The notes under the pieces are model-generated. The model saw only the letters and a list, made by a program, of their open reading frames with translations. It made no database searches and was not told the DNA's origin. 64,000 bases of DNA from NCBI GenBank assembly GCA_004362315.1, contig SNWL01000003.1, positions 1,178,001-1,242,000 on the forward strand, given 5' to 3'. Below are positions 1 to 64,000 of this stretch, piece by piece. The number at the start of each line of letters is the position of its first letter. Position 1 is the first letter of the stretch. Source of the DNA: Mycobacterium sp. BK086 (GTDB lineage: Bacteria > Actinomycetota > Actinomycetes > Mycobacteriales > Mycobacteriaceae). The position numbers and the translations under genes were made by a program.

Positions 1-852
1 CGAAATCATCGAAGTTGGCCGGTCACCCAGTGCGACCAACTCGCGGTAGTCGGCCGGAACGGTGTCCGCGCCGAGCAGCGTCAGCGTCGCTGCGGGTCCG
101 ACGTCGCTGATCACGATCGGTGCGTTGACCGTGACCGCAACTCCGTCACGCACGAGCTCGACACCGGTCACCCGGCCATCGGCGGATGCGATGCCGGACA
201 CTTCCGTCGACAACCAGATCTCACCGCCGTCGCGCTCGAGGGCTGCGGCCAGTCCCTTCCAGATGCCGATGGTTCCTTCGGGATGGAAGCCGAACCGCTT
301 GAACGCGCTCTTGCGGGTGAAGTAGGTCAGGAACACCCGCGCGGGCAGGTCTTCGGAGCCGACGGCGAAGATCGACGCGCACATATTGCGGAAAATCCCA
401 TGCACGCCTTCGTTCTTGGTGTACTTGGCCACCCACTGCGCCGTGGAGATCTCGTCCTCCGGCAGACCGGAGTCGCTCCGGGCTGCACCGATCCCCTTCA
501 CCAGCTTGGCGCCCTGCCGGGTCAGCTTGCCGAGCAGCAAGCCCCAGCCGCCGCCGGTGACGTCGACATCTTTACCGCCGATCCGGTAGAGCAGCGGGGG
601 CTTGGGCTCCCGGATGTCGAACGGTGCGCCGACCTCCTCGCACGTCTCCTGGGTAATGCCACCGACCTCGATCACGATCGCGCCGTTGTTGACTTTGAAC
701 CCATCGATGTCGTCGGTGGACGCCCGGCCCCCGACCTTGTCGAGGCGTTCCACGACCAACGTGCGAAAGCCGCTGTGCGCCAATCGTGCTGCGGTGAACA
801 ATCCGCCGGCACCGGCGCCGATCACGACGACGTCGAAATCGGTTGTTGTCAT
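1..852 (-). CDS. FAD-dependent oxidoreductase (phytoene-desaturase/amine-oxidase-like), C-terminus cut by window edge
   Basis: The reading frame is open from an ATG at 852 to the first base of the window, giving the first 284 residues. The N-terminus is a Rossmann dinucleotide-binding fold with GAGAGG at residues 12-17, followed by VVERLDKVGGRAST, the pattern of flavin desaturases and amine oxidases. Family members oxidise a C-C or C-N bond with bound FAD. It lies 22 bases downstream of the acyl-CoA dehydrogenase at 875-2035 and is the third gene of that operon, so it probably acts on an intermediate of the same acyl-CoA pathway. It is distantly related to the FAD enzyme at 30148-31485 and to the three CrtI-like enzymes in this window. 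Fold is secure; substrate unknown. Confidence 0.8.
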   Translation of the reverse strand, partial: MTTTDFDVVVIGAGAGGLFTAARLAHSGFRTLVVERLDKVGGRASTDDIDGFKVNNGAIVIEVGGITQETCEEVGAPFDIREPKPPLLYRIGGKDVDVTGGGWGLLLGKLTRQGAKLVKGIGAARSDSGLPEDEISTAQWVAKYTKNEGVHGIFRNMCASIFAVGSEDLPARVFLTYFTRKSAFKRFGFHPEGTIGIWKGLAAALERDGGEIWLSTEVSGIASADGRVTGVELVRDGVAVTVNAPIVISDVGPAATLTLLGADTVPADYRELVALGDRPTSMIS

Positions 853-874
853 TGACGTTTCTCCTCTTCCGTGG

Positions 875-2035
875 TCAGTACGAACGGGGCAGACCCAGTG
901 AGGTCTGGGCGATGAAGTTGAGGACCATCTCGCGGCTGACCGGAGCGGTGCGCATCAGCCGTGTCACGAACCACAGCTCCGACAGCCCGTATTCGTGAGA
1001 CAGTCCGTTGCCGCCGTGTGTCTGGATGGCTTGATCCAGCGCGGCGAGCGCCGCCTCTGACGCCGCGAACTTCGCCATGTTGGCGGCCTCGCCTGCCGAC
1101 TCGCCGGCGTCGAACAACTCGGCGCTGCGCATCGTCGCCAGCCGGCCCACTTCGACGTTGATGTGACATTCGGCCAGCGGATGGGCGACGCCCTGGTGAG
1201 ATCCGATGGGCGCCGACCACACCGTGCGTTCCTTGGCATAGTCCGCCGCCTTGTCGACCGCGTAGCGTCCGAGGCCACCGCACAAGGCGCCCACCAGGAT
1301 CCGTTCCGGGTTCAGGCCGTCGAATACCTGCCGCAGGCCGTCGCCGACGCTGCCGATCAGGGCGTCGTCGCCGACTTCGACGTCATCGAGAAACACGGTG
1401 AACTGCTGATCGGGCGACACGATCGAGGTATCGATCTGCTGGTAACTGAGCCCGGGTGCGTCGGTGGGCACCACGAACAGCGACAGCCGAGATTTCTCGG
1501 GCGTCGACTCGTCGGCGTCGCGGGTGACGAGCAGGATCGCGTCGGCCTGGTCGACTGCCGAGATGTAGTATTTGGCGCCCGAGATCGACCAGCCCGAATT
1601 GGTGCGCCGCGCTGTCGTTTTGACGTTGTGGCTATTGGATCCGGCATCGGGCTCGGTGAGCCCGAAAGCCATCTTCTGTGATCCGTCGGCGATGGCCGGC
1701 AGCCAGCGACGCTTCATCTCCTCGGATCCGTGGTGGGCCAGGATGCTGCCGCAGATGGCCGGCGAGATCACCCAGATCAATAGCGGCATCCCGTGGGCGG
1801 CGAGTTCTTCGACCACCACCACGGCCTCGGCCATGCCCCCTCCCCCGCCGCCATATTCGTCGGGCAGGTGCACGCCGAGCAGGCCGGCCGCGCCGAGGTC
1901 CTTCCAGAGCTCCTCGATGTCGCCGCCACTGCGGGCGCGGCCCAGGAAGTATTGCGGGCCATAGCGATCGGCGATCGCGGCGACGGTGGCGCGGATGGCG
2001 CTGTGTTCTTCTGAATCGTGGATGAGTCCGGACAT
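875..2035 (-). CDS. acyl-CoA dehydrogenase
   Basis: A 386-residue protein, the normal length for an FAD-dependent acyl-CoA dehydrogenase, which makes the alpha-beta double bond of an acyl-CoA. The middle domain carries AFGLTEPDAGSN, the flavin/substrate-binding signature, and the C-terminus has the helical-domain pattern QTHGGNGLSHEYGLSELW. The usual catalytic glutamate cannot be placed with certainty by eye. The gene starts 3 bases after the stop of the SnoaL-crotonase fusion and is followed by a flavin oxidoreductase, so the three are one operon. AAGGT upstream of the ATG serves as ribosome binding site. Substrate not predictable. Confidence 0.92.
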   Translation of the reverse strand: MSGLIHDSEEHSAIRATVAAIADRYGPQYFLGRARSGGDIEELWKDLGAAGLLGVHLPDEYGGGGGGMAEAVVVVEELAAHGMPLLIWVISPAICGSILAHHGSEEMKRRWLPAIADGSQKMAFGLTEPDAGSNSHNVKTTARRTNSGWSISGAKYYISAVDQADAILLVTRDADESTPEKSRLSLFVVPTDAPGLSYQQIDTSIVSPDQQFTVFLDDVEVGDDALIGSVGDGLRQVFDGLNPERILVGALCGGLGRYAVDKAADYAKERTVWSAPIGSHQGVAHPLAECHINVEVGRLATMRSAELFDAGESAGEAANMAKFAASEAALAALDQAIQTHGGNGLSHEYGLSELWFVTRLMRTAPVSREMVLNFIAQTSLGLPRSY

Positions 2036-2038
2036 CGG

Positions 2039-3247
2039 CTACCTTCCGGTGAATTCGGGTGTGGTTTTGGCCGCGAACGCGGCGATGGCGGCGGCCGCAT
2101 CGGCGGTGTCGCCGGTCAGGCGCAGTCCGTCGGTTTCGGCGACGAGCTGGGCCGGCAGGTCGCGATGCCACGATTCGCGCATCAAGCGGCGCATGGTGGC
2201 GAATGCTTTGGTCGGGCCGTGCGCGAGTTCACCGGCGACGGCGACGGCGCGCTGCCGCAGCTGGTCGGCGGGCACAACCTCGTTGATCAGTCCCCAGTCC
2301 AGCGCCTCGCTGGCGGTGATCGGGGTGTTGCGCAGATACGCGGCCGCCGCGCGGCGAGCCCCGATGAGCCGAGGCAGATGCCAGGTCCCTCCACCATCGC
2401 CAGAAACGCCGATCCCGGCGAACGCGGTGACGAAACGAGTTCCCTCGGCGGCGATTACAAGATCGGCGGCGTAGACGTACCCAAGCCCGCCGCCAGCCAC
2501 GGCCCCGTGTGCGGCGGTGACGATCGGCACGTCGAGTCGGCTGAGGATGGCGAACGCTTCATGGAAGGGCGTGGTCATCTCGATGAATAGCTCACCGAAT
2601 CGCTCCCGGCCGCCGTCGAGGAAGAACCCGATATCGCCGCCGACCGACAGGGACGGGCCGTCTCCACGGATCAGAACGCAGCGCACGGTGGCGTCGGCGG
2701 AGATGCGGCGGGCGACCTCGAGGGTTTCCTTGGCGACCCGCAGGTCGATGGCGTTGCGGTCGGCGGGCCGGTTGAGGCACAGCGTGGCAATGCCGTCGTC
2801 GACGAGGTAGTCGATCGTCGCCAACGGTGGCGGCGCGTCGAGAGCCGCGTGCCACGCCGCGGTATCGGTGAGCTGGTGCAGTGTCGTGATCCGCCCGTCC
2901 GGGGCGAAGGCGAGAAGGTGGACGAACTCGGCGTCGAGCGGTTGACCGGAGCGGCGCGCGGTTCCCCGGTAGCGGCCGGCGACCATCAGGCGTCCGTCGC
3001 CCAGGAGCTGGAAATCGCCGGGGATCGCGCGGGCGGTGAAGTTGCGACCGATGCGCCACCAGAGGTTGGCGCACATCGCGTCAGCCCCGACGTGGCGTCC
3101 GCCCATGTCGAGCGGCAGTCCCTCGGCGGCATGCCCGACGAAGTCGGGATGCAGAAGTGCGTCGATGCCCTCACGATCTCCGGCAGCCAGCGCGTCGTAG
3201 AGCCGTTGAACTGCTGCGACACGGGGGTCAACGGCGACGTCCGACAC
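2039..3247 (-). CDS. SnoaL-like domain fused to enoyl-CoA hydratase/isomerase
   Basis: About 402 residues. Residues 1-135 match a SnoaL/NTF2-like fold (RLYDALAAGDREGIDALLHPDFVGH, typical of this family). Residues ~145-400 form a crotonase domain (LCLNRPADRNAID, GDGPSLSVGGD oxyanion region, AAHGAVAGGGLGYVYAADL). Crotonases hydrate or isomerise enoyl-CoAs; SnoaL domains bind small hydrophobic substrates as cyclases, isomerases or hydratases. The frame extends to an ATG at 3271, but GGAGAGG sits 9 bases before a GTG at 3247, which I take as the start. The canonical hydratase glutamates are not evident; the second position reads GVSGDGGG. It is first in an operon with the acyl-CoA dehydrogenase. 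The fusion is uncommon and suggests two consecutive steps on one CoA substrate. Confidence 0.85.
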   Translation of the reverse strand: MSDVAVDPRVAAVQRLYDALAAGDREGIDALLHPDFVGHAAEGLPLDMGGRHVGADAMCANLWWRIGRNFTARAIPGDFQLLGDGRLMVAGRYRGTARRSGQPLDAEFVHLLAFAPDGRITTLHQLTDTAAWHAALDAPPPLATIDYLVDDGIATLCLNRPADRNAIDLRVAKETLEVARRISADATVRCVLIRGDGPSLSVGGDIGFFLDGGRERFGELFIEMTTPFHEAFAILSRLDVPIVTAAHGAVAGGGLGYVYAADLVIAAEGTRFVTAFAGIGVSGDGGGTWHLPRLIGARRAAAAYLRNTPITASEALDWGLINEVVPADQLRQRAVAVAGELAHGPTKAFATMRRLMRESWHRDLPAQLVAETDGLRLTGDTADAAAAIAAFAAKTTPEFTGR

Positions 3248-3267
3248 TGGGGCGCTCCTCTCCTGAA

Positions 3268-3358
3268 ACAAAATCTAATCGCTATTAAAAATAGCCGGCA
3301 GCACATAGGCTGTTGCCCGGTCCGGACGGTATCACAGTTTTTAGTTGCTGTTAAAAAT
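3268..3358 (-). promoter_or_regulatory. promoter/operator region of the SnoaL-crotonase operon
   Basis: The sequence ACAAAATCTAATCGCTATT (3268-3286) closely matches sites upstream of the crotonase operon (20399) and of a TetR gene (25464). Read on the minus strand it contains TAGATT, a mycobacterial TANNNT -10 element. It overlaps a perfect inverted repeat GCTATT-AAA-AATAGC (3281-3295). A second AT-rich inverted repeat (TTTTTA...TAAAAA) lies at about 3338-3358. The layout fits repressor control by a TetR protein, possibly the adjacent one. Confidence 0.5.
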
Positions 3359-3384
3359 TTGAGCGAGTGCTGGTAGCCGGGAGA

Positions 3385-4017
3385 TCAGCCCTCTGGCACC
3401 TGAAGGCCGCGAACCGTCAGGATCGTCATCGCTTCGATGACCTGCCGGTAGGCGGCATCCTTGTGCAGTCCCATCCAGTCGCCGTGCAACGCGACCGACA
3501 ACACCATCGCGAACATCGCCCGCACGGTCGGTCCCAGATCGAAGCCGGAGAATCCCCGCTCGCGTGACTCGGTGCCCACGACCTCCTCAATAACGGTGAG
3601 CACCTCGGCGAAGGCCTGATCCACCTGGTTGGCCGCCTCCGTTGGGAGGTCGTCGAATTGGCGGGCGGACATGAGCGCGAGGAGGACTTCCCGCTCGCCG
3701 TGCAGGACCTCGAAAAGGCCTGTGTAAAGGTCGAGGCCCTCCTCATAGGGGCTGCGCACGCCGTGTTCGCGGGTGCGGTAATCGACCAGGTACTGCTGAA
3801 TGAACGCGGTGAACGGGGCAACGACCGACTCTTGGAAGAGGCCGGCCTTCGTGCCGAAGTGACGGAAGATCATCACCTCCGTCACTCCGGCACGTTCGGC
3901 GATGTCGCGAGTGGACGTTCCCTTGTAGCCACGCTCGGCAAAGATGTCACGCGCGGCGGTCAACAGCAGCTGTCGTCCCCGGCCCCGCACGCTGGCGGTG
4001 GGTTTCACGGCTGCCAT
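3385..4017 (-). CDS. TetR family transcriptional regulator
   Basis: A 210-residue regulator starting MAAVKPTASVRGRG. The N-terminal helix-turn-helix is clear: TSTRDIAERAGVTEVMIFRHFGTKAGLF. The C-terminal ligand domain is variable and gives no ligand. An in-frame extension to 4326 overlaps the neighbouring membrane gene and is not coding. The gene ends about 140 bases upstream of the SnoaL-crotonase operon in the same direction, so it is the natural candidate to bind the inverted repeats at 3268-3358. The palindromes suggest autoregulation or operon repression, but this is inferred. Confidence 0.9.
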   Translation of the reverse strand: MAAVKPTASVRGRGRQLLLTAARDIFAERGYKGTSTRDIAERAGVTEVMIFRHFGTKAGLFQESVVAPFTAFIQQYLVDYRTREHGVRSPYEEGLDLYTGLFEVLHGEREVLLALMSARQFDDLPTEAANQVDQAFAEVLTVIEEVVGTESRERGFSGFDLGPTVRAMFAMVLSVALHGDWMGLHKDAAYRQVIEAMTILTVRGLQVPEG

Positions 4018-4028
4018 GCCACGTGACA

Positions 4029-4778
4029 CTAGCCTGTCGTGAAGTCGATCTTGGCCCGACGGTAAAGCAACACGGTATTCACCGTCATACCCGCCGCGAA
4101 GAACACTGTCGGCAGCCAAATTCCGACAATGCCGTCCCACGAAAACGGTCCCGATTTGAAGAAGACGGCCGCCACACCGCCGGCGCCGATGGTCGCGACC
4201 CACAGGTTCATATAGGCCGCCCAGCGCGGCCAGGTCGGGTCGGGTCGGGTGTCCATGAAACCGGCGATCGCCATGCAGACGTACTGCATCGAGTACGTGG
4301 GGATGAGCATCGTCCAGACCAGCCACCCGTAGTCGTTGAAGCCGCGAATGATCTCCGGGCTGATATCAGGCCGGAAGCTCGCCAAAAGCCAGAACAGGCA
4401 GATGATCTGGAAGAACGCGACGAGGATCACGGCCCCGCCGAATTGAATGGGTGCCAGCAGTGCGCCGCGGCCCTCGATCCGTCGAATCTCTTTGGACACG
4501 ACGGTGTAGAAGGGCAGCAGGAAGCTGGAGGCAAACAGCGCTCCGATCAACCCGAATCGGATCGAGGCTTGGTTGTCGAGGTAGAACCTTGCGATGTCAG
4601 CGGCACTTGCTCCCGGCGACGGTGGCGGGAAGAAGCCGGCGAGGAAAACGAACGGGATTCCGAAGCCGATGATGGCGACCGGCCAGGCCCAGATGCACGC
4701 GTAGTGCAATCGGCGCCGGATCGCGGATGCCGCCTGGGACGTCGCCTCGGCGCCGACGGCTGGGTAGGTGGTGGACAT
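4029..4778 (-). CDS. integral membrane protein, ~240-residue family (copy 1)
   Basis: A 249-residue protein with about six hydrophobic segments and no function I recognise. It is a paralog of the proteins at 7416-8162 and 28462-29172. All three share a PP.SP...SA..IA..Y..N-type loop after the first segment, FRP...PE....ND in the middle and FFKSGPF.W(D/N)G near the end. It is last in the operon CrtI-like oxidoreductase, COX3-like, COX4-like, this gene. The same four families are linked again at 26753-30037, implying a shared complex or pathway. The conserved polar residues in loops could bind substrate or partner proteins. Function unknown. Confidence 0.85.
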   Translation of the reverse strand: MSTTYPAVGAEATSQAASAIRRRLHYACIWAWPVAIIGFGIPFVFLAGFFPPPSPGASAADIARFYLDNQASIRFGLIGALFASSFLLPFYTVVSKEIRRIEGRGALLAPIQFGGAVILVAFFQIICLFWLLASFRPDISPEIIRGFNDYGWLVWTMLIPTYSMQYVCMAIAGFMDTRPDPTWPRWAAYMNLWVATIGAGGVAAVFFKSGPFSWDGIVGIWLPTVFFAAGMTVNTVLLYRRAKIDFTTG

Positions 4779-4804
4779 GGCATGCCTTTCTGGTGTGGGA
4801 GATT

Positions 4805-5107
4805 TCAGATGAGGTTCTGGGACATTCCGAAGATGACGACGAGCACTCCGCAGGTCACCACGCAGTACGCCTCGAAGACACCGCGCAGCGCTATGGGGGC
4901 GTGGCGCAATTCCATGAAATACAGTCCGATGAAACGGATCTTGACGAATGCGATGAGCAAGATGCTGAACCCGGCGAGCGAGTGACTACCGCCCACGCCC
5001 GGCACATGGCGGCTACCACCCAGCGACCAGGTCAGCAGCGTTGCGAGGATCAGAACGAACCAGACGATGCTGGTTCGGGTTCGCAGCAGGGGTGCAAGCA
5101 TATCCAT
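4805..5107 (-). CDS. cytochrome c oxidase subunit IV-like small membrane protein
   Basis: About 100 residues with three membrane segments. The signature FVKIRFIGLYFMELRHAPIALR between segments 2 and 3 is typical of prokaryotic COX4-type subunits (caa3/bo-type oxidase accessory subunit). It begins 8 bases after the COX3-like stop at an ATG at 5107; another ATG two codons later is possible. Its paralog is at 29768-30037, again directly after a COX3-like gene. No heme-copper subunit I or II is visible in the window, so it probably serves something other than a standard terminal oxidase. Family assignment good, role unknown. Confidence 0.8.
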   Translation of the reverse strand: MDMLAPLLRTRTSIVWFVLILATLLTWSLGGSRHVPGVGGSHSLAGFSILLIAFVKIRFIGLYFMELRHAPIALRGVFEAYCVVTCGVLVVIFGMSQNLI

Positions 5108-5115
5108 CCGTGCTC

Positions 5116-5724
5116 TCAATTCAGAAGGTAGATAAGGGGAAACAGGGCGATCCAGAGCAAATCGACCATGTGCCAAAAGCAGCCGCCACCTTCGAACCAC
5201 GCAAGTTGGCGTGTGTCATGGTGTTTCCGGCGGGCGGAGAACATGAGATAGGTGAGCACCGCCAGGCCGAGGAGTAGATGAAACCAGTGCAGTGCGGTCA
5301 GCAGGAAATAGAACATGTAGAACGTGTTCGTCTGCGGCGTGATGCCGGCGTCGATCTTGCCGACGTACTCGATGACCTTGAGGACCGAGAACGCAAGCCC
5401 ACACCCGATCGCTCCGGCAATCAACGGTTGTGCGGGCTGAGGTACTCCGCGGCGGACAGCGGACACCGCCAGCACCACCAGCATCGAACTCACCAGCAGC
5501 AGAAGCGTATTGATCAGACCGAAGGTGGCGTTGAGATGCAACTGGGAGCTGTCGAACAGCGCGACGTCCTTGTTCCGATACACCAGGAAGGTCCCGAACA
5601 GTACGGCGAATACCGCCATGTCCCCCAGAATGAAGATCCATATCCCGGGCTCGCCAGGGACGTGCTCTCGCATTGCCGCCCCGTCACGTAACCCGGCGCA
5701 GTCCGCTACCTGAGTTGTGCTCAT
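5116..5724 (-). CDS. cytochrome c oxidase subunit III-like (COX3/NorE type) membrane protein
   Basis: 202 residues and five hydrophobic segments. Family markers are GEPGIWIFILGDMAVFAVLF near the start, INTLLLLVSSMLVVLAV in segment 2, ALHWFHLLLGL in the centre and FWHMVDLLWIALFPLIYLL at the end. COX3-type subunits bind lipid and stabilise oxygen delivery to heme-copper oxidases; NorE-like relatives work with NO reductase. The start is set by an ATGA overlap with the upstream oxidoreductase stop (5721-5724), so translation is coupled. The longer frame to 5808 would run into that gene. As an orphan with no subunit I nearby, it is a candidate partner of the CrtI-like flavoenzyme. Confidence 0.85.
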   Translation of the reverse strand: MSTTQVADCAGLRDGAAMREHVPGEPGIWIFILGDMAVFAVLFGTFLVYRNKDVALFDSSQLHLNATFGLINTLLLLVSSMLVVLAVSAVRRGVPQPAQPLIAGAIGCGLAFSVLKVIEYVGKIDAGITPQTNTFYMFYFLLTALHWFHLLLGLAVLTYLMFSARRKHHDTRQLAWFEGGGCFWHMVDLLWIALFPLIYLLN

Positions 5725-7331
5725 CGGGACAACCTGCGGCGCAGTGACATCCGGCTCTTCCATCCACGAAGGACTGCGCGCGCCGCCTGCTGACCGGGTA
5801 TTCCGCAAATCCCTGCGCTGGGATGAGTGCTGGCGCCACTGAGGAACAGGCCATCAACGGGCGTGCGATAACCGGCAGCGCCGCGCAGTGGTCGCAATGG
5901 GCCGAAGCGAGTGGCGACCGGGTCGACGTGATAAACGTTGCCGTCTGGTGCGCGAAAGCGAGCTTCGATGTCTTCGGGCGTCATCACCCGCCGGTCGATC
6001 TCGAGCTTCTCGAGTCCGTCGATGTACTTGGCGGCGTCACCGAGAACATGCGCGGCAGTGGAAGCGGCCAGCTCTGGCCAAGGACGAGCGGGGTTCGCGG
6101 GCGCAATGCCCGACCAGAACCAGAATGTGTCCTGACCGTCGGGTGCTTGCGAGGGGTCCATTCCAGTCGGCAGGATGGCGAAGCCCGGGAGTGGGTCGGC
6201 AACGGCACCGCGAGCGCAGGCACTCCAGGCAGCAACGTGATCGTCAAAAGTGGTCAGGCACAGCGCTGGTCGACGCAGATCGACATCGTCGCGCCGATTG
6301 TTCTGATGAGTCGACAGCTCCGCACGACCACTCAGAGCGACGTCGATCTTGAACGAGGACGCGTGCGTAGATGAAGTCGGAATGTAGGGCACCCGCTTGG
6401 CGAGACTCTCCGGCAGCACACCGTCCGGCAACCAGTCACCAAGCACCGTGCCGGCATTGTTGCTGGTCACTACGCTGTGGGCGAATAGCTGCTCGCCCGA
6501 TTCCAGCTGGACGCCACTGACTCGGCCGCCACGAACCACCAGGGATTCGACGGCAGTATCCAGCCGGACCGAACCGCCTGCATCAGCGAAGCACCGTGCC
6601 AGCGCGTCGGTGATCGAGCCCGTCCCGCCTTGGAATCGACCGACGCCGACCCGATGGATCAGCCCGAAATAGATGAGCACCCAGGCAGTTCCATCGGCAC
6701 CGATCGGCGCAAAGCACGGAACTGCCGCCAACAGCGACTTGATGCGATGGTCCGAGAAGCGGCTGTCGATGAACTCTGCCTGGGACGTCGTCAAGAATTC
6801 GGTGAGCGGCCCAAAGCGCCGTGGGTGGCGCGCGGAACGAACGGCTCCCCTGGCGATTTCGGGCAGAGCCGGCCGCAACGGATTGCTGTTCATGTACGGC
6901 ACCGCGATGTTCATGGCCGCCTCGAGCGCATTGGCGAGCTCAAGGTAGGCGCGGCCGTCCGCCCGGTTGAACCGGCCGACCTCTTCGGCCGTGCGGACAG
7001 GATCGCGGTGGATGCACAGCGAACTGCCGTCGTCGTCCAAAAATGCGTACGGCGTGTCGATGTCGAGTTCGCGCAAGCCGTAGCGAGCGAGGTCCAGGTC
7101 CCGAGCAATGGTGGTCGTCCGCCAGAGCGAGGAGTCCATCGCACCCTCGTTGATGCGGTGTTCGGGCGCGCCGGGCAGGACCGCGTTGGTCGACGTCATG
7201 CCCCCGACCGAGGGTGACGACTCGACGATGAGCACGTTCAGCCCGGCGCGCGCGAGATAACACCCAGCTGTCAGGCCATTGTGGCCCGCACCAACGATCA
7301 GAACATCGGGTTGGGACCCCTGCTGCGACAT
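5721..7331 (-). CDS. CrtI/PYROXD2-like FAD-dependent oxidoreductase (copy 1)
   Basis: 536 residues with a dinucleotide-binding GAGHNG at residues 14-19, then VESSPSVGGMTSTN, and the FAD-closing C-terminus GLFLSGASTHPSAGICGIPGQQAA. This is the phytoene-desaturase/PYROXD2 superfamily: FAD enzymes that dehydrogenate or isomerise long hydrophobic substrates at membranes. AAGGAAG precedes the ATG at 7331 by about 5 bases, which I prefer to the GTG at 7337. It heads an operon with COX3-like, COX4-like and ~240-residue membrane genes and is divergent from another ~240-residue gene. Paralogs are at 26753 and 32462. Substrate unknown; a lipid or isoprenoid is the likeliest class. Confidence 0.88.
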   Translation of the reverse strand: MSQQGSQPDVLIVGAGHNGLTAGCYLARAGLNVLIVESSPSVGGMTSTNAVLPGAPEHRINEGAMDSSLWRTTTIARDLDLARYGLRELDIDTPYAFLDDDGSSLCIHRDPVRTAEEVGRFNRADGRAYLELANALEAAMNIAVPYMNSNPLRPALPEIARGAVRSARHPRRFGPLTEFLTTSQAEFIDSRFSDHRIKSLLAAVPCFAPIGADGTAWVLIYFGLIHRVGVGRFQGGTGSITDALARCFADAGGSVRLDTAVESLVVRGGRVSGVQLESGEQLFAHSVVTSNNAGTVLGDWLPDGVLPESLAKRVPYIPTSSTHASSFKIDVALSGRAELSTHQNNRRDDVDLRRPALCLTTFDDHVAAWSACARGAVADPLPGFAILPTGMDPSQAPDGQDTFWFWSGIAPANPARPWPELAASTAAHVLGDAAKYIDGLEKLEIDRRVMTPEDIEARFRAPDGNVYHVDPVATRFGPLRPLRGAAGYRTPVDGLFLSGASTHPSAGICGIPGQQAARAVLRGWKSRMSLRRRLSR

Positions 7332-7358
7332 CCACACTTCCTTCGTCGAACCGATAGT

Positions 7359-7386
7359 TGTATGTTAAGTACCTGCTATACATACA
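7359..7386. promoter_or_regulatory. inverted repeat in the divergent promoter
   Basis: TGTATG and CATACA form the ends of a 28-base dyad between the divergent oxidoreductase operon (start 7331) and the membrane gene (start 7416). Size and position suit a TetR-type operator controlling both directions; the regulator is unknown. Confidence 0.4.
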
Positions 7387-7415
7387 TAGTGACAATCTGG
7401 ACTTCAAGGAGACGA

Positions 7416-8162
7416 ATGTCAACTGCCACTCGGTCGCAACCACGCGGGAGTGCCCTGGCCGATCCCCAGATGACCTTTCAGCGGATCTGCGCCATCAGCG
7501 GAATCATCTGTCCGCTGTTGTTCTTCGGCGCCTTCATCGCCGCCGGTTTTGTCCCTCCGTTGGCGCCGTCGTCCAGCGCGAGCGAAATCGCCTCGCATTA
7601 CCGCGAACATGCGAATGGCATCCGGCTGGGAGCCGGGATCATGCTGTTGAGCGGGATGTTCTACGCGGCTTATACCGCGGTGATGTCAGGGCAGATGCAG
7701 AGAATTCGCGGCGTGCACCAAACGGTGGTCTTCACCCAACTCGCCGCCGGCGCGTTTGCCTGTCTGACGTTCCTGGTGCCTGCAATGTTCTTTGCCGTCA
7801 CGGCGTTTCGGCCCGAGCGCTCGCCAGAGACCACCCTGCTACTCAACGACGTGTCGTGGATCTTCCTGGTGATGCCCTGGCCGCCCTTCATGGTGCAGAA
7901 TTTCGCCTTCGCGTTCGCCATCCTGTCCGACAAAGGCCCGCGGCCAATCCTGCCCCGCTGGGTGGCCTACCTGAACATCTGGGCACCGATCGTGTTCACC
8001 CCCGGCATCATTCTCCAGTTCTTCAAGTCCGGACCATTCGCCTGGAACGGAATATTCGTGTTCTGGATCCCTGCAACAGTTTTCGTCGTCCAGTTCGCGG
8101 TCAACATGGTGTGGTTGCTGCGTGCAATCAAGGCCGAGCAATCAGAAGCACTCGCCGCCTGA
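7416..8162 (+). CDS. integral membrane protein, ~240-residue family (copy 2)
   Basis: 248 residues with about six membrane segments, starting at ATG 7416 behind AAGGAGA (7406-7412). It shares with the copies at 4029 and 28462 the motifs PPLAPSSSASEIASHYREH after segment 1, FRPERSPETTLLLND in the middle and FFKSGPFAWNG near the C-terminus. It is transcribed divergently from the CrtI-like/COX3/COX4 operon, across a 28-base inverted repeat, so the two units are probably co-regulated. Having a second copy flanking the same operon suggests a hetero-oligomer or two related substrates. No known function. Confidence 0.85.
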   Translation: MSTATRSQPRGSALADPQMTFQRICAISGIICPLLFFGAFIAAGFVPPLAPSSSASEIASHYREHANGIRLGAGIMLLSGMFYAAYTAVMSGQMQRIRGVHQTVVFTQLAAGAFACLTFLVPAMFFAVTAFRPERSPETTLLLNDVSWIFLVMPWPPFMVQNFAFAFAILSDKGPRPILPRWVAYLNIWAPIVFTPGIILQFFKSGPFAWNGIFVFWIPATVFVVQFAVNMVWLLRAIKAEQSEALAA

Positions 8163-8175
8163 GCAGGTCCCGGCC

Positions 8176-9747
8176 TCAGCGACCCTCGAGCCTCTCCACG
8201 AGGCGGAACTTCTGCACCTTGCCGGTGGCCGTCGTCGGCAACTCGTCGGCGCCGCACAGCACGACCTTCTTGGGCACCTTGAACCGCGCGAGCCGGCCGC
8301 GGCATCGGTCGATGATCTCGTCCTCGGTCAACGCGACCCCGGAAACCGGAACCACTACGGCACAGCCGATCTCGCCCCACCGGTCGTCGGTCAGGCCGAT
8401 CGCATACACCTGGCTGATGTCGTCGTAGCCGGCCAATAGATCCTCGATCTCCTTCGGCATGACGAGCTCGCCGCCGCTTTTGTACAGCTCCTTGCTGCGT
8501 CCGGTGACCCGCAGATACCCGTCGGCTCCGACGCAGCCGATGTCGCCCGAGTGCAACCAGCCGTCCCGCAACGCCGCTGCCGTTTCCTCTGGCCGGTTCC
8601 AATAGCCGATCATCGTCGTGGGACCGCGGGAGACGAGTTCACCCTCGAAGCTCGAGTACTCCACTAACGCGTCGGTGCCCTCGACACCGGCCGCACCCGC
8701 GAGCTTGGGGCGGCCCACCGTCTCGGCGCACCGCGTCAACGGATCCTCGGGCAGGGTGAGCGTCATGGCTCCGCCACACTCGGTCATGCCGTAACCGGTG
8801 ACAATCTCGCTGACGCCCAACACCTCTCGGATCTGCTCCCACAATCGGATCGGTGCGGGCGCGGATCCGCACAGCACGGCGCGCAGCGAGCTCAGATCGT
8901 AGTCGCCGCGTGCCGGACTCTCGACCATCGCGAGCGCCATCGTCGGCACACACAACATGTCGGTGGCCCCGTGGCGGTCGATACCGGCGAAGTACCCCTC
9001 CGCACTGAACGTCGGCTGCAGGATTACTGCGCCGCCGACGAACATCGCCGACAGCAGGCCTTCGATGTAGGCGAACATGTGATAGCACGGCAGCGAGAAC
9101 AGGATCCGCCGACCGTCTTCGTAGGCGCGGGTGAGGGCGGAGGCGTACGCGGTCCGCAGCACCGCATCGTGAGAGGTCAAGACGCCCTTGGGAAACCCGG
9201 TGCTGCCCGACGTGTAGAGCATGTCGGCGGGCGCGTCGGGTGAGACCAGTGCTGACGGTTTCCCGGATCCGGGGAGGTCGGCGGTCCGCACCACGGTGAC
9301 GTCCGGCCCTTCCCACCCCGAGAGAATCTCGTCGAACATCGCGCAATAGTCGACGTCACCGAAACGGCTCATCGCCACGACCACCCGGCAGCCCGAATCG
9401 GCGAGCACATAACGAAGTTCGTCGCGCCGGTACAGATAGTTGAACGGGACAGCGATCGCGCCGAGTCGGGCGATGGCGAATTTCACCGTGACGAAATCGG
9501 CGCTGTTGGCCATCACCATTCCGACCCGGTCGCCCGGTCCGACGCCGAGCGCGGCCAGTCCGGCGGCCAGTCGTGCCGCCTCTTCGGCCACCTCCCGATA
9601 ACTGAGCGTCACCTCATCGGTGATGACGAAGGGCCGGTCGGGAAACCACGCCGCACAGCGCTCTAGCCAATCGGCCAACGTCATCGGTTCCCATATCGGA
9701 AACTGCGCACGCAGCGCATCCCGGCGCGAGTCGATCGTGATGCTCAC
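8176..9747 (-). CDS. acyl-CoA ligase (FadD-type AMP-binding enzyme)
   Basis: 523 residues, a normal length for the ANL adenylating superfamily, which activates a carboxylic acid with ATP and joins it to CoA. Visible motifs are the P-loop YTSGSTGFPKG, the adenine motif GYGMTECGG, the hinge region SGDIG...GYLRVTGRSKELYKSGGE and a C-terminal catalytic lysine in TATGKVQKF. Its start overlaps the stop of the next ligase by four bases (9744-9747). It is the last gene of the twelve-gene operon from 20371. It may activate the pathway's entry substrate or a later cleaved acid; the substrate cannot be read from sequence. Confidence 0.92.
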   Translation of the reverse strand: MSITIDSRRDALRAQFPIWEPMTLADWLERCAAWFPDRPFVITDEVTLSYREVAEEAARLAAGLAALGVGPGDRVGMVMANSADFVTVKFAIARLGAIAVPFNYLYRRDELRYVLADSGCRVVVAMSRFGDVDYCAMFDEILSGWEGPDVTVVRTADLPGSGKPSALVSPDAPADMLYTSGSTGFPKGVLTSHDAVLRTAYASALTRAYEDGRRILFSLPCYHMFAYIEGLLSAMFVGGAVILQPTFSAEGYFAGIDRHGATDMLCVPTMALAMVESPARGDYDLSSLRAVLCGSAPAPIRLWEQIREVLGVSEIVTGYGMTECGGAMTLTLPEDPLTRCAETVGRPKLAGAAGVEGTDALVEYSSFEGELVSRGPTTMIGYWNRPEETAAALRDGWLHSGDIGCVGADGYLRVTGRSKELYKSGGELVMPKEIEDLLAGYDDISQVYAIGLTDDRWGEIGCAVVVPVSGVALTEDEIIDRCRGRLARFKVPKKVVLCGADELPTTATGKVQKFRLVERLEGR

Positions 9748-11357
9748 AGCTCGGAGATCCGGCCCTGCACGATGGCCTCCCGTACCGCGAATCGCTGGAC
9801 CTTGCCGGTCGGGGTGACGGGGAACTGGTCGGTGACATACCAGCGGGCCGGCACCTGGTATCGGGCGAGCCTGCTCTGTGCGTGCTCCAGCAAGTCTTGT
9901 TTGAGCACGTGATCGTGGTTCGCAAGCTTGAGAACGGCCGCGACGATCTCGCCGAGCCGGTCGTCGGGCAAGCCGACGACCACCACGTCGAGTACCGAAT
10001 CATGTTCGGACAGAATCCGTTCGACGTGCGCTGGCGAAATGTTCTCGCCACCGCGGATGATGAGCTCCTTCAGACGCCCACTGATCGTGAGATAGCCGCG
10101 GTCGTCCATGGCGCCGAGGTCGCCGGTGTGTACGAAACCGTCGAGATCCACCGCGGCCGCGGTGGCCTCGGGATCGTGCAAGTAGTGCACAAACTGCTGG
10201 TAGCCCCGGGCGCACAACTCGCCGACCTCGCCGGTGGCGACCACCTGACCCGTCGCCGGATCGGTCACCTTGCAGTCCACCTGCGGCAGCGGGCGCCCGA
10301 CGGTATGGCGGCGGTCTTCCATGCCGTCTGTCGGTCGGGTCAGGCTCAGCACCGGAGCGAGTTCGGTTTGGCCGTAAAGGTTGTAGACGTCAGCGCCGAA
10401 CAGGTCGGAGGCGTCGTCGATGAGGCGGGGATCCACCGGCGAGGCCCCGCCCATGATCACCTCCAGGCGCGGAGCAGTCAGATCGCTGGCCCGCTGATGG
10501 TCGACCAACGCCGACAACACGGCCGGCACGTAGAACAGGACCTGGACCGCTTCCTCGCGCATGGCCGCCAGCACCGGCGCAGGCGCAAACCGGTCGACCA
10601 GGATGATCGTGCCGCCCGCCCACAGTGGCCCCAGCGTGCCGATCACACATCCTGCGGTGTGGAACATAGGCAGTGGATTCAGACACACCGGCCGATCGGG
10701 AAGCCCGGCGGCCTCGACGGTGAGCTTCGCGACGTTGACCAGCGAGCGGTGCCGCAGCGCAACGCCTTTGGGTCGCCCGGTGGTTCCCGACGTGTACTGC
10801 AGCATGGCGATCTCGTCGGCGTCGCCCACTCCGTCGTCGAGCACCGCGGGATCGGGGACGTCGGCGCACCACACCGTGTGATCGGACAACGAGATACACC
10901 GCAGGCCGGGGATTGTGCCGGCCACCCGTGCCGCGATCTCGGCCATGGGGTAATCCCGGTTGGCATCGGCGTGTAGCAAGATCGTCGACCCGGAATGAGC
11001 CACCGCGTACTGCAGATCATCCTCCGGCAGGACCGGGTTGAGCGCCACCAGCACCATGCCGGCCAGTGCGGCACCGTATTGGATGATCGGCCATTCCACG
11101 ACGTTCGGCGCCCACAGGGCGATGTGGCTGCCCCGGTCGGTCAACCGGCCCAGTGCGGTCGCCACCCGGCACGCCTCGACGAACAGTTCCCCGTACGTCA
11201 ATCGCACGGGAGTGATACCGCCGTGGCGGGTTCCGACCAGGGCAGTGCGCTGCGGGTCGCCGCCGGCCCGCTCGGCCAGCAGCTCACCCACTGTCAGGTC
11301 GACCAGCTCCGTGGAGCGGTCGGCCGTCCAGTAGGCAGAGGCAGAGCCGAGGGTCAT
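9744..11357 (-). CDS. acyl-CoA ligase (FadD-type AMP-binding enzyme)
   Basis: 537 residues from ATG 11357, whose ATGA overlaps the SDR stop; the longer open frame up to 11870 lies inside the SDR gene and is not real. ANL-superfamily motifs are QYTSGTTGRPKGVALRH, NLYGQTELAPV, HTGDLGAMDDRGYL...GRLKELIIRGGENIS and the C-terminal lysine in TPTGKVQRF. The enzyme forms an acyl-AMP and then an acyl-CoA. Two different ligases in tandem suggest that two acids must be activated, for example the starting compound and a fragment released later. Substrate unknown. Confidence 0.92.
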   Translation of the reverse strand: MTLGSASAYWTADRSTELVDLTVGELLAERAGGDPQRTALVGTRHGGITPVRLTYGELFVEACRVATALGRLTDRGSHIALWAPNVVEWPIIQYGAALAGMVLVALNPVLPEDDLQYAVAHSGSTILLHADANRDYPMAEIAARVAGTIPGLRCISLSDHTVWCADVPDPAVLDDGVGDADEIAMLQYTSGTTGRPKGVALRHRSLVNVAKLTVEAAGLPDRPVCLNPLPMFHTAGCVIGTLGPLWAGGTIILVDRFAPAPVLAAMREEAVQVLFYVPAVLSALVDHQRASDLTAPRLEVIMGGASPVDPRLIDDASDLFGADVYNLYGQTELAPVLSLTRPTDGMEDRRHTVGRPLPQVDCKVTDPATGQVVATGEVGELCARGYQQFVHYLHDPEATAAAVDLDGFVHTGDLGAMDDRGYLTISGRLKELIIRGGENISPAHVERILSEHDSVLDVVVVGLPDDRLGEIVAAVLKLANHDHVLKQDLLEHAQSRLARYQVPARWYVTDQFPVTPTGKVQRFAVREAIVQGRISEL

Positions 11358-12214
11358 ACGGGATTGGTGCCCAGCTTCGCCTGGCTCATATCGCTGATCT
11401 CCGACCAGCGCGCGGTGATTTCGTCCAGGTCCGGGGCCGCGGCGAACGTGACACCGTCGTTCTGGAACTGGGCGACCCGCTGGACCAGCCCGCCGCCGAC
11501 GACGAACACCGAACCGGTGTCGTGATTCTGCTCCGACAGCAGGTAGCCCACGGCCGGTGCGACCAGCTCGGGGTTGAGCTTGTCCAGGACTTCCTGAGGC
11601 GCGATGTCGGCGGTCATCCGGGTGGCGGCCAGTGGCGCGATCGCGTTGGCGGTGATGTCGTACTTGGCGCCCTCGATCGCCAGTGTGTTGATCAGACCGA
11701 CCAGACCGGCCTTGGCTGCGCCGTAGTTGGCTTGCCCGAAGTTGCCATACAGCCCGCTGGTGGAGGTGGCTACGACGATCCGGCCGAAGCCTTGCTCGCG
11801 CAGATGCGGCCAGGCCGCGCGGATGACGTTGTAGCCGCCGTGCAGGTGCACCTGCAGCACCGCATCCCAATTCTCCTGTGTCAGCTTGTGGAATGCGCCG
11901 TCGCGCAGGATTCCCGCATTGCTGACGACGCCGTGCACCGCACCGAACTCATCCAGCGCGGTGGCGATGATGTCGGCGGCACCTTCGGCGGTGGCCACCG
12001 ACGAGTAGTTGGCGACGGCCCGGCCACCCTCACTACGGATCTCCTGCACCACCGCATCGGCCATGCTGGTGCCCGATCCCGATCCGTCCCTGGCTCCGCC
12101 GAGATCGTTGACGACGACCAATGCGCCATTGGCGGCGAGGAATCGCGCGTATTCGCGACCCAGCCCTCCCCCGGCACCAGTGACGATGACGACGCGATCC
12201 TGCAATCCTGGCAC
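11354..12214 (-). CDS. short-chain dehydrogenase, MFE-2 3-hydroxyacyl-CoA dehydrogenase type
   Basis: 286 residues. The nucleotide motif TGAGGGLG is followed by VVVNDLGG, a pattern common in the 3-hydroxyacyl-CoA dehydrogenase domain of peroxisomal multifunctional enzyme 2. VSNAGILRD and the catalytic YGAAK are present. It probably oxidises a 3-hydroxyacyl-CoA with NAD+. The start is a GTG behind AAGGAGA. It follows the Ltp-like thiolase in the operon and overlaps the ligase by ATGA. In a beta-oxidation-like pathway it would act between the crotonases and the thiolases of the same operon. Confidence 0.88.
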   Translation of the reverse strand: MPGLQDRVVIVTGAGGGLGREYARFLAANGALVVVNDLGGARDGSGSGTSMADAVVQEIRSEGGRAVANYSSVATAEGAADIIATALDEFGAVHGVVSNAGILRDGAFHKLTQENWDAVLQVHLHGGYNVIRAAWPHLREQGFGRIVVATSTSGLYGNFGQANYGAAKAGLVGLINTLAIEGAKYDITANAIAPLAATRMTADIAPQEVLDKLNPELVAPAVGYLLSEQNHDTGSVFVVGGGLVQRVAQFQNDGVTFAAAPDLDEITARWSEISDMSQAKLGTNPV

Positions 12215-12242
12215 TAGCTGTTCTCCTTGAACTCGTCGATTA

Positions 12243-13445
12243 TCAAGAGCCGCAACGCGGCTCGCGGGACACCACGGATATGAACGAGACGCATCCGCCC
12301 GGGCGGCCTCCGAGATTGTGGGTGAGTGCGGTGTGCGGATCGGACAGCTGCCGCGCGCCGGCCTCCCCCCGGAACTGCAGCCACGCCTCGTACAGCATCC
12401 GCAGCCCGCTGGCCCCGACGGGGTGTCCGAAGCTCTTCAGCCCACCGTCGGGATTGATCGGCAGCCGTCCCCCGGCGTCGAATTCACCGCCCAGGGCGTC
12501 CTTCCACGCGTGGCCGGGTTCGGCGAATCCGAGGTCTTCCATCAGAATGATCTCGGTCGGCGTGAAGCAGTCGTGAACCTCGGCCAGCGACAACTGAACC
12601 GCCGGGTTGTCGATACCGGCCTGCGCGTAGGCATCCTTGGCCGACTTCACCACCTCCGGGAACGTGGTGAAGTCGTAGCCGGGGTCGGTCGTGCCCCTGG
12701 TGGAGCCCGCAACCAGCGATAGGGCGTTGACATACATTGGGCTGTCGGTGAATTCGTGAGCCCGCTCCGCAGGCACGATCAACGCACATGCCGCACCGTC
12801 GGAGACCCCCGAACAGTCATAGACACCCAACCGACCGGCGACCTTGGGTGCGGCCTCGATGGCCTCTTTGGCGACCGACTTGCGGAATTGCGCTTTCGGG
12901 TTCCGCGAGCCGTTGTCGTGGTTCTTCCAGGCGACGTGGGTCATCGCCGCACGCATCTCGTCGGGGTGCACACCGTATCGCGCGCAGTAGGCCGGGTCGA
13001 GCAGCGAGAAGGCCGCCGGCGCCGTCATCGACAACTCGGCCGCCGTCCCGTCGGCCGGCGGGTCTTGGCGCAGAAGTCCGGAATAACCAGAGTCCTTGAG
13101 CTTTTCGACGCCGACCGCCATCGCGACGTCATAGGCGCCGGAGGCGACCGCATAGCAGGCGTTGCGGAACGCTTCCGAGCCCGAGGCACACATGTTCTCC
13201 ACGCGGGTGACGGGCTTGTCGTCGCTGCCGAGCGCGCGGCTCAGAGTCAGCCCCGACATCCCGGAGCTCAGCGTGCCCAGCCAGTAGGCGTCGACGTCGG
13301 CGGGCGTCAGTCCACCCGCCCCCGACAGGCATTCCTGGTAGGCCTCGAGAATGAGGTCCTCGGTCGAGATGTCGAATCGCTCGCCGAAGTGGCTGCAGCC
13401 CATCGAGACAACGGCGACCCGCCCCGCGATTCCGTTACTGGCCAT
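12243..13445 (-). CDS. thiolase-like protein (lipid-transfer-protein/SCP-x type)
   Basis: 400 residues from ATG 13445, overlapping the previous gene by 11 bases. It has the thiolase nucleophile region MCASGS with Cys86 and the GHPVGASG loop with its histidine. The second thiolase cysteine loop reads NLGGRPGG instead of CIGGGxG, so the classical acid/base cysteine is missing. This pattern is seen in Ltp/SCP2-type thiolases, which include retro-aldolases of steroid side-chain breakdown that work with a DUF35 partner. The upstream gene carries a DUF35 domain, so a similar two-protein complex is plausible. A plain thiolase role is the alternative. Confidence 0.85.
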   Translation of the reverse strand: MASNGIAGRVAVVSMGCSHFGERFDISTEDLILEAYQECLSGAGGLTPADVDAYWLGTLSSGMSGLTLSRALGSDDKPVTRVENMCASGSEAFRNACYAVASGAYDVAMAVGVEKLKDSGYSGLLRQDPPADGTAAELSMTAPAAFSLLDPAYCARYGVHPDEMRAAMTHVAWKNHDNGSRNPKAQFRKSVAKEAIEAAPKVAGRLGVYDCSGVSDGAACALIVPAERAHEFTDSPMYVNALSLVAGSTRGTTDPGYDFTTFPEVVKSAKDAYAQAGIDNPAVQLSLAEVHDCFTPTEIILMEDLGFAEPGHAWKDALGGEFDAGGRLPINPDGGLKSFGHPVGASGLRMLYEAWLQFRGEAGARQLSDPHTALTHNLGGRPGGCVSFISVVSREPRCGS

Positions 13446-14787
13446 CGCGCAGCACCGCCTTCCAGAAGTAGTTGTGCACACCGTCGGCGGTGAACAGGCG
13501 GCGGAATGTGAAGCCGACCCGGTCACCCACCTGCACTTCCCGAGCACCGACATCGGCCAGCTCGACGGTGAATCGGCCGCCACCGTCGACGTCGACGACG
13601 ACCTGCACCATCGGCGGCGACGGCGAGTACGCCAGCCGGTCGACGGTGTACGTGACGACCGTCGCGCCGAGTTCGGCGATTCGGACCATACTCATCGGCT
13701 CCGTCGAACCACACGCCCGGCAGACCCGCAGCGGCGGAAGGTGCACGAATCCGCAGGCATCGCAGCGGGTTCCGGTGAGACCGAATTTCCACTCCTGCGC
13801 GCGTGCCGATGGCGGTCCGGCCGGCTTGTCGGGTTCCGGCCGCCGCGGTGGCTCGAAGTCCACCAAGCCCCGCCAAGACAGGTACTTCAGGTAGTCGGCG
13901 GGGATGCCGTCGGCCCGTTGGGACGCGACGGCGCGCTGTTGGCGCGCGGCACGCAGCGCCGCGGTGGCTTGAAGCACCATGGCGTCGCAGCCGTCGGTCG
14001 CCGATACCACCAGGATGGTGTCGCCCGGCTCGGCGGTATCGAGGACATCGCAGAGGGCGATCGCGGCGTCAGCGGCACCGCTGTGCCCGGCCGGTGAGGA
14101 TCGGATCGACTTGCGGCCCTTGACCAGAGCTGCGGCGCTCTTGACGATCCCGGCGTTGGGGCAGGCGATGACGACGTGGTCGGCTTCCACTACACCCGCC
14201 GCATCCAAGGCTTGTTCGGCGGCGGCGCGCACGAGTGCGGAGTAGCGCTGGAAGCCGAAGCGCTCCTCCCATTGCCGGCCGGTGATCTCGGTGGGGACCC
14301 GCCAGCGGTCCAGGAATTCGTCGGTCAGAGCGGTGGTGGCCAGCACGTCGGCGATCGACGGGCCGTCACCGAAGAGCAACGCTGCCGCCCCGTCGCCGCC
14401 CAGCTTCTCGTCGGCCGAGCCCGGCCGGCCGACGCGGACGTCGGCACACACCGCGAGGCCACCACCGGCTGCCGCGGCACGGATCGCGGCGAATCCACTG
14501 CGGCCCCCACCACCAAGGTCCGCAGCGAACACATCCGGCGAAAGGCCCAGTGCAGCGTGGATCGCCGTCGCATTGGTCTTATCGGCGTACGCCGGGCTGG
14601 AGGTGGCGAAGTAGATCGCCTGCAGTGCACCGCTTTCACGCAGTGCAACGCCCGCCGCGGCCACCGCCATCGTGGTGGAGTCCTCGTCGTAACTGGCGAC
14701 GACGCGGTCGCGCTTGGGCATCCCGATGTCGGCCCCGGCCAGCCGGAACCGAGGCAGATAGCTCCCATAGGACAGCAGCCCGGCCAT
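13435..14787 (-). CDS. HMG-CoA-synthase-like protein fused to a DUF35 zinc-ribbon/OB-fold domain
   Basis: 450 residues. Residues 1-320 resemble archaeal-type HMG-CoA synthase (YDEDSTTMAVAAAGVAL; ATSSPAYADKTNA). Residues 341-450 are a DUF35 domain with a zinc ribbon (Cys342, Cys345, Cys356, Cys359) and an OB fold. By eye alignment the catalytic cysteine region, normally D-L-x-F-A-C-K-A-G, reads DLGGGGRSG, with Gly at position 95, so the condensing nucleophile seems absent. The ATG overlaps the preceding thiolase stop as TGATG. In archaea, thiolase, HMG-CoA synthase and DUF35 proteins form one complex; here a fused version sits between two thiolases. Probable role: CoA-ester channelling or a lyase/aldolase step. 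Confidence 0.8.
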   Translation of the reverse strand: MAGLLSYGSYLPRFRLAGADIGMPKRDRVVASYDEDSTTMAVAAAGVALRESGALQAIYFATSSPAYADKTNATAIHAALGLSPDVFAADLGGGGRSGFAAIRAAAAGGGLAVCADVRVGRPGSADEKLGGDGAAALLFGDGPSIADVLATTALTDEFLDRWRVPTEITGRQWEERFGFQRYSALVRAAAEQALDAAGVVEADHVVIACPNAGIVKSAAALVKGRKSIRSSPAGHSGAADAAIALCDVLDTAEPGDTILVVSATDGCDAMVLQATAALRAARQQRAVASQRADGIPADYLKYLSWRGLVDFEPPRRPEPDKPAGPPSARAQEWKFGLTGTRCDACGFVHLPPLRVCRACGSTEPMSMVRIAELGATVVTYTVDRLAYSPSPPMVQVVVDVDGGGRFTVELADVGAREVQVGDRVGFTFRRLFTADGVHNYFWKAVLRDGQ

Positions 14788-15995
14788 CACGCCACTCCCC
14801 GGAACACCGCGGCGATCCCCTGCCCGCCGCCGATGCACATGGTCTCCAGTGCCAATCCGCCTCCGCGACGGCGTAGCTCGTGCAACATCGACGTCAGGAT
14901 CCGCACCCCTGTCGCCCCGATCGGATGGCCCAGCGAGATCCCCGAGCCGTTGACGTTGAGCCGGTCCTCGACATCATCGAGTTTGACGCCCCAGCCACTC
15001 AGCACGGCCAATACCTGCACGGCGAACGCCTCGTTGATCTCGATCAGATCCAGGTCGTCGAACCCCAGTCCCGTTTTGGCGAAGAGCTTTTCGACCGCCC
15101 CGACCGGGCCGATGCCCATCCGGGATGGCTCGCAACCCACAGCGGCCCACCCTTCGAGATAGCCGATGGGCTCCAGACCGAGTTCGCCGAGCCGGTCCTC
15201 GGCGACCACCAGACACGCGGCGGCGGCGTCGTTCTGCTGGCTGGAGTTGCCGGCGGTGACCGTTCCGTCGGGCACCACGGTGCGCAGCCGGCCCAGTGTC
15301 TCGGGCGTGGTGTCGGGGCGCACGCCCTCGTCGCGGTCGACGACGACCGGCTCACCGCGGCGTTGCGGCACCTGCACCGTGATGATCTCGTCGTCGAAGG
15401 CGCCGGTCTCTTGCGCGGCCGCGGCACGCTGGTGGCTGCGGGCCGCGAACGCATCGGCGGCATCACGGCCGATGCCGAAGTCGCGCGCCAGGTTCTCGGC
15501 GGTCTCGATCATCCCGCTGATCGCCCCGAATCGCCAAGCCGGCTGCGACATTTCGCGGCCCCTGTCGAGCCGGTCGTAGAGCGTCTGATTACCGGATCGC
15601 GAGCCCCAGCGCGCGGTGGTGGTGTAGTGCTCGATATTGCTCATCGATTCAACGCCGCCGGCCAGCACCACATCGGCGGCGCCGGTCTGCACGGTCATCG
15701 CCGCGGTCACCACCGCCTGCAGCCCCCCGCCGCAGCGGCGATCGATCTGCAACCCGGGCACGGTGATCGGCAGGTCCGCATGCAGAGCCACCCAGCGGCC
15801 GATACAGGGCGCCTCGGAGTTGGCGTAGGACTGCGCGAACACGACATCCTCGATCAGTGCCGGGTCGACCCCGCTGCGGTCGACGACGGCACGGGTCACG
15901 TGCGCGGCGAGGTCCTCGGCCCGCAGGGGACGCAGCGCCCCACCAAAGGTGCCGACCGGAGTACGCAGCGGAGCGACAATCGCGGCCCGCCTCAC
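14787..15995 (-). CDS. acetyl-CoA C-acyltransferase (thiolase)
   Basis: 402 residues with all thiolase catalytic positions: Cys88 in RRCGGGLQAV, His357 in SLGHPIGATG and Cys387 in CIGGGQG. It cleaves a 3-ketoacyl-CoA with CoA, or condenses in reverse. The start is a GTG at 15995 in a GTGA overlap with the 75-residue gene; the frame to 16061 runs through that gene and is not used. It is the only complete, classical thiolase in the operon, so it probably does the true beta-cleavage, while the Ltp-like protein does a different C-C cleavage. Confidence 0.92.
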   Translation of the reverse strand: MRRAAIVAPLRTPVGTFGGALRPLRAEDLAAHVTRAVVDRSGVDPALIEDVVFAQSYANSEAPCIGRWVALHADLPITVPGLQIDRRCGGGLQAVVTAAMTVQTGAADVVLAGGVESMSNIEHYTTTARWGSRSGNQTLYDRLDRGREMSQPAWRFGAISGMIETAENLARDFGIGRDAADAFAARSHQRAAAAQETGAFDDEIITVQVPQRRGEPVVVDRDEGVRPDTTPETLGRLRTVVPDGTVTAGNSSQQNDAAAACLVVAEDRLGELGLEPIGYLEGWAAVGCEPSRMGIGPVGAVEKLFAKTGLGFDDLDLIEINEAFAVQVLAVLSGWGVKLDDVEDRLNVNGSGISLGHPIGATGVRILTSMLHELRRRGGGLALETMCIGGGQGIAAVFRGVA

Positions 15996-16219
15996 GCTTC
16001 GTCGCCCCAGCGATTCGCCGATGGGTCCAGCAGCGCCGTGAGGCGCTCGTCGGGCAGCCACACGAGGGTCTCCAACTCCAATGCGTCGAGGTAGCGCACC
16101 CGGCCGGTACGCAGGTCTTCCAGCCGCAGCCGGGGCCCGTTGGCGTCGAGGTCGACGGTGACCGAGACCTGGGCGAACTCACTGGCCACCACGGATGGCT
16201 GTACGTGATCGGATTCCAT
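15992..16219 (-). CDS. small conserved-context protein, unknown function
   Basis: 75 residues, acidic, no cysteine, no signal peptide and no membrane segment. It has a central LDANGPRLRLEDLRTGRVRYLDALELETLVWLP stretch rich in beta-strand pattern. It sits 7 bases after the Rieske oxygenase beta subunit and overlaps the thiolase by GTGA, so it is firmly in the operon and translationally coupled. It is not a ferredoxin because no cluster ligands are present. A small oxygenase accessory or CoA-enzyme subunit is possible, but I do not recognise it. Confidence 0.7.
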   Translation of the reverse strand: MESDHVQPSVVASEFAQVSVTVDLDANGPRLRLEDLRTGRVRYLDALELETLVWLPDERLTALLDPSANRWGDEA

Positions 16220-16226
16220 GCGCAGC

Positions 16227-16757
16227 TCAGATCAGGAAGCCGAGGGTGGGCAGCGGCCGGTCGTTGTCGACCAGCACGACCTTCTTGTAGACCAGTCGCA
16301 GGCCCGTGTCGGTACGGCGCAGCCGGTAGGTGGTGCGACCACCCCACAGATGCGTGCCGCGAGCGCGCGATTCCAGCAGCAGGAAGTTCGCGCCGACCTC
16401 CAGGTCGGTACCGCCCGCGGGATTGGTCCTCCCGCCGAGGAATTCGATGTTGCTCAGCAGGCGGCGCATGTTCGAGGGAGGCGCTTGGGCATAGCGCTTG
16501 CCCGTCCGGATCTGTTTGAGCCGCGTCCCGATCCGGCTCCGGTTGTCGTTGATGATCGCCATCTGGTGACCGGAATCGTCGCCAAAGCCGTTGGCAGGCA
16601 CCCAGTAGTGCGCGTCGTCGGTCCACAGCGCTTCCCACGAGTCGTAGTCGTTCTCGTCGGCGAAGCGGGCTTCGCGGAACAGGAACTGCTCAGCCTCGTA
16701 GCGGTCGAATTCAGTTGGTACAGGTAGGAGTTCATTGTTCGCGGTCGCGGTGGTCAT
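16227..16757 (-). CDS. aromatic-ring-hydroxylating dioxygenase beta subunit
   Basis: 176 residues with the NTF2-like fold of Rieske dioxygenase small subunits: EAEQFLFREARFADENDYDSWEALWTDDAHYWVP at the start and the RLLSN and RLVYKKVVLV strands later. The subunit is structural and supports the catalytic alpha subunit. ATG 16757 lies 2 bases after the alpha stop; an in-frame extension to 17057 lies within alpha. With alpha it forms a terminal oxygenase for a ring or polycyclic substrate. No reductase or ferredoxin gene is nearby, so electrons must come from elsewhere. Confidence 0.9.
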   Translation of the reverse strand: MTTATANNELLPVPTEFDRYEAEQFLFREARFADENDYDSWEALWTDDAHYWVPANGFGDDSGHQMAIINDNRSRIGTRLKQIRTGKRYAQAPPSNMRRLLSNIEFLGGRTNPAGGTDLEVGANFLLLESRARGTHLWGGRTTYRLRRTDTGLRLVYKKVVLVDNDRPLPTLGFLI

Positions 16758-16759
16758 CG

Positions 16760-18028
16760 TCAGTCCTGTTCCATCAACTGCTTGTAGTGCGACCAGAACG
16801 CCCGCATACCGGTCTCGTCGGTGTTGGTGCCGATAGTGAATCCGTGCTCGTCGACCCGCTCGCGATTCAGCCCGCGCCGTACGTCGAGCCATTCCGGGTT
16901 CAGTACCTCCAGGCCGGCCTGATTGCGCTCGTACATCTCGGTGTCGTCGGCCAGCAGCATGCCCGCCGGGCCGACAGAGGCCAGACACTGAGACACCAAC
17001 CGCTTGTTGAGCTCGGGAGCACCCACCAGCTGAACTGCCGTGGAGTACTGCACGCATTCGCGGACCGACACCGGCTGCAGGTTGAACACCTGGATCTCAG
17101 CGATGAACAGGTTCGGGAAGATCATCACGTGCGGGGCGCCCTCAATGAGGATCTGTTCGGCCGCTTCGCCATGACGCGCTCGCATGGCCGCGACGTATTC
17201 GGGGACTCGGGATTCGGTGGTGCCGAACCAGCGCATGGGTGTCGCGTGCTTGCGGAACTCGGGTCGCAAATCGTTTTCGCTGTGGCCGTTGCCCAGATCG
17301 CGCGTGACGGCGGTCGAGGAGTCGCTGTAGAGCGGGCCGATCGTGGATTGTGTGACGCCGAGGATCGCGCCGTGCACGAACTGCGGGTGGTAGCCGTCGG
17401 TCTCGTTCTCCACCACCAGCTTCCAGTTGGCCCGGGTCTGATGTTGCAGCCAGCCGGCATTCAGCTCGATCGAGCCCTCCGGGGACAACCCGCACAGGCG
17501 GTCGATCTCGCCAGCGGCAGCACCGAGGTGCTCGAGCAGGCTGGGCCCGTCGGCGGCCATGCTGCCGAACACGAAGCCGCGATAGGACTCCATGCGCGGA
17601 ACCCGGCCCATCGGCATGTCGAGCTGGCGCTGACCGTAGCCCTTGAAGAACGGAAACCCGATCAGCTCACCGGTATTGCGGAAGGTCCAGCCGTGGAAGG
17701 GGCACCGGAAGGTGCTCGAATTGCCCTTGGCGTCATCGCAGACCTGGTTTCCCCGATGGCTGCACCGGTTGAGGAGCAGGTGGATCTGCCCGTCCCGGTC
17801 GCGGGTCATGATCACGTCCTGCAGTCCCAGTTTCTTGCGGACGTAATCGTTCGGGCGGGCGACTTCGCTCTCGTGGCCGACGAATACCCAACTGCGGTAC
17901 CAGATCTTGCGCAGTTCCTCGGCGAAGATCGTCGGCTCGGTGTACATCGACCCGTGCACCTTGTCGTGGCGGATCAAGCGGTCGTAGCGGCCCGCGGTAT
18001 CCGCGGCCGGATCGATCACCGAGGTCAT
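16760..18028 (-). CDS. Rieske non-heme iron oxygenase alpha subunit
   Basis: 422 residues. The Rieske [2Fe-2S] motif is complete: Cys89-x-His91 and Cys109-x2-His112 (CSHRG and CPFHGW). The mononuclear iron site shows ETDGYHPQFVH with His214 and His219, and Asp211 as the bridging acid. The enzyme inserts O2 into an aromatic or unsaturated ring (cis-dihydroxylation or monooxygenation). Start ATG 18028 overlaps the crotonase stop as ATGA. Its place among acyl-CoA genes suggests the substrate carries a carboxylate or CoA ester. Confidence 0.93.
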   Translation of the reverse strand: MTSVIDPAADTAGRYDRLIRHDKVHGSMYTEPTIFAEELRKIWYRSWVFVGHESEVARPNDYVRKKLGLQDVIMTRDRDGQIHLLLNRCSHRGNQVCDDAKGNSSTFRCPFHGWTFRNTGELIGFPFFKGYGQRQLDMPMGRVPRMESYRGFVFGSMAADGPSLLEHLGAAAGEIDRLCGLSPEGSIELNAGWLQHQTRANWKLVVENETDGYHPQFVHGAILGVTQSTIGPLYSDSSTAVTRDLGNGHSENDLRPEFRKHATPMRWFGTTESRVPEYVAAMRARHGEAAEQILIEGAPHVMIFPNLFIAEIQVFNLQPVSVRECVQYSTAVQLVGAPELNKRLVSQCLASVGPAGMLLADDTEMYERNQAGLEVLNPEWLDVRRGLNRERVDEHGFTIGTNTDETGMRAFWSHYKQLMEQD

Positions 18029-18810
18029 TGCCGTACTCCTTGTCTGGTTCCGAATACCGGGGCCCGCTTGGCGGCGAACGCATCGATGGCTTCGGCGAAG
18101 TCGTCACTGCCGAAGAGGCGCGCCTGTTCGGCAGCCTCTCGGTCGAGGACATCTAACGGGTGCATGGTCGGGGCGATGGCCAGCATCGCCTTGATGACGC
18201 CGAGCGCTTCCGCTGGCCGCTGTGCCAGCGTGGCGGCGTCCGCGACCGCCGCGGCAAGCGCTTGGCCCGGCTCGGCCAGGCTGTCGACCAACCCGAGTTC
18301 GAATGCGTCGGCGGCAGACAGCGGAGCTGGAAACAGGATCAGCTGACGGGTTCGGGCCACGCCGATTCGGGCCGGCAGTGAGACGTAGGTGCCCATGTCG
18401 CCCGACAGTCCGACGTTGGTGAAGGTGGCAGCGAAGCGGGCGTCGCGAGCGGCGATCACCCGGTCGCATGCCGCCGCCAGCCCTGCGCCCGCACCGAATG
18501 CCGATCCTTCCACCGCGGCCAGCACCGGTTTGGGGGTCGCCCAAATCGCACGAATCACCTTCTGCGCCAGATTGATGCGCTCAAGGGCGGCGTCGTGAGT
18601 CATGCGTGTCATCGTGGCGATGTCGCCGCCGGAGCAGAACGAGCCCCCCGCACCGGTCAGCACGATTGCCCGCACCTCGGGATCGGCGTCGGCCGCCTCG
18701 ATCGCCTCGGCCAGCGCGATGCGCAGCGGCAGGTCGATCGCATTGCGGACGCTCGGCCGGTTCAGGGTGATCGTGCGAACCGCGCCGTCGTCGTCGACGA
18801 GGATGCTCAT
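18025..18810 (-). CDS. enoyl-CoA hydratase/isomerase family protein (crotonase 3)
   Basis: 261 residues from ATG 18810; the frame continues upstream to 19611, but that part lies in the preceding crotonase and is a shadow. Crotonase hallmarks are TLNRPSVRNAID, GAGGSFCSGGDI (oxyanion hole) and AVEGSAFGAGAGLAAACD. Neither canonical hydratase glutamate is at its expected place: GAGAGLAAAC replaces the first and TFTNVGLSGDMG the second. The SGD pattern is seen in isomerase or hydrolase members, so an isomerase or C-C hydrolase role is more likely than simple hydration. ATGA overlaps join it to both neighbours. Confidence 0.88.
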   Translation of the reverse strand: MSILVDDDGAVRTITLNRPSVRNAIDLPLRIALAEAIEAADADPEVRAIVLTGAGGSFCSGGDIATMTRMTHDAALERINLAQKVIRAIWATPKPVLAAVEGSAFGAGAGLAAACDRVIAARDARFAATFTNVGLSGDMGTYVSLPARIGVARTRQLILFPAPLSAADAFELGLVDSLAEPGQALAAAVADAATLAQRPAEALGVIKAMLAIAPTMHPLDVLDREAAEQARLFGSDDFAEAIDAFAAKRAPVFGTRQGVRQ

Positions 18811-19607
18811 AGTCCGCCGAACTTCGGTGGGCGCCGCTCGATCACCGCGCGCAACCCTTCCAGCGCGTCGGCTGTGCCCGACAGTTCGGAGACCGTGCGA
18901 GCCTCCTCGGCCAGGCGCTGTTCCACCGACTGCCCGACCCCGCTCCACACCAGTCGCTTGGTGGCCGACAGCGCCGCCGTGGGCAGTTGCACCAGCTGGG
19001 ACGCCACGTCCTCGACACGCGCCGTCAGCGCCTCGTCGTCGACGACCTCGGTGATGAGTCCGATCTGCGCGGCCTCGTCGGCGCCCAGCGTGGGGTTCGT
19101 CAGCAGTATCCGCAGCGCCTGCCGCAGTCCGACCAGCTGTGCCAGCGTGACCGACGAACCGCCGTCGGGCGCCATCCCGACCCGCACGGCGCCGGAGAAG
19201 AATTTCGCCGACCGTCCGGCCACCACGATGTCGGAGGCACACACCAGGCCCAATCCGCCGCCGCCGGCCGCGAAGCCCTGCACCGCGGTGACGACGGGCA
19301 CCCGTAGCTGGATCAGCGCGGCGGTGGCCAGCTGCAGCCACGCGGTGGCTTCGCGCAGGTAGTCGGGCAGATCCGCGCCCTTGGATTCGAACGTCTTGAC
19401 GTCTCCTCCGGCGCAGAAGTTGCGTCCCTCGCCGGTGAGCACCACGACACGCACCGCGGGATCGGCGTGGCAGGCCAGGATCGCTTCGTGCAGCGCCTTG
19501 AGAATCTCGACGTTGAGACCGTTGGACGCGTCGGGCCGGTTCAGCCGCAGCCGGGCGATCCCGTCGCTGACCGCCAAGACCACCGGGGCCTCGATCGATG
19601 TCGTCAT
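18807..19607 (-). CDS. enoyl-CoA hydratase/isomerase family protein (crotonase 2)
   Basis: 266 residues with LRLNRPDASNGLN, GEGRNFCAGGDVK and VQGFAAGGGGLGLVCASD, all crotonase marks. The first glutamate position is Gly (GGGGLGL) and the second region reads FFSGAVRVGMAPDGGSS, so both hydratase glutamates appear to be missing. This kind of pocket occurs in delta-isomerases and in dienoyl-CoA isomerase-like proteins. Its start overlaps the upstream crotonase (ATGA, 19604-19607) and its stop overlaps the next one. It may shift a double bond in a cyclic acyl-CoA. Exact reaction unknown. Confidence 0.88.
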   Translation of the reverse strand: MTTSIEAPVVLAVSDGIARLRLNRPDASNGLNVEILKALHEAILACHADPAVRVVVLTGEGRNFCAGGDVKTFESKGADLPDYLREATAWLQLATAALIQLRVPVVTAVQGFAAGGGGLGLVCASDIVVAGRSAKFFSGAVRVGMAPDGGSSVTLAQLVGLRQALRILLTNPTLGADEAAQIGLITEVVDDEALTARVEDVASQLVQLPTAALSATKRLVWSGVGQSVEQRLAEEARTVSELSGTADALEGLRAVIERRPPKFGGL

Positions 19608-20371
19608 GCACGAACCTCTCTGCTCTGGAATGCCGTCACGCTGTCCGATCCCGCGTCACCCACGATGTGGCGGACCACCGCATCCATCTCGGCGTCGAGT
19701 CCGTTGCGTAGGCCCTCGTCGATTCCGACGGCCACGAGCCGTTTGATGGTGATCACCGCGTCGCGGCGACGTTCGGCGAGCTGGGTGACGAAACGTGTTA
19801 TGCCATCGTCGAATTCATTCTGCGGAAAGGCCCGGTAAGCCAGCCCCAACCGCACCGCGTCGAGCCCGGACAGCCGGTCGCCGGACAACAGCACACCCAG
19901 CGCCTGCTGCCGGCCCAGGAGGCGTGGCAGCCGGGCGGTGCCGCCCCCGCCGGGGACCATGCCGAACTTGACGTGGTTGTCGGCGATCTTGGCCGTCTCA
20001 CTGACCAGGACGATGTCGGCGGCCTGCATGAGCTCGAAGCCACCCGCCGCCGCAGACCCCTCGACCGCGACGACGACAGGGATCTCGACACCGGCGATCG
20101 CGTCACACGCTTGACGAAAGGCCGCGAACAATTCGGCCAGTGCGGCGGGACCCTCGGCGCGTAGTCGTTCGACCTCTTCGAAGTCGCCGCCGGCGCAGAA
20201 GTTTCCGCCGCTGCCCCGGATCACGATCACATTGACCGCAGGATCAGCGCCCAGGGATTCGATGGCGTCGCGCAGTGCACTCGCCAGGCCGACGGTGATC
20301 GCGTTCATCCGGTCCGGGCGATCCAGGGTGATCCACCCGACGTGACCGTCGAGCGACGTTGTGACGCTCAT
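19604..20371 (-). CDS. enoyl-CoA hydratase/isomerase family protein (crotonase 1)
   Basis: 255 residues and first gene of the twelve-gene operon. Motifs are TLDRPDRMNAIT, GSGGNFCAGGDFEEV and VEGSAAAGGFELMQAAD. The first catalytic glutamate is kept (FELMQ), but the second position reads ADNHVKFGMVPGGGG with His where hydratases have Glu. A one-acid crotonase is typical of delta3,delta2-enoyl-CoA isomerases. The promoter region upstream carries the ACAAATCTAATCG motif shared with the SnoaL-crotonase operon. Substrate unknown. Confidence 0.9.
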   Translation of the reverse strand: MSVTTSLDGHVGWITLDRPDRMNAITVGLASALRDAIESLGADPAVNVIVIRGSGGNFCAGGDFEEVERLRAEGPAALAELFAAFRQACDAIAGVEIPVVVAVEGSAAAGGFELMQAADIVLVSETAKIADNHVKFGMVPGGGGTARLPRLLGRQQALGVLLSGDRLSGLDAVRLGLAYRAFPQNEFDDGITRFVTQLAERRRDAVITIKRLVAVGIDEGLRNGLDAEMDAVVRHIVGDAGSDSVTAFQSREVRA

Positions 20372-20398
20372 CTGGGTCTCCTCGAAAGCCGGATATGG

Positions 20399-20423
20399 AC
20401 AAATCTAATCGTAATTTCTAATC
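20399..20423. promoter_or_regulatory. promoter/operator of the crotonase operon and the divergent SDR gene
   Basis: ACAAATCTAATCGTAATT at 20399-20416 matches the sites at 3268 and 25464. TCTAATC is repeated directly at 20404-20410 and 20417-20423. On the minus strand the site contains TAGATT, a TANNNT -10 box about 30 bases before the crotonase start at 20371. The SDR gene starts at 20481 on the other side, so one site could control both. Confidence 0.5.
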
Positions 20424-20480
20424 TAGGTTAAACCAATCGCTGGGGTGGCCTCAAGTGCGCCCCGACCAGGAAGGGTCAAC

Positions 20481-21278
20481 GTGGATCTGGGACTGGCCGA
20501 CGCCCGCGTCGTGATCACCGGCGGCGCGTCCAACATCGGGCGCGGCATCGTGCACCGATTCGCCGCCGAGGGTGCGCGGATTGTGTTGAACGACATCGAC
20601 GAACCGCAGGCCGAGAAGGTCAAGGCTGAAGCGCTGGAGGCGGGGGCGGCCGCCGTCGAACTCGCGATCGCCGATCTGACCACGCCGGAAGGCGGCGAGG
20701 TCGCCGTAGGCACCGCGGTCAAGCACTGGGGCGGGATCGATGTGCTGGTCAACAACGCGGGATGGAGTGTGCCGGGGTTCATCGCGACCGACACCGACCG
20801 CGACAAGTGGCAGCGCACCATCGAGATCAACCTGTTCTCGGCGATCGCCGCGACCCAGGCCGCGATCGGACCGATGAAGGAGGGCGGCGGCGGGTCGATC
20901 GTGTTCATCGCCAGCGACGCGGCCTTCGGGCAGATCCGCCAGGGGGTGTACGGCGCGTCGAAGGCGGCGATGGTGGCACTGGCCCGCACCGCGGCACGCG
21001 AGCACGGCCGGCACGGCATCCGCTCGAATATCGTCTGCCCCGGCCTGGTGGTCCCGGAGAGCCCCGATGCCGTCGGGGCGGCCAGCCTGTGGTCCGTCGG
21101 CCAGGACGAGGTGTTCAACCCCAAACAGATCGAGTTCATGCTCAAGGACACCCCGACGCGTCAGCTCACCACCGCCCACGATGTCGGCAACGCCGTGTTG
21201 TTCTTCGCCTCACCGGTTGCCGCCGGCCAGGTGACCGGCCAGCTGATCTCGGTCAGCGGCGGCTACACAATGCCCTGA
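20481..21278 (+). CDS. short-chain dehydrogenase/reductase
   Basis: 265 residues. I place the start at GTG 20481 because AGGAAGG lies 6 bases before it; the frame is open to 20445. Motifs are TGGASNIGRG (NAD(P) binding), VLVNNAGWSVPG and the catalytic YGASKAA after a serine in VFIASDAAFGQ. The end GQLISVSGGYTMP is typical of SDRs. It probably oxidises or reduces an alcohol or ketone in the pathway encoded by the divergent operon, from which it is separated by a shared promoter region. Substrate unknown. Confidence 0.9.
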   Translation: MDLGLADARVVITGGASNIGRGIVHRFAAEGARIVLNDIDEPQAEKVKAEALEAGAAAVELAIADLTTPEGGEVAVGTAVKHWGGIDVLVNNAGWSVPGFIATDTDRDKWQRTIEINLFSAIAATQAAIGPMKEGGGGSIVFIASDAAFGQIRQGVYGASKAAMVALARTAAREHGRHGIRSNIVCPGLVVPESPDAVGAASLWSVGQDEVFNPKQIEFMLKDTPTRQLTTAHDVGNAVLFFASPVAAGQVTGQLISVSGGYTMP

Positions 21279-21290
21279 GTCGCGACCCCC

Positions 21291-21355
21291 CGCGAGCCTG
21301 TAGTCATGGATACGTCCACTCGCACTTTTGCACGCTAGCTACAGCCTCGGCGAAA
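21291..21355 (+). repeat. dispersed intergenic repeat, copy A
   Basis: Begins CGCGAGCCTGTAGTCATG, then TCCACTCGCACTTTTGC and AGCTACAGCCTCGGCGAAA. The copy at 30045-30109 has the same three blocks in the same order and spacing. GCGAG/CTCGC and CTGTAG/CTACAG form nested inverted repeats, so the transcript could fold. It lies 31 bases upstream of the ATG at 21386. Confidence 0.6.
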
Positions 21356-21385
21356 TCTGTCGGCCGCTGCTGTCAGCATTCCGCC

Positions 21386-22303
21386 ATGAGGAAGCTCATC
21401 GTCGGCAGTCAGGCCCGGCAGACGCGAGCCGTGACCGAATACGAACTGCGCCACCGGTATGTGCGCATGCACCGCGATGTCTATGTGCCCAAAGGATATT
21501 CGCCAGATCTAGTGGATGTCATCGACGGGGCGTGGCTGCGTTCTGGTCGCAGAGGCGTAGTCGCCGGGATTGCCGCGTCGGCGCTGCACGGCGCTTCCTG
21601 GGTTGACGACGACCTTGTCGTCGAGCTGATCTGGAATAACACCAGGCCACCGAAAGGGATCATCGCTCGCGCCGAACGCCTGGAGCCAGATGAGATGACC
21701 ACGCGTCAATGCATTGCAGTCACCACGGCCGCCCGAACCGCATACGACCTCGGTCGACACCTTCCGCGGCTCGAGGCACTCGTTCGACTCGACGCACTCA
21801 AGCGCGCGACGAGCTTCTCCAACGATGACGTGCTTGGGCTTGCGAGGCGGTACAAGGGCGCTCGGGGTACGCGCCAGTTGCTCGAATTGCTCCCCATAGT
21901 CGACGGGGGCGCCGCCTCTCCGCAGGAGACGCGGTTGCGGCTGCTGTATCTCGACGCTGGATTTCCGCGGCCTGTTACGCAGGTCGCTGTGTTCAAACGG
22001 GGCTGGGAGGTCTTACGCACCCTCGATATGGGCTGGGAGGAATTCAAAGTCGCCTCCGAGTACGACGGCGATCAGCACCGAACCAATCGCGTGCAGTACG
22101 TCAAGGATCAACGACTGATGCCCAAGGTCGCGCAACTGGGTTGGGATGTCATCCGGGTTATCAAAGAGGACAGCGACGCAGACACTCTCAACCGCACATT
22201 CGCGGCCTTGATTGCGAGAGGATGGGACGGTCAGTTGCGTCCAACGCGGAAGAACCGCTGGTGGCGGCCTCCGCCGGTACTCGGCAGAGCTGCGAGCCTG
22301 TAG
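21386..22303 (+). CDS. AbiEi-antitoxin-like / DUF559-type protein, probable nucleic-acid-associated
   Basis: 305 residues. The N-terminal third resembles the winged-helix region of AbiEi-type or 'type IV toxin-antitoxin' proteins common in actinobacteria (QARQTRAVTEYELRHRYVRMHRDVYVPKG). The C-terminal part has EYDGDQHRT...QYVKDQRLMPKVAQLGWDVIRV, a pattern of DUF559/Vsr-like nuclease folds with an acidic residue in EYDG and a downstream lysine. The longer frame back to 20762 overlaps the SDR and is not used. No partner toxin gene is adjacent, so I do not call a toxin-antitoxin pair. The dispersed repeat lies directly upstream. DNA-related function is inferred only from fold resemblance. Confidence 0.65.
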   Translation: MRKLIVGSQARQTRAVTEYELRHRYVRMHRDVYVPKGYSPDLVDVIDGAWLRSGRRGVVAGIAASALHGASWVDDDLVVELIWNNTRPPKGIIARAERLEPDEMTTRQCIAVTTAARTAYDLGRHLPRLEALVRLDALKRATSFSNDDVLGLARRYKGARGTRQLLELLPIVDGGAASPQETRLRLLYLDAGFPRPVTQVAVFKRGWEVLRTLDMGWEEFKVASEYDGDQHRTNRVQYVKDQRLMPKVAQLGWDVIRVIKEDSDADTLNRTFAALIARGWDGQLRPTRKNRWWRPPPVLGRAASL

Positions 22304-22309
22304 TTATCG
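22292..22309 (+). repeat. dispersed repeat, partial copy C
   Basis: GCGAGCCTGTAGTTATCG is the first block of the repeat found at 21291 and 30045. It contains the stop codon of the preceding gene; the later blocks are absent, so this is a fragment or a chance match. Confidence 0.35.
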
Positions 22310-22315
22310 CGTGGG

Positions 22316-23119
22316 TTACTCGAACTTCTTGTCGACAACGACAGCTTCGGCGGGCACCTTCGGCTCCACGAGCACTCTGCCCAACAGCCCGACGGTGCTG
22401 GCGATGCCGGCGACCACCGTCAACGCGGCCAGATGGACGAGCACCATCGGCGGATTGTCGACCGAATGGCGCACCGACAGATACAGGATCCCGGTGCCGA
22501 ACAGTCCGGCCGCGAACGCCATCGGCACGATCGGGATCAGGGAGAGGTACGCAATTCCACGCAGGTGTGGCGCCAGCCGGTAGATCACGATCCCGCTGAC
22601 GAGCGCCGACATCGCGTTGGTGAAGCCGAGGAAGATCGGGTAGCCGAGCACGACGAACGGCTGGCTGTCCTGGTACTCGTAGACTTTCAGCACGCTGACG
22701 TAAGTCATCTCTGCTGCGATCGCCATCACCACGATGAACCCGTACATCGTCCACACCGTGCGGATCGCCGGGCGGCGCGCAATGGTCCTGGCGATGAACA
22801 CGCTGGCGCCACCGTAGAAAGCCAGATACGCCGCGGGCACCCAGATCGGTTGGTGGCTACCGAATGTCGTGTAGAGGTGCCACTGGCCCTGTTCACGGAA
22901 CCACAAGCCGTACAGGTGATCGAAGAGAGGTTCCATCAAACAGGTGAGCGTCCCGCTGACCAGAACGAACAGCGGCCAGACGATCGATTCCCGGCGGCAC
23001 AGCCGCACAACCCACACCACCACCATGGCCGCCAGGGCGAACGTGAGCGCAGTGGCGATCCATTGACCGGTCGGCCAGACGGACGTATCGATTCCCAGCG
23101 TCGTTACCGGTGCCATCAC
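22316..23119 (-). CDS. integral membrane protein, AveC-like superfamily (short type, copy 1)
   Basis: 267 residues, about seven membrane segments. Two patterns recur in the proteins at 25627, 31489 and 38007: a G(G)...L.EP..D.LG block (here SGTLTCLMEPLFDHLYGLW) and E.....LY.Y...QPF...G.P....N (here VYEYQDSQPFVVLGYPIFLGFTN). Conserved acids inside membrane segments suggest catalysis or ion binding rather than structure only. It follows the AveC-like gene by 9 bases and ends 12 bases from the convergent gene at 21386-22303. I infer a distant relation to AveC; function unknown. Confidence 0.8.
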   Translation of the reverse strand: MMAPVTTLGIDTSVWPTGQWIATALTFALAAMVVVWVVRLCRRESIVWPLFVLVSGTLTCLMEPLFDHLYGLWFREQGQWHLYTTFGSHQPIWVPAAYLAFYGGASVFIARTIARRPAIRTVWTMYGFIVVMAIAAEMTYVSVLKVYEYQDSQPFVVLGYPIFLGFTNAMSALVSGIVIYRLAPHLRGIAYLSLIPIVPMAFAAGLFGTGILYLSVRHSVDNPPMVLVHLAALTVVAGIASTVGLLGRVLVEPKVPAEAVVVDKKFE

Positions 23120-23128
23120 GTCCTCCGA

Positions 23129-24127
23129 TCAGCCGGCCAGCAGATAGCTGGGCAGATTGGCATACGACGTTCCGATCAGCCCTAGCCAGTTGAACGGCAG
23201 GTGGTACACGAATACCAATGTGACCATGCAGAATCCGAGGACCGCGAAGTTCCGGACGTGACCACGAAGCGACGGGCGCCACCGCTCGGCCCCGAGCTCG
23301 ATGGGCGACTCCCCCGCCGGCCGCTCCTCGGCCTCCATCCGCGCCCAGGTGAATACGCATCCCACGAAGGCAACGAGGACCGACTCGTAGATCGGGAACT
23401 GGTGGACCTCACCCGCCCACAACGTCAGGGGCTCATAGGTTTTCGCGAATGCGTACGCGTGAGTGGTCCTGATCACCACGTTCTCCACCACGAAATCGAA
23501 GATGAATTCGAAAATGAAGATAAAGACAAACAGCCGGAACTTGGACATGGCCGGCCACCGACGCCGCACCCGCTGCGCTTCATGGCAGGCCACGATGGCC
23601 ACCCCGGCGCAGAAGTAGATGTACATCGGCGGGCCCCAGATCAGGGACTCCGCATAGCGACTCGGCGCATCCGGATTGTGGAACGGGAGGAATCGGACCC
23701 AGACGCCGCGATTGACATTCGCACTGTTCCACGCGAACAGATACTGCTGCACATTGAGGAAGGCATCCGCGACGAAGCAGATGATGCCGCCGATGACGAA
23801 CTTGCCGTCCAAGCCCATCTTGCCGGTCTGACGAATCGGCTTCACGACGCAGTACCAGATGAAGGCCACCATCACCGCCAGGCTGATCGCCTCGAAGATC
23901 CGCAACGCGATCAGCCGCCAGTCCTCCATGACATCGGGCCCGATTCGCGGCGCCGGGGTGAACTCCTCGCCCGAAGTCACCCATCGCACAATGACTTCCA
24001 CGCAGATCACAAACCACACGACGCCGATGAACGCCAGGAACGTCGCGGGCCCTTGCCGCCCGAGCGGCGGTGGCTTTAACGCTCGCTCCTCGGCGACTGC
24101 GTCACCGCGGCCGGTGGTCAAGGACAT
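23129..24127 (-). CDS. AveC-like (spirocyclase family) integral membrane protein
   Basis: 332 residues with about eight to nine hydrophobic segments. The pattern LDGKFVIGGIICFVADAFLNVQQYLFAWNSANVN...W..FLP, plus a late FPIYES segment, resembles AveC of avermectin biosynthesis, a membrane protein with dehydratase and spiroketal cyclase activity. Mycobacteria carry several such homologs of unknown role. It forms a two-gene operon with the shorter membrane protein at 22316 and is divergent from a TetR gene across an ACAAA-TTTGT dyad. A cyclase or dehydratase acting on a hydrophobic molecule is inferred from homology. Confidence 0.7.
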   Translation of the reverse strand: MSLTTGRGDAVAEERALKPPPLGRQGPATFLAFIGVVWFVICVEVIVRWVTSGEEFTPAPRIGPDVMEDWRLIALRIFEAISLAVMVAFIWYCVVKPIRQTGKMGLDGKFVIGGIICFVADAFLNVQQYLFAWNSANVNRGVWVRFLPFHNPDAPSRYAESLIWGPPMYIYFCAGVAIVACHEAQRVRRRWPAMSKFRLFVFIFIFEFIFDFVVENVVIRTTHAYAFAKTYEPLTLWAGEVHQFPIYESVLVAFVGCVFTWARMEAEERPAGESPIELGAERWRPSLRGHVRNFAVLGFCMVTLVFVYHLPFNWLGLIGTSYANLPSYLLAG

Positions 24128-24142
24128 CTAAACCTCCAGTAG

Positions 24143-24160
24143 ACAAACTAGGTCATTTGT
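24143..24160. promoter_or_regulatory. inverted repeat between AveC-like and TetR genes
   Basis: ACAAACTAGGTCATTTGT: five-base arms ACAAA/TTTGT around an 8-base centre, located between the divergent starts at 24127 and 24167. A likely operator for the TetR protein encoded next to it. Confidence 0.4.
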
Positions 24161-24166
24161 AACCGT

Positions 24167-24787
24167 ATGGGTGATAATGACTACATGCCTGACCAGATGT
24201 CAACCACACCGCGGGCCGCAGCGCGGCAACGCATACTCGACGCTGCCCGGGACTTGTTCCGCGCCAACGGAGTACGTGCGGTGACGATGACGGACGTGGC
24301 CCGAGGCGCCGGCTACAGCCGGCAGATGGTCTACAAGGTGTTCTTCGATCGCCGCGAGTTGGTGCTTGCCGCCGCCATCGAGCGGATCGTCGAGATCGCC
24401 GATGCCGCGACGCCCGGCGCGAGCGTGCCCGACGGGAGTTTCACCGAGTCGTTCGTCGAGTTGTCCGTCCAGATCATCGAGACGCTGCGCAACGACCCGG
24501 AATTGTCGGAACTGCTCGGCGACGGCAGCCCGATCACCGCGCACGAGGCGCTGTGGTCGCCCGAATTGGTCGAGCGCGGTCTGCGGTTCTGGCAGCCTTG
24601 GCTGGACGTCGGGCGCGCCCGGCACCTGCTTCGTGACGACTTGTCGAACCGCGATCTCTCAGATTGGCTGCACACCGTTTATGCGTCGATCATCTTGCGC
24701 CGCAACATCCCTCAGGACGACGAGCGCGCGATGATCGAACGTTTTGTGATGACATCGCTGGCCATGGCTAGCGTCGCACCCCGCTGA
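24167..24787 (+). CDS. TetR family transcriptional regulator
   Basis: 206 residues with a clear N-terminal helix-turn-helix (VTMTDVARGAGYSRQMVYKVFFDRRELV). In-frame ATGs also occur 6 and 10 codons later, so the exact start is uncertain. It is divergent from the AveC-like operon, with a dyad in the 39-base gap, and is most simply its repressor. It converges tail to tail with a second TetR gene, 2 bases apart. Ligand unknown. Confidence 0.88.
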   Translation: MGDNDYMPDQMSTTPRAAARQRILDAARDLFRANGVRAVTMTDVARGAGYSRQMVYKVFFDRRELVLAAAIERIVEIADAATPGASVPDGSFTESFVELSVQIIETLRNDPELSELLGDGSPITAHEALWSPELVERGLRFWQPWLDVGRARHLLRDDLSNRDLSDWLHTVYASIILRRNIPQDDERAMIERFVMTSLAMASVAPR

Positions 24788-24789
24788 AC

Positions 24790-25416
24790 TCAGTTGCCGT
24801 AGAGCGTGCCGTTCCACATCGCCACGAGTGGGCCCACCATGGCTTCCTCGTCGGTGAGCTCGGGATCCACCCCCATACCGGCGATGTGCAGCACCCGCTC
24901 GGTACTCCAGAACAGCGTGGCGGCCAGCGTCCGGCTCGGCAGGTCCGAGGTGATCAACCCGGCCTCGCGCTCCCGATCGATCTCGACGGCACCGGCGGCG
25001 ACGAAGCGCTCCACAACCGCGAGCCAGAGCGAACGCAGCGGCCGCTCGCTGTGCCAATGCTGGTTGGCCGCCTGCAGCACCGCCCGATGCCGGTGCCACG
25101 CATGGGTCACCGCTCGGATACTGCGCTCCAACGCCAGTGCCGGCGGATCGTCGGGCGAGCGCTCCAAGAACGGCTGCACCGTCCCGAAGATGTCCTCCAT
25201 CGCCGCCTCGAGCAGGCCGGAGAGCACCGAGAACTTCGACGAGAAGTAGAAGTAGAACGTTGCCCGCGAGACGTTCGCCTCGGTGAGGATCTGCGCCACG
25301 CTGATATCGGCGAACGGCTCACGTTCCATCAGTCGCGCCGTCGCCGCGTAGATGGCATCGACCGGCGGCACCCCGTTGAGGTCAACCGATCTCGGTCGAC
25401 GCGTCGCCTCGGTCAT
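24790..25416 (-). CDS. TetR family transcriptional regulator
   Basis: 208 residues starting MTEATRRPRSVD at 25416; the frame is open to 25533 but that part is intergenic and includes a shared promoter motif. The helix-turn-helix is ISVAQILTEANVSRATFYFYFSSKFSVL. The region between this gene and the divergent membrane protein gene (25627) holds ACAAATTTAATCCAATT, close to the motifs in front of the two acyl-CoA operons. This protein is therefore a candidate regulator of the whole set and perhaps of itself. No ligand prediction is possible. Confidence 0.88.
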   Translation of the reverse strand: MTEATRRPRSVDLNGVPPVDAIYAATARLMEREPFADISVAQILTEANVSRATFYFYFSSKFSVLSGLLEAAMEDIFGTVQPFLERSPDDPPALALERSIRAVTHAWHRHRAVLQAANQHWHSERPLRSLWLAVVERFVAAGAVEIDREREAGLITSDLPSRTLAATLFWSTERVLHIAGMGVDPELTDEEAMVGPLVAMWNGTLYGN

Positions 25417-25463
25417 CGCAGCCACCTTACCGTCGCCGCGCACCGCCTCAGACGGCACGTGCA

Positions 25464-25480
25464 ACAAATTTAATCCAATT
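25464..25480. promoter_or_regulatory. third copy of the shared promoter/operator motif
   Basis: ACAAATTTAATCCAATT matches the sites at 3268 and 20399. On the minus strand it includes TAAATT, a TANNNT -10 element about 50 bases before the TetR start at 25416. It lies in the 210-base divergent region before the 344-residue membrane gene. Confidence 0.45.
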
Positions 25481-25626
25481 TCAAACAGGGTATACACAAT
25501 GTCTAGACACGATGTTAGTGTGAGCTGGTCCACAGTCGCCAGATGGCGGCATCGCGCCGGTTGCCGCGGAGAAACCGCAGTTGAAGCGGGCTTGCGGGCA
25601 CACGATCATAAGGAGAGGCCGAATCG

Positions 25627-26661
25627 ATGAGTCCCACCTTGAGCCTGAATTGGTCCCCCCTGGTCCAGGGGCAGGGCTGGCCGCCTAACATCCAGCCGGC
25701 CCCCGGAGCTTTCAGTGTCAGCCTGACCGCGGAGATCGCTTTCTTCCTCATCGCCGGCGCCCTGGCGGTGGTCGTGGCACTCCCCTGGGCGATCCGGGCC
25801 GCGGTGCGCAGCCGCAACTACGTCCCGCTGATCGTGCTCGCCAGTGGCCTGATCTGCAGCCTGCTCGAGCCGATGCTCGACTTGCTCGGCCATCTGCACT
25901 GGGCCAACAACCTGATCCCCGCTTTCACCAACTTCGGCATCACCGTGCCCCTCCTGATCCCGCCGTGCTACATGGCGTTCCTGGGACTCGAGGCGTACTT
26001 CTGCTACTTCGTGATCCGCAACGGCGCCCACGCGAGCCACTTCGTGATGCTGCTGGGGATGGGCATCGTCACTGATGCCGTCATGGAGACTGCGGGTATC
26101 AACCTGGGCACCTACGTCTACTACGGGGTGCAGCCGTTCAGCTTCCTGAACTTCCCGTACTGGTGGGGCTTCATCAACGGCGGTTCGTTTGTCACGATCG
26201 GCGCCATCCTCGCCTTCGCGGTCCCGAGACTCAAGGGCGCCCAGAAGCTCTTGCTGCTGCTGGTGGCTCCGTTCGGCATGATGGTCGCCTACTTCGGTGT
26301 GGGCTTCCCGCACATCCTGATCCACAACTCCACGCTGCCGACCGCGGTCCGCTGGCTGGGCGCCGCCCTCATGATGGCGATGATGGTGGGCTGGATGTTC
26401 CTGCTGCATCGCCTTGTGGGACGGCCGAATTCGCTGCCCGCCCCCAAGTGGACGTTCTGGCGGGTCTTCGCCTACGGCAAGTTCATCCCGACCCGCAAGG
26501 GCCGCCAAGAGCTGTGGCGCAAGATGTGCGAGGAAGGTGGCGTCAAGCCCGGCGACGGGATCGCCGTCGACCCGGAGGATCCCGCTCAGGCCCTCGTGGT
26601 CGGCCCGACCATCATCATGAACGGCAGCCAGCAGAACCGCCAGCCGGCCGCCTCCCGCTAA
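25627..26661 (+). CDS. integral membrane protein, AveC-like superfamily (short type with C-terminal tail, copy 2)
   Basis: 344 residues, about seven membrane segments plus a ~70-residue hydrophilic tail. Shared motifs are ASGLICSLLEPMLDLLG early and METAGINLGTYVYYGVQPFSF...PYWWGFING later, matching the proteins at 22316, 31489 and 38007. AAGGAGAGG lies before the ATG. It is the first gene of a plus-strand cluster that continues with a CrtI-like oxidoreductase, but a terminator-like hairpin (26669-26715) separates the two, so expression of the later genes may be partly uncoupled. Function unknown; a membrane cyclase or isomerase is one possibility given the conserved acids. Confidence 0.82.
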   Translation: MSPTLSLNWSPLVQGQGWPPNIQPAPGAFSVSLTAEIAFFLIAGALAVVVALPWAIRAAVRSRNYVPLIVLASGLICSLLEPMLDLLGHLHWANNLIPAFTNFGITVPLLIPPCYMAFLGLEAYFCYFVIRNGAHASHFVMLLGMGIVTDAVMETAGINLGTYVYYGVQPFSFLNFPYWWGFINGGSFVTIGAILAFAVPRLKGAQKLLLLLVAPFGMMVAYFGVGFPHILIHNSTLPTAVRWLGAALMMAMMVGWMFLLHRLVGRPNSLPAPKWTFWRVFAYGKFIPTRKGRQELWRKMCEEGGVKPGDGIAVDPEDPAQALVVGPTIIMNGSQQNRQPAASR

Positions 26662-26668
26662 CCCTCGG

Positions 26669-26715
26669 AAGCGGTGGGCCGGGTCCGAGTGCAAACCGGT
26701 TCCGGCCCATCGCTT
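26669..26715 (+). terminator. terminator-like hairpin
   Basis: AAGCGGTGGGCCGG (26669-26682) pairs with CCGGCCCATCGCTT (26702-26715) at 13 of 14 positions and is followed by further T residues. It sits between co-directional genes, so it may cause partial termination before the CrtI-like gene. Confidence 0.6.
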
Positions 26716-26752
26716 TTCCACCCACCACCCCTACTTTCGATGAGGTTTTGTC

Positions 26753-28465
26753 ATGTCCCAGAATGCCCAGCCCCCGCGTGAAGCCGATGTCGTCGTCGTC
26801 GGCTCCGGGCACAACGGCCTAGTCGCGGCGGCCTACCTGGCCAAGGCTGGGCTGAACGTCCTCGTCGTGGAGGCCGCTGCCACCGCCGGCGGTATGACGT
26901 CGACGAACTCCTTCGCACCGGAAGCTCCGGAATACACGATCAACGAAGCCTCGATCCAGGCGTCGCTGTTTCGCACCACGACCATCAACGACGACCTCGA
27001 GCTGTCGACGCGTTACGGCCTGCGCCAGACCGTCATCGATCCCGCCCACTTCCAGCTGGCCGCCGACGGCAGCTCCCTGGGACTCTGGCGCGACCCGCGT
27101 AAGACGGCATCCGAGCTGGAGCACTTCTCCCGCAAGGATGCTCGTGCGCTCCTGGAACTCTACGAAGTGATCGACGCCGCCGTCGAAATCGGCCTGCCCA
27201 TGATGCAGACCAACGTCGTGACACCCGACATCTCGGCAATCCTGAAGGCCGCCAAGGGCGTTGCGAAGAATCGCAAGCAACTCAGCGCGATCGGGCGCTG
27301 GATGGCGAGTTCGCAGACCGAAGCGGTCGAGGAGAGCTTCGAGCACGACATGATCCGGGCGCCGTTGCTGACGTCGCTGCCGTTCATGCCCTTCGACGCC
27401 GACCTGTCCGGGTGGTCGCTGATCTACCTCGGCGTACTGTCCAAATATGGCGTCGCCATGTTCCACGGCGGCACCGGTTCACTGCCCAAGGCGCTGATCG
27501 GGGTCATCAAGGACAACGGCGGTGACATCATCACCAGCTCGCCGGTGGAAGAACTCATCGTCGAGTCCAACCGTTGCGTCGGTGTCCGGGTCCGCGGCGG
27601 CACCGAGATCCGCGCCCGCCGAGGGGTTTTGACCGCCTGCAGCCCCAAGACCACGCTGACCCGGCTACTCCCCCGCGGCATTCTCGAACACAAGAAGCAG
27701 GTCGCCGCCGATCACATCCCGACCAAAAAGCGCGGTATCGCCGACGCGAAAGTCAATGTCGCACTGTCTGGTCGGGTCGACATGTCCAAGCACGAAAAAT
27801 GGCGTGGCGACGGCATCGACCTCCGGCTGGCATGCAACTGCTACCACACCTACGAGCAGGCCAAGGAAGCCGCGAAAGCCTGTGTGCGCGGTCAGGTACC
27901 CGATGCGATCCCCGGCTTGGCGCAGGTCACCAATGCTTTCGATCCGTCGATGTCGCCGCCCGGCAAGGATCTGTGGTGGTTCTGGACGGGCCTGACCCCG
28001 TCGTTCCCCGAAGAGGGCTGGGATGTGGCGCGCAAGAAGATCACCGACAGCATCATCAAAGATGCCGACCAGTACTACAAGGGTGTCGAGGACCTCCAGG
28101 TCGCGGTGCGGCCGCTGGTGCTGCCCGATATCGAAGAGCGGTTCTGGGCCATCGACGGTTCGGTCTACCACGTCGATCCGACCATCAGCCGGTTCGGGCC
28201 CAACAAGCCGGTAAGCGGATTCGCCGGCTACCGCACACCGGTGGAAGGGCTCTTCCTGACCGGATCGGGCACCCACCCGGTCGCCGGGATCAGCGGGATG
28301 CCCGGCCAAAACGCCGCGCGCACAATGCTCAAGCAATTCCGGCTGGAAGATCAGGGCGGGCGTCTCGGGGCACTGAAAGACCGGCTACGCCGGGAACGCC
28401 GGCGCGCCGCGGTCACCGCGAACCCGTACACGAGCGGGCCCAACGATCCCTTCCCGGGCCGATGA
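26753..28465 (+). CDS. CrtI/PYROXD2-like FAD-dependent oxidoreductase (copy 2)
   Basis: 570 residues. It has the GSGHNG nucleotide-binding loop at 17-22, VEAAATAGGMTSTN following it, and the C-terminal GLFLTGSGTHPVAGISGMPGQNAA closing the FAD site. It is slightly longer than copies 1 and 3, with a basic tail (KDRLRRERRRAA). The stop overlaps the next gene as ATGA. It is followed by a ~240-residue membrane protein, COX3-like and COX4-like genes, the same families linked to copy 1. A membrane-associated desaturase or dehydrogenase of a hydrophobic substrate is likely. Confidence 0.88.
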   Translation: MSQNAQPPREADVVVVGSGHNGLVAAAYLAKAGLNVLVVEAAATAGGMTSTNSFAPEAPEYTINEASIQASLFRTTTINDDLELSTRYGLRQTVIDPAHFQLAADGSSLGLWRDPRKTASELEHFSRKDARALLELYEVIDAAVEIGLPMMQTNVVTPDISAILKAAKGVAKNRKQLSAIGRWMASSQTEAVEESFEHDMIRAPLLTSLPFMPFDADLSGWSLIYLGVLSKYGVAMFHGGTGSLPKALIGVIKDNGGDIITSSPVEELIVESNRCVGVRVRGGTEIRARRGVLTACSPKTTLTRLLPRGILEHKKQVAADHIPTKKRGIADAKVNVALSGRVDMSKHEKWRGDGIDLRLACNCYHTYEQAKEAAKACVRGQVPDAIPGLAQVTNAFDPSMSPPGKDLWWFWTGLTPSFPEEGWDVARKKITDSIIKDADQYYKGVEDLQVAVRPLVLPDIEERFWAIDGSVYHVDPTISRFGPNKPVSGFAGYRTPVEGLFLTGSGTHPVAGISGMPGQNAARTMLKQFRLEDQGGRLGALKDRLRRERRRAAVTANPYTSGPNDPFPGR

Positions 28466-29172
28466 CGCGCGAGATCCAGCGCACCATGGCGATCTGTGGT
28501 GCGGCGTTCGTGCTCTTGCTGTTCCCGTCGATCATCATGATCGGCCTGCTGCCGCCGATGTCGCCGCTGCGGACCGCGGATCAGGTGGCGCAGTTCTGGT
28601 CGACCAACACCGGCCTCAAGCGCGTCGGCCTGGTGATCATGTTGGCAGCAGCGGGATTACAGGCACCCTTCGGTGCGCTGATGGCGGTCCGCATTCGGCA
28701 GATGGAGGGCACCAGGTATTCGGCGCTCGCCTACACCCAGCTCGTGGGCACCGGGCTGGCGGTCGTGGCGATTCTGATGCCGACGTTCGCGTTCGCCGCC
28801 GCGTCCTACCGCCCGGAACGCAATCCCGAGATCACCCAGGCGCTCAATGATCTGGGCTGGCTCCCGTTCGTGATGAACTGGCCGGCCGCCACCATCCAGT
28901 GTGTGGTGATCGGGTTCGCGATCTTCGGTGCCAAGACCGCCGTCTGGCCGCGGTGGCTGGGCTACTTCAACGTATGGTGCGCCTTCATCTTCGCCGCCGG
29001 TGGGCTGGTGGTGCTCTTCAAGGACGGCGTCTTCGCGTGGAACGGGCTGCTGGCTTTCTGGCTGGTTGCGGTGTTCTTCGGGGTGTGGTTCCTGGTGATG
29101 TCGTGGCAGCTGTGGGTCACCGCATCGAGTGAGGACGAATCCCGCACGGCAGAAGGCGTATTGGCGTCGTGA
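28462..29172 (+). CDS. integral membrane protein, ~240-residue family (copy 3)
   Basis: 236 residues, about six membrane segments. It carries LLPPMSPLRTADQVAQFWSTN, FAAASYRPERNPEITQALND and LFKDGVFAWNG, the three conserved blocks of the family at 4029 and 7416. ATG 28462 overlaps the oxidoreductase stop and its own stop overlaps the COX3-like GTG, so the three proteins are translationally coupled, as expected for subunits of one assembly. Function unknown. Confidence 0.85.
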   Translation: MTREIQRTMAICGAAFVLLLFPSIIMIGLLPPMSPLRTADQVAQFWSTNTGLKRVGLVIMLAAAGLQAPFGALMAVRIRQMEGTRYSALAYTQLVGTGLAVVAILMPTFAFAAASYRPERNPEITQALNDLGWLPFVMNWPAATIQCVVIGFAIFGAKTAVWPRWLGYFNVWCAFIFAAGGLVVLFKDGVFAWNGLLAFWLVAVFFGVWFLVMSWQLWVTASSEDESRTAEGVLAS

Positions 29173-29765
29173 CAGTGCTCGACGACGACGTCAAGCCCAC
29201 CAACGCGACCGAGCGCCGGATTCCGGGCGAGGAAGGCATCTGGGTCTTCGTCCTCGGCGACATGACGGTATTCGCGCTGTTCTTCGCGACCTTCATGTAC
29301 TCACGGGGAAAGAATCCACAATCCTTCGCCGCGGGGCACGCCGATCTCCACGTCGCCCTGGGAACGGTGAACACCGTTCTGCTGCTGACCAGTTCGTTGC
29401 TCGTCGCGATCGGCGTCCAGCGGGTGCTCGGTGGCGCACACCGGGACGCCACCCGCCTGTTCACCGCCGCGATCGGATGCGGCGCCGGATTCGTGGGTGT
29501 CAAAGCGATCGAGTGGACCCAATTGTTCAGCGCCGGCAAGGGTGTCGGTAGCGGTGAATACTTCTCGTACTACTTCGTGTTCACCGGCATCCATCTGATG
29601 CATGTCCTGATCGGCATGGCGATCCTGGGCCGGCTGGTCTTCCTCACCCGGCGTCCCGCACTCGAAGCACCACAACGACGGCTGTGCGAGACCGGTGGAA
29701 TCTTCTGGCACATGGTGGATCTGCTCTGGGTGGTTCTGTTCGCACTGTTCTACTTGGTGAGGTGA
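29169..29765 (+). CDS. cytochrome c oxidase subunit III-like membrane protein (copy 2)
   Basis: 198 residues with five membrane segments. Family signs are GEEGIWVFVLGDMTVFALFF, VNTVLLLTSSLLVAIGV, GIHLMHVLIGMAILG and FWHMVDLLWVVLFALFYLV. It starts with GTG in a GTGA overlap with the ~240-residue protein and is followed 2 bases later by the COX4-like gene. As at 5116, no catalytic heme-copper subunit is present. COX3 subunits do not carry metal themselves, so this one most likely serves as a lipid/O2-handling or scaffold subunit of a different oxidoreductase, probably the CrtI-like enzyme encoded upstream. Confidence 0.85.
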   Translation: MTVLDDDVKPTNATERRIPGEEGIWVFVLGDMTVFALFFATFMYSRGKNPQSFAAGHADLHVALGTVNTVLLLTSSLLVAIGVQRVLGGAHRDATRLFTAAIGCGAGFVGVKAIEWTQLFSAGKGVGSGEYFSYYFVFTGIHLMHVLIGMAILGRLVFLTRRPALEAPQRRLCETGGIFWHMVDLLWVVLFALFYLVR

Positions 29766-29767
29766 CG

Positions 29768-30037
29768 ATGACTGCCACGCGTCGGTTGACCTTGGTCTGG
29801 GTTGTGCTGCTGGCGTTGACCTTCGGATCGTTTGTGGTCGGTATCGAGCAGAGCGCCGATTTCGCCGGGGCCGCGGCGATCGCGATCATCGGGATCGCGC
29901 TGTTCAAGGTGCGGCTGATCGGCCTGCATTTCATGGATGTGCGGATCGCTCCGACCGCATTGCGCGTGCTGTTCGAGGGTTACGTGCTCGTGGTGTTCGC
30001 GGCGCTGGTCGTCCTCGACGTGGTGGTCAAGCCCTAG
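29768..30037 (+). CDS. cytochrome c oxidase subunit IV-like small membrane protein (copy 2)
   Basis: 89 residues, three membrane segments, with the COX4-type block LFKVRLIGLHFMDVRIAPTALRVLFE. It starts at ATG 29768, 2 bases after the COX3-like stop; a longer frame from 29684 lies inside that gene. It pairs with COX3 exactly as at 4805/5116. Role unknown beyond the family name. Confidence 0.8.
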   Translation: MTATRRLTLVWVVLLALTFGSFVVGIEQSADFAGAAAIAIIGIALFKVRLIGLHFMDVRIAPTALRVLFEGYVLVVFAALVVLDVVVKP

Positions 30038-30044
30038 TCAGCTC

Positions 30045-30109
30045 CGCGAGCCTGTCGTTACCGACACAATCACTCGCACTTGTGCTCAACAGCTACAGCT
30101 TCGGCGAAA
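30045..30109 (+). repeat. dispersed intergenic repeat, copy B
   Basis: CGCGAGCCTGTCGTTACCG, then ATCACTCGCACTTGTGC and AGCTACAGCTTCGGCGAAA; same order and spacing as at 21291. It ends 38 bases before the GTG start at 30148, again immediately upstream of a plus-strand gene. Confidence 0.6.
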
Positions 30110-30135
30110 CCGCCAGAGTGGCAGGGAATTCCCTA

Positions 30136-30141
30136 TACAGT
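30136..30141 (+). promoter_or_regulatory. candidate -10 element for a leaderless transcript
   Basis: TACAGT fits TANNNT and lies 6 bases before the GTG at 30148, the spacing expected when transcription starts at the start codon. No Shine-Dalgarno sequence is seen at a useful distance. Confidence 0.4.
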
Positions 30142-30147
30142 CAAACC

Positions 30148-31485
30148 GTGAACGATCGTTCGACGATATTCGTGATCGGCGCCGGCCCCTCTGGACTGGC
30201 CGCCGCATGGCGACTGCGCGAGGCCGGTCGCGATGTGGTGGTCTTTGAATCCCGCGACCGCGTTGGCGGGCAGCTGTTGTCGGTCAGACGTGACGGCTTC
30301 CTAATGGAGGCAGGCACGACGATCCTGCCCGAGGCCTACGACAGCGTGATGGGTCTGGTCCGCGATATCGGCATGACCAATGACCTGGTGCCAGCGAACT
30401 CGCTGATGGGGTTCATGCGAGGCAATGAGCTCCATCTGATGCGGTCCAACCGCCTCATCTTCGACGCCGCACGTACCAAGCTGCTGTCGCTGCGCTCCAA
30501 GATCAAGGTCGCCAAGCTTGCCCTGGACTCGTTCAGGCTGCGGAAATTGCTCAGCTACGAGGATCTTTCGATCGCGGCCGACTACGACGTCGAAACCCCC
30601 GAGGACTACTGCCGCCGCCGCGGCCTGGACGGCGAACTTTACGACTACCTGATCGAGCCGACCGTGCGAGGGGGCGCGGGAGTTCCAGGCGACGTCATCT
30701 CGGTCGTCGAGTTCTTCTTCCTGTGGCAGAAGGTGCTCGGCACCAGACTGTTCGCGTTTCGGGACGGCTATTCCTCATTCCCACAACGTCTGGCGGACAA
30801 GCTGTCCGACGTCCGGCTGAACACCCGGGTCCACACGGTCGTCGAGGACGACGACGGGGTCACCATCACCTACGAGGACGCGCGCGGAGTCCACACCGAA
30901 ACCGGTGCCGGCGCGATCGTCTCCAGCATGGGCAACGAGGTCCCCGATCTCGTCCCCCAGCTCGACCCCGACCGAGCGGACTTCCTGCGCCAACTCAACT
31001 ACACGTCCACCATGTCGATCAATCTGGCGCTCAATCGAGTTCCCGATTGCACGGCGTCCTTCATCGTGGTGCCCCGACCGGTCTCCGAAGGCCTGTTCGC
31101 AATCATCCTCGAGCACAACAAGGTTCCCGGTCGCGCTCCCGACGGGAAGGGACTGGTCTCGCTCTTCATGATGAACCAGTGGGCGATCGACCACATGGAC
31201 GCCAGCGATGAGGAGATCGTCACCGACGCGCTGCGCGAAGCGGAGAAGGCGCTACCGGGGCTGGGCACCGATATCGAGTTCACTCGCGTCAACCGCTGGT
31301 ATCCGGTCCTGGTGTACAGCCATCCCGGCCTTTACAAGAAGCTCGGCCGCTTTCACGCCGCCAGAGATCTGAATAGCCGCATCCACCTTGCCGGTTCGTA
31401 CAACTCCTCGGGCAACGTCAACACCGCGACGACCGCCGGTGAGCGCGCGGCCCGCGAACTGCTCACGGCTCTGCGGCGCGGGTGA
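30148..31485 (+). CDS. FAD-dependent amine-oxidase/protoporphyrinogen-oxidase-like enzyme
   Basis: 445 residues from GTG 30148. The nucleotide-binding GAGPSG is at 11-16, followed by VVFESRDRVGGQLLS, and the C-terminus IHLAGSYNSSGNVNTATTAGERAA binds FAD. The middle region resembles squalene- and protoporphyrinogen-oxidase-like proteins. The frame extends to 30082, but that start lies in the dispersed repeat. It lies after the CrtI-like/COX3/COX4 set and before an AveC-superfamily membrane gene (4-base gap). A second oxidation of the same hydrophobic intermediate is plausible. Substrate unknown. Confidence 0.85.
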   Translation: MNDRSTIFVIGAGPSGLAAAWRLREAGRDVVVFESRDRVGGQLLSVRRDGFLMEAGTTILPEAYDSVMGLVRDIGMTNDLVPANSLMGFMRGNELHLMRSNRLIFDAARTKLLSLRSKIKVAKLALDSFRLRKLLSYEDLSIAADYDVETPEDYCRRRGLDGELYDYLIEPTVRGGAGVPGDVISVVEFFFLWQKVLGTRLFAFRDGYSSFPQRLADKLSDVRLNTRVHTVVEDDDGVTITYEDARGVHTETGAGAIVSSMGNEVPDLVPQLDPDRADFLRQLNYTSTMSINLALNRVPDCTASFIVVPRPVSEGLFAIILEHNKVPGRAPDGKGLVSLFMMNQWAIDHMDASDEEIVTDALREAEKALPGLGTDIEFTRVNRWYPVLVYSHPGLYKKLGRFHAARDLNSRIHLAGSYNSSGNVNTATTAGERAARELLTALRRG

Positions 31486-31488
31486 GCC

Positions 31489-32319
31489 ATGCTCTTCGCC
31501 ACTGAGCAGTTCAACATCCCGGTCCCACCGGACATGATCTTTCCGCGCGTACCGCAGATCGCGGCGGAAGTGACACTGTGGCTCGTCGTCGCCGGCTTCG
31601 TGATCTACGCCGTACGAGAGTGGCGCCGAACCGGTTCGCCGCTGGCACTCATCTTGCTCGCCGGCGGTGGCATCGCGCTGCTCAACGAACCACTCGACGA
31701 CATCCTCGGGCTGGTCCATCACCCGCGCCCCGGCCAACACGTGATCTTCGAGACCATGGGGCCGATCCCGCACTGGGGCCTGCCCACCTACATCATCTTC
31801 TTCGGCGGCATCGCCTACGTGCTGCTTGCCGAACTGCGAAAGCTGAAGTTCACGCCGAAGGCGTTCTGGACCGGCATCGCCATCACCTTCGTCGCCGACC
31901 TGCTGATCGAGGTGCCATTATTGCACTTTCGGCTCTACACCTACTTCGCCTACGGTGACGTCCCGATGTCGATCGGCGGCTTCCCGCTCTACTGGTTGTT
32001 CATCAACACCACCGGGCCGATCCTGACCGCCGCCATCCTGTTTGCCGCGCCGAATTACTTCCGCGGCTGGCGCGCACCGCTGGTCATCTTTCTGCCGCTC
32101 GTCACGGACACGGCCTGTAGCGCAGCCGTCGGATTGCCCGTCTACAACGCGCTGCACACCCCGGGAGCCCCGGCATGGGTGACCTGGGGTGGCGCGCTGG
32201 CATCGTGCGCGATCGGAATGGTGTTGCTAGACGCCATGGCTCGGTGGATCTACGCCCGAACCCGCGACTTGCAGCAGCACGCCGCAGACACATCGCGGCC
32301 CGTGAAGGAGTCGATATGA
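31489..32319 (+). CDS. integral membrane protein, AveC-like superfamily (short type, copy 3)
   Basis: 276 residues, about seven membrane segments. It has LAGGGIALLNEPLDDILGL and, later, IEVPLLHFRLYTYFAYGDVPM...PLYWLFINTTGP, the two conserved blocks of the paralogs at 22316, 25627 and 38007. It begins 4 bases after the FAD enzyme and its stop overlaps the next small gene (ATGA). The pairing of a flavin oxidase with a membrane protein holding conserved acids resembles isoprenoid oxidase/cyclase pairs in arrangement only; this is an analogy, not evidence of function. Confidence 0.82.
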   Translation: MLFATEQFNIPVPPDMIFPRVPQIAAEVTLWLVVAGFVIYAVREWRRTGSPLALILLAGGGIALLNEPLDDILGLVHHPRPGQHVIFETMGPIPHWGLPTYIIFFGGIAYVLLAELRKLKFTPKAFWTGIAITFVADLLIEVPLLHFRLYTYFAYGDVPMSIGGFPLYWLFINTTGPILTAAILFAAPNYFRGWRAPLVIFLPLVTDTACSAAVGLPVYNALHTPGAPAWVTWGGALASCAIGMVLLDAMARWIYARTRDLQQHAADTSRPVKESI

Positions 32320-32477
32320 AGGCACGCAAGACCGCCAAGCGGGCAAGCGCGGTGGGCGGCGGTGCCTGCGTGGGGCTGGTTCTCGGCGGCCTGCTCGTCA
32401 CCCGGATGCTCCCGCCGTGGGCGCCCTTGGCCTGGCGGCCAGGCCGGGTACCTAAGGTGCGTCAGCCCTTGGCGTGA
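32316..32477 (+). CDS. small single-pass membrane protein
   Basis: 53 residues: a basic N-terminus (MKARKTAKRA), one hydrophobic segment rich in glycine (VGGGACVGLVLGGLLVTRML) and a short basic tail. The ATG overlaps the preceding stop, so translation is coupled. The 3' end overlaps the convergent oxidoreductase gene by 16 bases. Small accessory subunits of this size often stabilise membrane complexes. I do not recognise a family. Confidence 0.55.
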   Translation: MKARKTAKRASAVGGGACVGLVLGGLLVTRMLPPWAPLAWRPGRVPKVRQPLA

Positions 32478-34072
32478 TCGCGAAGTGCGGTCTGCGCAGC
32501 CAGCTTTCCTGGCAACGCGCACACTCCCCCGACCGGGTGAGTGCCCGCGCCACTCAGGTACAGACCCTTCACGGGAGTGCGGTAGGCACCCAGGCCCGCA
32601 GCAGGCTTCAGTGGCCCGAAGCGGGTGATCAACGGATCGACGTGGTAGACGTTGCCGGCGGGCGCGTTGAAGCGCTCCTCGATATCCGGGCCGCCCAACA
32701 CTGCCCGGTCGATCTCGAGACTGTCGAGTCCCTCGTAATAGATCGCACTGTCACGCAATACCGAGTCGCCGATCTTGTCGCGCACGTCCTCCCACGGTTC
32801 GCGTGGCGTCACCGGAATCACGCCCGACCACAGCCACAGGTTGCTCTTGCCCGCCGGCGCCTGCGACGGATCGACCGCTGACGGGATGATCGCACAGCTC
32901 ACCGGGACCGGATCCGGCCATTCACCGCGGACCAGAGAGTTCCACCCGGCGTCCTGCTCCTCGAGGGTGTGCCACGCGACCAGGTACTTGCGCAGGTCGA
33001 GATCGTTGCCCCGCCACTTCTCGTGGCGCTGCATCGAGACCTCGCCGTCGATGGCGACGTTGATCTTCAGCGAGGTGGCGTGCGTCTTGCGGATCGGGAT
33101 GTCCTTGGCCCGTGCGGACAGCTTGCTGTCCAAGACACCTTCTGGCAGAAGCTCATTGAGTGTGATGACCGGATTGCACGTGGCGATGACGGCCTTGCGG
33201 GCCTTGACGACCTGCCCGGTGTCGAGCTCGATCCCGGTAACGCGGTCACCGGCCATGACGAATTCATGGACCCGGCAATCGGTGTGGACCGTTCCACCGA
33301 GCGCGAGCAGACAGCGGTGCAGTGCCGCCGGCAACGCACCCGTGCCGCCGACCGGCATCGCGTTCGCCACCTTTTGCACCACACCCAGATAGATCATCGC
33401 CCACGCTGTCATGTCCAGGCGCATCTGGGAGAAGGCCGCCATCGCCGCCAGCGCTCCCTTGGGCAGTTCTGACTCGAAGGTCTCTTCCAGAAACTCGGTG
33501 TGCGACGCGGTGGCCATGTTGCGCAGCGACCACAGCCGCTTGGGGTGACGCGCCGCCCGGGCAAAAGCCTTGCCCATCTCGGCATTCCAGGGCCGCAGCG
33601 GATGCGACTTCATGTAGGCGACCACCACGTCCATCGCGGGGTCCAGGGCATTGGCCAGATCCAGCCACGCCCGCGCATCCTTGGGTGAGAAACGCCGCAG
33701 CTCGTCGGCGGTGCGGCTGGCGTCTTTCCAGATCGCCAATGAGCTTCCGTCGGGGGCCAATTGGACGTGGGCCGGGTCCACCGAGATCTGGCGCAACCCG
33801 TACTTGTGGAGCTCGAGGTCCTCGGCGACACCGGACAGCCGGAAGATTCCGGTCAGCTGGATGGCGCCCTCGTTGAAGAAGTGGCCGGGCGCGCTGGGCA
33901 GGGTGGCGTTCGTCGACGTCATGCCGCCGACGGTCGGCGACGCCTCGACGACGGCGACGCTGTGGCCCGCACGGGCCAGATAGCAGGCCGCCGTCAGTCC
34001 GTTGTGTCCCGCACCGACGATGACGTAATCGGCTTCCTTGGGCAGAGGTTGGGTTTGGGTTTGCGATGACAC
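32462..34072 (-). CDS. CrtI/PYROXD2-like FAD-dependent oxidoreductase (copy 3)
   Basis: 536 residues from GTG 34072, which lies 9 bases after GAGGAGAA; the GTG at 34081 is too close to that site. GAGHNG is at 20-25, followed by VEASPTVGGMTSTN, and GLYLSGAGTHPVGGVCALPGKLAA ends the FAD domain. It is the last gene of a minus-strand operon with a DUF-type protein, a kinase-like protein and an AveC-like protein. Unlike copies 1 and 2 it has no COX3/COX4 partners. It is probably a dehydrogenase on a related hydrophobic substrate. Confidence 0.88.
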   Translation of the reverse strand: MSSQTQTQPLPKEADYVIVGAGHNGLTAACYLARAGHSVAVVEASPTVGGMTSTNATLPSAPGHFFNEGAIQLTGIFRLSGVAEDLELHKYGLRQISVDPAHVQLAPDGSSLAIWKDASRTADELRRFSPKDARAWLDLANALDPAMDVVVAYMKSHPLRPWNAEMGKAFARAARHPKRLWSLRNMATASHTEFLEETFESELPKGALAAMAAFSQMRLDMTAWAMIYLGVVQKVANAMPVGGTGALPAALHRCLLALGGTVHTDCRVHEFVMAGDRVTGIELDTGQVVKARKAVIATCNPVITLNELLPEGVLDSKLSARAKDIPIRKTHATSLKINVAIDGEVSMQRHEKWRGNDLDLRKYLVAWHTLEEQDAGWNSLVRGEWPDPVPVSCAIIPSAVDPSQAPAGKSNLWLWSGVIPVTPREPWEDVRDKIGDSVLRDSAIYYEGLDSLEIDRAVLGGPDIEERFNAPAGNVYHVDPLITRFGPLKPAAGLGAYRTPVKGLYLSGAGTHPVGGVCALPGKLAAQTALRDHAKG

Positions 34073-34094
34073 GGGGTGCACTTCTCCTCGACAG

Positions 34095-35084
34095 TTATGG
34101 CGTTACGGGACCGGGAAGCATGTAGGACGGCGGAGTGATGATCGAGTCCGGGTTGACCGACATCCAGCTCCAGGGGATGAAATAGGCGAGGGCTGCCCAT
34201 ACCGCGCAGAACCCGATGACGGCCAGAAGTTTCACCGGTGTCCGAAACTGGCTGGGCCAGCGCTGGATCCCGCGGTGAAGGAACGCAGTGCCATCGGCAC
34301 TATCGTGCGCCGACATCCGCAGGTAGGTGAAACCGGCGGCGTAGATCGCCACGAAGAGGCTCTCGTAGACCGGGAACTGATAGGGCGTGCCCGCGAACAG
34401 GGTGAAGGCCTCCCATGTTCGGGGGAACGCGTACACCCGGGTGCGGATGAACACCTGCTCGATCACGACGTCGACACCGAGGATGGCCACGAATGCAAGG
34501 CCGAATGAGCGGATGTTGGCGATGCCTGGGTAACGCCGACGCAGCGCGAGGATGATGCGGCACTCGATGGCGGCCAACCCGATACCCAGGTACAGATACT
34601 GAGGCACGAACCAGGCCAGCCCCTCGGCGTACCGCGTCGGCCCCTGGTGTAGCGGGAAGAACGCCAGCCACGATCCGGCGTTGAGCGCGTGGGCATTCCA
34701 GGCGAACGTGTAGTGGAAGTAGTTGATCAGCGGGTCGATTCCCGAGGCCAGCAGCGAACCGATGACGATCATCCCGTCCAGCGTCAGCCGGCGCTGCACG
34801 ATCAACGGCTTGACGAGAAACACCCAGATGGTTGCGCCGGCGATCAGCAGGCTGACGACCTCGATGATGCGCAGTACGAGCAGTGCGGTGCCGTCAAAGG
34901 TGTCCGGCCCCTGGATGGGTGCCGGCCCGAACTGCGTGTCGGACAGGATCCATCGGGTCCAGGCCTGCCCGACGAAGAGGATCCACGCCACCCCCAACAG
35001 CGCCCACAGCGACACCGCGCCGCGCCGGGCTTCGGCATCGTGCGCGACCGAACCCGTTCGACTGGAAGGACTGTCGGTCAGCAC
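34095..35084 (-). CDS. AveC-like (spirocyclase family) integral membrane protein (copy 2)
   Basis: 329 residues, about eight to nine hydrophobic segments, GTG start 7 bases after the kinase-like stop. It aligns by eye with the protein at 23129: LTLDGMIVIGSLLASGIDPLINYFHYTFAWN, W.AFFPLHQGPTRYAEGL.W..P.Y and QVFIRTRVYAFPRTWEAFTLFAG followed by QFPVYESL. It lies between a phosphotransferase-like gene and a CrtI-like oxidoreductase. In avermectin synthesis AveC forms a spiroketal and sets a dehydration; a cyclisation or dehydration role here is inference. Confidence 0.7.
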   Translation of the reverse strand: MLTDSPSSRTGSVAHDAEARRGAVSLWALLGVAWILFVGQAWTRWILSDTQFGPAPIQGPDTFDGTALLVLRIIEVVSLLIAGATIWVFLVKPLIVQRRLTLDGMIVIGSLLASGIDPLINYFHYTFAWNAHALNAGSWLAFFPLHQGPTRYAEGLAWFVPQYLYLGIGLAAIECRIILALRRRYPGIANIRSFGLAFVAILGVDVVIEQVFIRTRVYAFPRTWEAFTLFAGTPYQFPVYESLFVAIYAAGFTYLRMSAHDSADGTAFLHRGIQRWPSQFRTPVKLLAVIGFCAVWAALAYFIPWSWMSVNPDSIITPPSYMLPGPVTP

Positions 35085-35091
35085 GGGCTGC

Positions 35092-36201
35092 TCAACGGTT
35101 GCCGATGAACGTCGCGGTCTCCCCTGCCAGGGCCGAGAGGCCGAGCAGCTTGGCCAAGAGCTGGCTGGCCGGATTGTTCAGTGCCATCGGCGAATCCGGG
35201 GGCATCAGGCCCATCGCGATCATCATGTGCGCGGCCCGCACCATGATGATCGACAGCTTGGTGGCGGCCAGGATCTCGAAGTAATCGATGTCGACCGGAG
35301 TGTGGCCGGTGATCGAGGCGTAGTACGCGAGGGTCTCATCCCGGTCCGGAATCCCTTCCGGCAGCGGCAGTCCGATCCCCTCGGTGTGGTGGCGCATCAG
35401 GAACAGCCACCAGCCGAGGTCGAGTTCACGGCTGCCCAGGGTCACCATCTCCCAGTCGAGAATCGCCGCGGCGGACAGATCGTCGCCGAAGATGATGTTG
35501 CCGACGCGGGCGTCACCCCAGTTCAATACCGTCGCCGACGGTGCGGTGGGAACGTTGTCGGCGAGCCACTCCAGCGCGTGCTCGATCGTCGGGTTCGCTT
35601 CGCCCTCCGCGCCCCACGTGAACGAGTCCCGCCAATTGGCGATCTGCGCGTGGACTCCTCTGCCGTTGGCATCGGTGTCCAAGAAGTCCAGACCGAGCGC
35701 CCGCCAGTCAGCGGCATGGATCTGTGCCAACGCCGCAAGACTGTTGTGCCACATCGTGGTTCGCTGTTCGGGTGTCAGGTCGAGGACCCAACCGCCCGCG
35801 GTGAACGGCGGATCGTCCGACGGCACCCGGCCGTCGACGCGCTGCATCACCAGGAACGGCGAGCCGAACACTGCGGGATCCTCTTCGAAGAAGTACACCT
35901 CGGGTACCGGTACCCCGACCGACCCCAGCGCGCTGATGACGGTGGCTTCCTTACCCAGGTCGTACGACGCGAACACACCCTGCCCGGCGGGTTGCACCCG
36001 GGCCACCATCTTCCTGGTGTGGGGCTGCCCGTCCTGGTCCCAGGAGGCGGTGAAGAGCACCGTCTCGTTGGACAGGCCGGCCGAGGCGGGCACGTCTAGG
36101 TCGGTCACTCGAACCTGCTGAGCTCCAGTGATTTTCGACTCGATCCAGGATGCAAGTCGCCGCGACGCGTCCTCGGTGTCGATCTCGTTCTTCAACGCCA
36201 T
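35092..36201 (-). CDS. APH/choline-kinase-like phosphotransferase family protein
   Basis: 369 residues from ATG 36201; the frame to 36849 lies within the next gene. Kinase-like marks are the ATP-lobe lysine in RKMVARV (Lys64), the catalytic block NWGDARVGNIIF (Asp230, Asn235; Trp where H of HGD usually sits) and the metal-binding Asp249 in AILDWEMVTLG. Relatives are mycobacterial Rv3168-like and ACAD10-like proteins, which phosphorylate hydroxyl groups, including on hydroxyacyl-CoAs in ACAD10. It could activate an alcohol for elimination before or after the AveC-like step. Antibiotic resistance is unlikely from the context. Confidence 0.82.
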   Translation of the reverse strand: MALKNEIDTEDASRRLASWIESKITGAQQVRVTDLDVPASAGLSNETVLFTASWDQDGQPHTRKMVARVQPAGQGVFASYDLGKEATVISALGSVGVPVPEVYFFEEDPAVFGSPFLVMQRVDGRVPSDDPPFTAGGWVLDLTPEQRTTMWHNSLAALAQIHAADWRALGLDFLDTDANGRGVHAQIANWRDSFTWGAEGEANPTIEHALEWLADNVPTAPSATVLNWGDARVGNIIFGDDLSAAAILDWEMVTLGSRELDLGWWLFLMRHHTEGIGLPLPEGIPDRDETLAYYASITGHTPVDIDYFEILAATKLSIIMVRAAHMMIAMGLMPPDSPMALNNPASQLLAKLLGLSALAGETATFIGNR

Positions 36202-36214
36202 CGTGAAATCCCTC

Positions 36215-37270
36215 TCATGCCGTCGGTGTCGGTAGCAGGCGGTGGCCGAGCATCGCCCGCTGGTAGGTGTCGAACCAGATCTCCTGGTATGTGGCGTGGG
36301 TGACGCGCCCGTGGTCGTCCTCCCAGCGATAGACGCTGTCGTGGAACGAGACATTGGGCCACGCGGGAAGTACCGCGGAGGCGATCGCCTCACCGTGGAA
36401 GCGGTAGGTGTCGCCGTGCTCGTCTTGGGCGGTGATCTCCTGGCGGGTGGCCAGGTGGATGGTGGGGTGATACTCGAGCACGTCTCGGCGCACCGAGGTG
36501 ACGGCTCGAGTTTCCTCGCCCCGTTGCACCCAGGCGAAGTGGTGCGACGGGCGATCGCCCACCTCGTAGAGGCCCGCCCAGCGCGGATCGGTGTCGAGCG
36601 GTTCGAAGCTGATCTGGTTGAAGACCAGGTCGGGCCCGAAGTACATGGGCGACCACCCGACGGGCGGGCTGGGAACCGCGCCGCGCCGTTCCACCCGGAT
36701 CTGACGCCAGGACCGGTCTCGCGGCGCGAAGCAGTCGACGTCGTAGCCGGTGCCATCGAGCTGCAACCGCCCGGTGACATGCATGAACTGCTCACTGCCG
36801 CCGGGCTGCCGGGACTGGTCGTGGTGCGCGTCCTCGCCCGGCATGACATGCCCGCGGGCCAGCAGGGGGGTCACCGCGTCGGCCACCAGATCGAACGACA
36901 TGCGGTCGTCGACAGCGCGATACCGCAAGCGGGCCGTCTTACCCGGCTCGACGAATTCGATCGACAGACCGTTGTCCGTCGTGATCGTGTTCCCTTCCAC
37001 CGTCGGCCACGGCATCGTGATCTCGTAGTCGTGGAACGCGATGTCGGTGAGTTCGACGTTGTCGTTGCCCTGGAACACGCACACGCCGCCTTGCGACAGC
37101 GGGAAGGCCGGCTGATAGCGGATATAGAGGAACGCTCCGATCGCAGCCTCGGGCACCGAGAAGCCGAAGTAATGCGTGTGGATCAGATGCGGATCCCAGT
37201 GCTCATCCGGTCCGGGCAGTGGTATCAGCAGATCGGTCTCTGGAGCGTGTACAGCCAACTGCGAACTCAC
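36215..37270 (-). CDS. uncharacterised protein of the DUF7064/lipocalin-like kind
   Basis: 351 residues, soluble, no signal peptide, rich in predicted beta strand and in tryptophan and histidine (FGFSVPEAAIGAFLYIRYQP; FAPRDRSWRQIRVE; HFAWVQRGEETRAV). The two-lobed beta-rich pattern resembles hydroxyneurosporene-synthase/AttH-type lipocalin-like proteins, but I cannot confirm this. It starts with GTG 37270 and heads the operon with the kinase-like, AveC-like and CrtI-like genes. It is divergent from a TetR gene, with that regulator's operator between them. If it is lipocalin-like it may bind or hydrate the hydrophobic substrate. Confidence 0.65.
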   Translation of the reverse strand: MSSQLAVHAPETDLLIPLPGPDEHWDPHLIHTHYFGFSVPEAAIGAFLYIRYQPAFPLSQGGVCVFQGNDNVELTDIAFHDYEITMPWPTVEGNTITTDNGLSIEFVEPGKTARLRYRAVDDRMSFDLVADAVTPLLARGHVMPGEDAHHDQSRQPGGSEQFMHVTGRLQLDGTGYDVDCFAPRDRSWRQIRVERRGAVPSPPVGWSPMYFGPDLVFNQISFEPLDTDPRWAGLYEVGDRPSHHFAWVQRGEETRAVTSVRRDVLEYHPTIHLATRQEITAQDEHGDTYRFHGEAIASAVLPAWPNVSFHDSVYRWEDDHGRVTHATYQEIWFDTYQRAMLGHRLLPTPTA

Positions 37271-37335
37271 TGCAATCCATCCTCATCGTCAACCGGCCCA
37301 ACCTTCGCTAACATAACGCTCGATGAACGCACTAT

Positions 37336-37355
37336 CAAGTATGAAAATTCATTCA
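37336..37355. promoter_or_regulatory. TetR operator site 1
   Basis: CAAGTATGAAAATTCATTCA is identical at 19 of 20 positions to the site at 38938-38957. It contains the palindrome ATGAA-AA-TTCAT (37341-37352). It lies between the divergent operon (start 37270) and the TetR gene, reaching its start codon. Confidence 0.65.
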
Positions 37356-38002
37356 TGTTGAAGAATCACGGTGTGCCGCCACACGAAAAGCCCGCGACGC
37401 GGACCGAACGCCAGCGCGAACGAACCCGCCGGCAACTGCTCGATGCCGGCCGGACTCTGATCGCCGCGAAAGGCGTTCCCGGACTGCGCATCCAAGAGAT
37501 CACCGAGCAGGCCGACATCGCGCTGGGCTCGTTCTACAACTACTTCCCGTCCAAGGAAGAGTTCCTCGAAGCGGTCATCACCGAGAGCCTCTCCGATCTG
37601 GCGTCGGCCACGATCAGCAATGTCGACGACACGACCGATCCGGCGGAGGTCGTGGCCCTTGCCAATCTCCGGGTGATCCGGTTGGCCTATGCCGAACCCG
37701 ATTTCGCCCGGCTGATCGTCAACATCGGCCACTCCGAGGCGTTGTTCGGCGCGGCCGTCCATCCTCATGCCCGGGTGGCCGTGGAGCGCGGGATCGCCAG
37801 CGGCCGTTTCGATGTCGCCGATGTCGAGGTGTTGCTGACGACGGTGATCGGTGGAGCCTTCGCGCTCATCCGGGAGATCCTCGACGGGCGTCATGGCGAT
37901 CATGCCGAACGAGCTTTCGCGCGCCTGGTCCTTGCCGCACTGGGACTCAGTGCGGCCGAAGCCAAGACGGTGGTCACCAAGGTCGCCAAGCTCGAGCGTT
38001 GA
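37355..38002 (+). CDS. TetR family transcriptional regulator
   Basis: 215 residues from ATG 37355; a GTG at 37372 is an alternative. The frame is open far upstream but that part is antisense to the gene at 36215. Helix-turn-helix: LRIQEITEQADIALGSFYNYFPSKEEFLEAV. The operator-like repeat covers its own start and recurs before the membrane gene at 38007-38876, which it meets tail to tail 4 bases away. It probably represses itself, the divergent four-gene operon and that membrane gene, tying them into one regulon. Ligand unknown. Confidence 0.9.
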   Translation: MLKNHGVPPHEKPATRTERQRERTRRQLLDAGRTLIAAKGVPGLRIQEITEQADIALGSFYNYFPSKEEFLEAVITESLSDLASATISNVDDTTDPAEVVALANLRVIRLAYAEPDFARLIVNIGHSEALFGAAVHPHARVAVERGIASGRFDVADVEVLLTTVIGGAFALIREILDGRHGDHAERAFARLVLAALGLSAAEAKTVVTKVAKLER

Positions 38003-38006
38003 CCGG

Positions 38007-38876
38007 TCAGGCCGTCGCCGGTTCCCTGGCTTTGGCCGTCTCGTCGGCCCCGAATACCGCCGCCTTGAGGATGCCGACCTTCGACTTGATGAACACCTCC
38101 TCGTCGGGGCGCGCCACGACGAACGACAGCACCCAGACGTAGGTCAGTGCCAGACCGAGGGTGACGAGCCAGGCGAAGTGCGTGACCCACAGTGACGCAT
38201 CGAGATTCAGCGCCGTCCACACCGGCCAGGCGGCCGCCCCGTTGGCGATCCCGTCCGACATCGGAATGAAGGCGACGACCAGAGCCAACCGCCATCCCGG
38301 CAGGTGTTGGCGCATCCGGTAGATCAGGGCGCCGGCCGTCATCGGCATCAGCGGGTTCACGCACACCCACCACAGCGGCAAGCCCCAGAAGTTGAGCGGC
38401 TGCGGGCCGTAGTACTCGTAGGCCCCCATCAGGACACCCGGGCTCTCCAGAAAGATGTTGATGCACACGTCGATCACGTAGAGCTGGAACATCTGCTTAC
38501 GGGTCACCCCGGTGGAGTAGATCCGATAGGCCAGGTAGGCCAGGCCGCCGACGTACCAGATGTAGACGAAGTTGATGAACAGCGGGAAGTCACGGCCCAT
38601 CGAGGAGAAGGTCATCGTGACGGCGCCCTGGCGGATGTAGCACAGGCCCAGCGTGTCCACGATCGGCTCGAACAGGCACGCAATCCCGCCGCCGATCAGG
38701 CAGAACAGCAGCAATGGACCCTTGCCGACGATCAGGTGCTTGACCGCGAAGAACACCATGACCACCACCGGGATGCCCAGGAAGATCGTGAAGATCACCT
38801 CGGGCACAAACGGCATCGGGGTGGTCGGGTGCGCGGGTATCGGGGGTGCGGCAAGCACGTACTCGAGCGCAGACAT
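38007..38876 (-). CDS. integral membrane protein, AveC-like superfamily (short type, copy 4)
   Basis: 289 residues, about seven membrane segments. It shows LIGGGIACLFEPIVDTLGLCY and IFLESPGVLMGAYEYYGPQPLNFWGLPLWW, the family's two conserved blocks; the second is the clearest of the four copies. GGAGAGAG precedes the ATG. It is transcribed alone from a promoter carrying the second TetR operator, so it is linked by regulation to the 32462-37270 operon even though it is on the far side of the TetR gene. Function unknown. Confidence 0.84.
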   Translation of the reverse strand: MSALEYVLAAPPIPAHPTTPMPFVPEVIFTIFLGIPVVVMVFFAVKHLIVGKGPLLLFCLIGGGIACLFEPIVDTLGLCYIRQGAVTMTFSSMGRDFPLFINFVYIWYVGGLAYLAYRIYSTGVTRKQMFQLYVIDVCINIFLESPGVLMGAYEYYGPQPLNFWGLPLWWVCVNPLMPMTAGALIYRMRQHLPGWRLALVVAFIPMSDGIANGAAAWPVWTALNLDASLWVTHFAWLVTLGLALTYVWVLSFVVARPDEEVFIKSKVGILKAAVFGADETAKAREPATA

Positions 38877-38937
38877 TCTCTCTCCTTGAGTGCTGATGCA
38901 TCGGCACCCGGAGCGTAACGTCGCGTGAATCAGTATT

Positions 38938-38957
38938 CAAGTATGAAAATGCATTCA
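38938..38957. promoter_or_regulatory. TetR operator site 2
   Basis: CAAGTATGAAAATGCATTCA differs from site 1 at one base. It is 62-81 bases upstream of the membrane gene start at 38876 and just touches the 3' end of the convergent serine protease gene. Confidence 0.65.
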
Positions 38958-39602
38958 GGGAAGGATGCGCAGTCCCCACTGCCCCAGCAGGGGCTGCACC
39001 AGAGTGAAGTACGTCGTGTAGTCGTCGCCGTCGGGCGAGGACATCAGGATCCCGACCGCGCTCACGGTGCCGTCTGGATTCTTGACGAAGCCCGGACTGC
39101 CGCTGTCACCCTCGAGGCTGTAGACGCTGGCTTCGACGACATCACCCTCGACGCCCTTGACCTCACCACAGGTTTCGCCAGTGACAGCACCAACCTTGCA
39201 GAACGGCATGCCGACACTGAGTTGATTGGCGCCCAGCACATCTCGCACCGGATACCGGCCGCCGACATCCCCGTTGGGTGCGCCCGCGGCTGGGTCGAGG
39301 CGAATGATGGCGGCGTCCCGCTTGTCGCCGTTCACCTCGCTGGCGCTGATCGTCCCGAGCAGCGTGTCGTCGCTGCCGTACGTCCAATCCGACCCGTCGT
39401 GAGCATCACAGTGGCCGCTGGTCAGCAGGTAATAACTGCCGTCGTCGCCCTGTGCCGCGAAACCGGCTGTGCACCTTCCACTTTCGTCATCGACCTCAAT
39501 ACCCGGTGTCGGCGGAGGTTCCGCTACAGCGGGACGGGCCAGTCCGACCGCCGTAACCAGAACCGCACCCGCAATCGCCGGAACCCATTTCCCCGTGGCC
39601 AT
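38955..39602 (-). CDS. secreted trypsin-like serine protease
   Basis: 215 residues from ATG 39602; the large frame to 41060 is antisense to the next gene. A signal peptide is seen (KWVPAIAGAVLVTAVGLARPAVA, cleavage near residue 27). Catalytic triad: His64 in TSGHC, Asp96 in KRDAAIIRL and Ser167 in GDSGSPG. This is the S1/chymotrypsin-like family common in actinobacteria. It is divergent from a flavin monooxygenase gene. Substrate unknown; the enzyme should act in the cell envelope or outside the cell. Confidence 0.9.
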   Translation of the reverse strand: MATGKWVPAIAGAVLVTAVGLARPAVAEPPPTPGIEVDDESGRCTAGFAAQGDDGSYYLLTSGHCDAHDGSDWTYGSDDTLLGTISASEVNGDKRDAAIIRLDPAAGAPNGDVGGRYPVRDVLGANQLSVGMPFCKVGAVTGETCGEVKGVEGDVVEASVYSLEGDSGSPGFVKNPDGTVSAVGILMSSPDGDDYTTYFTLVQPLLGQWGLRILP

Positions 39603-39668
39603 CTCGGCCTCCTCCCCGAATCGACCAGATGCTACCGAGCGGGCGTACACGTGGGAGAGTTTCTCCAG

Positions 39669-41177
39669 ATGAAAGCGACAGTCGCAGTGATCGGGGCCGG
39701 GCCTGCGGGGCTGGTGGTGTCGCGATGGCTGCTGTCGCAGGGATTCGAGCCGACGATTTTCGAGCAGGGCCCGACGCTGGGCGGCCAGTGGACCGCTGCC
39801 GCGGGACGAAGCGGTGTGTGGCCGGGAATGCATACCAACACCAGTCGCATCTTGACCGCATTCAGCGACCTTCCGCACGACGGCGACCTCGTCTTCCCGT
39901 CGGGCCGTGACGTCTTGGACTACCTGCACCGCTACGCCGCCCTGTTCGACCTCGAGTCCCGCGTGCGCTGTGACACCAGCATCGAGACCGTCACCCGCTC
40001 TGAGAAAGGGTGGCTGGTTCGGCACGGCGGCACGCAGGAGGCATTCGACCGAGTCGTGGTGGCAGCGGGCCGGTTTCACACACCGGCGATACCGGATGTG
40101 CCCGGGCTGGACAGCTTCAGCGGCGACATGGGCGCCATCGCGTCCTACGCGTACCGCGGACCGTCGTCGTATCGCGGCAAGCGGGTCCTGGTCCCGGGCT
40201 GCGCGGTCAGCGCCCTGGAGATCGCCACCGAACTGGCCAGCCGGGGGGCCGCGCGCGTCGCCGTCACACAGCGACGACAGCGCTACGTCTTGCCCAAGTT
40301 CGTCGCCGGCGTGCCCTCGGATCACCGGATGTTCACCCGGTACGCAGCCCTTGCCGACGAAGCCCTGACTCCCGCCGAAGTCGACCGCCAGCTCAAAGAG
40401 ATCGTCATCGAGTCCGCGGGCAGTCCGGAGCAGTACGGCGCCCCACGCCCGGCGGAGTCGCTCTTCACCGCCGGTGTGACGCTCAGTCAGAACTACCTTC
40501 CCGCCGTCGCGGAAGGATCGATCAGCGTGCGCCCCTGGCTGCAGTCGATCACCGGAACCGAGGTGACCTTCGGCGACGGCACCGTCGAGGAATTCGACGG
40601 CATCGTGTTCGGGACGGGTTTCGCACTGAGCTTGCCGTTTCTCGATGACGAGGTGCGTGCGGTCCTCAACCTGGACGCGGGCGGCTTCGACACCGACCGG
40701 CACACGTTCCATCCCGATCTGCCCGGACTGGCATTCATGGGTATGTGGGACCAGTCGGGCGGCTATTTCGTCCCGCTGGAACTGCAAGCCCGCTGGATCG
40801 CCTACACCTGGGGCGGCGTCATCGCCAAGGCGAGCGAGGCCGACCAGCGCGTGGCGATCGGCGCGGTCCATGCCGACGGGGTGCGGAAGACCCGGATGAA
40901 CCTGGCCGCGGTGACCTTCGCCCGCGCCGCGGGCGTCGAACCCCAGCTCGACAACTGGCCCGAGTTGCGGCGCGCACTGCTGTTCGGGCCGCTGGCACCG
41001 AGCTGCTTCCGGCTGGAGGGCCCCGATGCGCTGGCCGACGCGCCGGCGCGGTTCGCCCACGAGGCGGCTACGTTCGGCGCGATAACCGACAACGAACTGA
41101 CCGCCCGAGAGCGCAGCTACTGGTCGAGCGTCGAGGACGCGTTAACAAACGGACACCAAACGGGTGCGTCGAAGTAA
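39669..41177 (+). CDS. flavin-containing monooxygenase-like protein
   Basis: 502 residues from ATG 39669. The FAD loop GAGPAG is at 9-14 and NTSRILTAFSDLP has the spacing seen in FMO-type enzymes. The segment AAGRFHTPAIPDVPGLDSFSG corresponds to the FMO/BVMO linker, and a second, weak nucleotide loop reads VPGCAVSALEIA, lacking its middle glycine. The late GIVFGTGFALSLPFL matches the conserved FATGY region. Probable NADPH-dependent N-, S- or Baeyer-Villiger oxygenation of a small lipophile. It stands alone between a protease and a quinone oxidoreductase. Confidence 0.85.
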   Translation: MKATVAVIGAGPAGLVVSRWLLSQGFEPTIFEQGPTLGGQWTAAAGRSGVWPGMHTNTSRILTAFSDLPHDGDLVFPSGRDVLDYLHRYAALFDLESRVRCDTSIETVTRSEKGWLVRHGGTQEAFDRVVVAAGRFHTPAIPDVPGLDSFSGDMGAIASYAYRGPSSYRGKRVLVPGCAVSALEIATELASRGAARVAVTQRRQRYVLPKFVAGVPSDHRMFTRYAALADEALTPAEVDRQLKEIVIESAGSPEQYGAPRPAESLFTAGVTLSQNYLPAVAEGSISVRPWLQSITGTEVTFGDGTVEEFDGIVFGTGFALSLPFLDDEVRAVLNLDAGGFDTDRHTFHPDLPGLAFMGMWDQSGGYFVPLELQARWIAYTWGGVIAKASEADQRVAIGAVHADGVRKTRMNLAAVTFARAAGVEPQLDNWPELRRALLFGPLAPSCFRLEGPDALADAPARFAHEAATFGAITDNELTARERSYWSSVEDALTNGHQTGASK

Positions 41178-41446
41178 CGGCCGAGCAGCCTCATCGCAAC
41201 GAACGGCAATCTGCCTGACGACCATCGGGCTGAGAGCCGCCCGGAACATAAGGGCGTTCTGGCAAATATTTTTAGCGACGTATTAGCGCTATGAGCTCGA
41301 CACCTTATTTTTGAGCCCTAACTTGAATCACATGTTGATCGACGTTCGCTGGCTTCAGTTCCTGCTGAAGCGCCCCGCGCACAAGTAAGCCCGCTCCCCC
41401 GCGGCGACGGTCGACCTGCCATGTGCAGGGGCGGCCGGCCCGGACG
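41178..41446. other. intergenic region, AT-rich patch and one hairpin, no gene seen
   Basis: 269 bases between convergent genes. An AT-rich patch with T-runs (about 41258-41330) stands out from the GC-rich surroundings, and GCTTCAG-TTCCTG-CTGAAGC (41352-41371) can form a short hairpin. No credible reading frame or RNA gene is seen; a bidirectional termination zone is likely. Confidence 0.5.
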
Positions 41447-42439
41447 TCATCGTCGGACGACGATCTTGCCCACCATGCGGCTGGACTCGACCGCTTCATG
41501 CGCTTCACGCAACCCCTCTGCGGTGAAATCTCCGATGGTCCGCGTCACCGTGCTGCGAATGACACCGTCGTCCACCAGCTGAGCAGTAGCGGCAAGCAGA
41601 TCTTGCTGACCCTCGAGCCCGAACAGCGGCTTGGTGAACATGAACTCCCAATGCCAGGCGATGCTCTTGTCCTTGAGTGGCATCAAGTCGAGGTTCACCG
41701 GGTCGTCGATCGCGGCAACATGGCCAAACGGCTTGAGGATGGCGGCATAGTCTTCGACGTTCCCGGCCGAGTGCGGAGAGAACAGCCAATCGACTCCGTC
41801 GGGTGCGGCGGCGATGGCCTCGTCGCGCAGGTTGTGGTGATTGATCACCGCGTCGGCACCCATGCTCCTGGCCCAGTCGGCTGACTCCGGCCGGCTTGCC
41901 GTCGCGATCACCCGGACCCCGGTCAGTGCCTTGGCCAGTTGGATCATCGCCGATCCCACCCCGCCGGCGGCACCCAGGATCAGCAGGTCACCGCGAGACT
42001 CCCGAGTCAGTTCGAACCGGTCGAACAGCGACTCCCATGCGGTGATCGTCGTCAACGGCAGTGCCGCGGCGTCGGCGAACGACAACGACCGCGGCTTACG
42101 TGACACGATCCGCTCGTCGACGGCGTGAAACTGTGCGTTCGTGCCGGGCCGGGAAATATCTCCGGCGTACCAGACCTCGTCACCCACCGAGAGCGTGCTG
42201 ACCTGCGGGCCGACGGCTGTGACAACGCCCGCGGCGTCGAAGCCGAGGATCACCGGTGAGGTGGACGGAGCCAGCGACCCGCGCCGCTTGATGTCGACGG
42301 GGTTGACCGACACCGCGGCCACCTCGACCAGCACGTCACGGGGACGAAGCTCCGGTATGTCGACGACGACGTCCTGCAGCGCCAGCGGATCGTGGACGGG
42401 CAGGCCCGCGAATGATCCAATCGCCGTCATCGTCGTCAT
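41447..42439 (-). CDS. zinc-independent alcohol dehydrogenase / quinone oxidoreductase (MDR family)
   Basis: 330 residues from ATG 42439 behind GGGAGA; the frame to 42481 is less likely. Medium-chain dehydrogenase marks are VSVNPVDIKRRG, GFDAAGVVTAVG and the NADPH loop LILGAAGGVGSAMIQLAK. It lacks the zinc-ligand cysteines of alcohol dehydrogenases, so a quinone or enone reductase role is likely. It is divergent from the benzoylformate decarboxylase gene, and two palindromes between them could control both. Substrate unknown. Confidence 0.88.
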   Translation of the reverse strand: MTTMTAIGSFAGLPVHDPLALQDVVVDIPELRPRDVLVEVAAVSVNPVDIKRRGSLAPSTSPVILGFDAAGVVTAVGPQVSTLSVGDEVWYAGDISRPGTNAQFHAVDERIVSRKPRSLSFADAAALPLTTITAWESLFDRFELTRESRGDLLILGAAGGVGSAMIQLAKALTGVRVIATASRPESADWARSMGADAVINHHNLRDEAIAAAPDGVDWLFSPHSAGNVEDYAAILKPFGHVAAIDDPVNLDLMPLKDKSIAWHWEFMFTKPLFGLEGQQDLLAATAQLVDDGVIRSTVTRTIGDFTAEGLREAHEAVESSRMVGKIVVRR

Positions 42440-42500
42440 CAGCGGTCTCCCTGTTTGTCGAGCTCGAATCCCGTTGTGCATCAGGCAGTTTCCATCACAG

Positions 42501-42580
42501 TACCGGCTAGCGGTAATACAGCCGTCCGGACAGCGTCACCCGCCAATTGGTGGACAGCCGCGATGACGGTAGTGCTACCG
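42501..42580. promoter_or_regulatory. palindromes in the divergent promoter region
   Basis: TACCG-GCTAG-CGGTA (42501-42515) and CGGTAGTGCTACCG (42567-42580, six-base arms) lie 52 bases apart between the oxidoreductase start (42439) and the benzoylformate decarboxylase start. Both use the CGGTA/TACCG half-site, so they may bind one dimeric regulator. No regulator gene is adjacent. Confidence 0.4.
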
Positions 42581-42659
42581 AAACGTCAAGGTAAGTACTG
42601 CGTCGCGGGCAACAGCTCGTAGGCCGAAAGTATTCCGACGACGAAAGCCTGTGATTGAG

Positions 42660-44276
42660 ATGACTGATGACAAGACCGTCCACGCAGCGACTTACGACCT
42701 GCTCCGAAAGCTCGGCCTGACAACGATATTCGGCAATCCCGGATCCACCGAGGAGACGTTCCTGCAGGATTTCCCCGAGGACTTCACCTACGTGCTCGGG
42801 TTGCAGGAAGCCTCCGTTCTGGCGATGGCCGACGGATTCGCCCAGGCGACCGGCCGGCCGGCCGTGGTCAACCTGCACACCGCCGCGGGTACGGGCAATG
42901 CGATGGGCAGCCTGGTTGCCGCCTACCGGGCCAACACCCCGCTGATTGTGACCGCCGGGCAGCAGACCCGCGAAATGTCGGTGATCGATCCGTATCTGAA
43001 CAACCCGAACGCCACGATGATGCCGCAGCCGTGGGTGAAGTGGGCCTATGAGCCGGCCCGCGCCGAGGACGTGCCCGCGGCATTCATGCAGGCCTACGCG
43101 ATGGCGATGCAAGCGCCGAAAGGCCCGGTGTTCCTGTCCATCCCGCTCGACGACTGGCAGAAGCCCGCTCAGGGCGAAGCGACCATCCGCACCGTCAGCG
43201 ATCACGTCGCGCCGGATGCCCACCGCCTGGCCGCCTTCGCTGAGCGAATCAATCAGGCCCGAAACCCGCTGCTGGTGCTGGGCCCGGAGGTCGACCGGGC
43301 CGGCGGCTGGGACGCCGGAATCGCCTTCGCCGAGAAGCTCGGCGCTCCGGTGCGCGGCAGCGCACTCCCCGACCGGATCTCCTTCCCCGAGAACCATCCG
43401 CTGTACGGGGGACCACTGCCGATGACGATCGCCGAGGTCGATCAGGTGGTGCACGGCCACGACCTGGTGATCGTGATCGGCGCGCAGGTGTTCCGCTACT
43501 ACCCGTACGTGGCTGGTGAATACCTGCCCGAGGGCACCGACCTGTTGCAGATCACCGCCGATCCTCACCTGGCCGCGGTGGCCCCGGTCGGTGACAGCCT
43601 CATCGGTGACGTCCGGATCGCTCTGGAGATGTTGGTGGACGCGATCGATGCGCCCGTTGACCGGCCCGCGCCGGCCCCGCTGGATCGCAGCCGCGCAGTC
43701 CGGACCTCGGCTGCGTCGGATCCCCTGACCGCCGACGAGGTGTTCGCGACGCTGAGCGCCGTCAATCCCGACGATTCGGCGATGGTCATGGAGTCCACGT
43801 CGACCATGGCTGAACTGGCACAGTGGCTGCCCACGACGAAATCGGGCAGCTTCTTCGCCACCGGCAGCGGCGGTATCGGCTGGGGTGTGCCGGGTGCGGT
43901 GGGGATCGCCCTCGGCGACCGCGAGCGGGGTGTCAAGCGCACCATCGTCGCGACGATCGGTGACGGCTCGTTCCAGTATTCGATCCAGGCTCTGTGGACC
44001 GCCGCCCAGCACAAGCTGCCGATCGTGTTCGTGGTGCTGCGCAACGGCGAATACGCGGTGTTGAAGTCGTTCGCCGAGTTGGAGCACACCCCGGCCGTTC
44101 CAGGACTGGAGCTCCCAGGACTCGACATCGCCTCGTTGGCAAAGGGTTTCGGCTGCAACACCGCCGACGTCACCACGACCGACGAGCTCGCGGGCGCCTT
44201 CACCACGGCACTGCACGCGGACGGCCCCACCGTCATCGTCGTCAAGACCCAGCCGCAACTCCCGCATCTGGGCTGA
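42660..44276 (+). CDS. mdlC: benzoylformate decarboxylase
   Basis: 538 residues, a thiamine-diphosphate enzyme that decarboxylates benzoylformate (phenylglyoxylate) to benzaldehyde. The N-terminal FGNPGST places Ser29 where the Pseudomonas enzyme has its catalytic Ser26, NLHTAAGTGNAMG gives His73 for its His70, and Glu50 is the cofactor-activating acid. The ThDP/Mg motif GDGSFQYSIQALW...RNGEY and the ESTSTMAELAQW segment also match this branch rather than acetolactate synthase. Start ATG 42660 fits the family length; GTG 42651 is possible. Likely part of mandelate or aromatic keto-acid breakdown. A long hairpin follows before the tautomerase gene. Confidence 0.85.
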   Translation: MTDDKTVHAATYDLLRKLGLTTIFGNPGSTEETFLQDFPEDFTYVLGLQEASVLAMADGFAQATGRPAVVNLHTAAGTGNAMGSLVAAYRANTPLIVTAGQQTREMSVIDPYLNNPNATMMPQPWVKWAYEPARAEDVPAAFMQAYAMAMQAPKGPVFLSIPLDDWQKPAQGEATIRTVSDHVAPDAHRLAAFAERINQARNPLLVLGPEVDRAGGWDAGIAFAEKLGAPVRGSALPDRISFPENHPLYGGPLPMTIAEVDQVVHGHDLVIVIGAQVFRYYPYVAGEYLPEGTDLLQITADPHLAAVAPVGDSLIGDVRIALEMLVDAIDAPVDRPAPAPLDRSRAVRTSAASDPLTADEVFATLSAVNPDDSAMVMESTSTMAELAQWLPTTKSGSFFATGSGGIGWGVPGAVGIALGDRERGVKRTIVATIGDGSFQYSIQALWTAAQHKLPIVFVVLRNGEYAVLKSFAELEHTPAVPGLELPGLDIASLAKGFGCNTADVTTTDELAGAFTTALHADGPTVIVVKTQPQLPHLG

Positions 44277-44285
44277 AACGCCACA

Positions 44286-44319
44286 CCCGGTGGGGGCCGT
44301 CAAGACGGTCCCCACCGGG
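44286..44319 (+). terminator. long stem-loop between mdlC and the tautomerase gene
   Basis: CCCGGTGGGGG-CCGTC-AA-GACGG-TCCCCACCGGG folds into a nearly perfect stem of about 15-16 pairs with a minimal loop. There is no T-run after it, and the next gene is co-directional with its own AAGGAGA site, so it may be a terminator or an mRNA processing/stability element. Confidence 0.55.
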
Positions 44320-44339
44320 CTGTCGCACAAGGAGAAGTC

Positions 44340-44741
44340 ATGCCGATTTACACCTGCACCACCACGCAGTCCACGATCGACACCGATACCAAAGCTGCGC
44401 TGGCCCGTGAAATCACCCGCATCCACTCGGTCATCAATCACGTTCCGAGCACCTATGTGAACGTCGTCTTCCACGAACTGCCCGCCGACTGCGTCTACAC
44501 CGACGCGGTGCCCGCGCGTCCACTGCTCATCACCGGCTGGGTTCGCGACGGCCATCCCGAGGCCGAGACGACGAGGCTGGCGATGGAGATCGCTGCGGCA
44601 GCCTCCCGGGTCACCCTCATTCCGGCCCAGCGCGTCCTGGTCGTATTCGAAAGCAGCCCTGCGCATTATGCCGTCGAAGGCGGTCGCGTCCTGCCTGAGC
44701 CCGGCGAAGAAACGGCGTGGCTGGCCGCCGGAGCCCATTGA
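44340..44741 (+). CDS. tautomerase-superfamily protein of the cis-CaaD type
   Basis: 133 residues starting MPIYTC, so Pro is exposed as the catalytic N-terminal base once Met is removed. It matches cis-3-chloroacrylic acid dehalogenase relatives: His in the ITRIHSVI helix, Arg in GWVRDG and the C-terminal YAVEGGRVLPEPGEETAW block with the conserved Tyr, Arg and Glu. Family members include hydrolytic dehalogenases and promiscuous tautomerases. A good AAGGAGA lies before the ATG. It may process a keto-enol or halogenated intermediate near benzoylformate metabolism; true dehalogenase activity is unproven. Confidence 0.82.
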   Translation: MPIYTCTTTQSTIDTDTKAALAREITRIHSVINHVPSTYVNVVFHELPADCVYTDAVPARPLLITGWVRDGHPEAETTRLAMEIAAAASRVTLIPAQRVLVVFESSPAHYAVEGGRVLPEPGEETAWLAAGAH

Positions 44742-44748
44742 GCCTCGC

Positions 44749-45276
44749 TCAGCACTGGTCCACGACCTCGATCGACGACAGCCGGCTGAGCGGCACGCGC
44801 ACCCGTTTCCCGTCGGTCTGCAGAATCACCGCCCCTGAGCCGCTTTCCACGAGATCACCGCATGCCGTCCCGGTTCCGGTCGCCACCGCGACCCGCGGCA
44901 CCGGTGTGGCCACATCCGCATGCTGTTGCGGCCACCACCAACTCAGCGCAGCCAGTGCCGTCAGCGAGACCGCGACGAACGTGACGATGATTCCCGACCG
45001 CAGCCTGCGCGCGGCGCCCACGGCCGTCATCGTGGTGAACGGATGCGCGACGCTGGCCACGACGATCACCGCGATCAGCGCGGCTACCAAGCCGGTCAAC
45101 GCGATGATCCCACTGGCGTCCTGCACCCACGGCGGACGCGAGGCGCTCGCGTCTCCGCTGAACAGTCCGCACAGACCGACGAATCCGAGCACACCGATCT
45201 GCAACTGCTGCCAGCCACGTGCCGATGCCTGCAGCGGATGTCCTTCCTGCATCGGATAACTCGCCTCGGGCCTCAT
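44749..45276 (-). CDS. membrane protein coupled to an ECF sigma factor
   Basis: 175 residues with three hydrophobic segments (about residues 25-40, 55-75 and 95-112) and a C-terminal soluble part of ~60 residues. No zinc-binding anti-sigma (ZAS) HxxxCxxC motif is visible, so it is not a standard anti-sigma factor. Its ATG overlaps the sigma-factor stop (45273-45276), so the two are made together. It may sense envelope state or modulate the sigma factor. No family recognised. Confidence 0.7.
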   Translation of the reverse strand: MRPEASYPMQEGHPLQASARGWQQLQIGVLGFVGLCGLFSGDASASRPPWVQDASGIIALTGLVAALIAVIVVASVAHPFTTMTAVGAARRLRSGIIVTFVAVSLTALAALSWWWPQQHADVATPVPRVAVATGTGTACGDLVESGSGAVILQTDGKRVRVPLSRLSSIEVVDQC

Positions 45277-45779
45277 GCCGCGTCGCCCAGGCAGCGGCGC
45301 ATGTTGGCCCGGCCGCGGTGCATCCGCGACATCACGGTTCCTTCAGGAACACCCATGATGTCGGCGGTTTCCCGATACGTCATTCCCTCGACCGCGACCC
45401 AATAGAGCGTCTCGCGCATCTCCGTCGACAAACAGGACAGCGCCGCGCTCACAGCCGGGTCCCACTGATGCCGAAACACCTGTCCTTCGGCCGACATTGC
45501 GTGCTCGGTCCCATCGTCGATTTCGCCGACCAAGCTCTCCTCAGGCCTGCGCAGCCGAGCCCGGTAGTCGGAGATCCAGGTATTGCGCATGATGCGCAGC
45601 AGCCATGCCCTCAGATACGTATCCTCACGTAGCCTGTCGAATGCGTTGAACGCCTTCAACATCGTCTCCTGCACCAGGTCCTCGGCGTCAGCGGCATTGT
45701 GCGTGTAGCCCAATGCCCGCCGATACAGCTCGGCGTGCAGCGGCACGACGTCTCGTTCGAATTCGGTGTCGTGGTTCAT
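45273..45779 (-). CDS. ECF-family RNA polymerase sigma factor
   Basis: 168 residues, the size of a minimal group-4 sigma factor. Region 2 is residues ~15-80 (HNAADAEDLVQETMLKAFNAFDRL; WLLRIMRNTWISDYR) and region 4 is ~110-160 (LPTEMRET-like LSTEMRETLYWVAVEGMTYRETADIMGVPEGTVMSRMHRGR). It directs RNA polymerase to stress or envelope promoters. It is coupled to a membrane protein by ATGA overlap. It resembles the SigE/SigH-type actinobacterial group but I give no symbol. Confidence 0.93.
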   Translation of the reverse strand: MNHDTEFERDVVPLHAELYRRALGYTHNAADAEDLVQETMLKAFNAFDRLREDTYLRAWLLRIMRNTWISDYRARLRRPEESLVGEIDDGTEHAMSAEGQVFRHQWDPAVSAALSCLSTEMRETLYWVAVEGMTYRETADIMGVPEGTVMSRMHRGRANMRRCLGDAA

Positions 45780-45865
45780 GAAGATAGCCCTGTCCTAATC
45801 GATTTCACGGCGCTGGCACCGCTTCACCCATGCTTCTCAGCGACACATGTCGCTGCTTGGTGATT

Positions 45866-45887
45866 GCGTGGAGATCGCGTGGAGATC
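45866..45887 (+). repeat. 11-bp perfect tandem repeat in the GntR promoter
   Basis: GCGTGGAGATC occurs twice in direct succession (45866-45876, 45877-45887), about 45 bases before the GntR start. It could be a direct-repeat operator or chance. Confidence 0.4.
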
Positions 45888-45930
45888 GCTTGTACGATGC
45901 AGTCACTTGCCAGCAGATAGAGACCGATCC

Positions 45931-46695
45931 GTGTCAGAACCAACCGTTCAATTCCGCCGCCTCGCCGAGCAGGTCGCCGACCAACTGCGACGGCGCATTC
46001 TGCTGGGTGAACTCGCCGACGGCAGCATCCTTCCCAAGGAAGACGAGCTGCTGCGCGAGTTCCCGGTGAGCAAGCCCTCGCTGCGGGAGGCCATGCGGAT
46101 CCTGGAGGCCGAGGGGTTGCTGCGGGTCCGGCGCGGCAAGCTCGGCGGCGCGGTGGTGCGCCGCCCCAATGCCGCGAACGTGGCCTACACGATCGGCCTG
46201 GTGCTCGGCTCCCAGGACGTGAGCCTGTCCGACGTCGGCGGCGCTCTCCGGCAGATGGAGCCGGCCTGCGCCGCGCTCTGCGCCGAGCGGCCCGACCGGA
46301 TGCGCACGGTGGTCCCGGCGCTGCGCCGGCTGCACAGTGAAGCCGTCGAAGCCGCCGACGATTTCCCGCAGGCCATCTCGGCGAGCAGGCGCTACCACGA
46401 GGCCCTCGTCGCCAACTGCGGCAATCAGACCATGATCATGCTGGCCGGAGCGCTCGAGACGCTCTGGTCGGCGCACGAACAGAGCTGGTCAACCCAGGTG
46501 CACGACCACAGCATCGTGCCGGTCGACGAGCGGCTGGCGGTCCTGGAGGAGCACCGTCGGGTGATCGACGCGATCGAGGCCGGCGATTCCCGCCTGGCCC
46601 ACGACCTGGCCGCCGCCCACCTGGTCAACGCCCAGCACTACCCCGGATCAGCGGGAACAGTGGACCCGACGATCGTGCGCCATTGGGACCATTGA
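45931..46695 (+). CDS. GntR/FadR-type transcriptional regulator
   Basis: 254 residues from GTG 45931; the frame to 45847 lies in the promoter. Winged helix: QVADQLRRRILLGELADGSILPKEDELLREFPVSKPSLREAMRILEAEGLLRVRRGKLGGAVV. The C-terminal FCD-type helical domain (residues ~90-235) has the R...H...E..HR..IDAIEAGD pattern that binds a metal and small acids. It lies 30 bases before the acyl-CoA ligase operon, which it most likely controls in response to an organic acid or acyl-CoA. Confidence 0.9.
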   Translation: MSEPTVQFRRLAEQVADQLRRRILLGELADGSILPKEDELLREFPVSKPSLREAMRILEAEGLLRVRRGKLGGAVVRRPNAANVAYTIGLVLGSQDVSLSDVGGALRQMEPACAALCAERPDRMRTVVPALRRLHSEAVEAADDFPQAISASRRYHEALVANCGNQTMIMLAGALETLWSAHEQSWSTQVHDHSIVPVDERLAVLEEHRRVIDAIEAGDSRLAHDLAAAHLVNAQHYPGSAGTVDPTIVRHWDH

Positions 46696-46713
46696 CGCCG
46701 CTCCTTATTTTCA

Positions 46714-46719
46714 TATGAT
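46714..46719 (+). promoter_or_regulatory. candidate -10 element for a leaderless transcript
   Basis: TATGAT fits TANNNT and lies 6 bases before the ATG at 46726. No ribosome binding site is visible in that gap, suggesting that transcription begins at the start codon. Confidence 0.45.
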
Positions 46720-46725
46720 TTGGTG

Positions 46726-48330
46726 ATGGCTGTCGACGCTGCCGTCACGACCAGCGCCGAGGCGGCGCACTACCGGGCCGCGGGCTGGTGGTCGGACACC
46801 ACGCTGTCCGACTGCGTGCGTCGCAATGCGGTGTCCACCCCCGACAAGGTCGCCTTCGCCGACTTCACCCTCGACGCGCCGGACCGGGCACTGACCTGGT
46901 CTGAGTTCGACAACGCCGCCACCAACCTGGCGATCGACCTGCACGTGCTGGGCGTGTCACCTGGGGACCGGGTGGCGATCTGGCACCGCGACAGCGTTGC
47001 CATCCATGTCCTGCTGATGGCGATCGAACGGTGCGGCGCGGTAAGCGTGGGGCTCGGGGCGCGCGCCGGCGTGCGCGAGGCCGTGCAGATCATGCGGACC
47101 GCGCAGCCGTCACTGTTGGTCAGCGATGCCGCCCGGGGTCCGCAGGCGGCCGAAGCTGCCGCCGACGCCGATCCCTCGTTGCGTGCCGTGGTGCTCGGCA
47201 CCGGCGGGCTCGGCATCAACACCGCGACTCCTGGCCCGGGGCCTCAGCTGTCGCAGGTGGGACCGGACGACGCGTTCCTGATCAATTCGACCTCGGGCAC
47301 CACCGGGCTGCCGAAATGCGTGGTGCACCATCAGAACCGGTGGCACTACTTTCACCAAAAGGCGGTCGCCAACGGCGAACTGAACTCCGACGACGTCTTC
47401 CTTCCGGTCATCCCCACACCCTTCGGGTTCGGGATCTGGACCTCGCACACCACCCCGATCTACCTGGGCGCGACGACCGTGCGCATCGAACGGTTCGACC
47501 CGGTCGCCACCTGCGCGGCCATCGAACGCCACAAGGCCACCGTGTTGTGCTGTGTCAGCACACAATTGATGATGATCGTGGCCAATGCCGCCTCGCGGGA
47601 ATACGACCTGTCCAGCCTGCGCATCGTCTTCACCGGCGGCGAGCCGTTGCCCTATGCGCAGGCCGCTGCGTTCGAAGAGCTGACCGGCGTCACCATCCTG
47701 CAGTTCTACGGTTCCAACGAGACCGGCATGCTCAGCGCCACCACCGTCAAGGACTCGCTGCACCACCGGCTGCGCACCGCCGGGCAGATCGTCCCCGAGA
47801 TGCAGGTCCGGCTGTTCGACGGCGACGAGGATGTCACCGAATCCGGTCGCGGACAACCGGTCTGCCGCGGACCGGCGCTCAGCCTCGGCTACCTGGGTGG
47901 CACCGACCACGACAAGTTGTACACCAAGGACGGCTGGATGCGGATGGGTGACATCTGCGATCTGGACGACGACGGCTACCTGGTACTGGCCGGTCGAACC
48001 TCCGACTTCATCCTGCGCGGCGGCAAGAACATCAGCGCGGTCGCCGTCGAGGAGGTCGTGGACACTCACCCCGCCGTCGCAGTCGCTGCCGCCGTGGCCA
48101 TGCCCGACCCGCTGTTCGGGGAGCGGGTGTGCGTCTTCGCCGAACTCGTCAATCCCCTCGACACGCTCGAGCTGACCGATCTGGTCGAGCACCTGCTGGC
48201 TCAGGGCGTCTCCAAGGAGCTGTTGCCCGAACGCCTCGAGGTGCTCGACGAGCTTCCTCGATCCTCCGGCGGCAAGATCGCCAAAGGCCAACTCCGCGAA
48301 ACCATCCGATCAATACTGGAGCGATCATGA
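46726..48330 (+). CDS. acyl-CoA ligase / AMP-dependent synthetase
   Basis: 534 residues from ATG 46726. Adenylation motifs are NSTSGTTGLPKCVVHH, FYGSNETGML, GDICDLDDDGYLVLAGRTSDFILRGGKNIS and a C-terminal catalytic lysine in SSGGKIAKG. It activates a carboxylic acid to a CoA ester. The stop overlaps the class II aldolase start (ATGA). The GntR regulator upstream, and the aldolase and amidohydrolase downstream, suggest breakdown of an aromatic or hydroxy acid. Substrate unknown. Confidence 0.9.
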   Translation: MAVDAAVTTSAEAAHYRAAGWWSDTTLSDCVRRNAVSTPDKVAFADFTLDAPDRALTWSEFDNAATNLAIDLHVLGVSPGDRVAIWHRDSVAIHVLLMAIERCGAVSVGLGARAGVREAVQIMRTAQPSLLVSDAARGPQAAEAAADADPSLRAVVLGTGGLGINTATPGPGPQLSQVGPDDAFLINSTSGTTGLPKCVVHHQNRWHYFHQKAVANGELNSDDVFLPVIPTPFGFGIWTSHTTPIYLGATTVRIERFDPVATCAAIERHKATVLCCVSTQLMMIVANAASREYDLSSLRIVFTGGEPLPYAQAAAFEELTGVTILQFYGSNETGMLSATTVKDSLHHRLRTAGQIVPEMQVRLFDGDEDVTESGRGQPVCRGPALSLGYLGGTDHDKLYTKDGWMRMGDICDLDDDGYLVLAGRTSDFILRGGKNISAVAVEEVVDTHPAVAVAAAVAMPDPLFGERVCVFAELVNPLDTLELTDLVEHLLAQGVSKELLPERLEVLDELPRSSGGKIAKGQLRETIRSILERS

Positions 48331-49100
48331 GCACATCAGAAGTGCGCCAGGGCGGGCTGGGTGTCTGGGCACCGTCGAAGACGCCGCCGATCGGTGTCGA
48401 GCTGAGCGACGAGCAGAAGATGGCGGTGGCATTCCGCCACCTCGCCGACATCGGGTTCGCCGAGAACATGGCCGGGCACATCACCTGGCAGCCCGAGGGT
48501 CACACGGACATGTTCGTCAACCCGTGGGGACTGTGGTGGCAGGAACTGACCGCGTCGGACATCTGCGTGGTCGACGAGGACGCACACGTGGTCCGTGGCC
48601 GCTGGGATGTCACACCGGCCATCCACCTGCACACCGAGATCCACCGGCAGCGTCCCGACGCCCGAGTGGTGATCCACAACCATCCCTACTACGTCAGCCT
48701 CATCGCGGCCCTCGGAGTGTTGCCCGATCTCGTGCACCAGACCGGCGCCCTGTTCCTCGACGACATGTACCTGGTCGAGAAGTACGACGGCGAGATCGAC
48801 GCCCCTTGGCGCGCAGCCGAACTGGCCGGTCAGATCGGCACGGCCAACCTGATCATCCTGGCCAACCACGGCGTCATCGCCACCGGGCACGACCTGGCCG
48901 CGGCGGTGTACCGCGCAGTGTCGATCGAGCGGGTGTGCCGGCTCGCCTACGACGTGATGGTCACCGGTCGCATCCCGTCGGAGATGAACCGCGGCGACAT
49001 GATCGGGATGCAGGCCTCGCTGATCGAACGCGCCGCCGACGTGTACTGGGCCGGCGCGGCCCGCATGACGATCAAAGCCGACCGCGGCGTACTGGACTGA
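48327..49100 (+). CDS. class II aldolase/adducin family protein
   Basis: 257 residues. Metal-binding histidines typical of class II aldolases are in AIHLHTEIH, VVIHNHPYYV and the late LANHGVIATG. Family members cleave or epimerise sugar phosphates or decarboxylate hydroxy acids with a divalent metal. ATGA overlap with the ligase couples its translation. In this setting it may act on a CoA-activated hydroxy acid or on a released aldehyde; a decarboxylase role is also possible. Confidence 0.85.
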   Translation: MSTSEVRQGGLGVWAPSKTPPIGVELSDEQKMAVAFRHLADIGFAENMAGHITWQPEGHTDMFVNPWGLWWQELTASDICVVDEDAHVVRGRWDVTPAIHLHTEIHRQRPDARVVIHNHPYYVSLIAALGVLPDLVHQTGALFLDDMYLVEKYDGEIDAPWRAAELAGQIGTANLIILANHGVIATGHDLAAAVYRAVSIERVCRLAYDVMVTGRIPSEMNRGDMIGMQASLIERAADVYWAGAARMTIKADRGVLD

Positions 49101-49116
49101 ACGAGGAGATCGGGCC

Positions 49117-50385
49117 ATGGCTTCCATCGACGAATTGCAGTCGAATCTGAACTTCACCACCGCCAAGACTGGTGCGGACCGCACCGTGACGTTCCTGCCG
49201 GAACCCGAACGGGCCGAACGATATTACACCGTCATCTCCGTCGACGATCATATCGTCGAGCCGCCCGATACCTTCGAAGGACGGGTGCCGGCCAAGTTCG
49301 CCGACCGTGCGCCTCGGGTGGTCGACACTGCCGACGGCGGGCAGACCTGGATGTACGACGGTCAATCGCTGCCCAACGTCGGGTTCAACGCCGTGGTCGG
49401 CCGGCCGGTCTCCGAATATGGTTTCGAGCCGGCCCGCTTCGACGAGATGCGCCGTGGCGCATGGGATATCCATGCCCGGGTCAAGGACATGGATCTCAAC
49501 GGTGTATACGCCTCGCTGAACTTTCCGTCGTTCCTGCCGGGGTTCGCCGGGCAGCGACTCCAGCAGGTGACCACCGACCGCGATCTGGCGATGGCGTCGG
49601 TGCGGGCCTGGAACGACTGGCATATCGAGTCATGGGCCGGAAGCTATCCCGGGCGGATCATTCCCTGCCAGCTGCCGTGGCTGCTGGAACCCGAGGTCGG
49701 CTCGAAGATGATCTACGAGAACGCCGAACGCGGCTTCCACGCCGTAACCTTCAGCGAGAACCCGGCACTTCTGGGATTCCCGACCATCCACTCCGGCTAC
49801 TGGGAGCCGATGATGCGGGCCTGCGCCGAGACCGGCACGGTGGTCAACCTGCACATCGGCTCGTCGGGCACATCCCCGTCGACAACCGATGATGCCCCGC
49901 CAGACGTGGCCGGCGTACTGTTCTTCGCCTACGCGATTTCCGCCGCGGTCGACTGGCTGTATTCAGGAGTGTGCACCCGGTATCCCGAGCTGAAGATCTG
50001 TCTGTCCGAGGGCGGAATCGGCTGGGTAGCAGGTCTTCTGGACCGTCTCGACCACATGCTGAGCTATCACGAGATGTACGGGACGTGGAAGGCGCTCGGC
50101 GAAACGCTGACGCCGGCCGAAGTCTTCAGCCGCAATTTCTGGTTCTGCGCGGTTGAGGACCAGTCGTCATTCATCCAGTACGAACGGATCGGCGCCGACA
50201 ACATCCTGCTCGAGGCCGACTACCCGCACTGCGACTCGACGTGGCCGCACACCCAGCGCACCATCCGCGAACAGATCAACGGGCTGCCCGATGACATCAT
50301 CCGAAAAGTGACCTGGGAGAACGCCTCACGGCTCTACCAGCATCCCGTTCCCGAGGCCGTCCAGCAGGATCCGAACGCCTACTGA
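49117..50385 (+). CDS. amidohydrolase-2 family metal-dependent hydrolase
   Basis: 422 residues with the TIM-barrel amidohydrolase_2 pattern: ISVDDHIVEPPDTF near the start (DxH metal site), VNLHIGSSGTSP in the middle and LLEADYPHCDSTWP near the end, containing the conserved Asp. Members hydrolyse or decarboxylate ring compounds (for example gamma-resorcylate or amino-carboxymuconate semialdehyde). It starts 16 bases after the aldolase. The last 7 bases overlap the convergent dehydrogenase gene. Substrate unknown but likely the same acid as for the ligase. Confidence 0.88.
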   Translation: MASIDELQSNLNFTTAKTGADRTVTFLPEPERAERYYTVISVDDHIVEPPDTFEGRVPAKFADRAPRVVDTADGGQTWMYDGQSLPNVGFNAVVGRPVSEYGFEPARFDEMRRGAWDIHARVKDMDLNGVYASLNFPSFLPGFAGQRLQQVTTDRDLAMASVRAWNDWHIESWAGSYPGRIIPCQLPWLLEPEVGSKMIYENAERGFHAVTFSENPALLGFPTIHSGYWEPMMRACAETGTVVNLHIGSSGTSPSTTDDAPPDVAGVLFFAYAISAAVDWLYSGVCTRYPELKICLSEGGIGWVAGLLDRLDHMLSYHEMYGTWKALGETLTPAEVFSRNFWFCAVEDQSSFIQYERIGADNILLEADYPHCDSTWPHTQRTIREQINGLPDDIIRKVTWENASRLYQHPVPEAVQQDPNAY

Positions 50386-51323
50386 ACCTCGCGGTCCAGC
50401 CACTCTGTGATGGCCGCAACGGCGTCGCGATAAAAGATGCGATAGGGACGGTCAGCGACGTAGCCGATGTGCGGGGTGGCGATGACGTTGTCCAGCGTGC
50501 GCAGCGGATGACCGGCCGGCAGCGGCTCGGTGTCGAAGACGTCGAGCGCGGCGGCCCGGATGCTCTTGGCTCGCAGCGCCTCGACCAAGGCGGCCTCGTC
50601 GACCAGAGGTCCGCGAGAGGTGTTGACCAGCACCGCAGTTGGCTTCATCAGCGCGAGTTCGCCGGCGCCGACCAGACCGGTGGACCGTTCACTGAGCTTC
50701 ATGTGAACGGTCAGCACATCGGAGCGGGCGAACAACTCCTCCTTGCTGACATGGGTAGCGCCCGCCTCGGCGGCCGCCTCCGGGGTGAGGTTCTGACTCC
50801 ACGCGATGACCTGCATACCGAAGGCTTCGCCGATGCGCGCGACGCGGGCACCGATGCGGCCCAGGCCGAGAACGCCCAACACCCGGCCGGACAGCTCGTG
50901 GCCCACCGACACCTGCCAACCGCCATCCCGGATCGACACACTCTCGGCCACGAGGTTGCGCGCAGCGGCCAGGATCAGCGCCCAGGTGAGCTCCACCGTG
51001 GATGCCACGGTGCCGCCGGTGGTCCCGACGTGAATGCCGTGCTCCTCGGCGGCCGCCATGTCGATGGAGGCATTGAACGGCCCGGTGGAGGCGATCATCT
51101 TCAGCCGCGGCAGGCGTTCGATGATGCTGCGCGGCAGCGGGGTTCGTTCCCGCATCACGAAGATCACGTCGAAAGGTGCCAGCCGTTCGACGAGTTCGTC
51201 AGGATCGAAGACATGGTCGTTGAAGACGGTGATGTCGGCGCGCTCGGCGACCGTCGACCAGTCGGCCATCTGCAGCGCCACGTTCTGGTAGTCGTCGAGG
51301 ACCGCCACCTGCACCCGCGTCAC
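50379..51323 (-). CDS. D-2-hydroxyacid dehydrogenase family protein
   Basis: 314 residues from GTG 51323, which overlaps the isochorismatase-like stop as GTGA; the frame to 51491 is inside that gene. NAD-binding GLGRIG is followed by ARIGEAFGMQVIAWSQ, and the catalytic residues are in NTSRGPLVDE (Arg region), DTEPLP (Glu) and TPHIGY (His). It interconverts a 2-keto acid and its D-hydroxy acid. Coupling with a cysteine hydrolase suggests both work on a small organic acid or amide. Confidence 0.9.
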   Translation of the reverse strand: MTRVQVAVLDDYQNVALQMADWSTVAERADITVFNDHVFDPDELVERLAPFDVIFVMRERTPLPRSIIERLPRLKMIASTGPFNASIDMAAAEEHGIHVGTTGGTVASTVELTWALILAAARNLVAESVSIRDGGWQVSVGHELSGRVLGVLGLGRIGARVARIGEAFGMQVIAWSQNLTPEAAAEAGATHVSKEELFARSDVLTVHMKLSERSTGLVGAGELALMKPTAVLVNTSRGPLVDEAALVEALRAKSIRAAALDVFDTEPLPAGHPLRTLDNVIATPHIGYVADRPYRIFYRDAVAAITEWLDREVQ

Positions 51324-51925
51324 GCGAGCGCTCCGATGAACTCGTCGGCGGTCATCGGCCGGGAGAACATCGGGTAGTCGTACTTCAACGCATTTTCGTG
51401 CTCCTCGACCGATGTTGCCGCGACGCAATCGCTCAATGTGATGACCTGATAACCATTTTCGTAGCCGCTGCGCATGGTCGACTCGACACAACAGTTGGTG
51501 AGGAAGCCGCCGAGAGCGATCGTGGTAATGCCCTTGCTGCGCAGGATGAAGTCCAGGTTGGTGCTGGCGAAGGTATCCAGGCCGCGCTTGCCCTCGATGA
51601 CGATGTCACCGTCAGCCGGCGCCAGTTCGTCGACGATCGCCGCGCCCCACGACCCCTTGACGAAGGCGTTGCCGTCGACCACGCCCTTCAGAATTCCGTA
51701 CGGGTGGTTGGTGATCTCGCCATAGCCCTCGGCGAACGCGATCGGAGCGTGCATGACCGTCGCCCCCGCGCTGCGCGCCGCGGCGACCACGTCACGGGTG
51801 TGCGAGAGCATGTCCGTCTTCGCCATCACCTCCGACACCGCCCCGTGCAGCACGCCGCCGTCAGAGGTGAAGTCGTTCTGGTACTCGATCAGCACCACGG
51901 CGGTGGTCTTCGGGTCAATGGTCAT
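51320..51925 (-). CDS. isochorismatase-like cysteine hydrolase
   Basis: 201 residues. Catalytic triad of the cysteine-hydrolase family: Asp18 in EYQNDF, Lys113 in EGKRGLDTF and Cys146 in FLTNCCVEST. Members hydrolyse amides, ureides or isochorismate; the cysteine makes a nitrilase-like amidase more likely than an isochorismatase. First gene of a two-gene operon with the D-2-hydroxyacid dehydrogenase. Substrate unknown. Confidence 0.9.
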   Translation of the reverse strand: MTIDPKTTAVVLIEYQNDFTSDGGVLHGAVSEVMAKTDMLSHTRDVVAAARSAGATVMHAPIAFAEGYGEITNHPYGILKGVVDGNAFVKGSWGAAIVDELAPADGDIVIEGKRGLDTFASTNLDFILRSKGITTIALGGFLTNCCVESTMRSGYENGYQVITLSDCVAATSVEEHENALKYDYPMFSRPMTADEFIGALA

Positions 51926-51965
51926 GTCCGCAGGCTAATCCGATCGGCGCTAGAGTCAACGATCA

Positions 51966-52814
51966 GTGAGCCCACTCAGCTACGCCGCTTCCACCACAGT
52001 GCTTGCCGAGGGCAGGCCATGGTTGTTCGTCGGCCAGGTGCTTCTGTTTCCCGCGATCGGGGTCCTTCTTCTGGTCCTTGGTCTGCGTGAGCGGTCGAAG
52101 GCCCGCCGGGCGCAGCCGCCGCCTCCGCCCGGCTATCCCGCGTATCCCCCGTATCCGCCGCCGGGCTATCCACCGCAGGGTTATCCCCCGCCCGGCTACC
52201 CACCGCAGGGCTACCCGCCCCCTGGCTATCCACCACCGGGCTACCCACCGATGCCGCCGCCGCGCCCGACCGCCGGCCGCGGTTTGATCATCGCGGGCGC
52301 GATCATCATCGGGCTCAGTCTCGTATCGACAGCTGCGCGGGTGGCCAATTCTGCGGGTGAGCACAAGGCAGCTGAGAATACCGCTCCCTCAGTGAAAGTC
52401 GGTCAATGCATCACCGGCGAAGCGATGGCATCGGGTGTGATCGGTCCGCACGATGTGACCATGTGCATCGACCCGGCCGGAGTCTTCGAGGTCGCCAGCA
52501 CCGGTGGCCGGGACGCGCCGTGCCCAGACGGAGCCCGAAGCGATACCGATTTCGCCCGCTGGACCAATGACGCCTCGACCGTCTGCTTCATCCCGAACCT
52601 GTTGACCGGCCAGTGCTATGCCACGGTCAAACACCCCGTGGGTGATCGCAAGCGCACCGACACGATCAAACCCGTCGACTGCACTGACTCCTCGGCGGAA
52701 TTCAAGGTGGTGCAGCGCTTCGACAAGGCCGACTACGACCTCTGCGACGCCGGATTGCACCAGAAGATCTGGACCATGCCGCCCCGGACTTACTGCACCG
52801 GCCCGCCGTCGTAG
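51966..52814 (+). CDS. proline-rich membrane protein, septum-formation-like C-terminal domain
   Basis: 282 residues from GTG 51966. One membrane segment lies at ~20-40, then a GYPP-type proline/tyrosine-rich stretch (residues ~52-95), a second membrane segment at ~103-125 and an extracellular domain with about six cysteines. The C-terminal VGQCITGEA...DCTDSSAEFKVVQRF pattern resembles 'septum formation'/LppU-like actinobacterial domains. The proline-rich cytosolic part could bind other division or envelope proteins. TAGAGT (51951-51956) may be its -10 box. No operon partner. Confidence 0.7.
   Translation: MSPLSYAASTTVLAEGRPWLFVGQVLLFPAIGVLLLVLGLRERSKARRAQPPPPPGYPAYPPYPPPGYPPQGYPPPGYPPQGYPPPGYPPPGYPPMPPPRPTAGRGLIIAGAIIIGLSLVSTAARVANSAGEHKAAENTAPSVKVGQCITGEAMASGVIGPHDVTMCIDPAGVFEVASTGGRDAPCPDGARSDTDFARWTNDASTVCFIPNLLTGQCYATVKHPVGDRKRTDTIKPVDCTDSSAEFKVVQRFDKADYDLCDAGLHQKIWTMPPRTYCTGPPS
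52119..52250 (+). repeat. in-frame GYPP(Q/P) tandem repeat
   Basis: About eight imperfect 15-base units encode repeated PPGYP/PQGYP pentapeptides. Units alternate between Q and P variants, suggesting expansion by slippage or recombination. Length may vary between strains. Confidence 0.75.
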
Positions 52815-52964
52815 ATCTGTTGCCATCGCTAAAGAACTGAGTATCGAGCTGGCATTCGCAAAGGAATTCGCGTACGCAACTACCCGTTTGTTGAGGTCCC
52901 CGGGCTCGTAGTGTGTCGGCCATCAAGCGCGTTGACGACGAGATCGCTACGAACGGTGGTAGCC

Positions 52965-53756
52965 ATGCCTAAGCTTGCCGAACGAATTGAAGACTGCAAA
53001 AAATCGCGCAACGGGTCCGTTGCGGTTCTCACGCAGTTCTGCCAATACAGCGTCATTTTCTCCGCTGCAACCTGGTTGGGGCTCAATGACTCGGTGAGGG
53101 GCCGCAGGCACCTCGCGTATGTCGGGGTATGGATGGTCGGGTTGTTGGCGTTGTTGAAGTTTGGGCCGTTCACCGGTGTGGCGGCTTTCGTCGTTGTGGT
53201 TGCGGGCTTGTATCGCTTACAAGATCTCGTGTTCGCCTCTCTTGACAATGTATTCGGGTTGACCCGCCGGGGTGACAAATGGCGGTCTGTACCGGCAGGA
53301 ACGTCGGTGGTGATCAACCTTCTCAATATCATCCAAGTGATCGTGGTCTTTGCGCTCGCGTATCAGAACGTGCACGGCGGTGGCAACGATGGCTTCGAAC
53401 ATAGAGACCTGCCTGATCTGACAGACCCCTTCAGCTTTCTCTACCTGAGCTGGACAACGCTCTTTCCTCCGGGCAGCGGGTACCAACCCACGTCGCTGGG
53501 AACCCGGTTGCTCGTGATGGCCGAGGGCACCAGCGGTCTGCTGATCATCGGTGTGACGCTCGCTGTCTTGGTCGCACGCATGCCCCCACGCACACAGCCG
53601 GAACCGCCGGAATCAAGTTCGACACACCCACCTCAGCCAACCGGCGACACCCGACTTGTCCAAGACATGACCGCGATGATCGCCCTGATCCTGGCCGCCA
53701 CAGCGCTCGGCGGCTTCACAGGAGGTGTCCTAGCAGGGATACAGATTTTTGGGTGA
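52965..53756 (+). CDS. ion-channel-like membrane protein of unknown function
   Basis: 263 residues from ATG 52965. Hydrophobic segments occur near residues 45-85, 105-125, 165-195 and at the C-terminus. The segment FSFLYLSWTTLFPPGSGYQP followed by a membrane helix (RLLVMAEGTSGLLIIGVTLAVLVARM) has the pore-loop/helix layout of two-segment potassium channels, but the selectivity filter TxGYG is replaced by LFPPGSGY. It may be a channel-like sensor or an altered ion channel. No regulatory RCK domain; the tail is proline-rich. It stands alone. Confidence 0.65.
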   Translation: MPKLAERIEDCKKSRNGSVAVLTQFCQYSVIFSAATWLGLNDSVRGRRHLAYVGVWMVGLLALLKFGPFTGVAAFVVVVAGLYRLQDLVFASLDNVFGLTRRGDKWRSVPAGTSVVINLLNIIQVIVVFALAYQNVHGGGNDGFEHRDLPDLTDPFSFLYLSWTTLFPPGSGYQPTSLGTRLLVMAEGTSGLLIIGVTLAVLVARMPPRTQPEPPESSSTHPPQPTGDTRLVQDMTAMIALILAATALGGFTGGVLAGIQIFG

Positions 53757-53765
53757 GGCCGCGAA

Positions 53766-53808
53766 CTTCGGCGCGCTTTCAGGCGCCCAGTGCACGTGAG
53801 CGCGCCGA
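53766..53808. terminator. convergent hairpin terminator
   Basis: TTCGGCGCGCT (53766-53776) and AGCGCGCCGAA (53798-53808) are perfect 11-base arms with a 21-base loop. The right arm lies in the 3' end of the WhiB gene; it could end transcription from both sides. Confidence 0.5.
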
Positions 53809-54120
53809 AACTCCCGGCGTATGCGCTCGTACCCGCAGATCGCGTGCTCCCCGCTCGCTGGCAGTCGTCGCACCCCACACGCCGTACGGCTCGGGCGTAT
53901 TCAACGCGTGCTCGAGGCAGCGGGGCCGCACCGGGCAGCTCCCGCAGATTCCCTTGGCTTGTTGTTCCAGCCGGCGGCGCTCGCCACGCGGACTGTCCTC
54001 GGGAAAGAACAATGAGCTCGGCTGGCCGACACAGTTGCCCGACGACTGCCATTCCCACTGCCAGACCGCCGGTTGCAAGGTATGCCGACCACTCAGATGC
54101 ACGATCCCGATCATCGGCAT
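53779..54120 (-). CDS. WhiB-family iron-sulfur transcription factor
   Basis: 113 residues from ATG 54120; longer frames upstream overlap the divergent gene. The four [4Fe-4S] ligands are Cys30, Cys59, Cys62 and Cys68, in the family spacing (GNC, ICGSC, RCLEHA). The G-[VI]-W-G-G turn appears as GVWGA, with Ala in place of the last Gly, and a basic tail follows (RGARDLRVRAHTPG). It regulates stress or developmental genes through interaction with sigma factor. Closest in feel to WhiB3-type proteins, but I give no symbol. Confidence 0.92.
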   Translation of the reverse strand: MPMIGIVHLSGRHTLQPAVWQWEWQSSGNCVGQPSSLFFPEDSPRGERRRLEQQAKGICGSCPVRPRCLEHALNTPEPYGVWGATTASERGARDLRVRAHTPGVSARSRALGA

Positions 54121-54201
54121 CGGTCGCGCGCAACTGGAGGTATTGGATCGACGTGAATCTGAGCGCGGAATAGCTCCCGGTGCGCTGATGTTGAGCGAGC
54201 C

Positions 54202-54624
54202 ATGACTGAACACGCCGAGTTGAGCCCCACCGATTGGGTGCGCGAGCAGACCGAACAGATCCTGAAGCAGGGCACCACCGACGGGGTCGAGGTATTGGAC
54301 CGACCGATCGTCCTGTTCACCACCACCGGAGCCAAGTCCGGCAAGAAGCGCTACGTGCCGTTGATGCGCGTCGAGGAGAACGGCCGCTACGCGATGGTCG
54401 CCTCCAAGGGCGGTGACCCGGCACACCCGTCGTGGTACTTCAACGTCAAGAACAACCCGACGGTCACCGCTCAGGACGGCGACAAGGTCGTCACCCTGAC
54501 CGCGCGCGAGGTGTCCGGCGACGAGCGTGCACATTGGTGGGACCTGGCCGTCGCGGCCTACCCGCCCTACGCCGAGTACCAGACCAAGACCTCCCGGTTG
54601 ATCCCGGTTTTCGTCCTGGAATAG
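54202..54624 (+). CDS. Ddn-like deazaflavin (F420)-dependent nitroreductase family protein
   Basis: 140 residues. VLFTTTGAKSGKKRYVPLMRVEENGRYAMVASKGGDPAHPSWYFNVKNNP is characteristic of the mycobacterial Ddn family, with the K-S-G-K-x-R cofactor-phosphate contacts and the HPSWYFN core. These split-barrel enzymes use F420H2 to reduce quinones or nitro compounds. It is divergent from the whiB gene. The next gene, a flavin oxidase, is 17 bases downstream, so they may share a transcript. Confidence 0.9.
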   Translation: MTEHAELSPTDWVREQTEQILKQGTTDGVEVLDRPIVLFTTTGAKSGKKRYVPLMRVEENGRYAMVASKGGDPAHPSWYFNVKNNPTVTAQDGDKVVTLTAREVSGDERAHWWDLAVAAYPPYAEYQTKTSRLIPVFVLE

Positions 54625-54641
54625 CCACTAGCATTCAGCGC

Positions 54642-56087
54642 ATGTCGGGGGAGATTTCCCGCCAGGCGTTTGTGCGGCGTGCACTCGGCGGGTTGGCGGG
54701 CGCGGCGCTTCTGGGATCGTGCCGGTCGGTCACACCCGACGCGGTGTCGAGCCCGGCCCCACCGGACTGGACCGCACTGGGCAACCAGCTGGACGGCAGG
54801 CTGAGCCTGCCGTCCTCCGCGGACTACGCCACCGCCAAGGGCGTCTTCAACTCCCGGTTCGGCGGCTCCACCCCGGTAGCGGTAGTCGCCGCAACCTCGG
54901 TCGCCGACGTGCAGAAAGCGATAGCGTTCGCCGCGACAAACCACATCGGGATCAGTGCGCGCAGCGGCGGTCACTCCTACATCGGCGCATCCGCCCTCGA
55001 CGGGACGCTGGTGATCGATCTGCGCGGGCTGCCCGGCGGGGTCACCACCGGCACGGGACCCGACGCGGTGACGGTGACACCGGCGACCGATCTGGACTCG
55101 GTGCAAACCCAGCTCGCGGCGAGCGGGCGGTCGATCCCGTCGGGCAGCTGCCCGACTGTCGGTGTTGCGGGACTGACGCTGGGCGGCGGGCTGGGTTCCG
55201 ACGCCCGACGGTGCGGGTTGACGTGTGACGCGTTGACGTCGGCATCGCTGGTCTTGCCCAACGGCGAGGTGGTGACCGCATCCGCCGACGACCACGACGA
55301 CGTGTTCTGGGCGCTGCGCGGCGGTGGCGGCGGCAACATCGGGGTCATTACGTCGCTGACGTTCCGCACCTTCCCCGCGACCGACCGCGATGTGGTCACA
55401 CTCGCATTCCCGGTGGAAGCCGCCGGAGAGGCGATCGCCGGCTGGCATACCTGGCTCAGTGCGGCCGACCGAAACATCTGGGGCATGGTCAACATCACGG
55501 TCGGCGACGGTCCCGGCCGCTGCACCGTCATCCTGGCGACACCATCGGGCAGCGGCTCCGCCGTCGCCGGCGACATGCTGTCCACGGCAGGATTGTCGGC
55601 GTCGTCGAGCCGTACTCGCACGCTGAACCGCGTCGATTTCATCCACTATTTCGAGGGCGGCGACGCCGCCCGGGTTCCGCGAGCATTCGTCGCCGGTTCG
55701 GACATCGTCGGCGAGATGAGTCCGGCTGCAGCAGAATCCATCGTTACGGCAATGTCAGCATGGCCGCAGTCAGCGGGTTCGGCGACGGCGGTGGTCGAGT
55801 CCCTGTCGGGCGCGGTCGGTGATATCGGCCCAGCCAGCAGCGCATTCCCCTGGCGCGCCCAGGCGGCGTCGGTCCAGTGGTACACGGAGGCAGCATCCGA
55901 CACGGCCAGCGCGTGGCTGACCGCCGCCCATCAGGCTTTGGGGGCGGCGTCGGCGGGCGGCTACATCAACTACCCGGAGGCTGGCGATCCCCTCTCCCGC
56001 TACCTGGGCCCTAACCTACAGCGGTTCAACACCATTCGGCAGAAGTACGATCCGACCGGATTGATGCGGTCCGGCATCGGCGGCTAG
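54642..56087 (+). CDS. berberine-bridge-like FAD oxidase, Tat-type lipoprotein
   Basis: 481 residues from ATG 54642. The N-terminus ISRQAFVRRALGGLAGAALLGSC combines an RR-containing export signal with a lipobox ending at Cys, so the protein is probably exported folded and anchored. The PP-loop domain has SGGHSYIG (His that can link FAD) and SGSCPTVGVAGLTLGGG (Cys that can also link FAD), suggesting bicovalent FAD as in berberine-bridge enzymes. The C-terminus YLGPNLQRFNTIRQKYDPTGLM closes the BBE domain. It should oxidise an alcohol or sugar outside the membrane. Confidence 0.88.
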   Translation: MSGEISRQAFVRRALGGLAGAALLGSCRSVTPDAVSSPAPPDWTALGNQLDGRLSLPSSADYATAKGVFNSRFGGSTPVAVVAATSVADVQKAIAFAATNHIGISARSGGHSYIGASALDGTLVIDLRGLPGGVTTGTGPDAVTVTPATDLDSVQTQLAASGRSIPSGSCPTVGVAGLTLGGGLGSDARRCGLTCDALTSASLVLPNGEVVTASADDHDDVFWALRGGGGGNIGVITSLTFRTFPATDRDVVTLAFPVEAAGEAIAGWHTWLSAADRNIWGMVNITVGDGPGRCTVILATPSGSGSAVAGDMLSTAGLSASSSRTRTLNRVDFIHYFEGGDAARVPRAFVAGSDIVGEMSPAAAESIVTAMSAWPQSAGSATAVVESLSGAVGDIGPASSAFPWRAQAASVQWYTEAASDTASAWLTAAHQALGAASAGGYINYPEAGDPLSRYLGPNLQRFNTIRQKYDPTGLMRSGIGG

Positions 56088-58459
56088 GCGGCGGGACTCA
56101 CGACGACCTGGACGGCCGTCGCACCCGGGTCCGAGGCGATGACCAACCGGGCGGCATTGGCGGCCGAGACGACATGCCCGCCGGTGACGGTCACCTGATA
56201 ACCGTTCGGATACTGCACCTCGGGCACCGAGATCGTACTGAGCGACCCGGCGGCGAAGCTACCCGAACCGTCGACTTTCGCTGTGGAGTAACCGAATTCG
56301 AAGGTTCCATCGGTGAACGACCAGACGCTCGGGGTACCAGACACCACCTGCGGGTACGGCGATGACAGGATCGCCAGGTTGCCGGCATTCACATTGTCGC
56401 CGGTTGGGTCCTTGGTGGGGTCGTACACCAGCGCCTCCACATCCGGCGATCCGGTGATGTCACCGACACCCGTGTACGCCCACTCCGCCCAGCCCATCAG
56501 ATAACGGTCAGCGGAGCGGATCGTCTTGGTGAGCGTCGGCGCATCACTGGTGGCGCCGAACTCGTTCATAAGCGCCGGGATGTTGTGCTGCTTCGAATAA
56601 TTCTCGGCCTGAACGGCAAGCGTGTCGACGATCTTCGTGCAGAGCACGCCGCCGATCGGACCACAGTAATTGTGGAACGCCAGAACGATATTCGGATCAG
56701 TGACGTGCCCCAGCAGGGCTACCGGCAGACCGAGCAGAGTGGGAACTTCCGTCACCGCCGGATTCGGCGGTTCCAGGTACAGCGCGGTCGTCGCATCGAC
56801 GGACCGGATCGCCGCCGCCACCTGGTTGTACATCGGGGTCAGCTGTTGCGTCGCGAAGAACGAGCCGCCCAGAAGAGCGACCGGATACGTCGAGCCCGCC
56901 ATGGGCTCGTTCATGATGTCGTAGCCGATGACGGCCGAGTTGCCGTTGAAGTAGGTCGCGACGTGCTGCCAGACCAGCGCGTAATTGTCCTGCAGCCCGA
57001 TACCGTTCGGCGCATCGGCGTTGCCCCAGAAGGCATCCCAGGCGTGATGCAGAGCGGCGTTGACGTAGTAGTTGCCGGGGAATCCGGAGTTCTTATTGGG
57101 CCGGCCACCGCTGTAGGAGGCCCACTCGGGCGCACCTTCGCCGTAATAGGTGCTGCTGTAGAGATCCTGGTGCATGTCGATGATGGTGTAGATCCCGTGA
57201 TCAGCCAACATCTGCACGGTCTGCTGGATCGAGTCGAGGTAGGCGGTGTCGATCACCCCGGGCTGCGGCTCGACGCCGGCCCAGATCACGCCCAACCGCA
57301 CGACGTTGAATCCGTTGTCCGCCAAGAACTGTGCATCAGCTTCATTGAAGCCACTGGCAGAGGGTTCGTACGGCGCGAGCTTGTACACCTCGTTGAGACC
57401 GTGCAGGATCACGACCTGCCCATCGCTGGTGGTCAGCCAGGTGCCCACACTGGACACGGGCGGCAATGATCCGCTCGGCGCGGTCGCGGCAGCCGTGGCA
57501 CCGGAATTGCCCACCGCGCCATGGTTACCCAGCCAGCCGGCCGTTCCGCCGGCACCGCCGAGCGCAGGCAGGCCCGTCGCGACACCGCCGACGTTGCTCT
57601 TGCCGGCGTCGCCCCCATCGCCCCCGCTGCCCAAGAACTCGGCGCCGTTACCGCCGTTACCGCCCCGGCCACCGTCGGAACCGTCACCGCCGGCGCCGCC
57701 GTGGCCACCGATGCCGAATACCAGCCCGGCCCCGTCGCCGCCCGCACCGCCGACCCCGCCGGCCGCACCCGCAGCGCCGGCGCCACCAGCCCCGCCATCG
57801 CCGCCGATGCCCATCAACCGACCGCCGGCACCGCCGTCGCCTCCGGCAGCACCAGCTCCACCGCCACCGCCGGCCCCGCCGTTGCCGAACGCTCCGGCCG
57901 CACCGCCGTTGCCGCCGACGACCCCGTCCTCGGTGCTGTGCCAGCCGGCGCCGCCGTCGCCGAGAAGCCACCCGCCGGCGCCGCCGTCGTGGTGCTGCTC
58001 TGTGCCGGGCGCGCCGTTGCCGATGACATACGACCTCGCCGCTTTGTTGATGAAATCGTCGACCTGCCTGCCGACCTCACTGACAATCCAGGCCTGCACA
58101 ACGGCGTGTAGTGGGGTGTAGACCGCCTGCTGCACCACCGCGGTCAAGTTCGGGGGTGCCGTGATCTGCGCAGCGACGGCGGATGCCGGCGTCGAACGCG
58201 CGGTGGTCCGAGTCGTCGACCTCGGGGTCGCTGATTTCTGGGTCGGTGTCTTCTGGGTCGGTGTCTTCGGCTTTGCGCCGGCGGGTGCCTTTGCGGCCCG
58301 CGGGCCCGCGTGGCCGCCGGCCGATGCGGACGTGGAGTGCCCCGAGGCAGAGCCATCAGCGTCCGCCCACGCAACCGCGCTCGCCGAGGCCACAGCCGCG
58401 CCGATTCCCAGTGCGATGGCCAAACCGCCGACCCGGCCGATATGAGCGGACGCGTTCAT
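56084..58459 (-). CDS. secreted GH5 glycosidase (endoglycoceramidase-like) with PGRS-type glycine-rich linker
   Basis: 791 residues from ATG 58459. A signal peptide (residues ~5-33) is followed by a TPTQK-rich stretch, a glycine-rich GGxGG section at ~160-325 like the PGRS part of PE_PGRS proteins, and a GH5 catalytic domain at ~345-690. DMHQDLYSSTYYGEGAPEWA and YDIMNEP (acid/base Glu518), with MNEFGAT (nucleophile Glu633), match endoglycoceramidase-type GH5 enzymes, which cut the glycan from glycosphingolipids. A beta-rich C-terminal domain follows. No PE domain. Host glycolipid or mycobacterial glycolipid could be the substrate. Confidence 0.85.
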   Translation of the reverse strand: MNASAHIGRVGGLAIALGIGAAVASASAVAWADADGSASGHSTSASAGGHAGPRAAKAPAGAKPKTPTQKTPTQKSATPRSTTRTTARSTPASAVAAQITAPPNLTAVVQQAVYTPLHAVVQAWIVSEVGRQVDDFINKAARSYVIGNGAPGTEQHHDGGAGGWLLGDGGAGWHSTEDGVVGGNGGAAGAFGNGGAGGGGGAGAAGGDGGAGGRLMGIGGDGGAGGAGAAGAAGGVGGAGGDGAGLVFGIGGHGGAGGDGSDGGRGGNGGNGAEFLGSGGDGGDAGKSNVGGVATGLPALGGAGGTAGWLGNHGAVGNSGATAAATAPSGSLPPVSSVGTWLTTSDGQVVILHGLNEVYKLAPYEPSASGFNEADAQFLADNGFNVVRLGVIWAGVEPQPGVIDTAYLDSIQQTVQMLADHGIYTIIDMHQDLYSSTYYGEGAPEWASYSGGRPNKNSGFPGNYYVNAALHHAWDAFWGNADAPNGIGLQDNYALVWQHVATYFNGNSAVIGYDIMNEPMAGSTYPVALLGGSFFATQQLTPMYNQVAAAIRSVDATTALYLEPPNPAVTEVPTLLGLPVALLGHVTDPNIVLAFHNYCGPIGGVLCTKIVDTLAVQAENYSKQHNIPALMNEFGATSDAPTLTKTIRSADRYLMGWAEWAYTGVGDITGSPDVEALVYDPTKDPTGDNVNAGNLAILSSPYPQVVSGTPSVWSFTDGTFEFGYSTAKVDGSGSFAAGSLSTISVPEVQYPNGYQVTVTGGHVVSAANAARLVIASDPGATAVQVVVSPAA

Positions 58460-58603
58460 AGATTTGTGTATACGGGACTCGCTATGCGGTGGAGTCGATT
58501 TCCGGTACATCGACCGCGCGTGTTTGCCGGCGACCATCACACAGCAGCACGGAAGGCGCCAACTCCTATTGCAACTCGATCGGGAGGGGTTGCACGATGA
58601 CTC

Positions 58604-59002
58604 ATGCTCGGGCATCTGGGGATCAACGTCACTGATCTGGCTGCGGCCAGGACCTACTACAACGAGCTGATGCCCGTGGTCGGGTTCGAGCTGTTCCTCG
58701 ACGATCACGACCAGTTCGCCTTCCGCCCCGCCGCGGGCAAGCCGGGGACCTATCTGTTCTTCTACCCGGCCGGTGACTCAGCGCCGTACGCACGCGACCG
58801 CGCCGGGTTGCAGCACCTGGCTTTCATGGTCAAATCCCGCTCGGCGGTACGGGACGTTCACCGCCTGGTGCAAACCCTCGGCGGCGAGATAGTGCATGAG
58901 CCGCAAGTGTTTCCGCAGTATCCGCCGCCCTATTTCGCGACCTTCTGGCTCGATCCGTTCGGCTTGATGCTCGAAGCCGTCTGCCATCACGACCGTGAGT
59001 GA
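58604..59002 (+). CDS. VOC (glyoxalase/bleomycin-resistance) family protein
   Basis: 132 residues, one vicinal-oxygen-chelate domain. Likely metal ligands are His4 (GHLGINV), His71 (LQHLAFMV) and Glu124 (LMLEAVC). Members act as lyases, isomerases or dioxygenases. It has its own start at ATG 58604, with the divergent GH5 gene about 145 bases away; there is no other context. Specific function unknown. Confidence 0.85.
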   Translation: MLGHLGINVTDLAAARTYYNELMPVVGFELFLDDHDQFAFRPAAGKPGTYLFFYPAGDSAPYARDRAGLQHLAFMVKSRSAVRDVHRLVQTLGGEIVHEPQVFPQYPPPYFATFWLDPFGLMLEAVCHHDRE

Positions 59003-59077
59003 GCCGCCGCGGCCACGCACAGCAGTCTCATCATCGCCATAAAGCCCAATCCCAGTTCGACAGCCGACTGTGAAGCC

Positions 59078-59851
59078 ATGACTCTTCCTGTTCCGGCCTC
59101 ATCGATGCGGCGCGGGTACGCGCTGCCCGTCCTCGTCGGCATCACCGATCTGTCGATAGCTGCCTGCGGTTCGTCATCCACCACCTCGAGTTCGTCGCCG
59201 CAATCCGCGACATCGGGAACGACCAGCGCGGCCGCGCCGACCACATCGGGATCATCACCGGCCGCCAAGGGCGGCGGCAAAGATCATGCGGCCGGACTGA
59301 TCACGTCGGTCACCGGCAGCACCCTCACTCTGAGCAACGACAATGCCAACTCCACGGTCGGCTTCTCCTCGGCGACGAAAGTCTCCGAGCTGACCCCGGC
59401 CGCCCTCACCGACGTGACGGTCGGCAGCTGCGTATCCGTGCGGCCGGCGCGGGGCCCCAGTCCCGCCCCGGACGGCTCAGTGACGGCGGCCGCCGTCATG
59501 GTCAGCACATCGCGGGACGGCCAGTGCTTCCCCAACGCTCGTCCATCCGCCGGCTCCCCCACCCCGGCCCCGCCCAGTGGGCGTCCGGGTCACGGTGGCC
59601 TGCGCGGGACGGTGAGCTCGGTTGGTGACAACACCTTGGTCGTGACGACGGCTGGCGGAAACGCGCCGGCCAATGTCGGCCTGTCCGGCACCACGACCTA
59701 CACCAAGCGGGCCCCCGCCGACGTTCAGGCGATCGCCCAGGGCAAGTGCCTGACCGCGCGGGGCACCACCGACGGCAATGGCACCTTGCAGGCCGACGTG
59801 ATCAGCCTGCGGCCCGCTGACAACGGCAACTGTCCGTCGATGCGGCACTAG
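59078..59851 (+). CDS. lipoprotein with two DUF5666-like domains
   Basis: 257 residues. An export signal ends in the lipobox LSIAAC, so the protein should be lipid-anchored. A low-complexity Ser/Thr-rich linker (residues ~32-65) leads to two repeated modules of about 85 residues, each starting with a G(L/T)(I/V)(T/S)SV pattern: GLITSVTGSTLTLSNDNANST and GTVSSVGDNTLVVTTAGGNA. This resembles DUF5666-type extracytoplasmic repeats. Each module carries cysteines (SCVSV, QCFP, KCLTA, NCPS) that could form disulfides. Function unknown. Confidence 0.75.
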   Translation: MTLPVPASSMRRGYALPVLVGITDLSIAACGSSSTTSSSSPQSATSGTTSAAAPTTSGSSPAAKGGGKDHAAGLITSVTGSTLTLSNDNANSTVGFSSATKVSELTPAALTDVTVGSCVSVRPARGPSPAPDGSVTAAAVMVSTSRDGQCFPNARPSAGSPTPAPPSGRPGHGGLRGTVSSVGDNTLVVTTAGGNAPANVGLSGTTTYTKRAPADVQAIAQGKCLTARGTTDGNGTLQADVISLRPADNGNCPSMRH

Positions 59852-59876
59852 CAGGCCGGCCGGCGACGGAAATTTA

Positions 59877-59892
59877 GAGTAGTCGACTACTC
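59877..59892. promoter_or_regulatory. 16-bp perfect palindrome
   Basis: GAGTAGTCGACTACTC is fully self-complementary and stands between the lipoprotein stop (59851) and the first of the two unknown paralogs. A dimeric repressor site is the simplest reading. Confidence 0.5.
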
Positions 59893-59990
59893 GTTTCCAG
59901 CGGCGACGGCGACTGTACGGTGTCGCGCGGGGGAAGACCGGTCTGGCGACACGACGAGGTGCCCTTATAGCGACGGAGAGCTCGACGCAC

Positions 59991-60494
59991 TTGCGGCTGC
60001 TTGCCAGCATCGATCCCCGGCTATGGGATGTTCTGTTTCCTCCACAACCCAAGTGGGGCGAGGTCGTGCCCGCCGGATCCGTGGCGTCCCCTGCCGAACC
60101 GTGGGGTACTGAACGCAGTGACTTTCAGCTCGAAGTTCAGATCGCGGTTCGCGATCTGACCCGCCGAATCGTTGACGCCGCCGCTGCCGCAAGTACGCAG
60201 GGTGGTGACGGTGCCGCCGTGATCGCGAGCGCGGTCGACGAGTGGGTCAGCGTCGATGACGGTGATGGCATCGGGTTGGTACCGATCAAGCTCTTCTTTC
60301 CGCCATTGTGGTGGGTCGACCTACCCCGGCCCTCGCGGGCGAATGATCTGGTCGACGTGGTTCCCGCATTTGCAGCGGCGGCCTGGTCGTTCTTGGTGAT
60401 CGCCGAAACGATCCGCGATCCATCGCTGAACAACGCGATTCACGAAGCGATCGAGAGCATCCTCGGCAGAGCCGAGCGCTCGCTGCATCATTGA
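59991..60494 (+). CDS. unknown protein, tandem paralog 1
   Basis: 167 residues from TTG 59991. It matches the next gene along its length (LRLLASIDPRLWDVLFPPQP; LQVQIA/LEVQIAVRDLTRRIVDAAAAA; AFAAAAWSF...RDPSL...AI). The paralog starts MAIESSTLMRLL; here the same place reads ATA-GCG-ACG-GAG-AGC-TCG-ACG-CAC-TTG, so the expected ATG codon has become ATA (59967). Either TTG is used or the start is lost. No signal peptide or membrane segment; no family recognised. Confidence 0.6.
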   Translation: MRLLASIDPRLWDVLFPPQPKWGEVVPAGSVASPAEPWGTERSDFQLEVQIAVRDLTRRIVDAAAAASTQGGDGAAVIASAVDEWVSVDDGDGIGLVPIKLFFPPLWWVDLPRPSRANDLVDVVPAFAAAAWSFLVIAETIRDPSLNNAIHEAIESILGRAERSLHH

Positions 60495-60515
60495 GCACTC
60501 GTTCCAACGAGTGCT
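60494..60515 (+). terminator. perfect 10-bp-arm hairpin after paralog 1
   Basis: AGCACTCGTT-CC-AACGAGTGCT begins at the last base of the stop codon. It lacks a T-run; it may be a terminator or an operator for the second paralog. Confidence 0.5.
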
Positions 60516-60612
60516 ACGGGTAGTCAGATCGGGTAGCGCCTTACTCACCGCGACCGGGTGCGATCGCCGTACGTTGGCGTCAGGTATCAGTCTGATGAGA
60601 CGGGGGCTTCTG

Positions 60613-61107
60613 ATGGCGATCGAAAGTTCGACGCTCATGCGGCTGTTGGCAAGCATCGATCCCCGACTGTGGGAGGTCCTGTTTCCACCGCAGCCACCCT
60701 GGGTTGGCAAGGGCCACGGCACCATTCACGATCCGTGGAACGACGTCCAGCTACAGGTTCAGATCGCGACTCGCGATGTCGCCCGCCGGATCGTAGAGGC
60801 CGCGGCCGCCGTCAGGGCACAAGGGGGTGACGGCGCCGCGGTCATCAAGCGGTCGGTCGATGAGTGGGTGCAGGTCGACGACGGCGATGGCACCGGCACG
60901 ATCCCCCGCTTCTTCCCAGCACCGTGGCCCTACGACCCGCCACGACCGCCGCGTCCGAATGAGTTGGTCGACCTAGCTCCGGCATTCGCGGCAGCCGCCT
61001 GGTCGTTCTCGACGTTCGGGGCCACGGTTCGCGATCCGTCCCTTCAGCAAGCCATCGGTGCGGCCGTCGACACGATCATCGACGCGGCTGCAAGCCTGCA
61101 ACGGTGA
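60613..61107 (+). CDS. unknown protein, tandem paralog 2
   Basis: 164 residues from ATG 60613, with GGGGG about 7 bases upstream; an ATG at 60595 is possible. It shares the whole layout of the preceding gene: MRLLASIDPRLWEVLFPPQPPW, a QLQVQIATRDVARRIVEAAAAV helix, GDGAAVI..SVDEWVQVDDGDG, a proline-rich middle and FAAAAWSF...RDPSLQQAI. It is soluble and mostly helical by appearance. The pair arose by tandem duplication. Function unknown. Confidence 0.7.
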   Translation: MAIESSTLMRLLASIDPRLWEVLFPPQPPWVGKGHGTIHDPWNDVQLQVQIATRDVARRIVEAAAAVRAQGGDGAAVIKRSVDEWVQVDDGDGTGTIPRFFPAPWPYDPPRPPRPNELVDLAPAFAAAAWSFSTFGATVRDPSLQQAIGAAVDTIIDAAASLQR

Positions 61108-61111
61108 ATGC

Positions 61112-61498
61112 CTAAGCGGCCGTGCAACGTTGAGGGTCCGATTCGCAGAGCGGTGTGACCCCGCGAAAGCGATACCGATGCGCAGCAACCCACCGATAGA
61201 CCATCTCTTGGACAGGACCTACGCCCGGGATGCCGTAGGCGACAAGCGGTAACCGCGTACCCAACGCCGTCGAGATTGCGGCATTGACCGCCTTCGCGCC
61301 CTCGAATACGGCCCCGGACGAGTCCAGCCACCAGGAGCTCTGCAGCAACCGTTCGGCATCGACGCCGACCCGCTCACGCACGCCGGGAGCCTGCATCGGT
61401 TCGGTCGCAAGACGTCCCGTTCGGTTGAGTCGCAGCAGCCCGTTGCGCGCCCGGGTACACATCCCGCAGTTTCCATCGAAGACAAAGACGCCGTTCAT
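61112..61498 (-). CDS. DCC-family thiol-disulfide oxidoreductase (DUF393)
   Basis: 128 residues starting MNGVFVFDGNCGMCTRAR: the FDGxCxxC motif with Cys11 and Cys14 defines this family. A later RLPLVAYGIPGVGPVQEMVYRWVAAHRYRFRG block is also typical. Members are thioredoxin-fold proteins of mostly unknown partner. It converges on the paralog pair with a 4-base gap. Confidence 0.85.
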   Translation of the reverse strand: MNGVFVFDGNCGMCTRARNGLLRLNRTGRLATEPMQAPGVRERVGVDAERLLQSSWWLDSSGAVFEGAKAVNAAISTALGTRLPLVAYGIPGVGPVQEMVYRWVAAHRYRFRGVTPLCESDPQRCTAA

Positions 61499-61634
61499 GT
61501 ACCCATTGTGCTCCTGAGATCAGCGGACTGGCAGCAGAGTCACAGCCAACTGATTACCATCCGCTGGTGCCCATAATTGACGAGATCGTCGATACCGTCG
61601 GATCTGGTTCCCCGCGAAGGGATGCCCCGTTGAC

Positions 61635-62243
61635 ATGAACCCTGCTGATTCCTTCTGGCTCGGCCATACCGTCGTCTACACACTCGGCCTATGGGTGCTG
61701 TGCGCTGTTGTCGGTGCGGCGATCAGCAAGAACTGGAAGAACCGCGGGGTCGCCGAAGGGTTGGTACTCGGCGGCCTGCTCGGCATCCTCGGCGTGGCGA
61801 TTGCGGCGTGCCTGCCCAAGCAGCTTCCGCCGGCACCCCCGGGCATGATCGCGGTGCAATGCCCGCGTTGCAACGCCGTCCAGAACGTGCCGATGGGTCA
61901 GCCGCAATACCAGTGCTGGCAGTGCCACACATCGACTCCCACGCCGGGCTCCTACCTCGAATTCGATGCACTGGCCAATCGCGAAGCGGCACGGCAGACT
62001 TCAGCCACCCGCAAGGTGCGGTGCTTCAATTGCAAAACAGTGCAGACGGTTCCAGATCTCCCCATGGCGCACTGCAGTGAATGCGGCAGCGTGATGAAGC
62101 TGGCCGATCGCAAAGCACCACCACAGAGCGCACCCACGCGCACGGTGCGTTGCTTCAACTGCAAATCAGTGCAGGCCGTTCCAGACCTTCCCATGGCCGA
62201 CTGCAGCGAATGTGGAAGCGTGATGAAGCTTTCAAATCGATAG
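61635..62243 (+). CDS. membrane-anchored zinc-ribbon repeat protein
   Basis: 202 residues. Two membrane segments (residues ~10-30 and 42-60) are followed by three zinc-ribbon units: CPRCNAVQNVPMGQPQYQCWQC, then two nearly identical CFNC...PMAxCSECGSVMKL units 43 residues apart. Each has a CxxC pair at both ends, so three zinc ions are likely. The duplication is also visible in the DNA (about 62014-62112 and 62143-62240). Such cytosolic ribbons often bind proteins or nucleic acid. A convergent terminator follows. Function unknown. Confidence 0.75.
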   Translation: MNPADSFWLGHTVVYTLGLWVLCAVVGAAISKNWKNRGVAEGLVLGGLLGILGVAIAACLPKQLPPAPPGMIAVQCPRCNAVQNVPMGQPQYQCWQCHTSTPTPGSYLEFDALANREAARQTSATRKVRCFNCKTVQTVPDLPMAHCSECGSVMKLADRKAPPQSAPTRTVRCFNCKSVQAVPDLPMADCSECGSVMKLSNR

Positions 62244-62255
62244 CAGAGCAACGGA

Positions 62256-62289
62256 ATTGGTGGCTCCGACGCGGACCGGAGCCACCAAT
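62256..62289. terminator. convergent transcription terminator
   Basis: ATTGGTGGCTCCG (62256-62268) and CGGAGCCACCAAT (62277-62289) are perfect 13-base arms with an 8-base loop, placed between two convergent genes (stops at 62243 and 62311). Confidence 0.75.
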
Positions 62290-62310
62290 CCCTGCTAGTA
62301 CGGTCTCCCC

Positions 62311-63828
62311 CTATTGACCGTTCTGCCCGTTGGCTCCGTTGGTGGTCGTGCCCGTGCCGCCCTTGCCGCCGACACCGGGCCGGCTGCCGACCAAGCCGCC
62401 GCCACTGCCGCCGTTGCCACCCTTGCCACCGGTGCCGACGCCGGTGACCGACGTACCCTTGCCGCCGGTTCCGCCGGGGCCGCCGGAGCCGGTGTACGCA
62501 CCGCCACCGCCGCCGTTGCCGCCCAGACCACCAGTTCCGTTGCCGCTCACCGATGTACCGTTGCCGGCGGTGCCGCCCTTGCCACCGTTACCGGCGAACG
62601 AACCACCCCGGCCGGCATTGCCGCCGTCGCCGCCGACACCGTTGCCGGTGGTAGCCGTGCCGCTGCCACCCGTGCCGCCGTTGCCGCCGTTACCGCCGAA
62701 ACCGGACGCCGCGCCCCGGCCGCCGGTGCCGCCGGTAGCATCTCCGGTCGCCGAGATCACCGAACCGCCGGAGCCGCCGGAGCCGCCGTAACCGATGGCC
62801 CCGGACACGCCGCCATCGCCACCGTTGCCGCCGGTTGCATCGCCGACCGCAACGAGGTTGGAGCTGCCGTCACCGCCGTTACCGCCGTTGCCGTAGAACT
62901 GGCCACCGGTTCCGCCGTTACCGCCGTTGTAGGCGGTCCCGAGCACGGGGTCGACGTTGGCATTGCCGCCGTTGCCGCCGTTGCCGACGCCACCGGAATT
63001 GCCGCCGTCCCCGCCAGCCCCGCCGAGAATGCTTCCGTCGCCGCCGTTTCCGCCGTTGCCGTAGAAGCCACCGTTGCCGCCCTTGCCGCCGTCGGCGATG
63101 GCGAGCGGGTTGCCGGCACCGCCGTCGCCGCCGTTACCGTAGATCAGGCCGCCGTTACCGCCATTGCCACCAACGACACTGGTGCCACCGTTGCCGACCA
63201 GCCCTGCGTTGCCGCCGTTGCCGTTGACCAGCGCGTTGCCGCCGCTGCCCAAGAACAACCCGCCGTTGCCGCCGTTGCCGGCGAGCACCGCGTTGCCACC
63301 GTTACCGATGAACCCCGCATTGCCGCCGTTGCCGCCGGCCAGGCTGTCTCCGCCGAAGCCGTAGAACAGGCCACCGTTGCCGCCGTTCTGGCCGGGAAGC
63401 ACGCCGGCCGCACCGTTGCCGATCAGAAATCCGCCGTCCTGACCGGGAAGCACGCCGTTACCGACCAATCCGGCCGTGAACACCAGCGTGAGCGGATTGG
63501 CCAGGATCGGCGTGATGAAGGTGTTGAAGGCCACCAATGGGTCGAGGCCGGGGACGCCGGGCGCGGCATTCGCTTGGAGGAGTGCTTGCGTGACAGCACC
63601 GGCCCCCGAGTCTCCGACCAGTGACGCGGCCGGCAAGGCACTGCACAACTGCGCGAGAGTGCAAGCCGGCGCAGCAGGTGCAGCCGACGCAGTCGCCGCG
63701 CCGAATGCACCGGATACCCCGGCCGTCAAGGCGGCACCGACCATCACTCCGCCGGCAGCCCTTTTGGCCACCATCGCCCGCCTGACTTCTACTTTTTGGT
63801 GTTTGCCAATCGTCTTTGATTTGGACAT
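62311..63828 (-). CDS. secreted PGRS-type glycine-rich repeat protein lacking a PE domain
   Basis: 505 residues from ATG 63828 with GGAGGGA upstream. The N-terminus ([30 protein letters not shown]) is a signal peptide ending near residue 49, not a PE domain. Residues ~50-125 are a unique segment with two cysteines. From ~125 to the end are more than thirty NGGxGG-type repeats, as in PE_PGRS proteins. PGRS tracts bind calcium and sit at the mycobacterial surface; this may have the same role. Repeat number is prone to change and to sequencing error. Confidence 0.85.
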
Positions 63829-64000
63829 GGTTGATTCCCTCCAGAGTCCGGATCCCCCGATCCGGTGATAGATGCACTGATCGATGTGTGATAGCTGGAG
63901 ACAAAGTAGTTGCCAGCTAGGCAGATTGGACCCCCGGCCACAGTGGCTACGCCTCAACCACTGCGATCAGTACAGAAACTCCGTATGTGCAGGCCCACGC
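63829..64000. other. upstream region of the PGRS gene, no gene seen
   Basis: 172 bases to the window edge. It contains the ribosome binding site of the PGRS gene; I could not identify a convincing promoter, gene or RNA in it. Confidence 0.5.

Follow-up and report, generated by a model that had tools for sequence, protein, structure and literature searches.

Orphan COX3 and COX4 genes are linked to a family of membrane proteins in Mycobacterium sp. BK086 and other bacteria

Introduction

COX3- and COX4-type proteins have been described as subunits III and IV of aa3 and bo3 oxidases (CtaE, CyoC/CyoD) and as the NorE/NorF pairs. In true oxidases, COX3 provides a lipid-lined path for O2; to our knowledge, however, neither COX3 nor NorE/NorF has a settled function. 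Here, we analyze two operons in a 64,000-nt stretch of Mycobacterium sp. BK086 (contig SNWL01000003.1, positions 1,178,001-1,242,000, forward strand), referred to as the window, to which all coordinates below refer. The operons combine COX3 and COX4 with a FAD oxidoreductase and a membrane protein of about 240 residues, from now on referred to as MP. MP together with a NorE-like COX3 and a NorF-like COX4 forms a conserved gene trio in Actinomycetota and Pseudomonadota, a system not described in the literature searched.

Organization of the two operons

An earlier sequence-only reading of the window had proposed that both operons contain the same four tightly linked gene families in different order, and this is what we find. 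The gaps within the four-gene sets of both operons range from -4 to +26 bp. Operon A, on the minus strand, reads CrtO-like, COX3, COX4, MP and TetR, with the ATG of COX3 and the stop of the CrtO-like gene sharing 4 bp, while operon B, on the plus strand, reads CrtO-like, MP, COX3, COX4, amine-oxidase-like and the membrane protein AveX, whose family is weakly related to AveC based on hhalign. MP is thus the last of the four in operon A and the second in operon B. The TetR gene of operon A was missing from the list of the sequence-only reading.

Table 1 Features of the two operons and related genes in the window.
Feature	Position	Strand	Evidence and remarks
CrtO/PYROXD2-like FAD oxidoreductase, operon A	5721..7337	-	Start ATG 7331 or GTG 7337; PF01593/PF01266
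COX3, MP-linked clade, operon A	5116..5724	-	PF00510 40.4 bits; ATG 5724, start from translation
COX4_pro, operon A	4805..5107	-	PF03626 44.6 bits; start from translation
MP, operon A	4029..4778	-	blastp E 2.7e-33 vs operon B MP
TetR regulator, last gene of operon A	3385..4017	-	PF00440 63.1 bits; 11 bp gap
Third MP, divergent from operon A	7416..8162	+	blastp matches to both other window MPs
CrtO/PYROXD2-like FAD oxidoreductase, operon B	26753..28465	+	NF045689 258.9 bits
MP, operon B	28462..29172	+	Structure modelled
COX3, MP-linked clade, operon B	29169..29765	+	PF00510 52.6 bits
COX4_pro, operon B	29762..30037	+	PF03626 45.4 bits; GTG 29762 or ATG 29768
Amine-oxidase-family flavoprotein, probable operon B partner	30082..31485	+	PF01593 174.8 bits; 44 bp past COX4
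AveX, AveC-related membrane protein, probable operon B partner	31489..32319	+	blastp matches to three other window proteins
Third CrtO-like FAD oxidoreductase	32462..34081	-	46.7% identity to operon A copy; NF045689 242 bits

The operons had also been called a duplicated module. They do share four families, but a recent local duplication is excluded by the low identities between paralogues (CrtO 43%, COX3 42%, COX4 39% over 82 residues, MP 36%) and by the two window COX3 proteins being non-sisters in a quick tree of 110 rows. As the window contains a third MP and a third CrtO-like gene, and the genome six COX3-COX4 pairs, the module is one of a family. At another locus (L062), a CrtO-adjoining MP is 93% identical to the third window MP.

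Absence of a catalytic core

A respiratory heme-copper oxidase would have its subunit I encoded alongside. Models of ctaD, cyoB and two norB genes find no subunit I in the window, at the loci of the best 80 of at least 580 relatives, or at the MP-bearing plasmid loci; COX1 or NorB is present at 0 of the 80 loci and the ctaD model has no match at any of them, in agreement with the earlier observation that no catalytic subunit is visible. All five positive controls were matched, four of them being the source genes of the models (the ctaD stretch occurs again as L008) and only one, the norB of L102, being independent. The 80 loci include two that are possibly mis-binned (L044, labelled Klebsiella, and L047, Calothrix). 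The only COX1 of the genome lies about 102 kb before the window and, as this sole COX1-family gene is ctaD, the genome encodes no NorB; none was found at the loci searched either. A single COX1 is also found in 13 of 17 trio genomes, and all COX1-family matches in these 17 genomes exceed 530 bits and are read as oxidases. The genes beside ctaE in locus L012, read by eye, presumably encode cytochrome c, a Rieske protein and cytochrome b.

COX3 and COX4 are distinct from oxidase subunits

The window proteins exceed the Pfam gathering scores for COX3 (23.8 bits) and COX4 (28.9 bits; scores in Table 1), and profile matches to solved oxidase COX3 chains reach 93.1 bits. Against the NCBIfam equivalogs, the two COX3 proteins score 79.6 and 90.8 bits for actinobacterial CtaE (cut-off 190), at most 87.4 bits for CyoC (cut-off 223.75) and at most 68.5 bits for QoxC (cut-off 239.9). 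The genome encodes seven COX3 but one COX1, and each of the six COX3 other than the canonical ctaE is followed by COX4 and has an MP nearby. The COX3/COX4 pairs are rejected as the normal oxidase subunits of the genome, an identity that would have undone the sequence-only reading. In quick trees, MP-linked COX3 form a clade apart from oxidase subunits with a support of 99 and appear to branch, with long branches, beside three NorE rows. The first of these trees comprised 108 rows, without the window copies and without rows shorter than 150 residues, such as L103; addition of the window copies gave the 110-row tree. N63 and E169 are near-invariant and K107 is invariant in MP-linked COX3, and none of the three is common to the genome's ctaE or CyoC.

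Conservation of the MP-COX3-COX4 trio

COX4 follows COX3 at all of the best 80 relatives' loci, and MP is found in 70 of these stretches. Together with the six pairs of the genome, this indicates that the COX3-COX4 pairing, already noted from the window, is not due to chance; relatives in Actinomycetota and Pseudomonadota place it well beyond one strain. The suggested co-occurrence of four families stands for the trio but not for CrtO, which exceeds 150 bits at just 10 of the 80 loci, so that the conserved core is MP, COX3 and COX4 rather than the four-gene set, and CrtO is rejected as a core subunit.

In a wider set of 102 COX3 rows, three of them NorE, 83 have an MP at a distance of 1 kb or less. 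Of 118 Actinomycetes genomes, with up to 23 MP candidates scored per genome, 17 carry the MP-linked COX3 type and all 17 encode MP, while one of the remaining 101 (G027) has a weak MP match of 54 bits (hypergeometric probability 1.3e-19; by genus 1.2e-10). Pairs without MP within 1.5 kb were found at 13 genome loci; all 12 genomes searched whole (L058 was left out) encode MP, in three cases 3-5 kb from the pair. By coordinates, 4 of 38 orphan COX3 have no MP within 1 kb, and two of these (L120, L121) have none within about 5 kb. As some pairs have no nearby MP, MP need not be co-transcribed with them.

The MP family

None of the three window MPs passes a Pfam cut-off, and the two searched against NCBIfam (the 4029 and 7419 copies) had no match. 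The genome encodes 31 strong MPs compared with six COX4_pro. A structural model of the operon B MP (pLDDT 92.6) is read, from its listed elements, as six transmembrane helices. The MP profile has no match among PDB sequences at E<=10. In a structural search with the model, the VIA rows list, at middling Z, a designed six-helix barrel as well as GPCRs and rhodopsins, and the best Foldseek hit has an E-value of 0.12 and a TM of about 0.33; no significant structural match was found in the PDB. Derivation from a diverged COX3 is rejected (hhalign probability 0.3%), as is a heme or copper protein, given that no well-filled column in 139 MP sequences contains at least 40% His or Cys. Because of this lack of conserved His or Cys and of any heme-copper subunit beside the trio at the loci examined, a coupling of FADH2 to the respiratory chain, as proposed earlier, is unsupported. 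MPs adjoining COX3 are spread over more than one clade (27 label changes vs a shuffled mean of 46).

CrtO-like enzymes

For each of the three flavoproteins in the window, CrtO (NF045689) scores highest among the NCBIfam families; we take these proteins to be PYROXD2-like and to bind a nucleotide through their GxGHNG motif. As they score 229.9 (operon A), 258.9 (operon B) and 242 bits (third copy) against a cut-off of 1000, they are not CrtO equivalogs. With up to 12 candidates scored per genome, CrtO was found in 8 of the 118 genomes, seven of them trio genomes and one (G038) without the trio. It lies within 10 kb of 17 of the 102 COX3 rows, with one further case at 11,141 bp, and of 18 CrtO genes outside Mycobacterium sp. 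BK086, 6 have an MP at 5 kb or less, where 0.61 would be expected. In genomes other than this one, CrtO thus shows a loose linkage to MP, at variance with the earlier placement of the oxidoreductase in the core complex.

Proposed function and alternatives

The alternative membrane complex proposed earlier is a plausible reading if confined to COX3, COX4 and MP, as MP, which has no consistent family match, is tied to the COX3/COX4 pair; a physical complex of the three would be plausible, though linkage and co-occurrence do not establish one. We tentatively favor a model that has perhaps a modest chance of being right as a whole, in which the trio would form a non-respiratory complex in the inner membrane. 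Its common scaffold would be made of COX3 and COX4, while MP, with 31 divergent copies for six COX3/COX4 pairs, would be the exchangeable, substrate-specific part. MP would retain or relay a lipophilic compound in the membrane (a steroid, terpenoid, long-chain or xenobiotic compound) and present it to the enzyme encoded alongside, which in the window would be the CrtO-like flavoprotein, a client rather than a core subunit. Clients elsewhere could be an acyl-CoA oxidase, a cytochrome P450, an amine oxidase or an Mce importer; the genes next in line there encode ACOX, P450, amine oxidase, RPE65, MlaD and EcKL. TetR regulators may switch the module on in response to its substrate. The substrate-handling role of MP is our best guess, for which gene context and the MP:COX3 ratio form the basis.

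That catabolic neighbors are incidental, the trio being a stand-alone, TetR-controlled device for transport, efflux or lipid handling, appears somewhat unlikely. At nine mycobacterial loci, a TetR-like gene (by sequence resemblance; Pfam-confirmed only for L011, the one of the nine that belongs to Mycobacterium sp. BK086) is divergent from MP-MP-COX3-COX4, and at five or more such loci the downstream gene is on the opposite strand, leaving no evident client and better fitting a stand-alone function. Mce genes lie about 5 kb or less from the trio in L106 and L108, and an MlaD-domain gene lies 13 bp upstream in L046. However, no transporter fold is recognized for MP, the core lacks an ATPase or any alternative source of energy, catabolic genes surround many of the modules, and in L011 COX4 is followed on the same strand by a DAP_DH_C dehydrogenase-like gene. 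We consider a role in gas supply or buffering less likely, in which adjoining O2-dependent enzymes would receive O2 or another small gas from the trio via the lipid-lined path of COX3. The same-strand genes next in line include those for an acyl-CoA oxidase, three P450s, amine-oxidase flavoproteins, RPE65 and an FGE-type protein, all O2-dependent; the position of COX3 near NorE also suggests a tie to small-gas enzymes. Yet O2 crosses membranes freely, and for several trio operons no O2-dependent neighbor is evident. When 65 adjacent genes (three from the window) were compared with 130 distant control genes, neighbor families proved diverse and several were equally common among controls. The enrichment of the amine-oxidase family, the only one tested, disappears without the window genes (Fisher 0.018 with them, 0.33 without). 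P450s number 3 of 65 vs 2 of 130 and luciferase-like proteins 2 vs 3, in tallies of the 25 commonest Pfam families only, so that totals of O2-dependent enzymes are not comparable. The sixth amine-oxidase member of the adjacent set is, by deduction, the one of L053.

Two further explanations stay closer to known enzymes. An exchange in which the COX3/COX4 copies replace subunits of the genome's one aa3 oxidase (CtaD) under special conditions would agree with clear COX3 homology and with one COX1 for seven COX3; this is improbable considering the separate clade, the residues N63, E169 and K107 that are not shared with the genome's own ctaE or CyoC, and the tie of COX3 to MP with subunit I not nearby at the loci examined. 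That the pairs are remnants or specialized forms of NorE/NorF, with NO reductase or NO as their target, has hardly any probability left: the apparent branch beside NorE and the signature residues in common speak for it, but a COX1-family search of the genome finds ctaD and no NorB, the COX1-family genes of the trio genomes are read as oxidases, and MP is absent from two NOR-linked plasmid records (plasmids only).

Returning to the favored scaffold model, its broader form holds that COX3 and COX4 left respiration to become part of a membrane complex of a new class, with MP, a new six-helix family of about 31 copies in one genome, replacing the heme-copper core and MP exchange serving many enzymes of lipophilic compounds; this is conceivable, though somewhat less likely than not. 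Small COX3-COX4-MP operons without a catalytic core in many bacteria suggest an uncharacterized membrane complex, perhaps for lipophilic-compound metabolism. Such a complex would show what COX3 and COX4 do alone and would point to a function for a large family of membrane proteins that has no name. Further, an annotation as cytochrome c oxidase subunit 3 need not imply an oxidase.

Comparison with known systems

MP resembles DUF4386 (PF14329) in one of 20 sequences (E 3e-4), this family being missing from the matches at E<=1 for the remaining 19. CrtO beta-carotene ketolase is the top NCBIfam family of the window flavoproteins, which score far under its cut-off. With CtaE and CyoC/CyoD, the window pairs share the families PF00510 and PF03626, but their COX3 are far under the equivalog cut-offs, form their own clade and have no adjoining subunit I. 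Like NorE/NorF, they constitute a COX3-COX4 two-gene unit outside an oxidase operon and appear to occupy a neighboring branch in the quick COX3 trees; all three NorE rows compared carry N63 and K107 and two carry E169, and the COX4 lysine is found in both NorF compared. Both annotated NorE/F examples adjoin norCBQD-type genes, whereas the window pairs, with no NorB, have MP as their partner.

Two COX3/COX4 operons in the window and their paralogues

The gene system described here, which combines NorE/F-like COX3 and COX4 proteins with an unnamed family of membrane proteins of about 240 residues (MP), is real and widespread; literature searches found no description of it. The window contains two operons, A and B, in which a FAD flavoprotein closest to CrtO (CrtO-like), COX3, COX4 and MP are encoded at spacings of -4 to +26 bp. 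The COX3 of operon A begins at ATG 5724 and shares 4 bp with the 3' end of the CrtO-like gene. Two linked four-family modules had been proposed in the sequence-only reading and are confirmed by gene coordinates and Pfam families, the latter backing the identity of COX3, COX4, the flavoproteins and TetR. Based on blastp identities and the COX3 tree, the modules are old paralogues and not a recent copy. Mycolicibacterium vinylchloridicum has a closely related version of operon A, with the identical arrangement MP, CrtO, COX3, COX4, MP (83% identity for COX3, 93% and 96% for the MPs).

Gene order and location of the two operons
Operon	Genes	Position	Strand
A	CrtO-like, COX3, COX4, MP, TetR	7337 to 3385	minus
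B	CrtO-like, MP, COX3, COX4, amine-oxidase-like, AveC-related	26753 to 32319	plus

The amine-oxidase-family protein of operon B (30082-31485) passes the NCBIfam protoporphyrinogen oxidase cut-off (110.1 versus 97.85 bits), an automatic name that may be misleading inside a COX3/COX4 operon. Six AveC-type membrane proteins are encoded in the window: two belong to PF17198 and the other four, linked by mutual blastp matches, to a second family weakly related to AveC (hhalign 45%). Their positions are 23129-24127, 34095-35084, 22316-23119, 25627-26661, 31489-32319 and 38007-38876; two of the genes adjoin CrtO-like genes (25627 before 26753, 34095 beside 32462).

The 6.93 Mb host genome, whose 11 contigs include C1 with the window at 1178001-1242000, encodes seven COX3, one COX1 and six COX4_pro proteins. 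Canonical ctaE is its top-scoring COX3 match, located in a separate locus (L012) among what we take, by eye, to be cytochrome c, Rieske and cytochrome b genes. The remaining six, referred to as orphan COX3 (two in the window, two in locus L009 and one each in L010 and L011), all have COX4 and MP-family neighbours. Of 32 MP matches, 31 are strong, and 26 of these lie in two islands (loci L014 and L009), namely 1.15-1.21 Mb of contig C1, corresponding to the window and about 26 kb preceding it, and 0.236-0.289 Mb of contig C4. Six of nine CrtO homologues are found within or beside the islands. P450, luciferase-like, EcKL-kinase and TetR genes lie beside the islands.

Distribution of the MP-COX3-COX4 system

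Scanning with the six orphan COX3 as queries, the best 80 of 580 loci were retained, originating from mycobacteria, Nocardioides, Aeromicrobium, Pseudonocardia, Frankia, Nocardia and many Gamma- and Alphaproteobacteria. Among these best 80 of 580, COX4 follows COX3 in all 80, MP is present within the fetched stretch in 70, CrtO scores above 150 bits in 10 and ctaD-type COX1 is found in none. Four subunit I models (ctaD, cyoB and two norB) searched against 126 sources recovered the genome's own ctaD (its stretch being present twice), E. coli cyoB and the norB of three loci (L102, L104, L105), with no further match. The absence of a heme-copper catalytic subunit, previously noted for the window, holds under these controls there and in the best 80 of 580 loci.

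A set of 102 COX3 sequences above 100 bits was compiled from the window and the genome's own loci, from the 80 retained relatives and from plasmids, excluding canonical COX3 and including three NorE. All 102 are followed by a same-strand COX4 within 200 bp, 83 have MP within 1 kb, 65 are preceded by a same-strand MP within 200 bp and 17 have CrtO within 10 kb. MP is present in 18 plasmid records, and fetched plasmids of Sphingobium amiense, Novosphingobium, M. branderi, Diaphorobacter, Rhodococcus and Streptomyces carry MP, COX3 and COX4 together; on a Sphingobium herbicidovorans plasmid MP lies 2.6 kb apart. The betaproteobacterium Diaphorobacter HDW4B consecutively encodes a flavoprotein, a small gene, MP, COX3 and COX4 among enoyl-CoA hydratases and Rieske oxygenases, much like the window. 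An Actinomycetospora locus (L053) holds three COX3-COX4 pairs in about 10 kb (10040, 11522 and 20319); in the third pair, which lies close to where the stretch ends, the COX3 match is short and scores low. The system also occurs on possibly mis-binned contigs labelled Klebsiella pneumoniae MAG (L044) and Calothrix (L047).

Across 118 Actinomycetes genomes, orphan-type and canonical COX3 are separated by a score gap (at least 181 versus at most 108.5 bits). Orphan-type COX3 (38 genes) occur in 17 genomes and MP in 18, covering all 17; in the eighteenth (G027), the sole MP match is weak at 54 bits. Judged by coordinates, an MP gene is located no more than 1 kb from 34 of the 38 COX3 genes. The hypergeometric probability of the overlap is 1.3e-19, or 1.2e-10 by genus, same-genus genomes being non-independent. 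Whole-genome searches covered 12 of the 13 genome loci with no MP within 1.5 kb of the COX3-COX4 pair (L058 omitted) and found MP in all 12 genomes, in three of them 3-5 kb from the pair; two NOR-linked plasmid records, searched by themselves, yielded no MP. Exactly one COX1 is encoded in 13 of the 17 genomes with MP, COX3 and COX4 (the trio). CrtO (E<=1e-90) is found in eight of the 118 genomes, seven being trio genomes and one (G038) having CrtO without the trio. Of the 18 CrtO genes found outside the BK086 genome, 6 have an MP at a distance of 5 kb or less, against an expectation of 0.61. The four-gene module represents one version of a wider MP-COX3-COX4 system.

Features of the MP family

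None of the three window MPs passes any Pfam cut-off, and the matches in a set of 20 MPs are sporadic and weak, for example DUF4386 in one. An AlphaFold2 model based on 20 sequences (pLDDT 92.6, pTM 0.87) would, by our reading of its listed helices, contain six transmembrane segments. Foldseek returned nothing at E<=0.001 with this model, and VIA structure search gave middling matches only. Residues conserved in 139 MPs are R80, E82, R117, D130, D157, P163-R164-W165, Y168, W172 and G189-P190-A192-W193-G195 (numbering of window copy 28462, itself deviating at 80, 157 and 190); in these 139, no column filled to at least 70% has His or Cys at 40% or more. COX3-adjacent MPs are scattered over the MP tree, thus the COX3/COX4 pair is combined with many MP lineages.

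Proposed function and relationship to NorE/NorF

Genes neighbouring the system vary and include CrtO-like, amine oxidase, acyl-CoA oxidase, P450, RPE65, EcKL kinase, MlaD/Mce and TetR. These changing neighbours, together with many MPs for few COX3/COX4, lead us to infer an arrangement that suggests COX3/COX4 as a shared scaffold and MPs as exchangeable specificity parts, which would serve the metabolism of lipophilic compounds. An acyl-CoA oxidase gene, assigned by Pfam in L010 (10904-12862, minus strand) and by sequence resemblance in L054, L073 and L075, lies 53-56 bp upstream of MP-COX3-COX4 in all four loci; its product is a putative conserved alternative client. Mce/MlaD lipid-import genes are found nearby in L046 (MlaD Pfam match), L106 and L108 (annotation) and L123 (sequence reading only).

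The lack of both a recognisable redox centre and a catalytic heme-copper subunit in the core speaks against electron transfer, and the link from FADH2 to the respiratory chain initially suggested is not borne out. The trio may supply O2, as also suggested there, and its neighbours include O2-dependent enzymes; however, neighbour enrichment was computed for one family and is non-significant once window genes are excluded. The nearest rival to the scaffold proposal is a stand-alone, TetR-controlled device, consistent with at least five mycobacterial loci where MP-MP-COX3-COX4 lies divergent to a TetR-like gene and is not followed by another gene on its strand.

Quick COX3 trees of 108 and 110 rows, containing few NorE and long branches, separate ctaE and CyoC from NorE and the MP-linked group with a support of 99; in both, NorE is placed beside the MP-linked COX3. 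Several residues conserved in 96 MP-type COX3, N63 and K107 among them, are shared with NorE, whereas the genome's own ctaE and CyoC lack them, and E169 of MP-type COX3 is found in two of three NorE. A COX4 lysine is common to two NorF, while CyoD carries Gln at this position.
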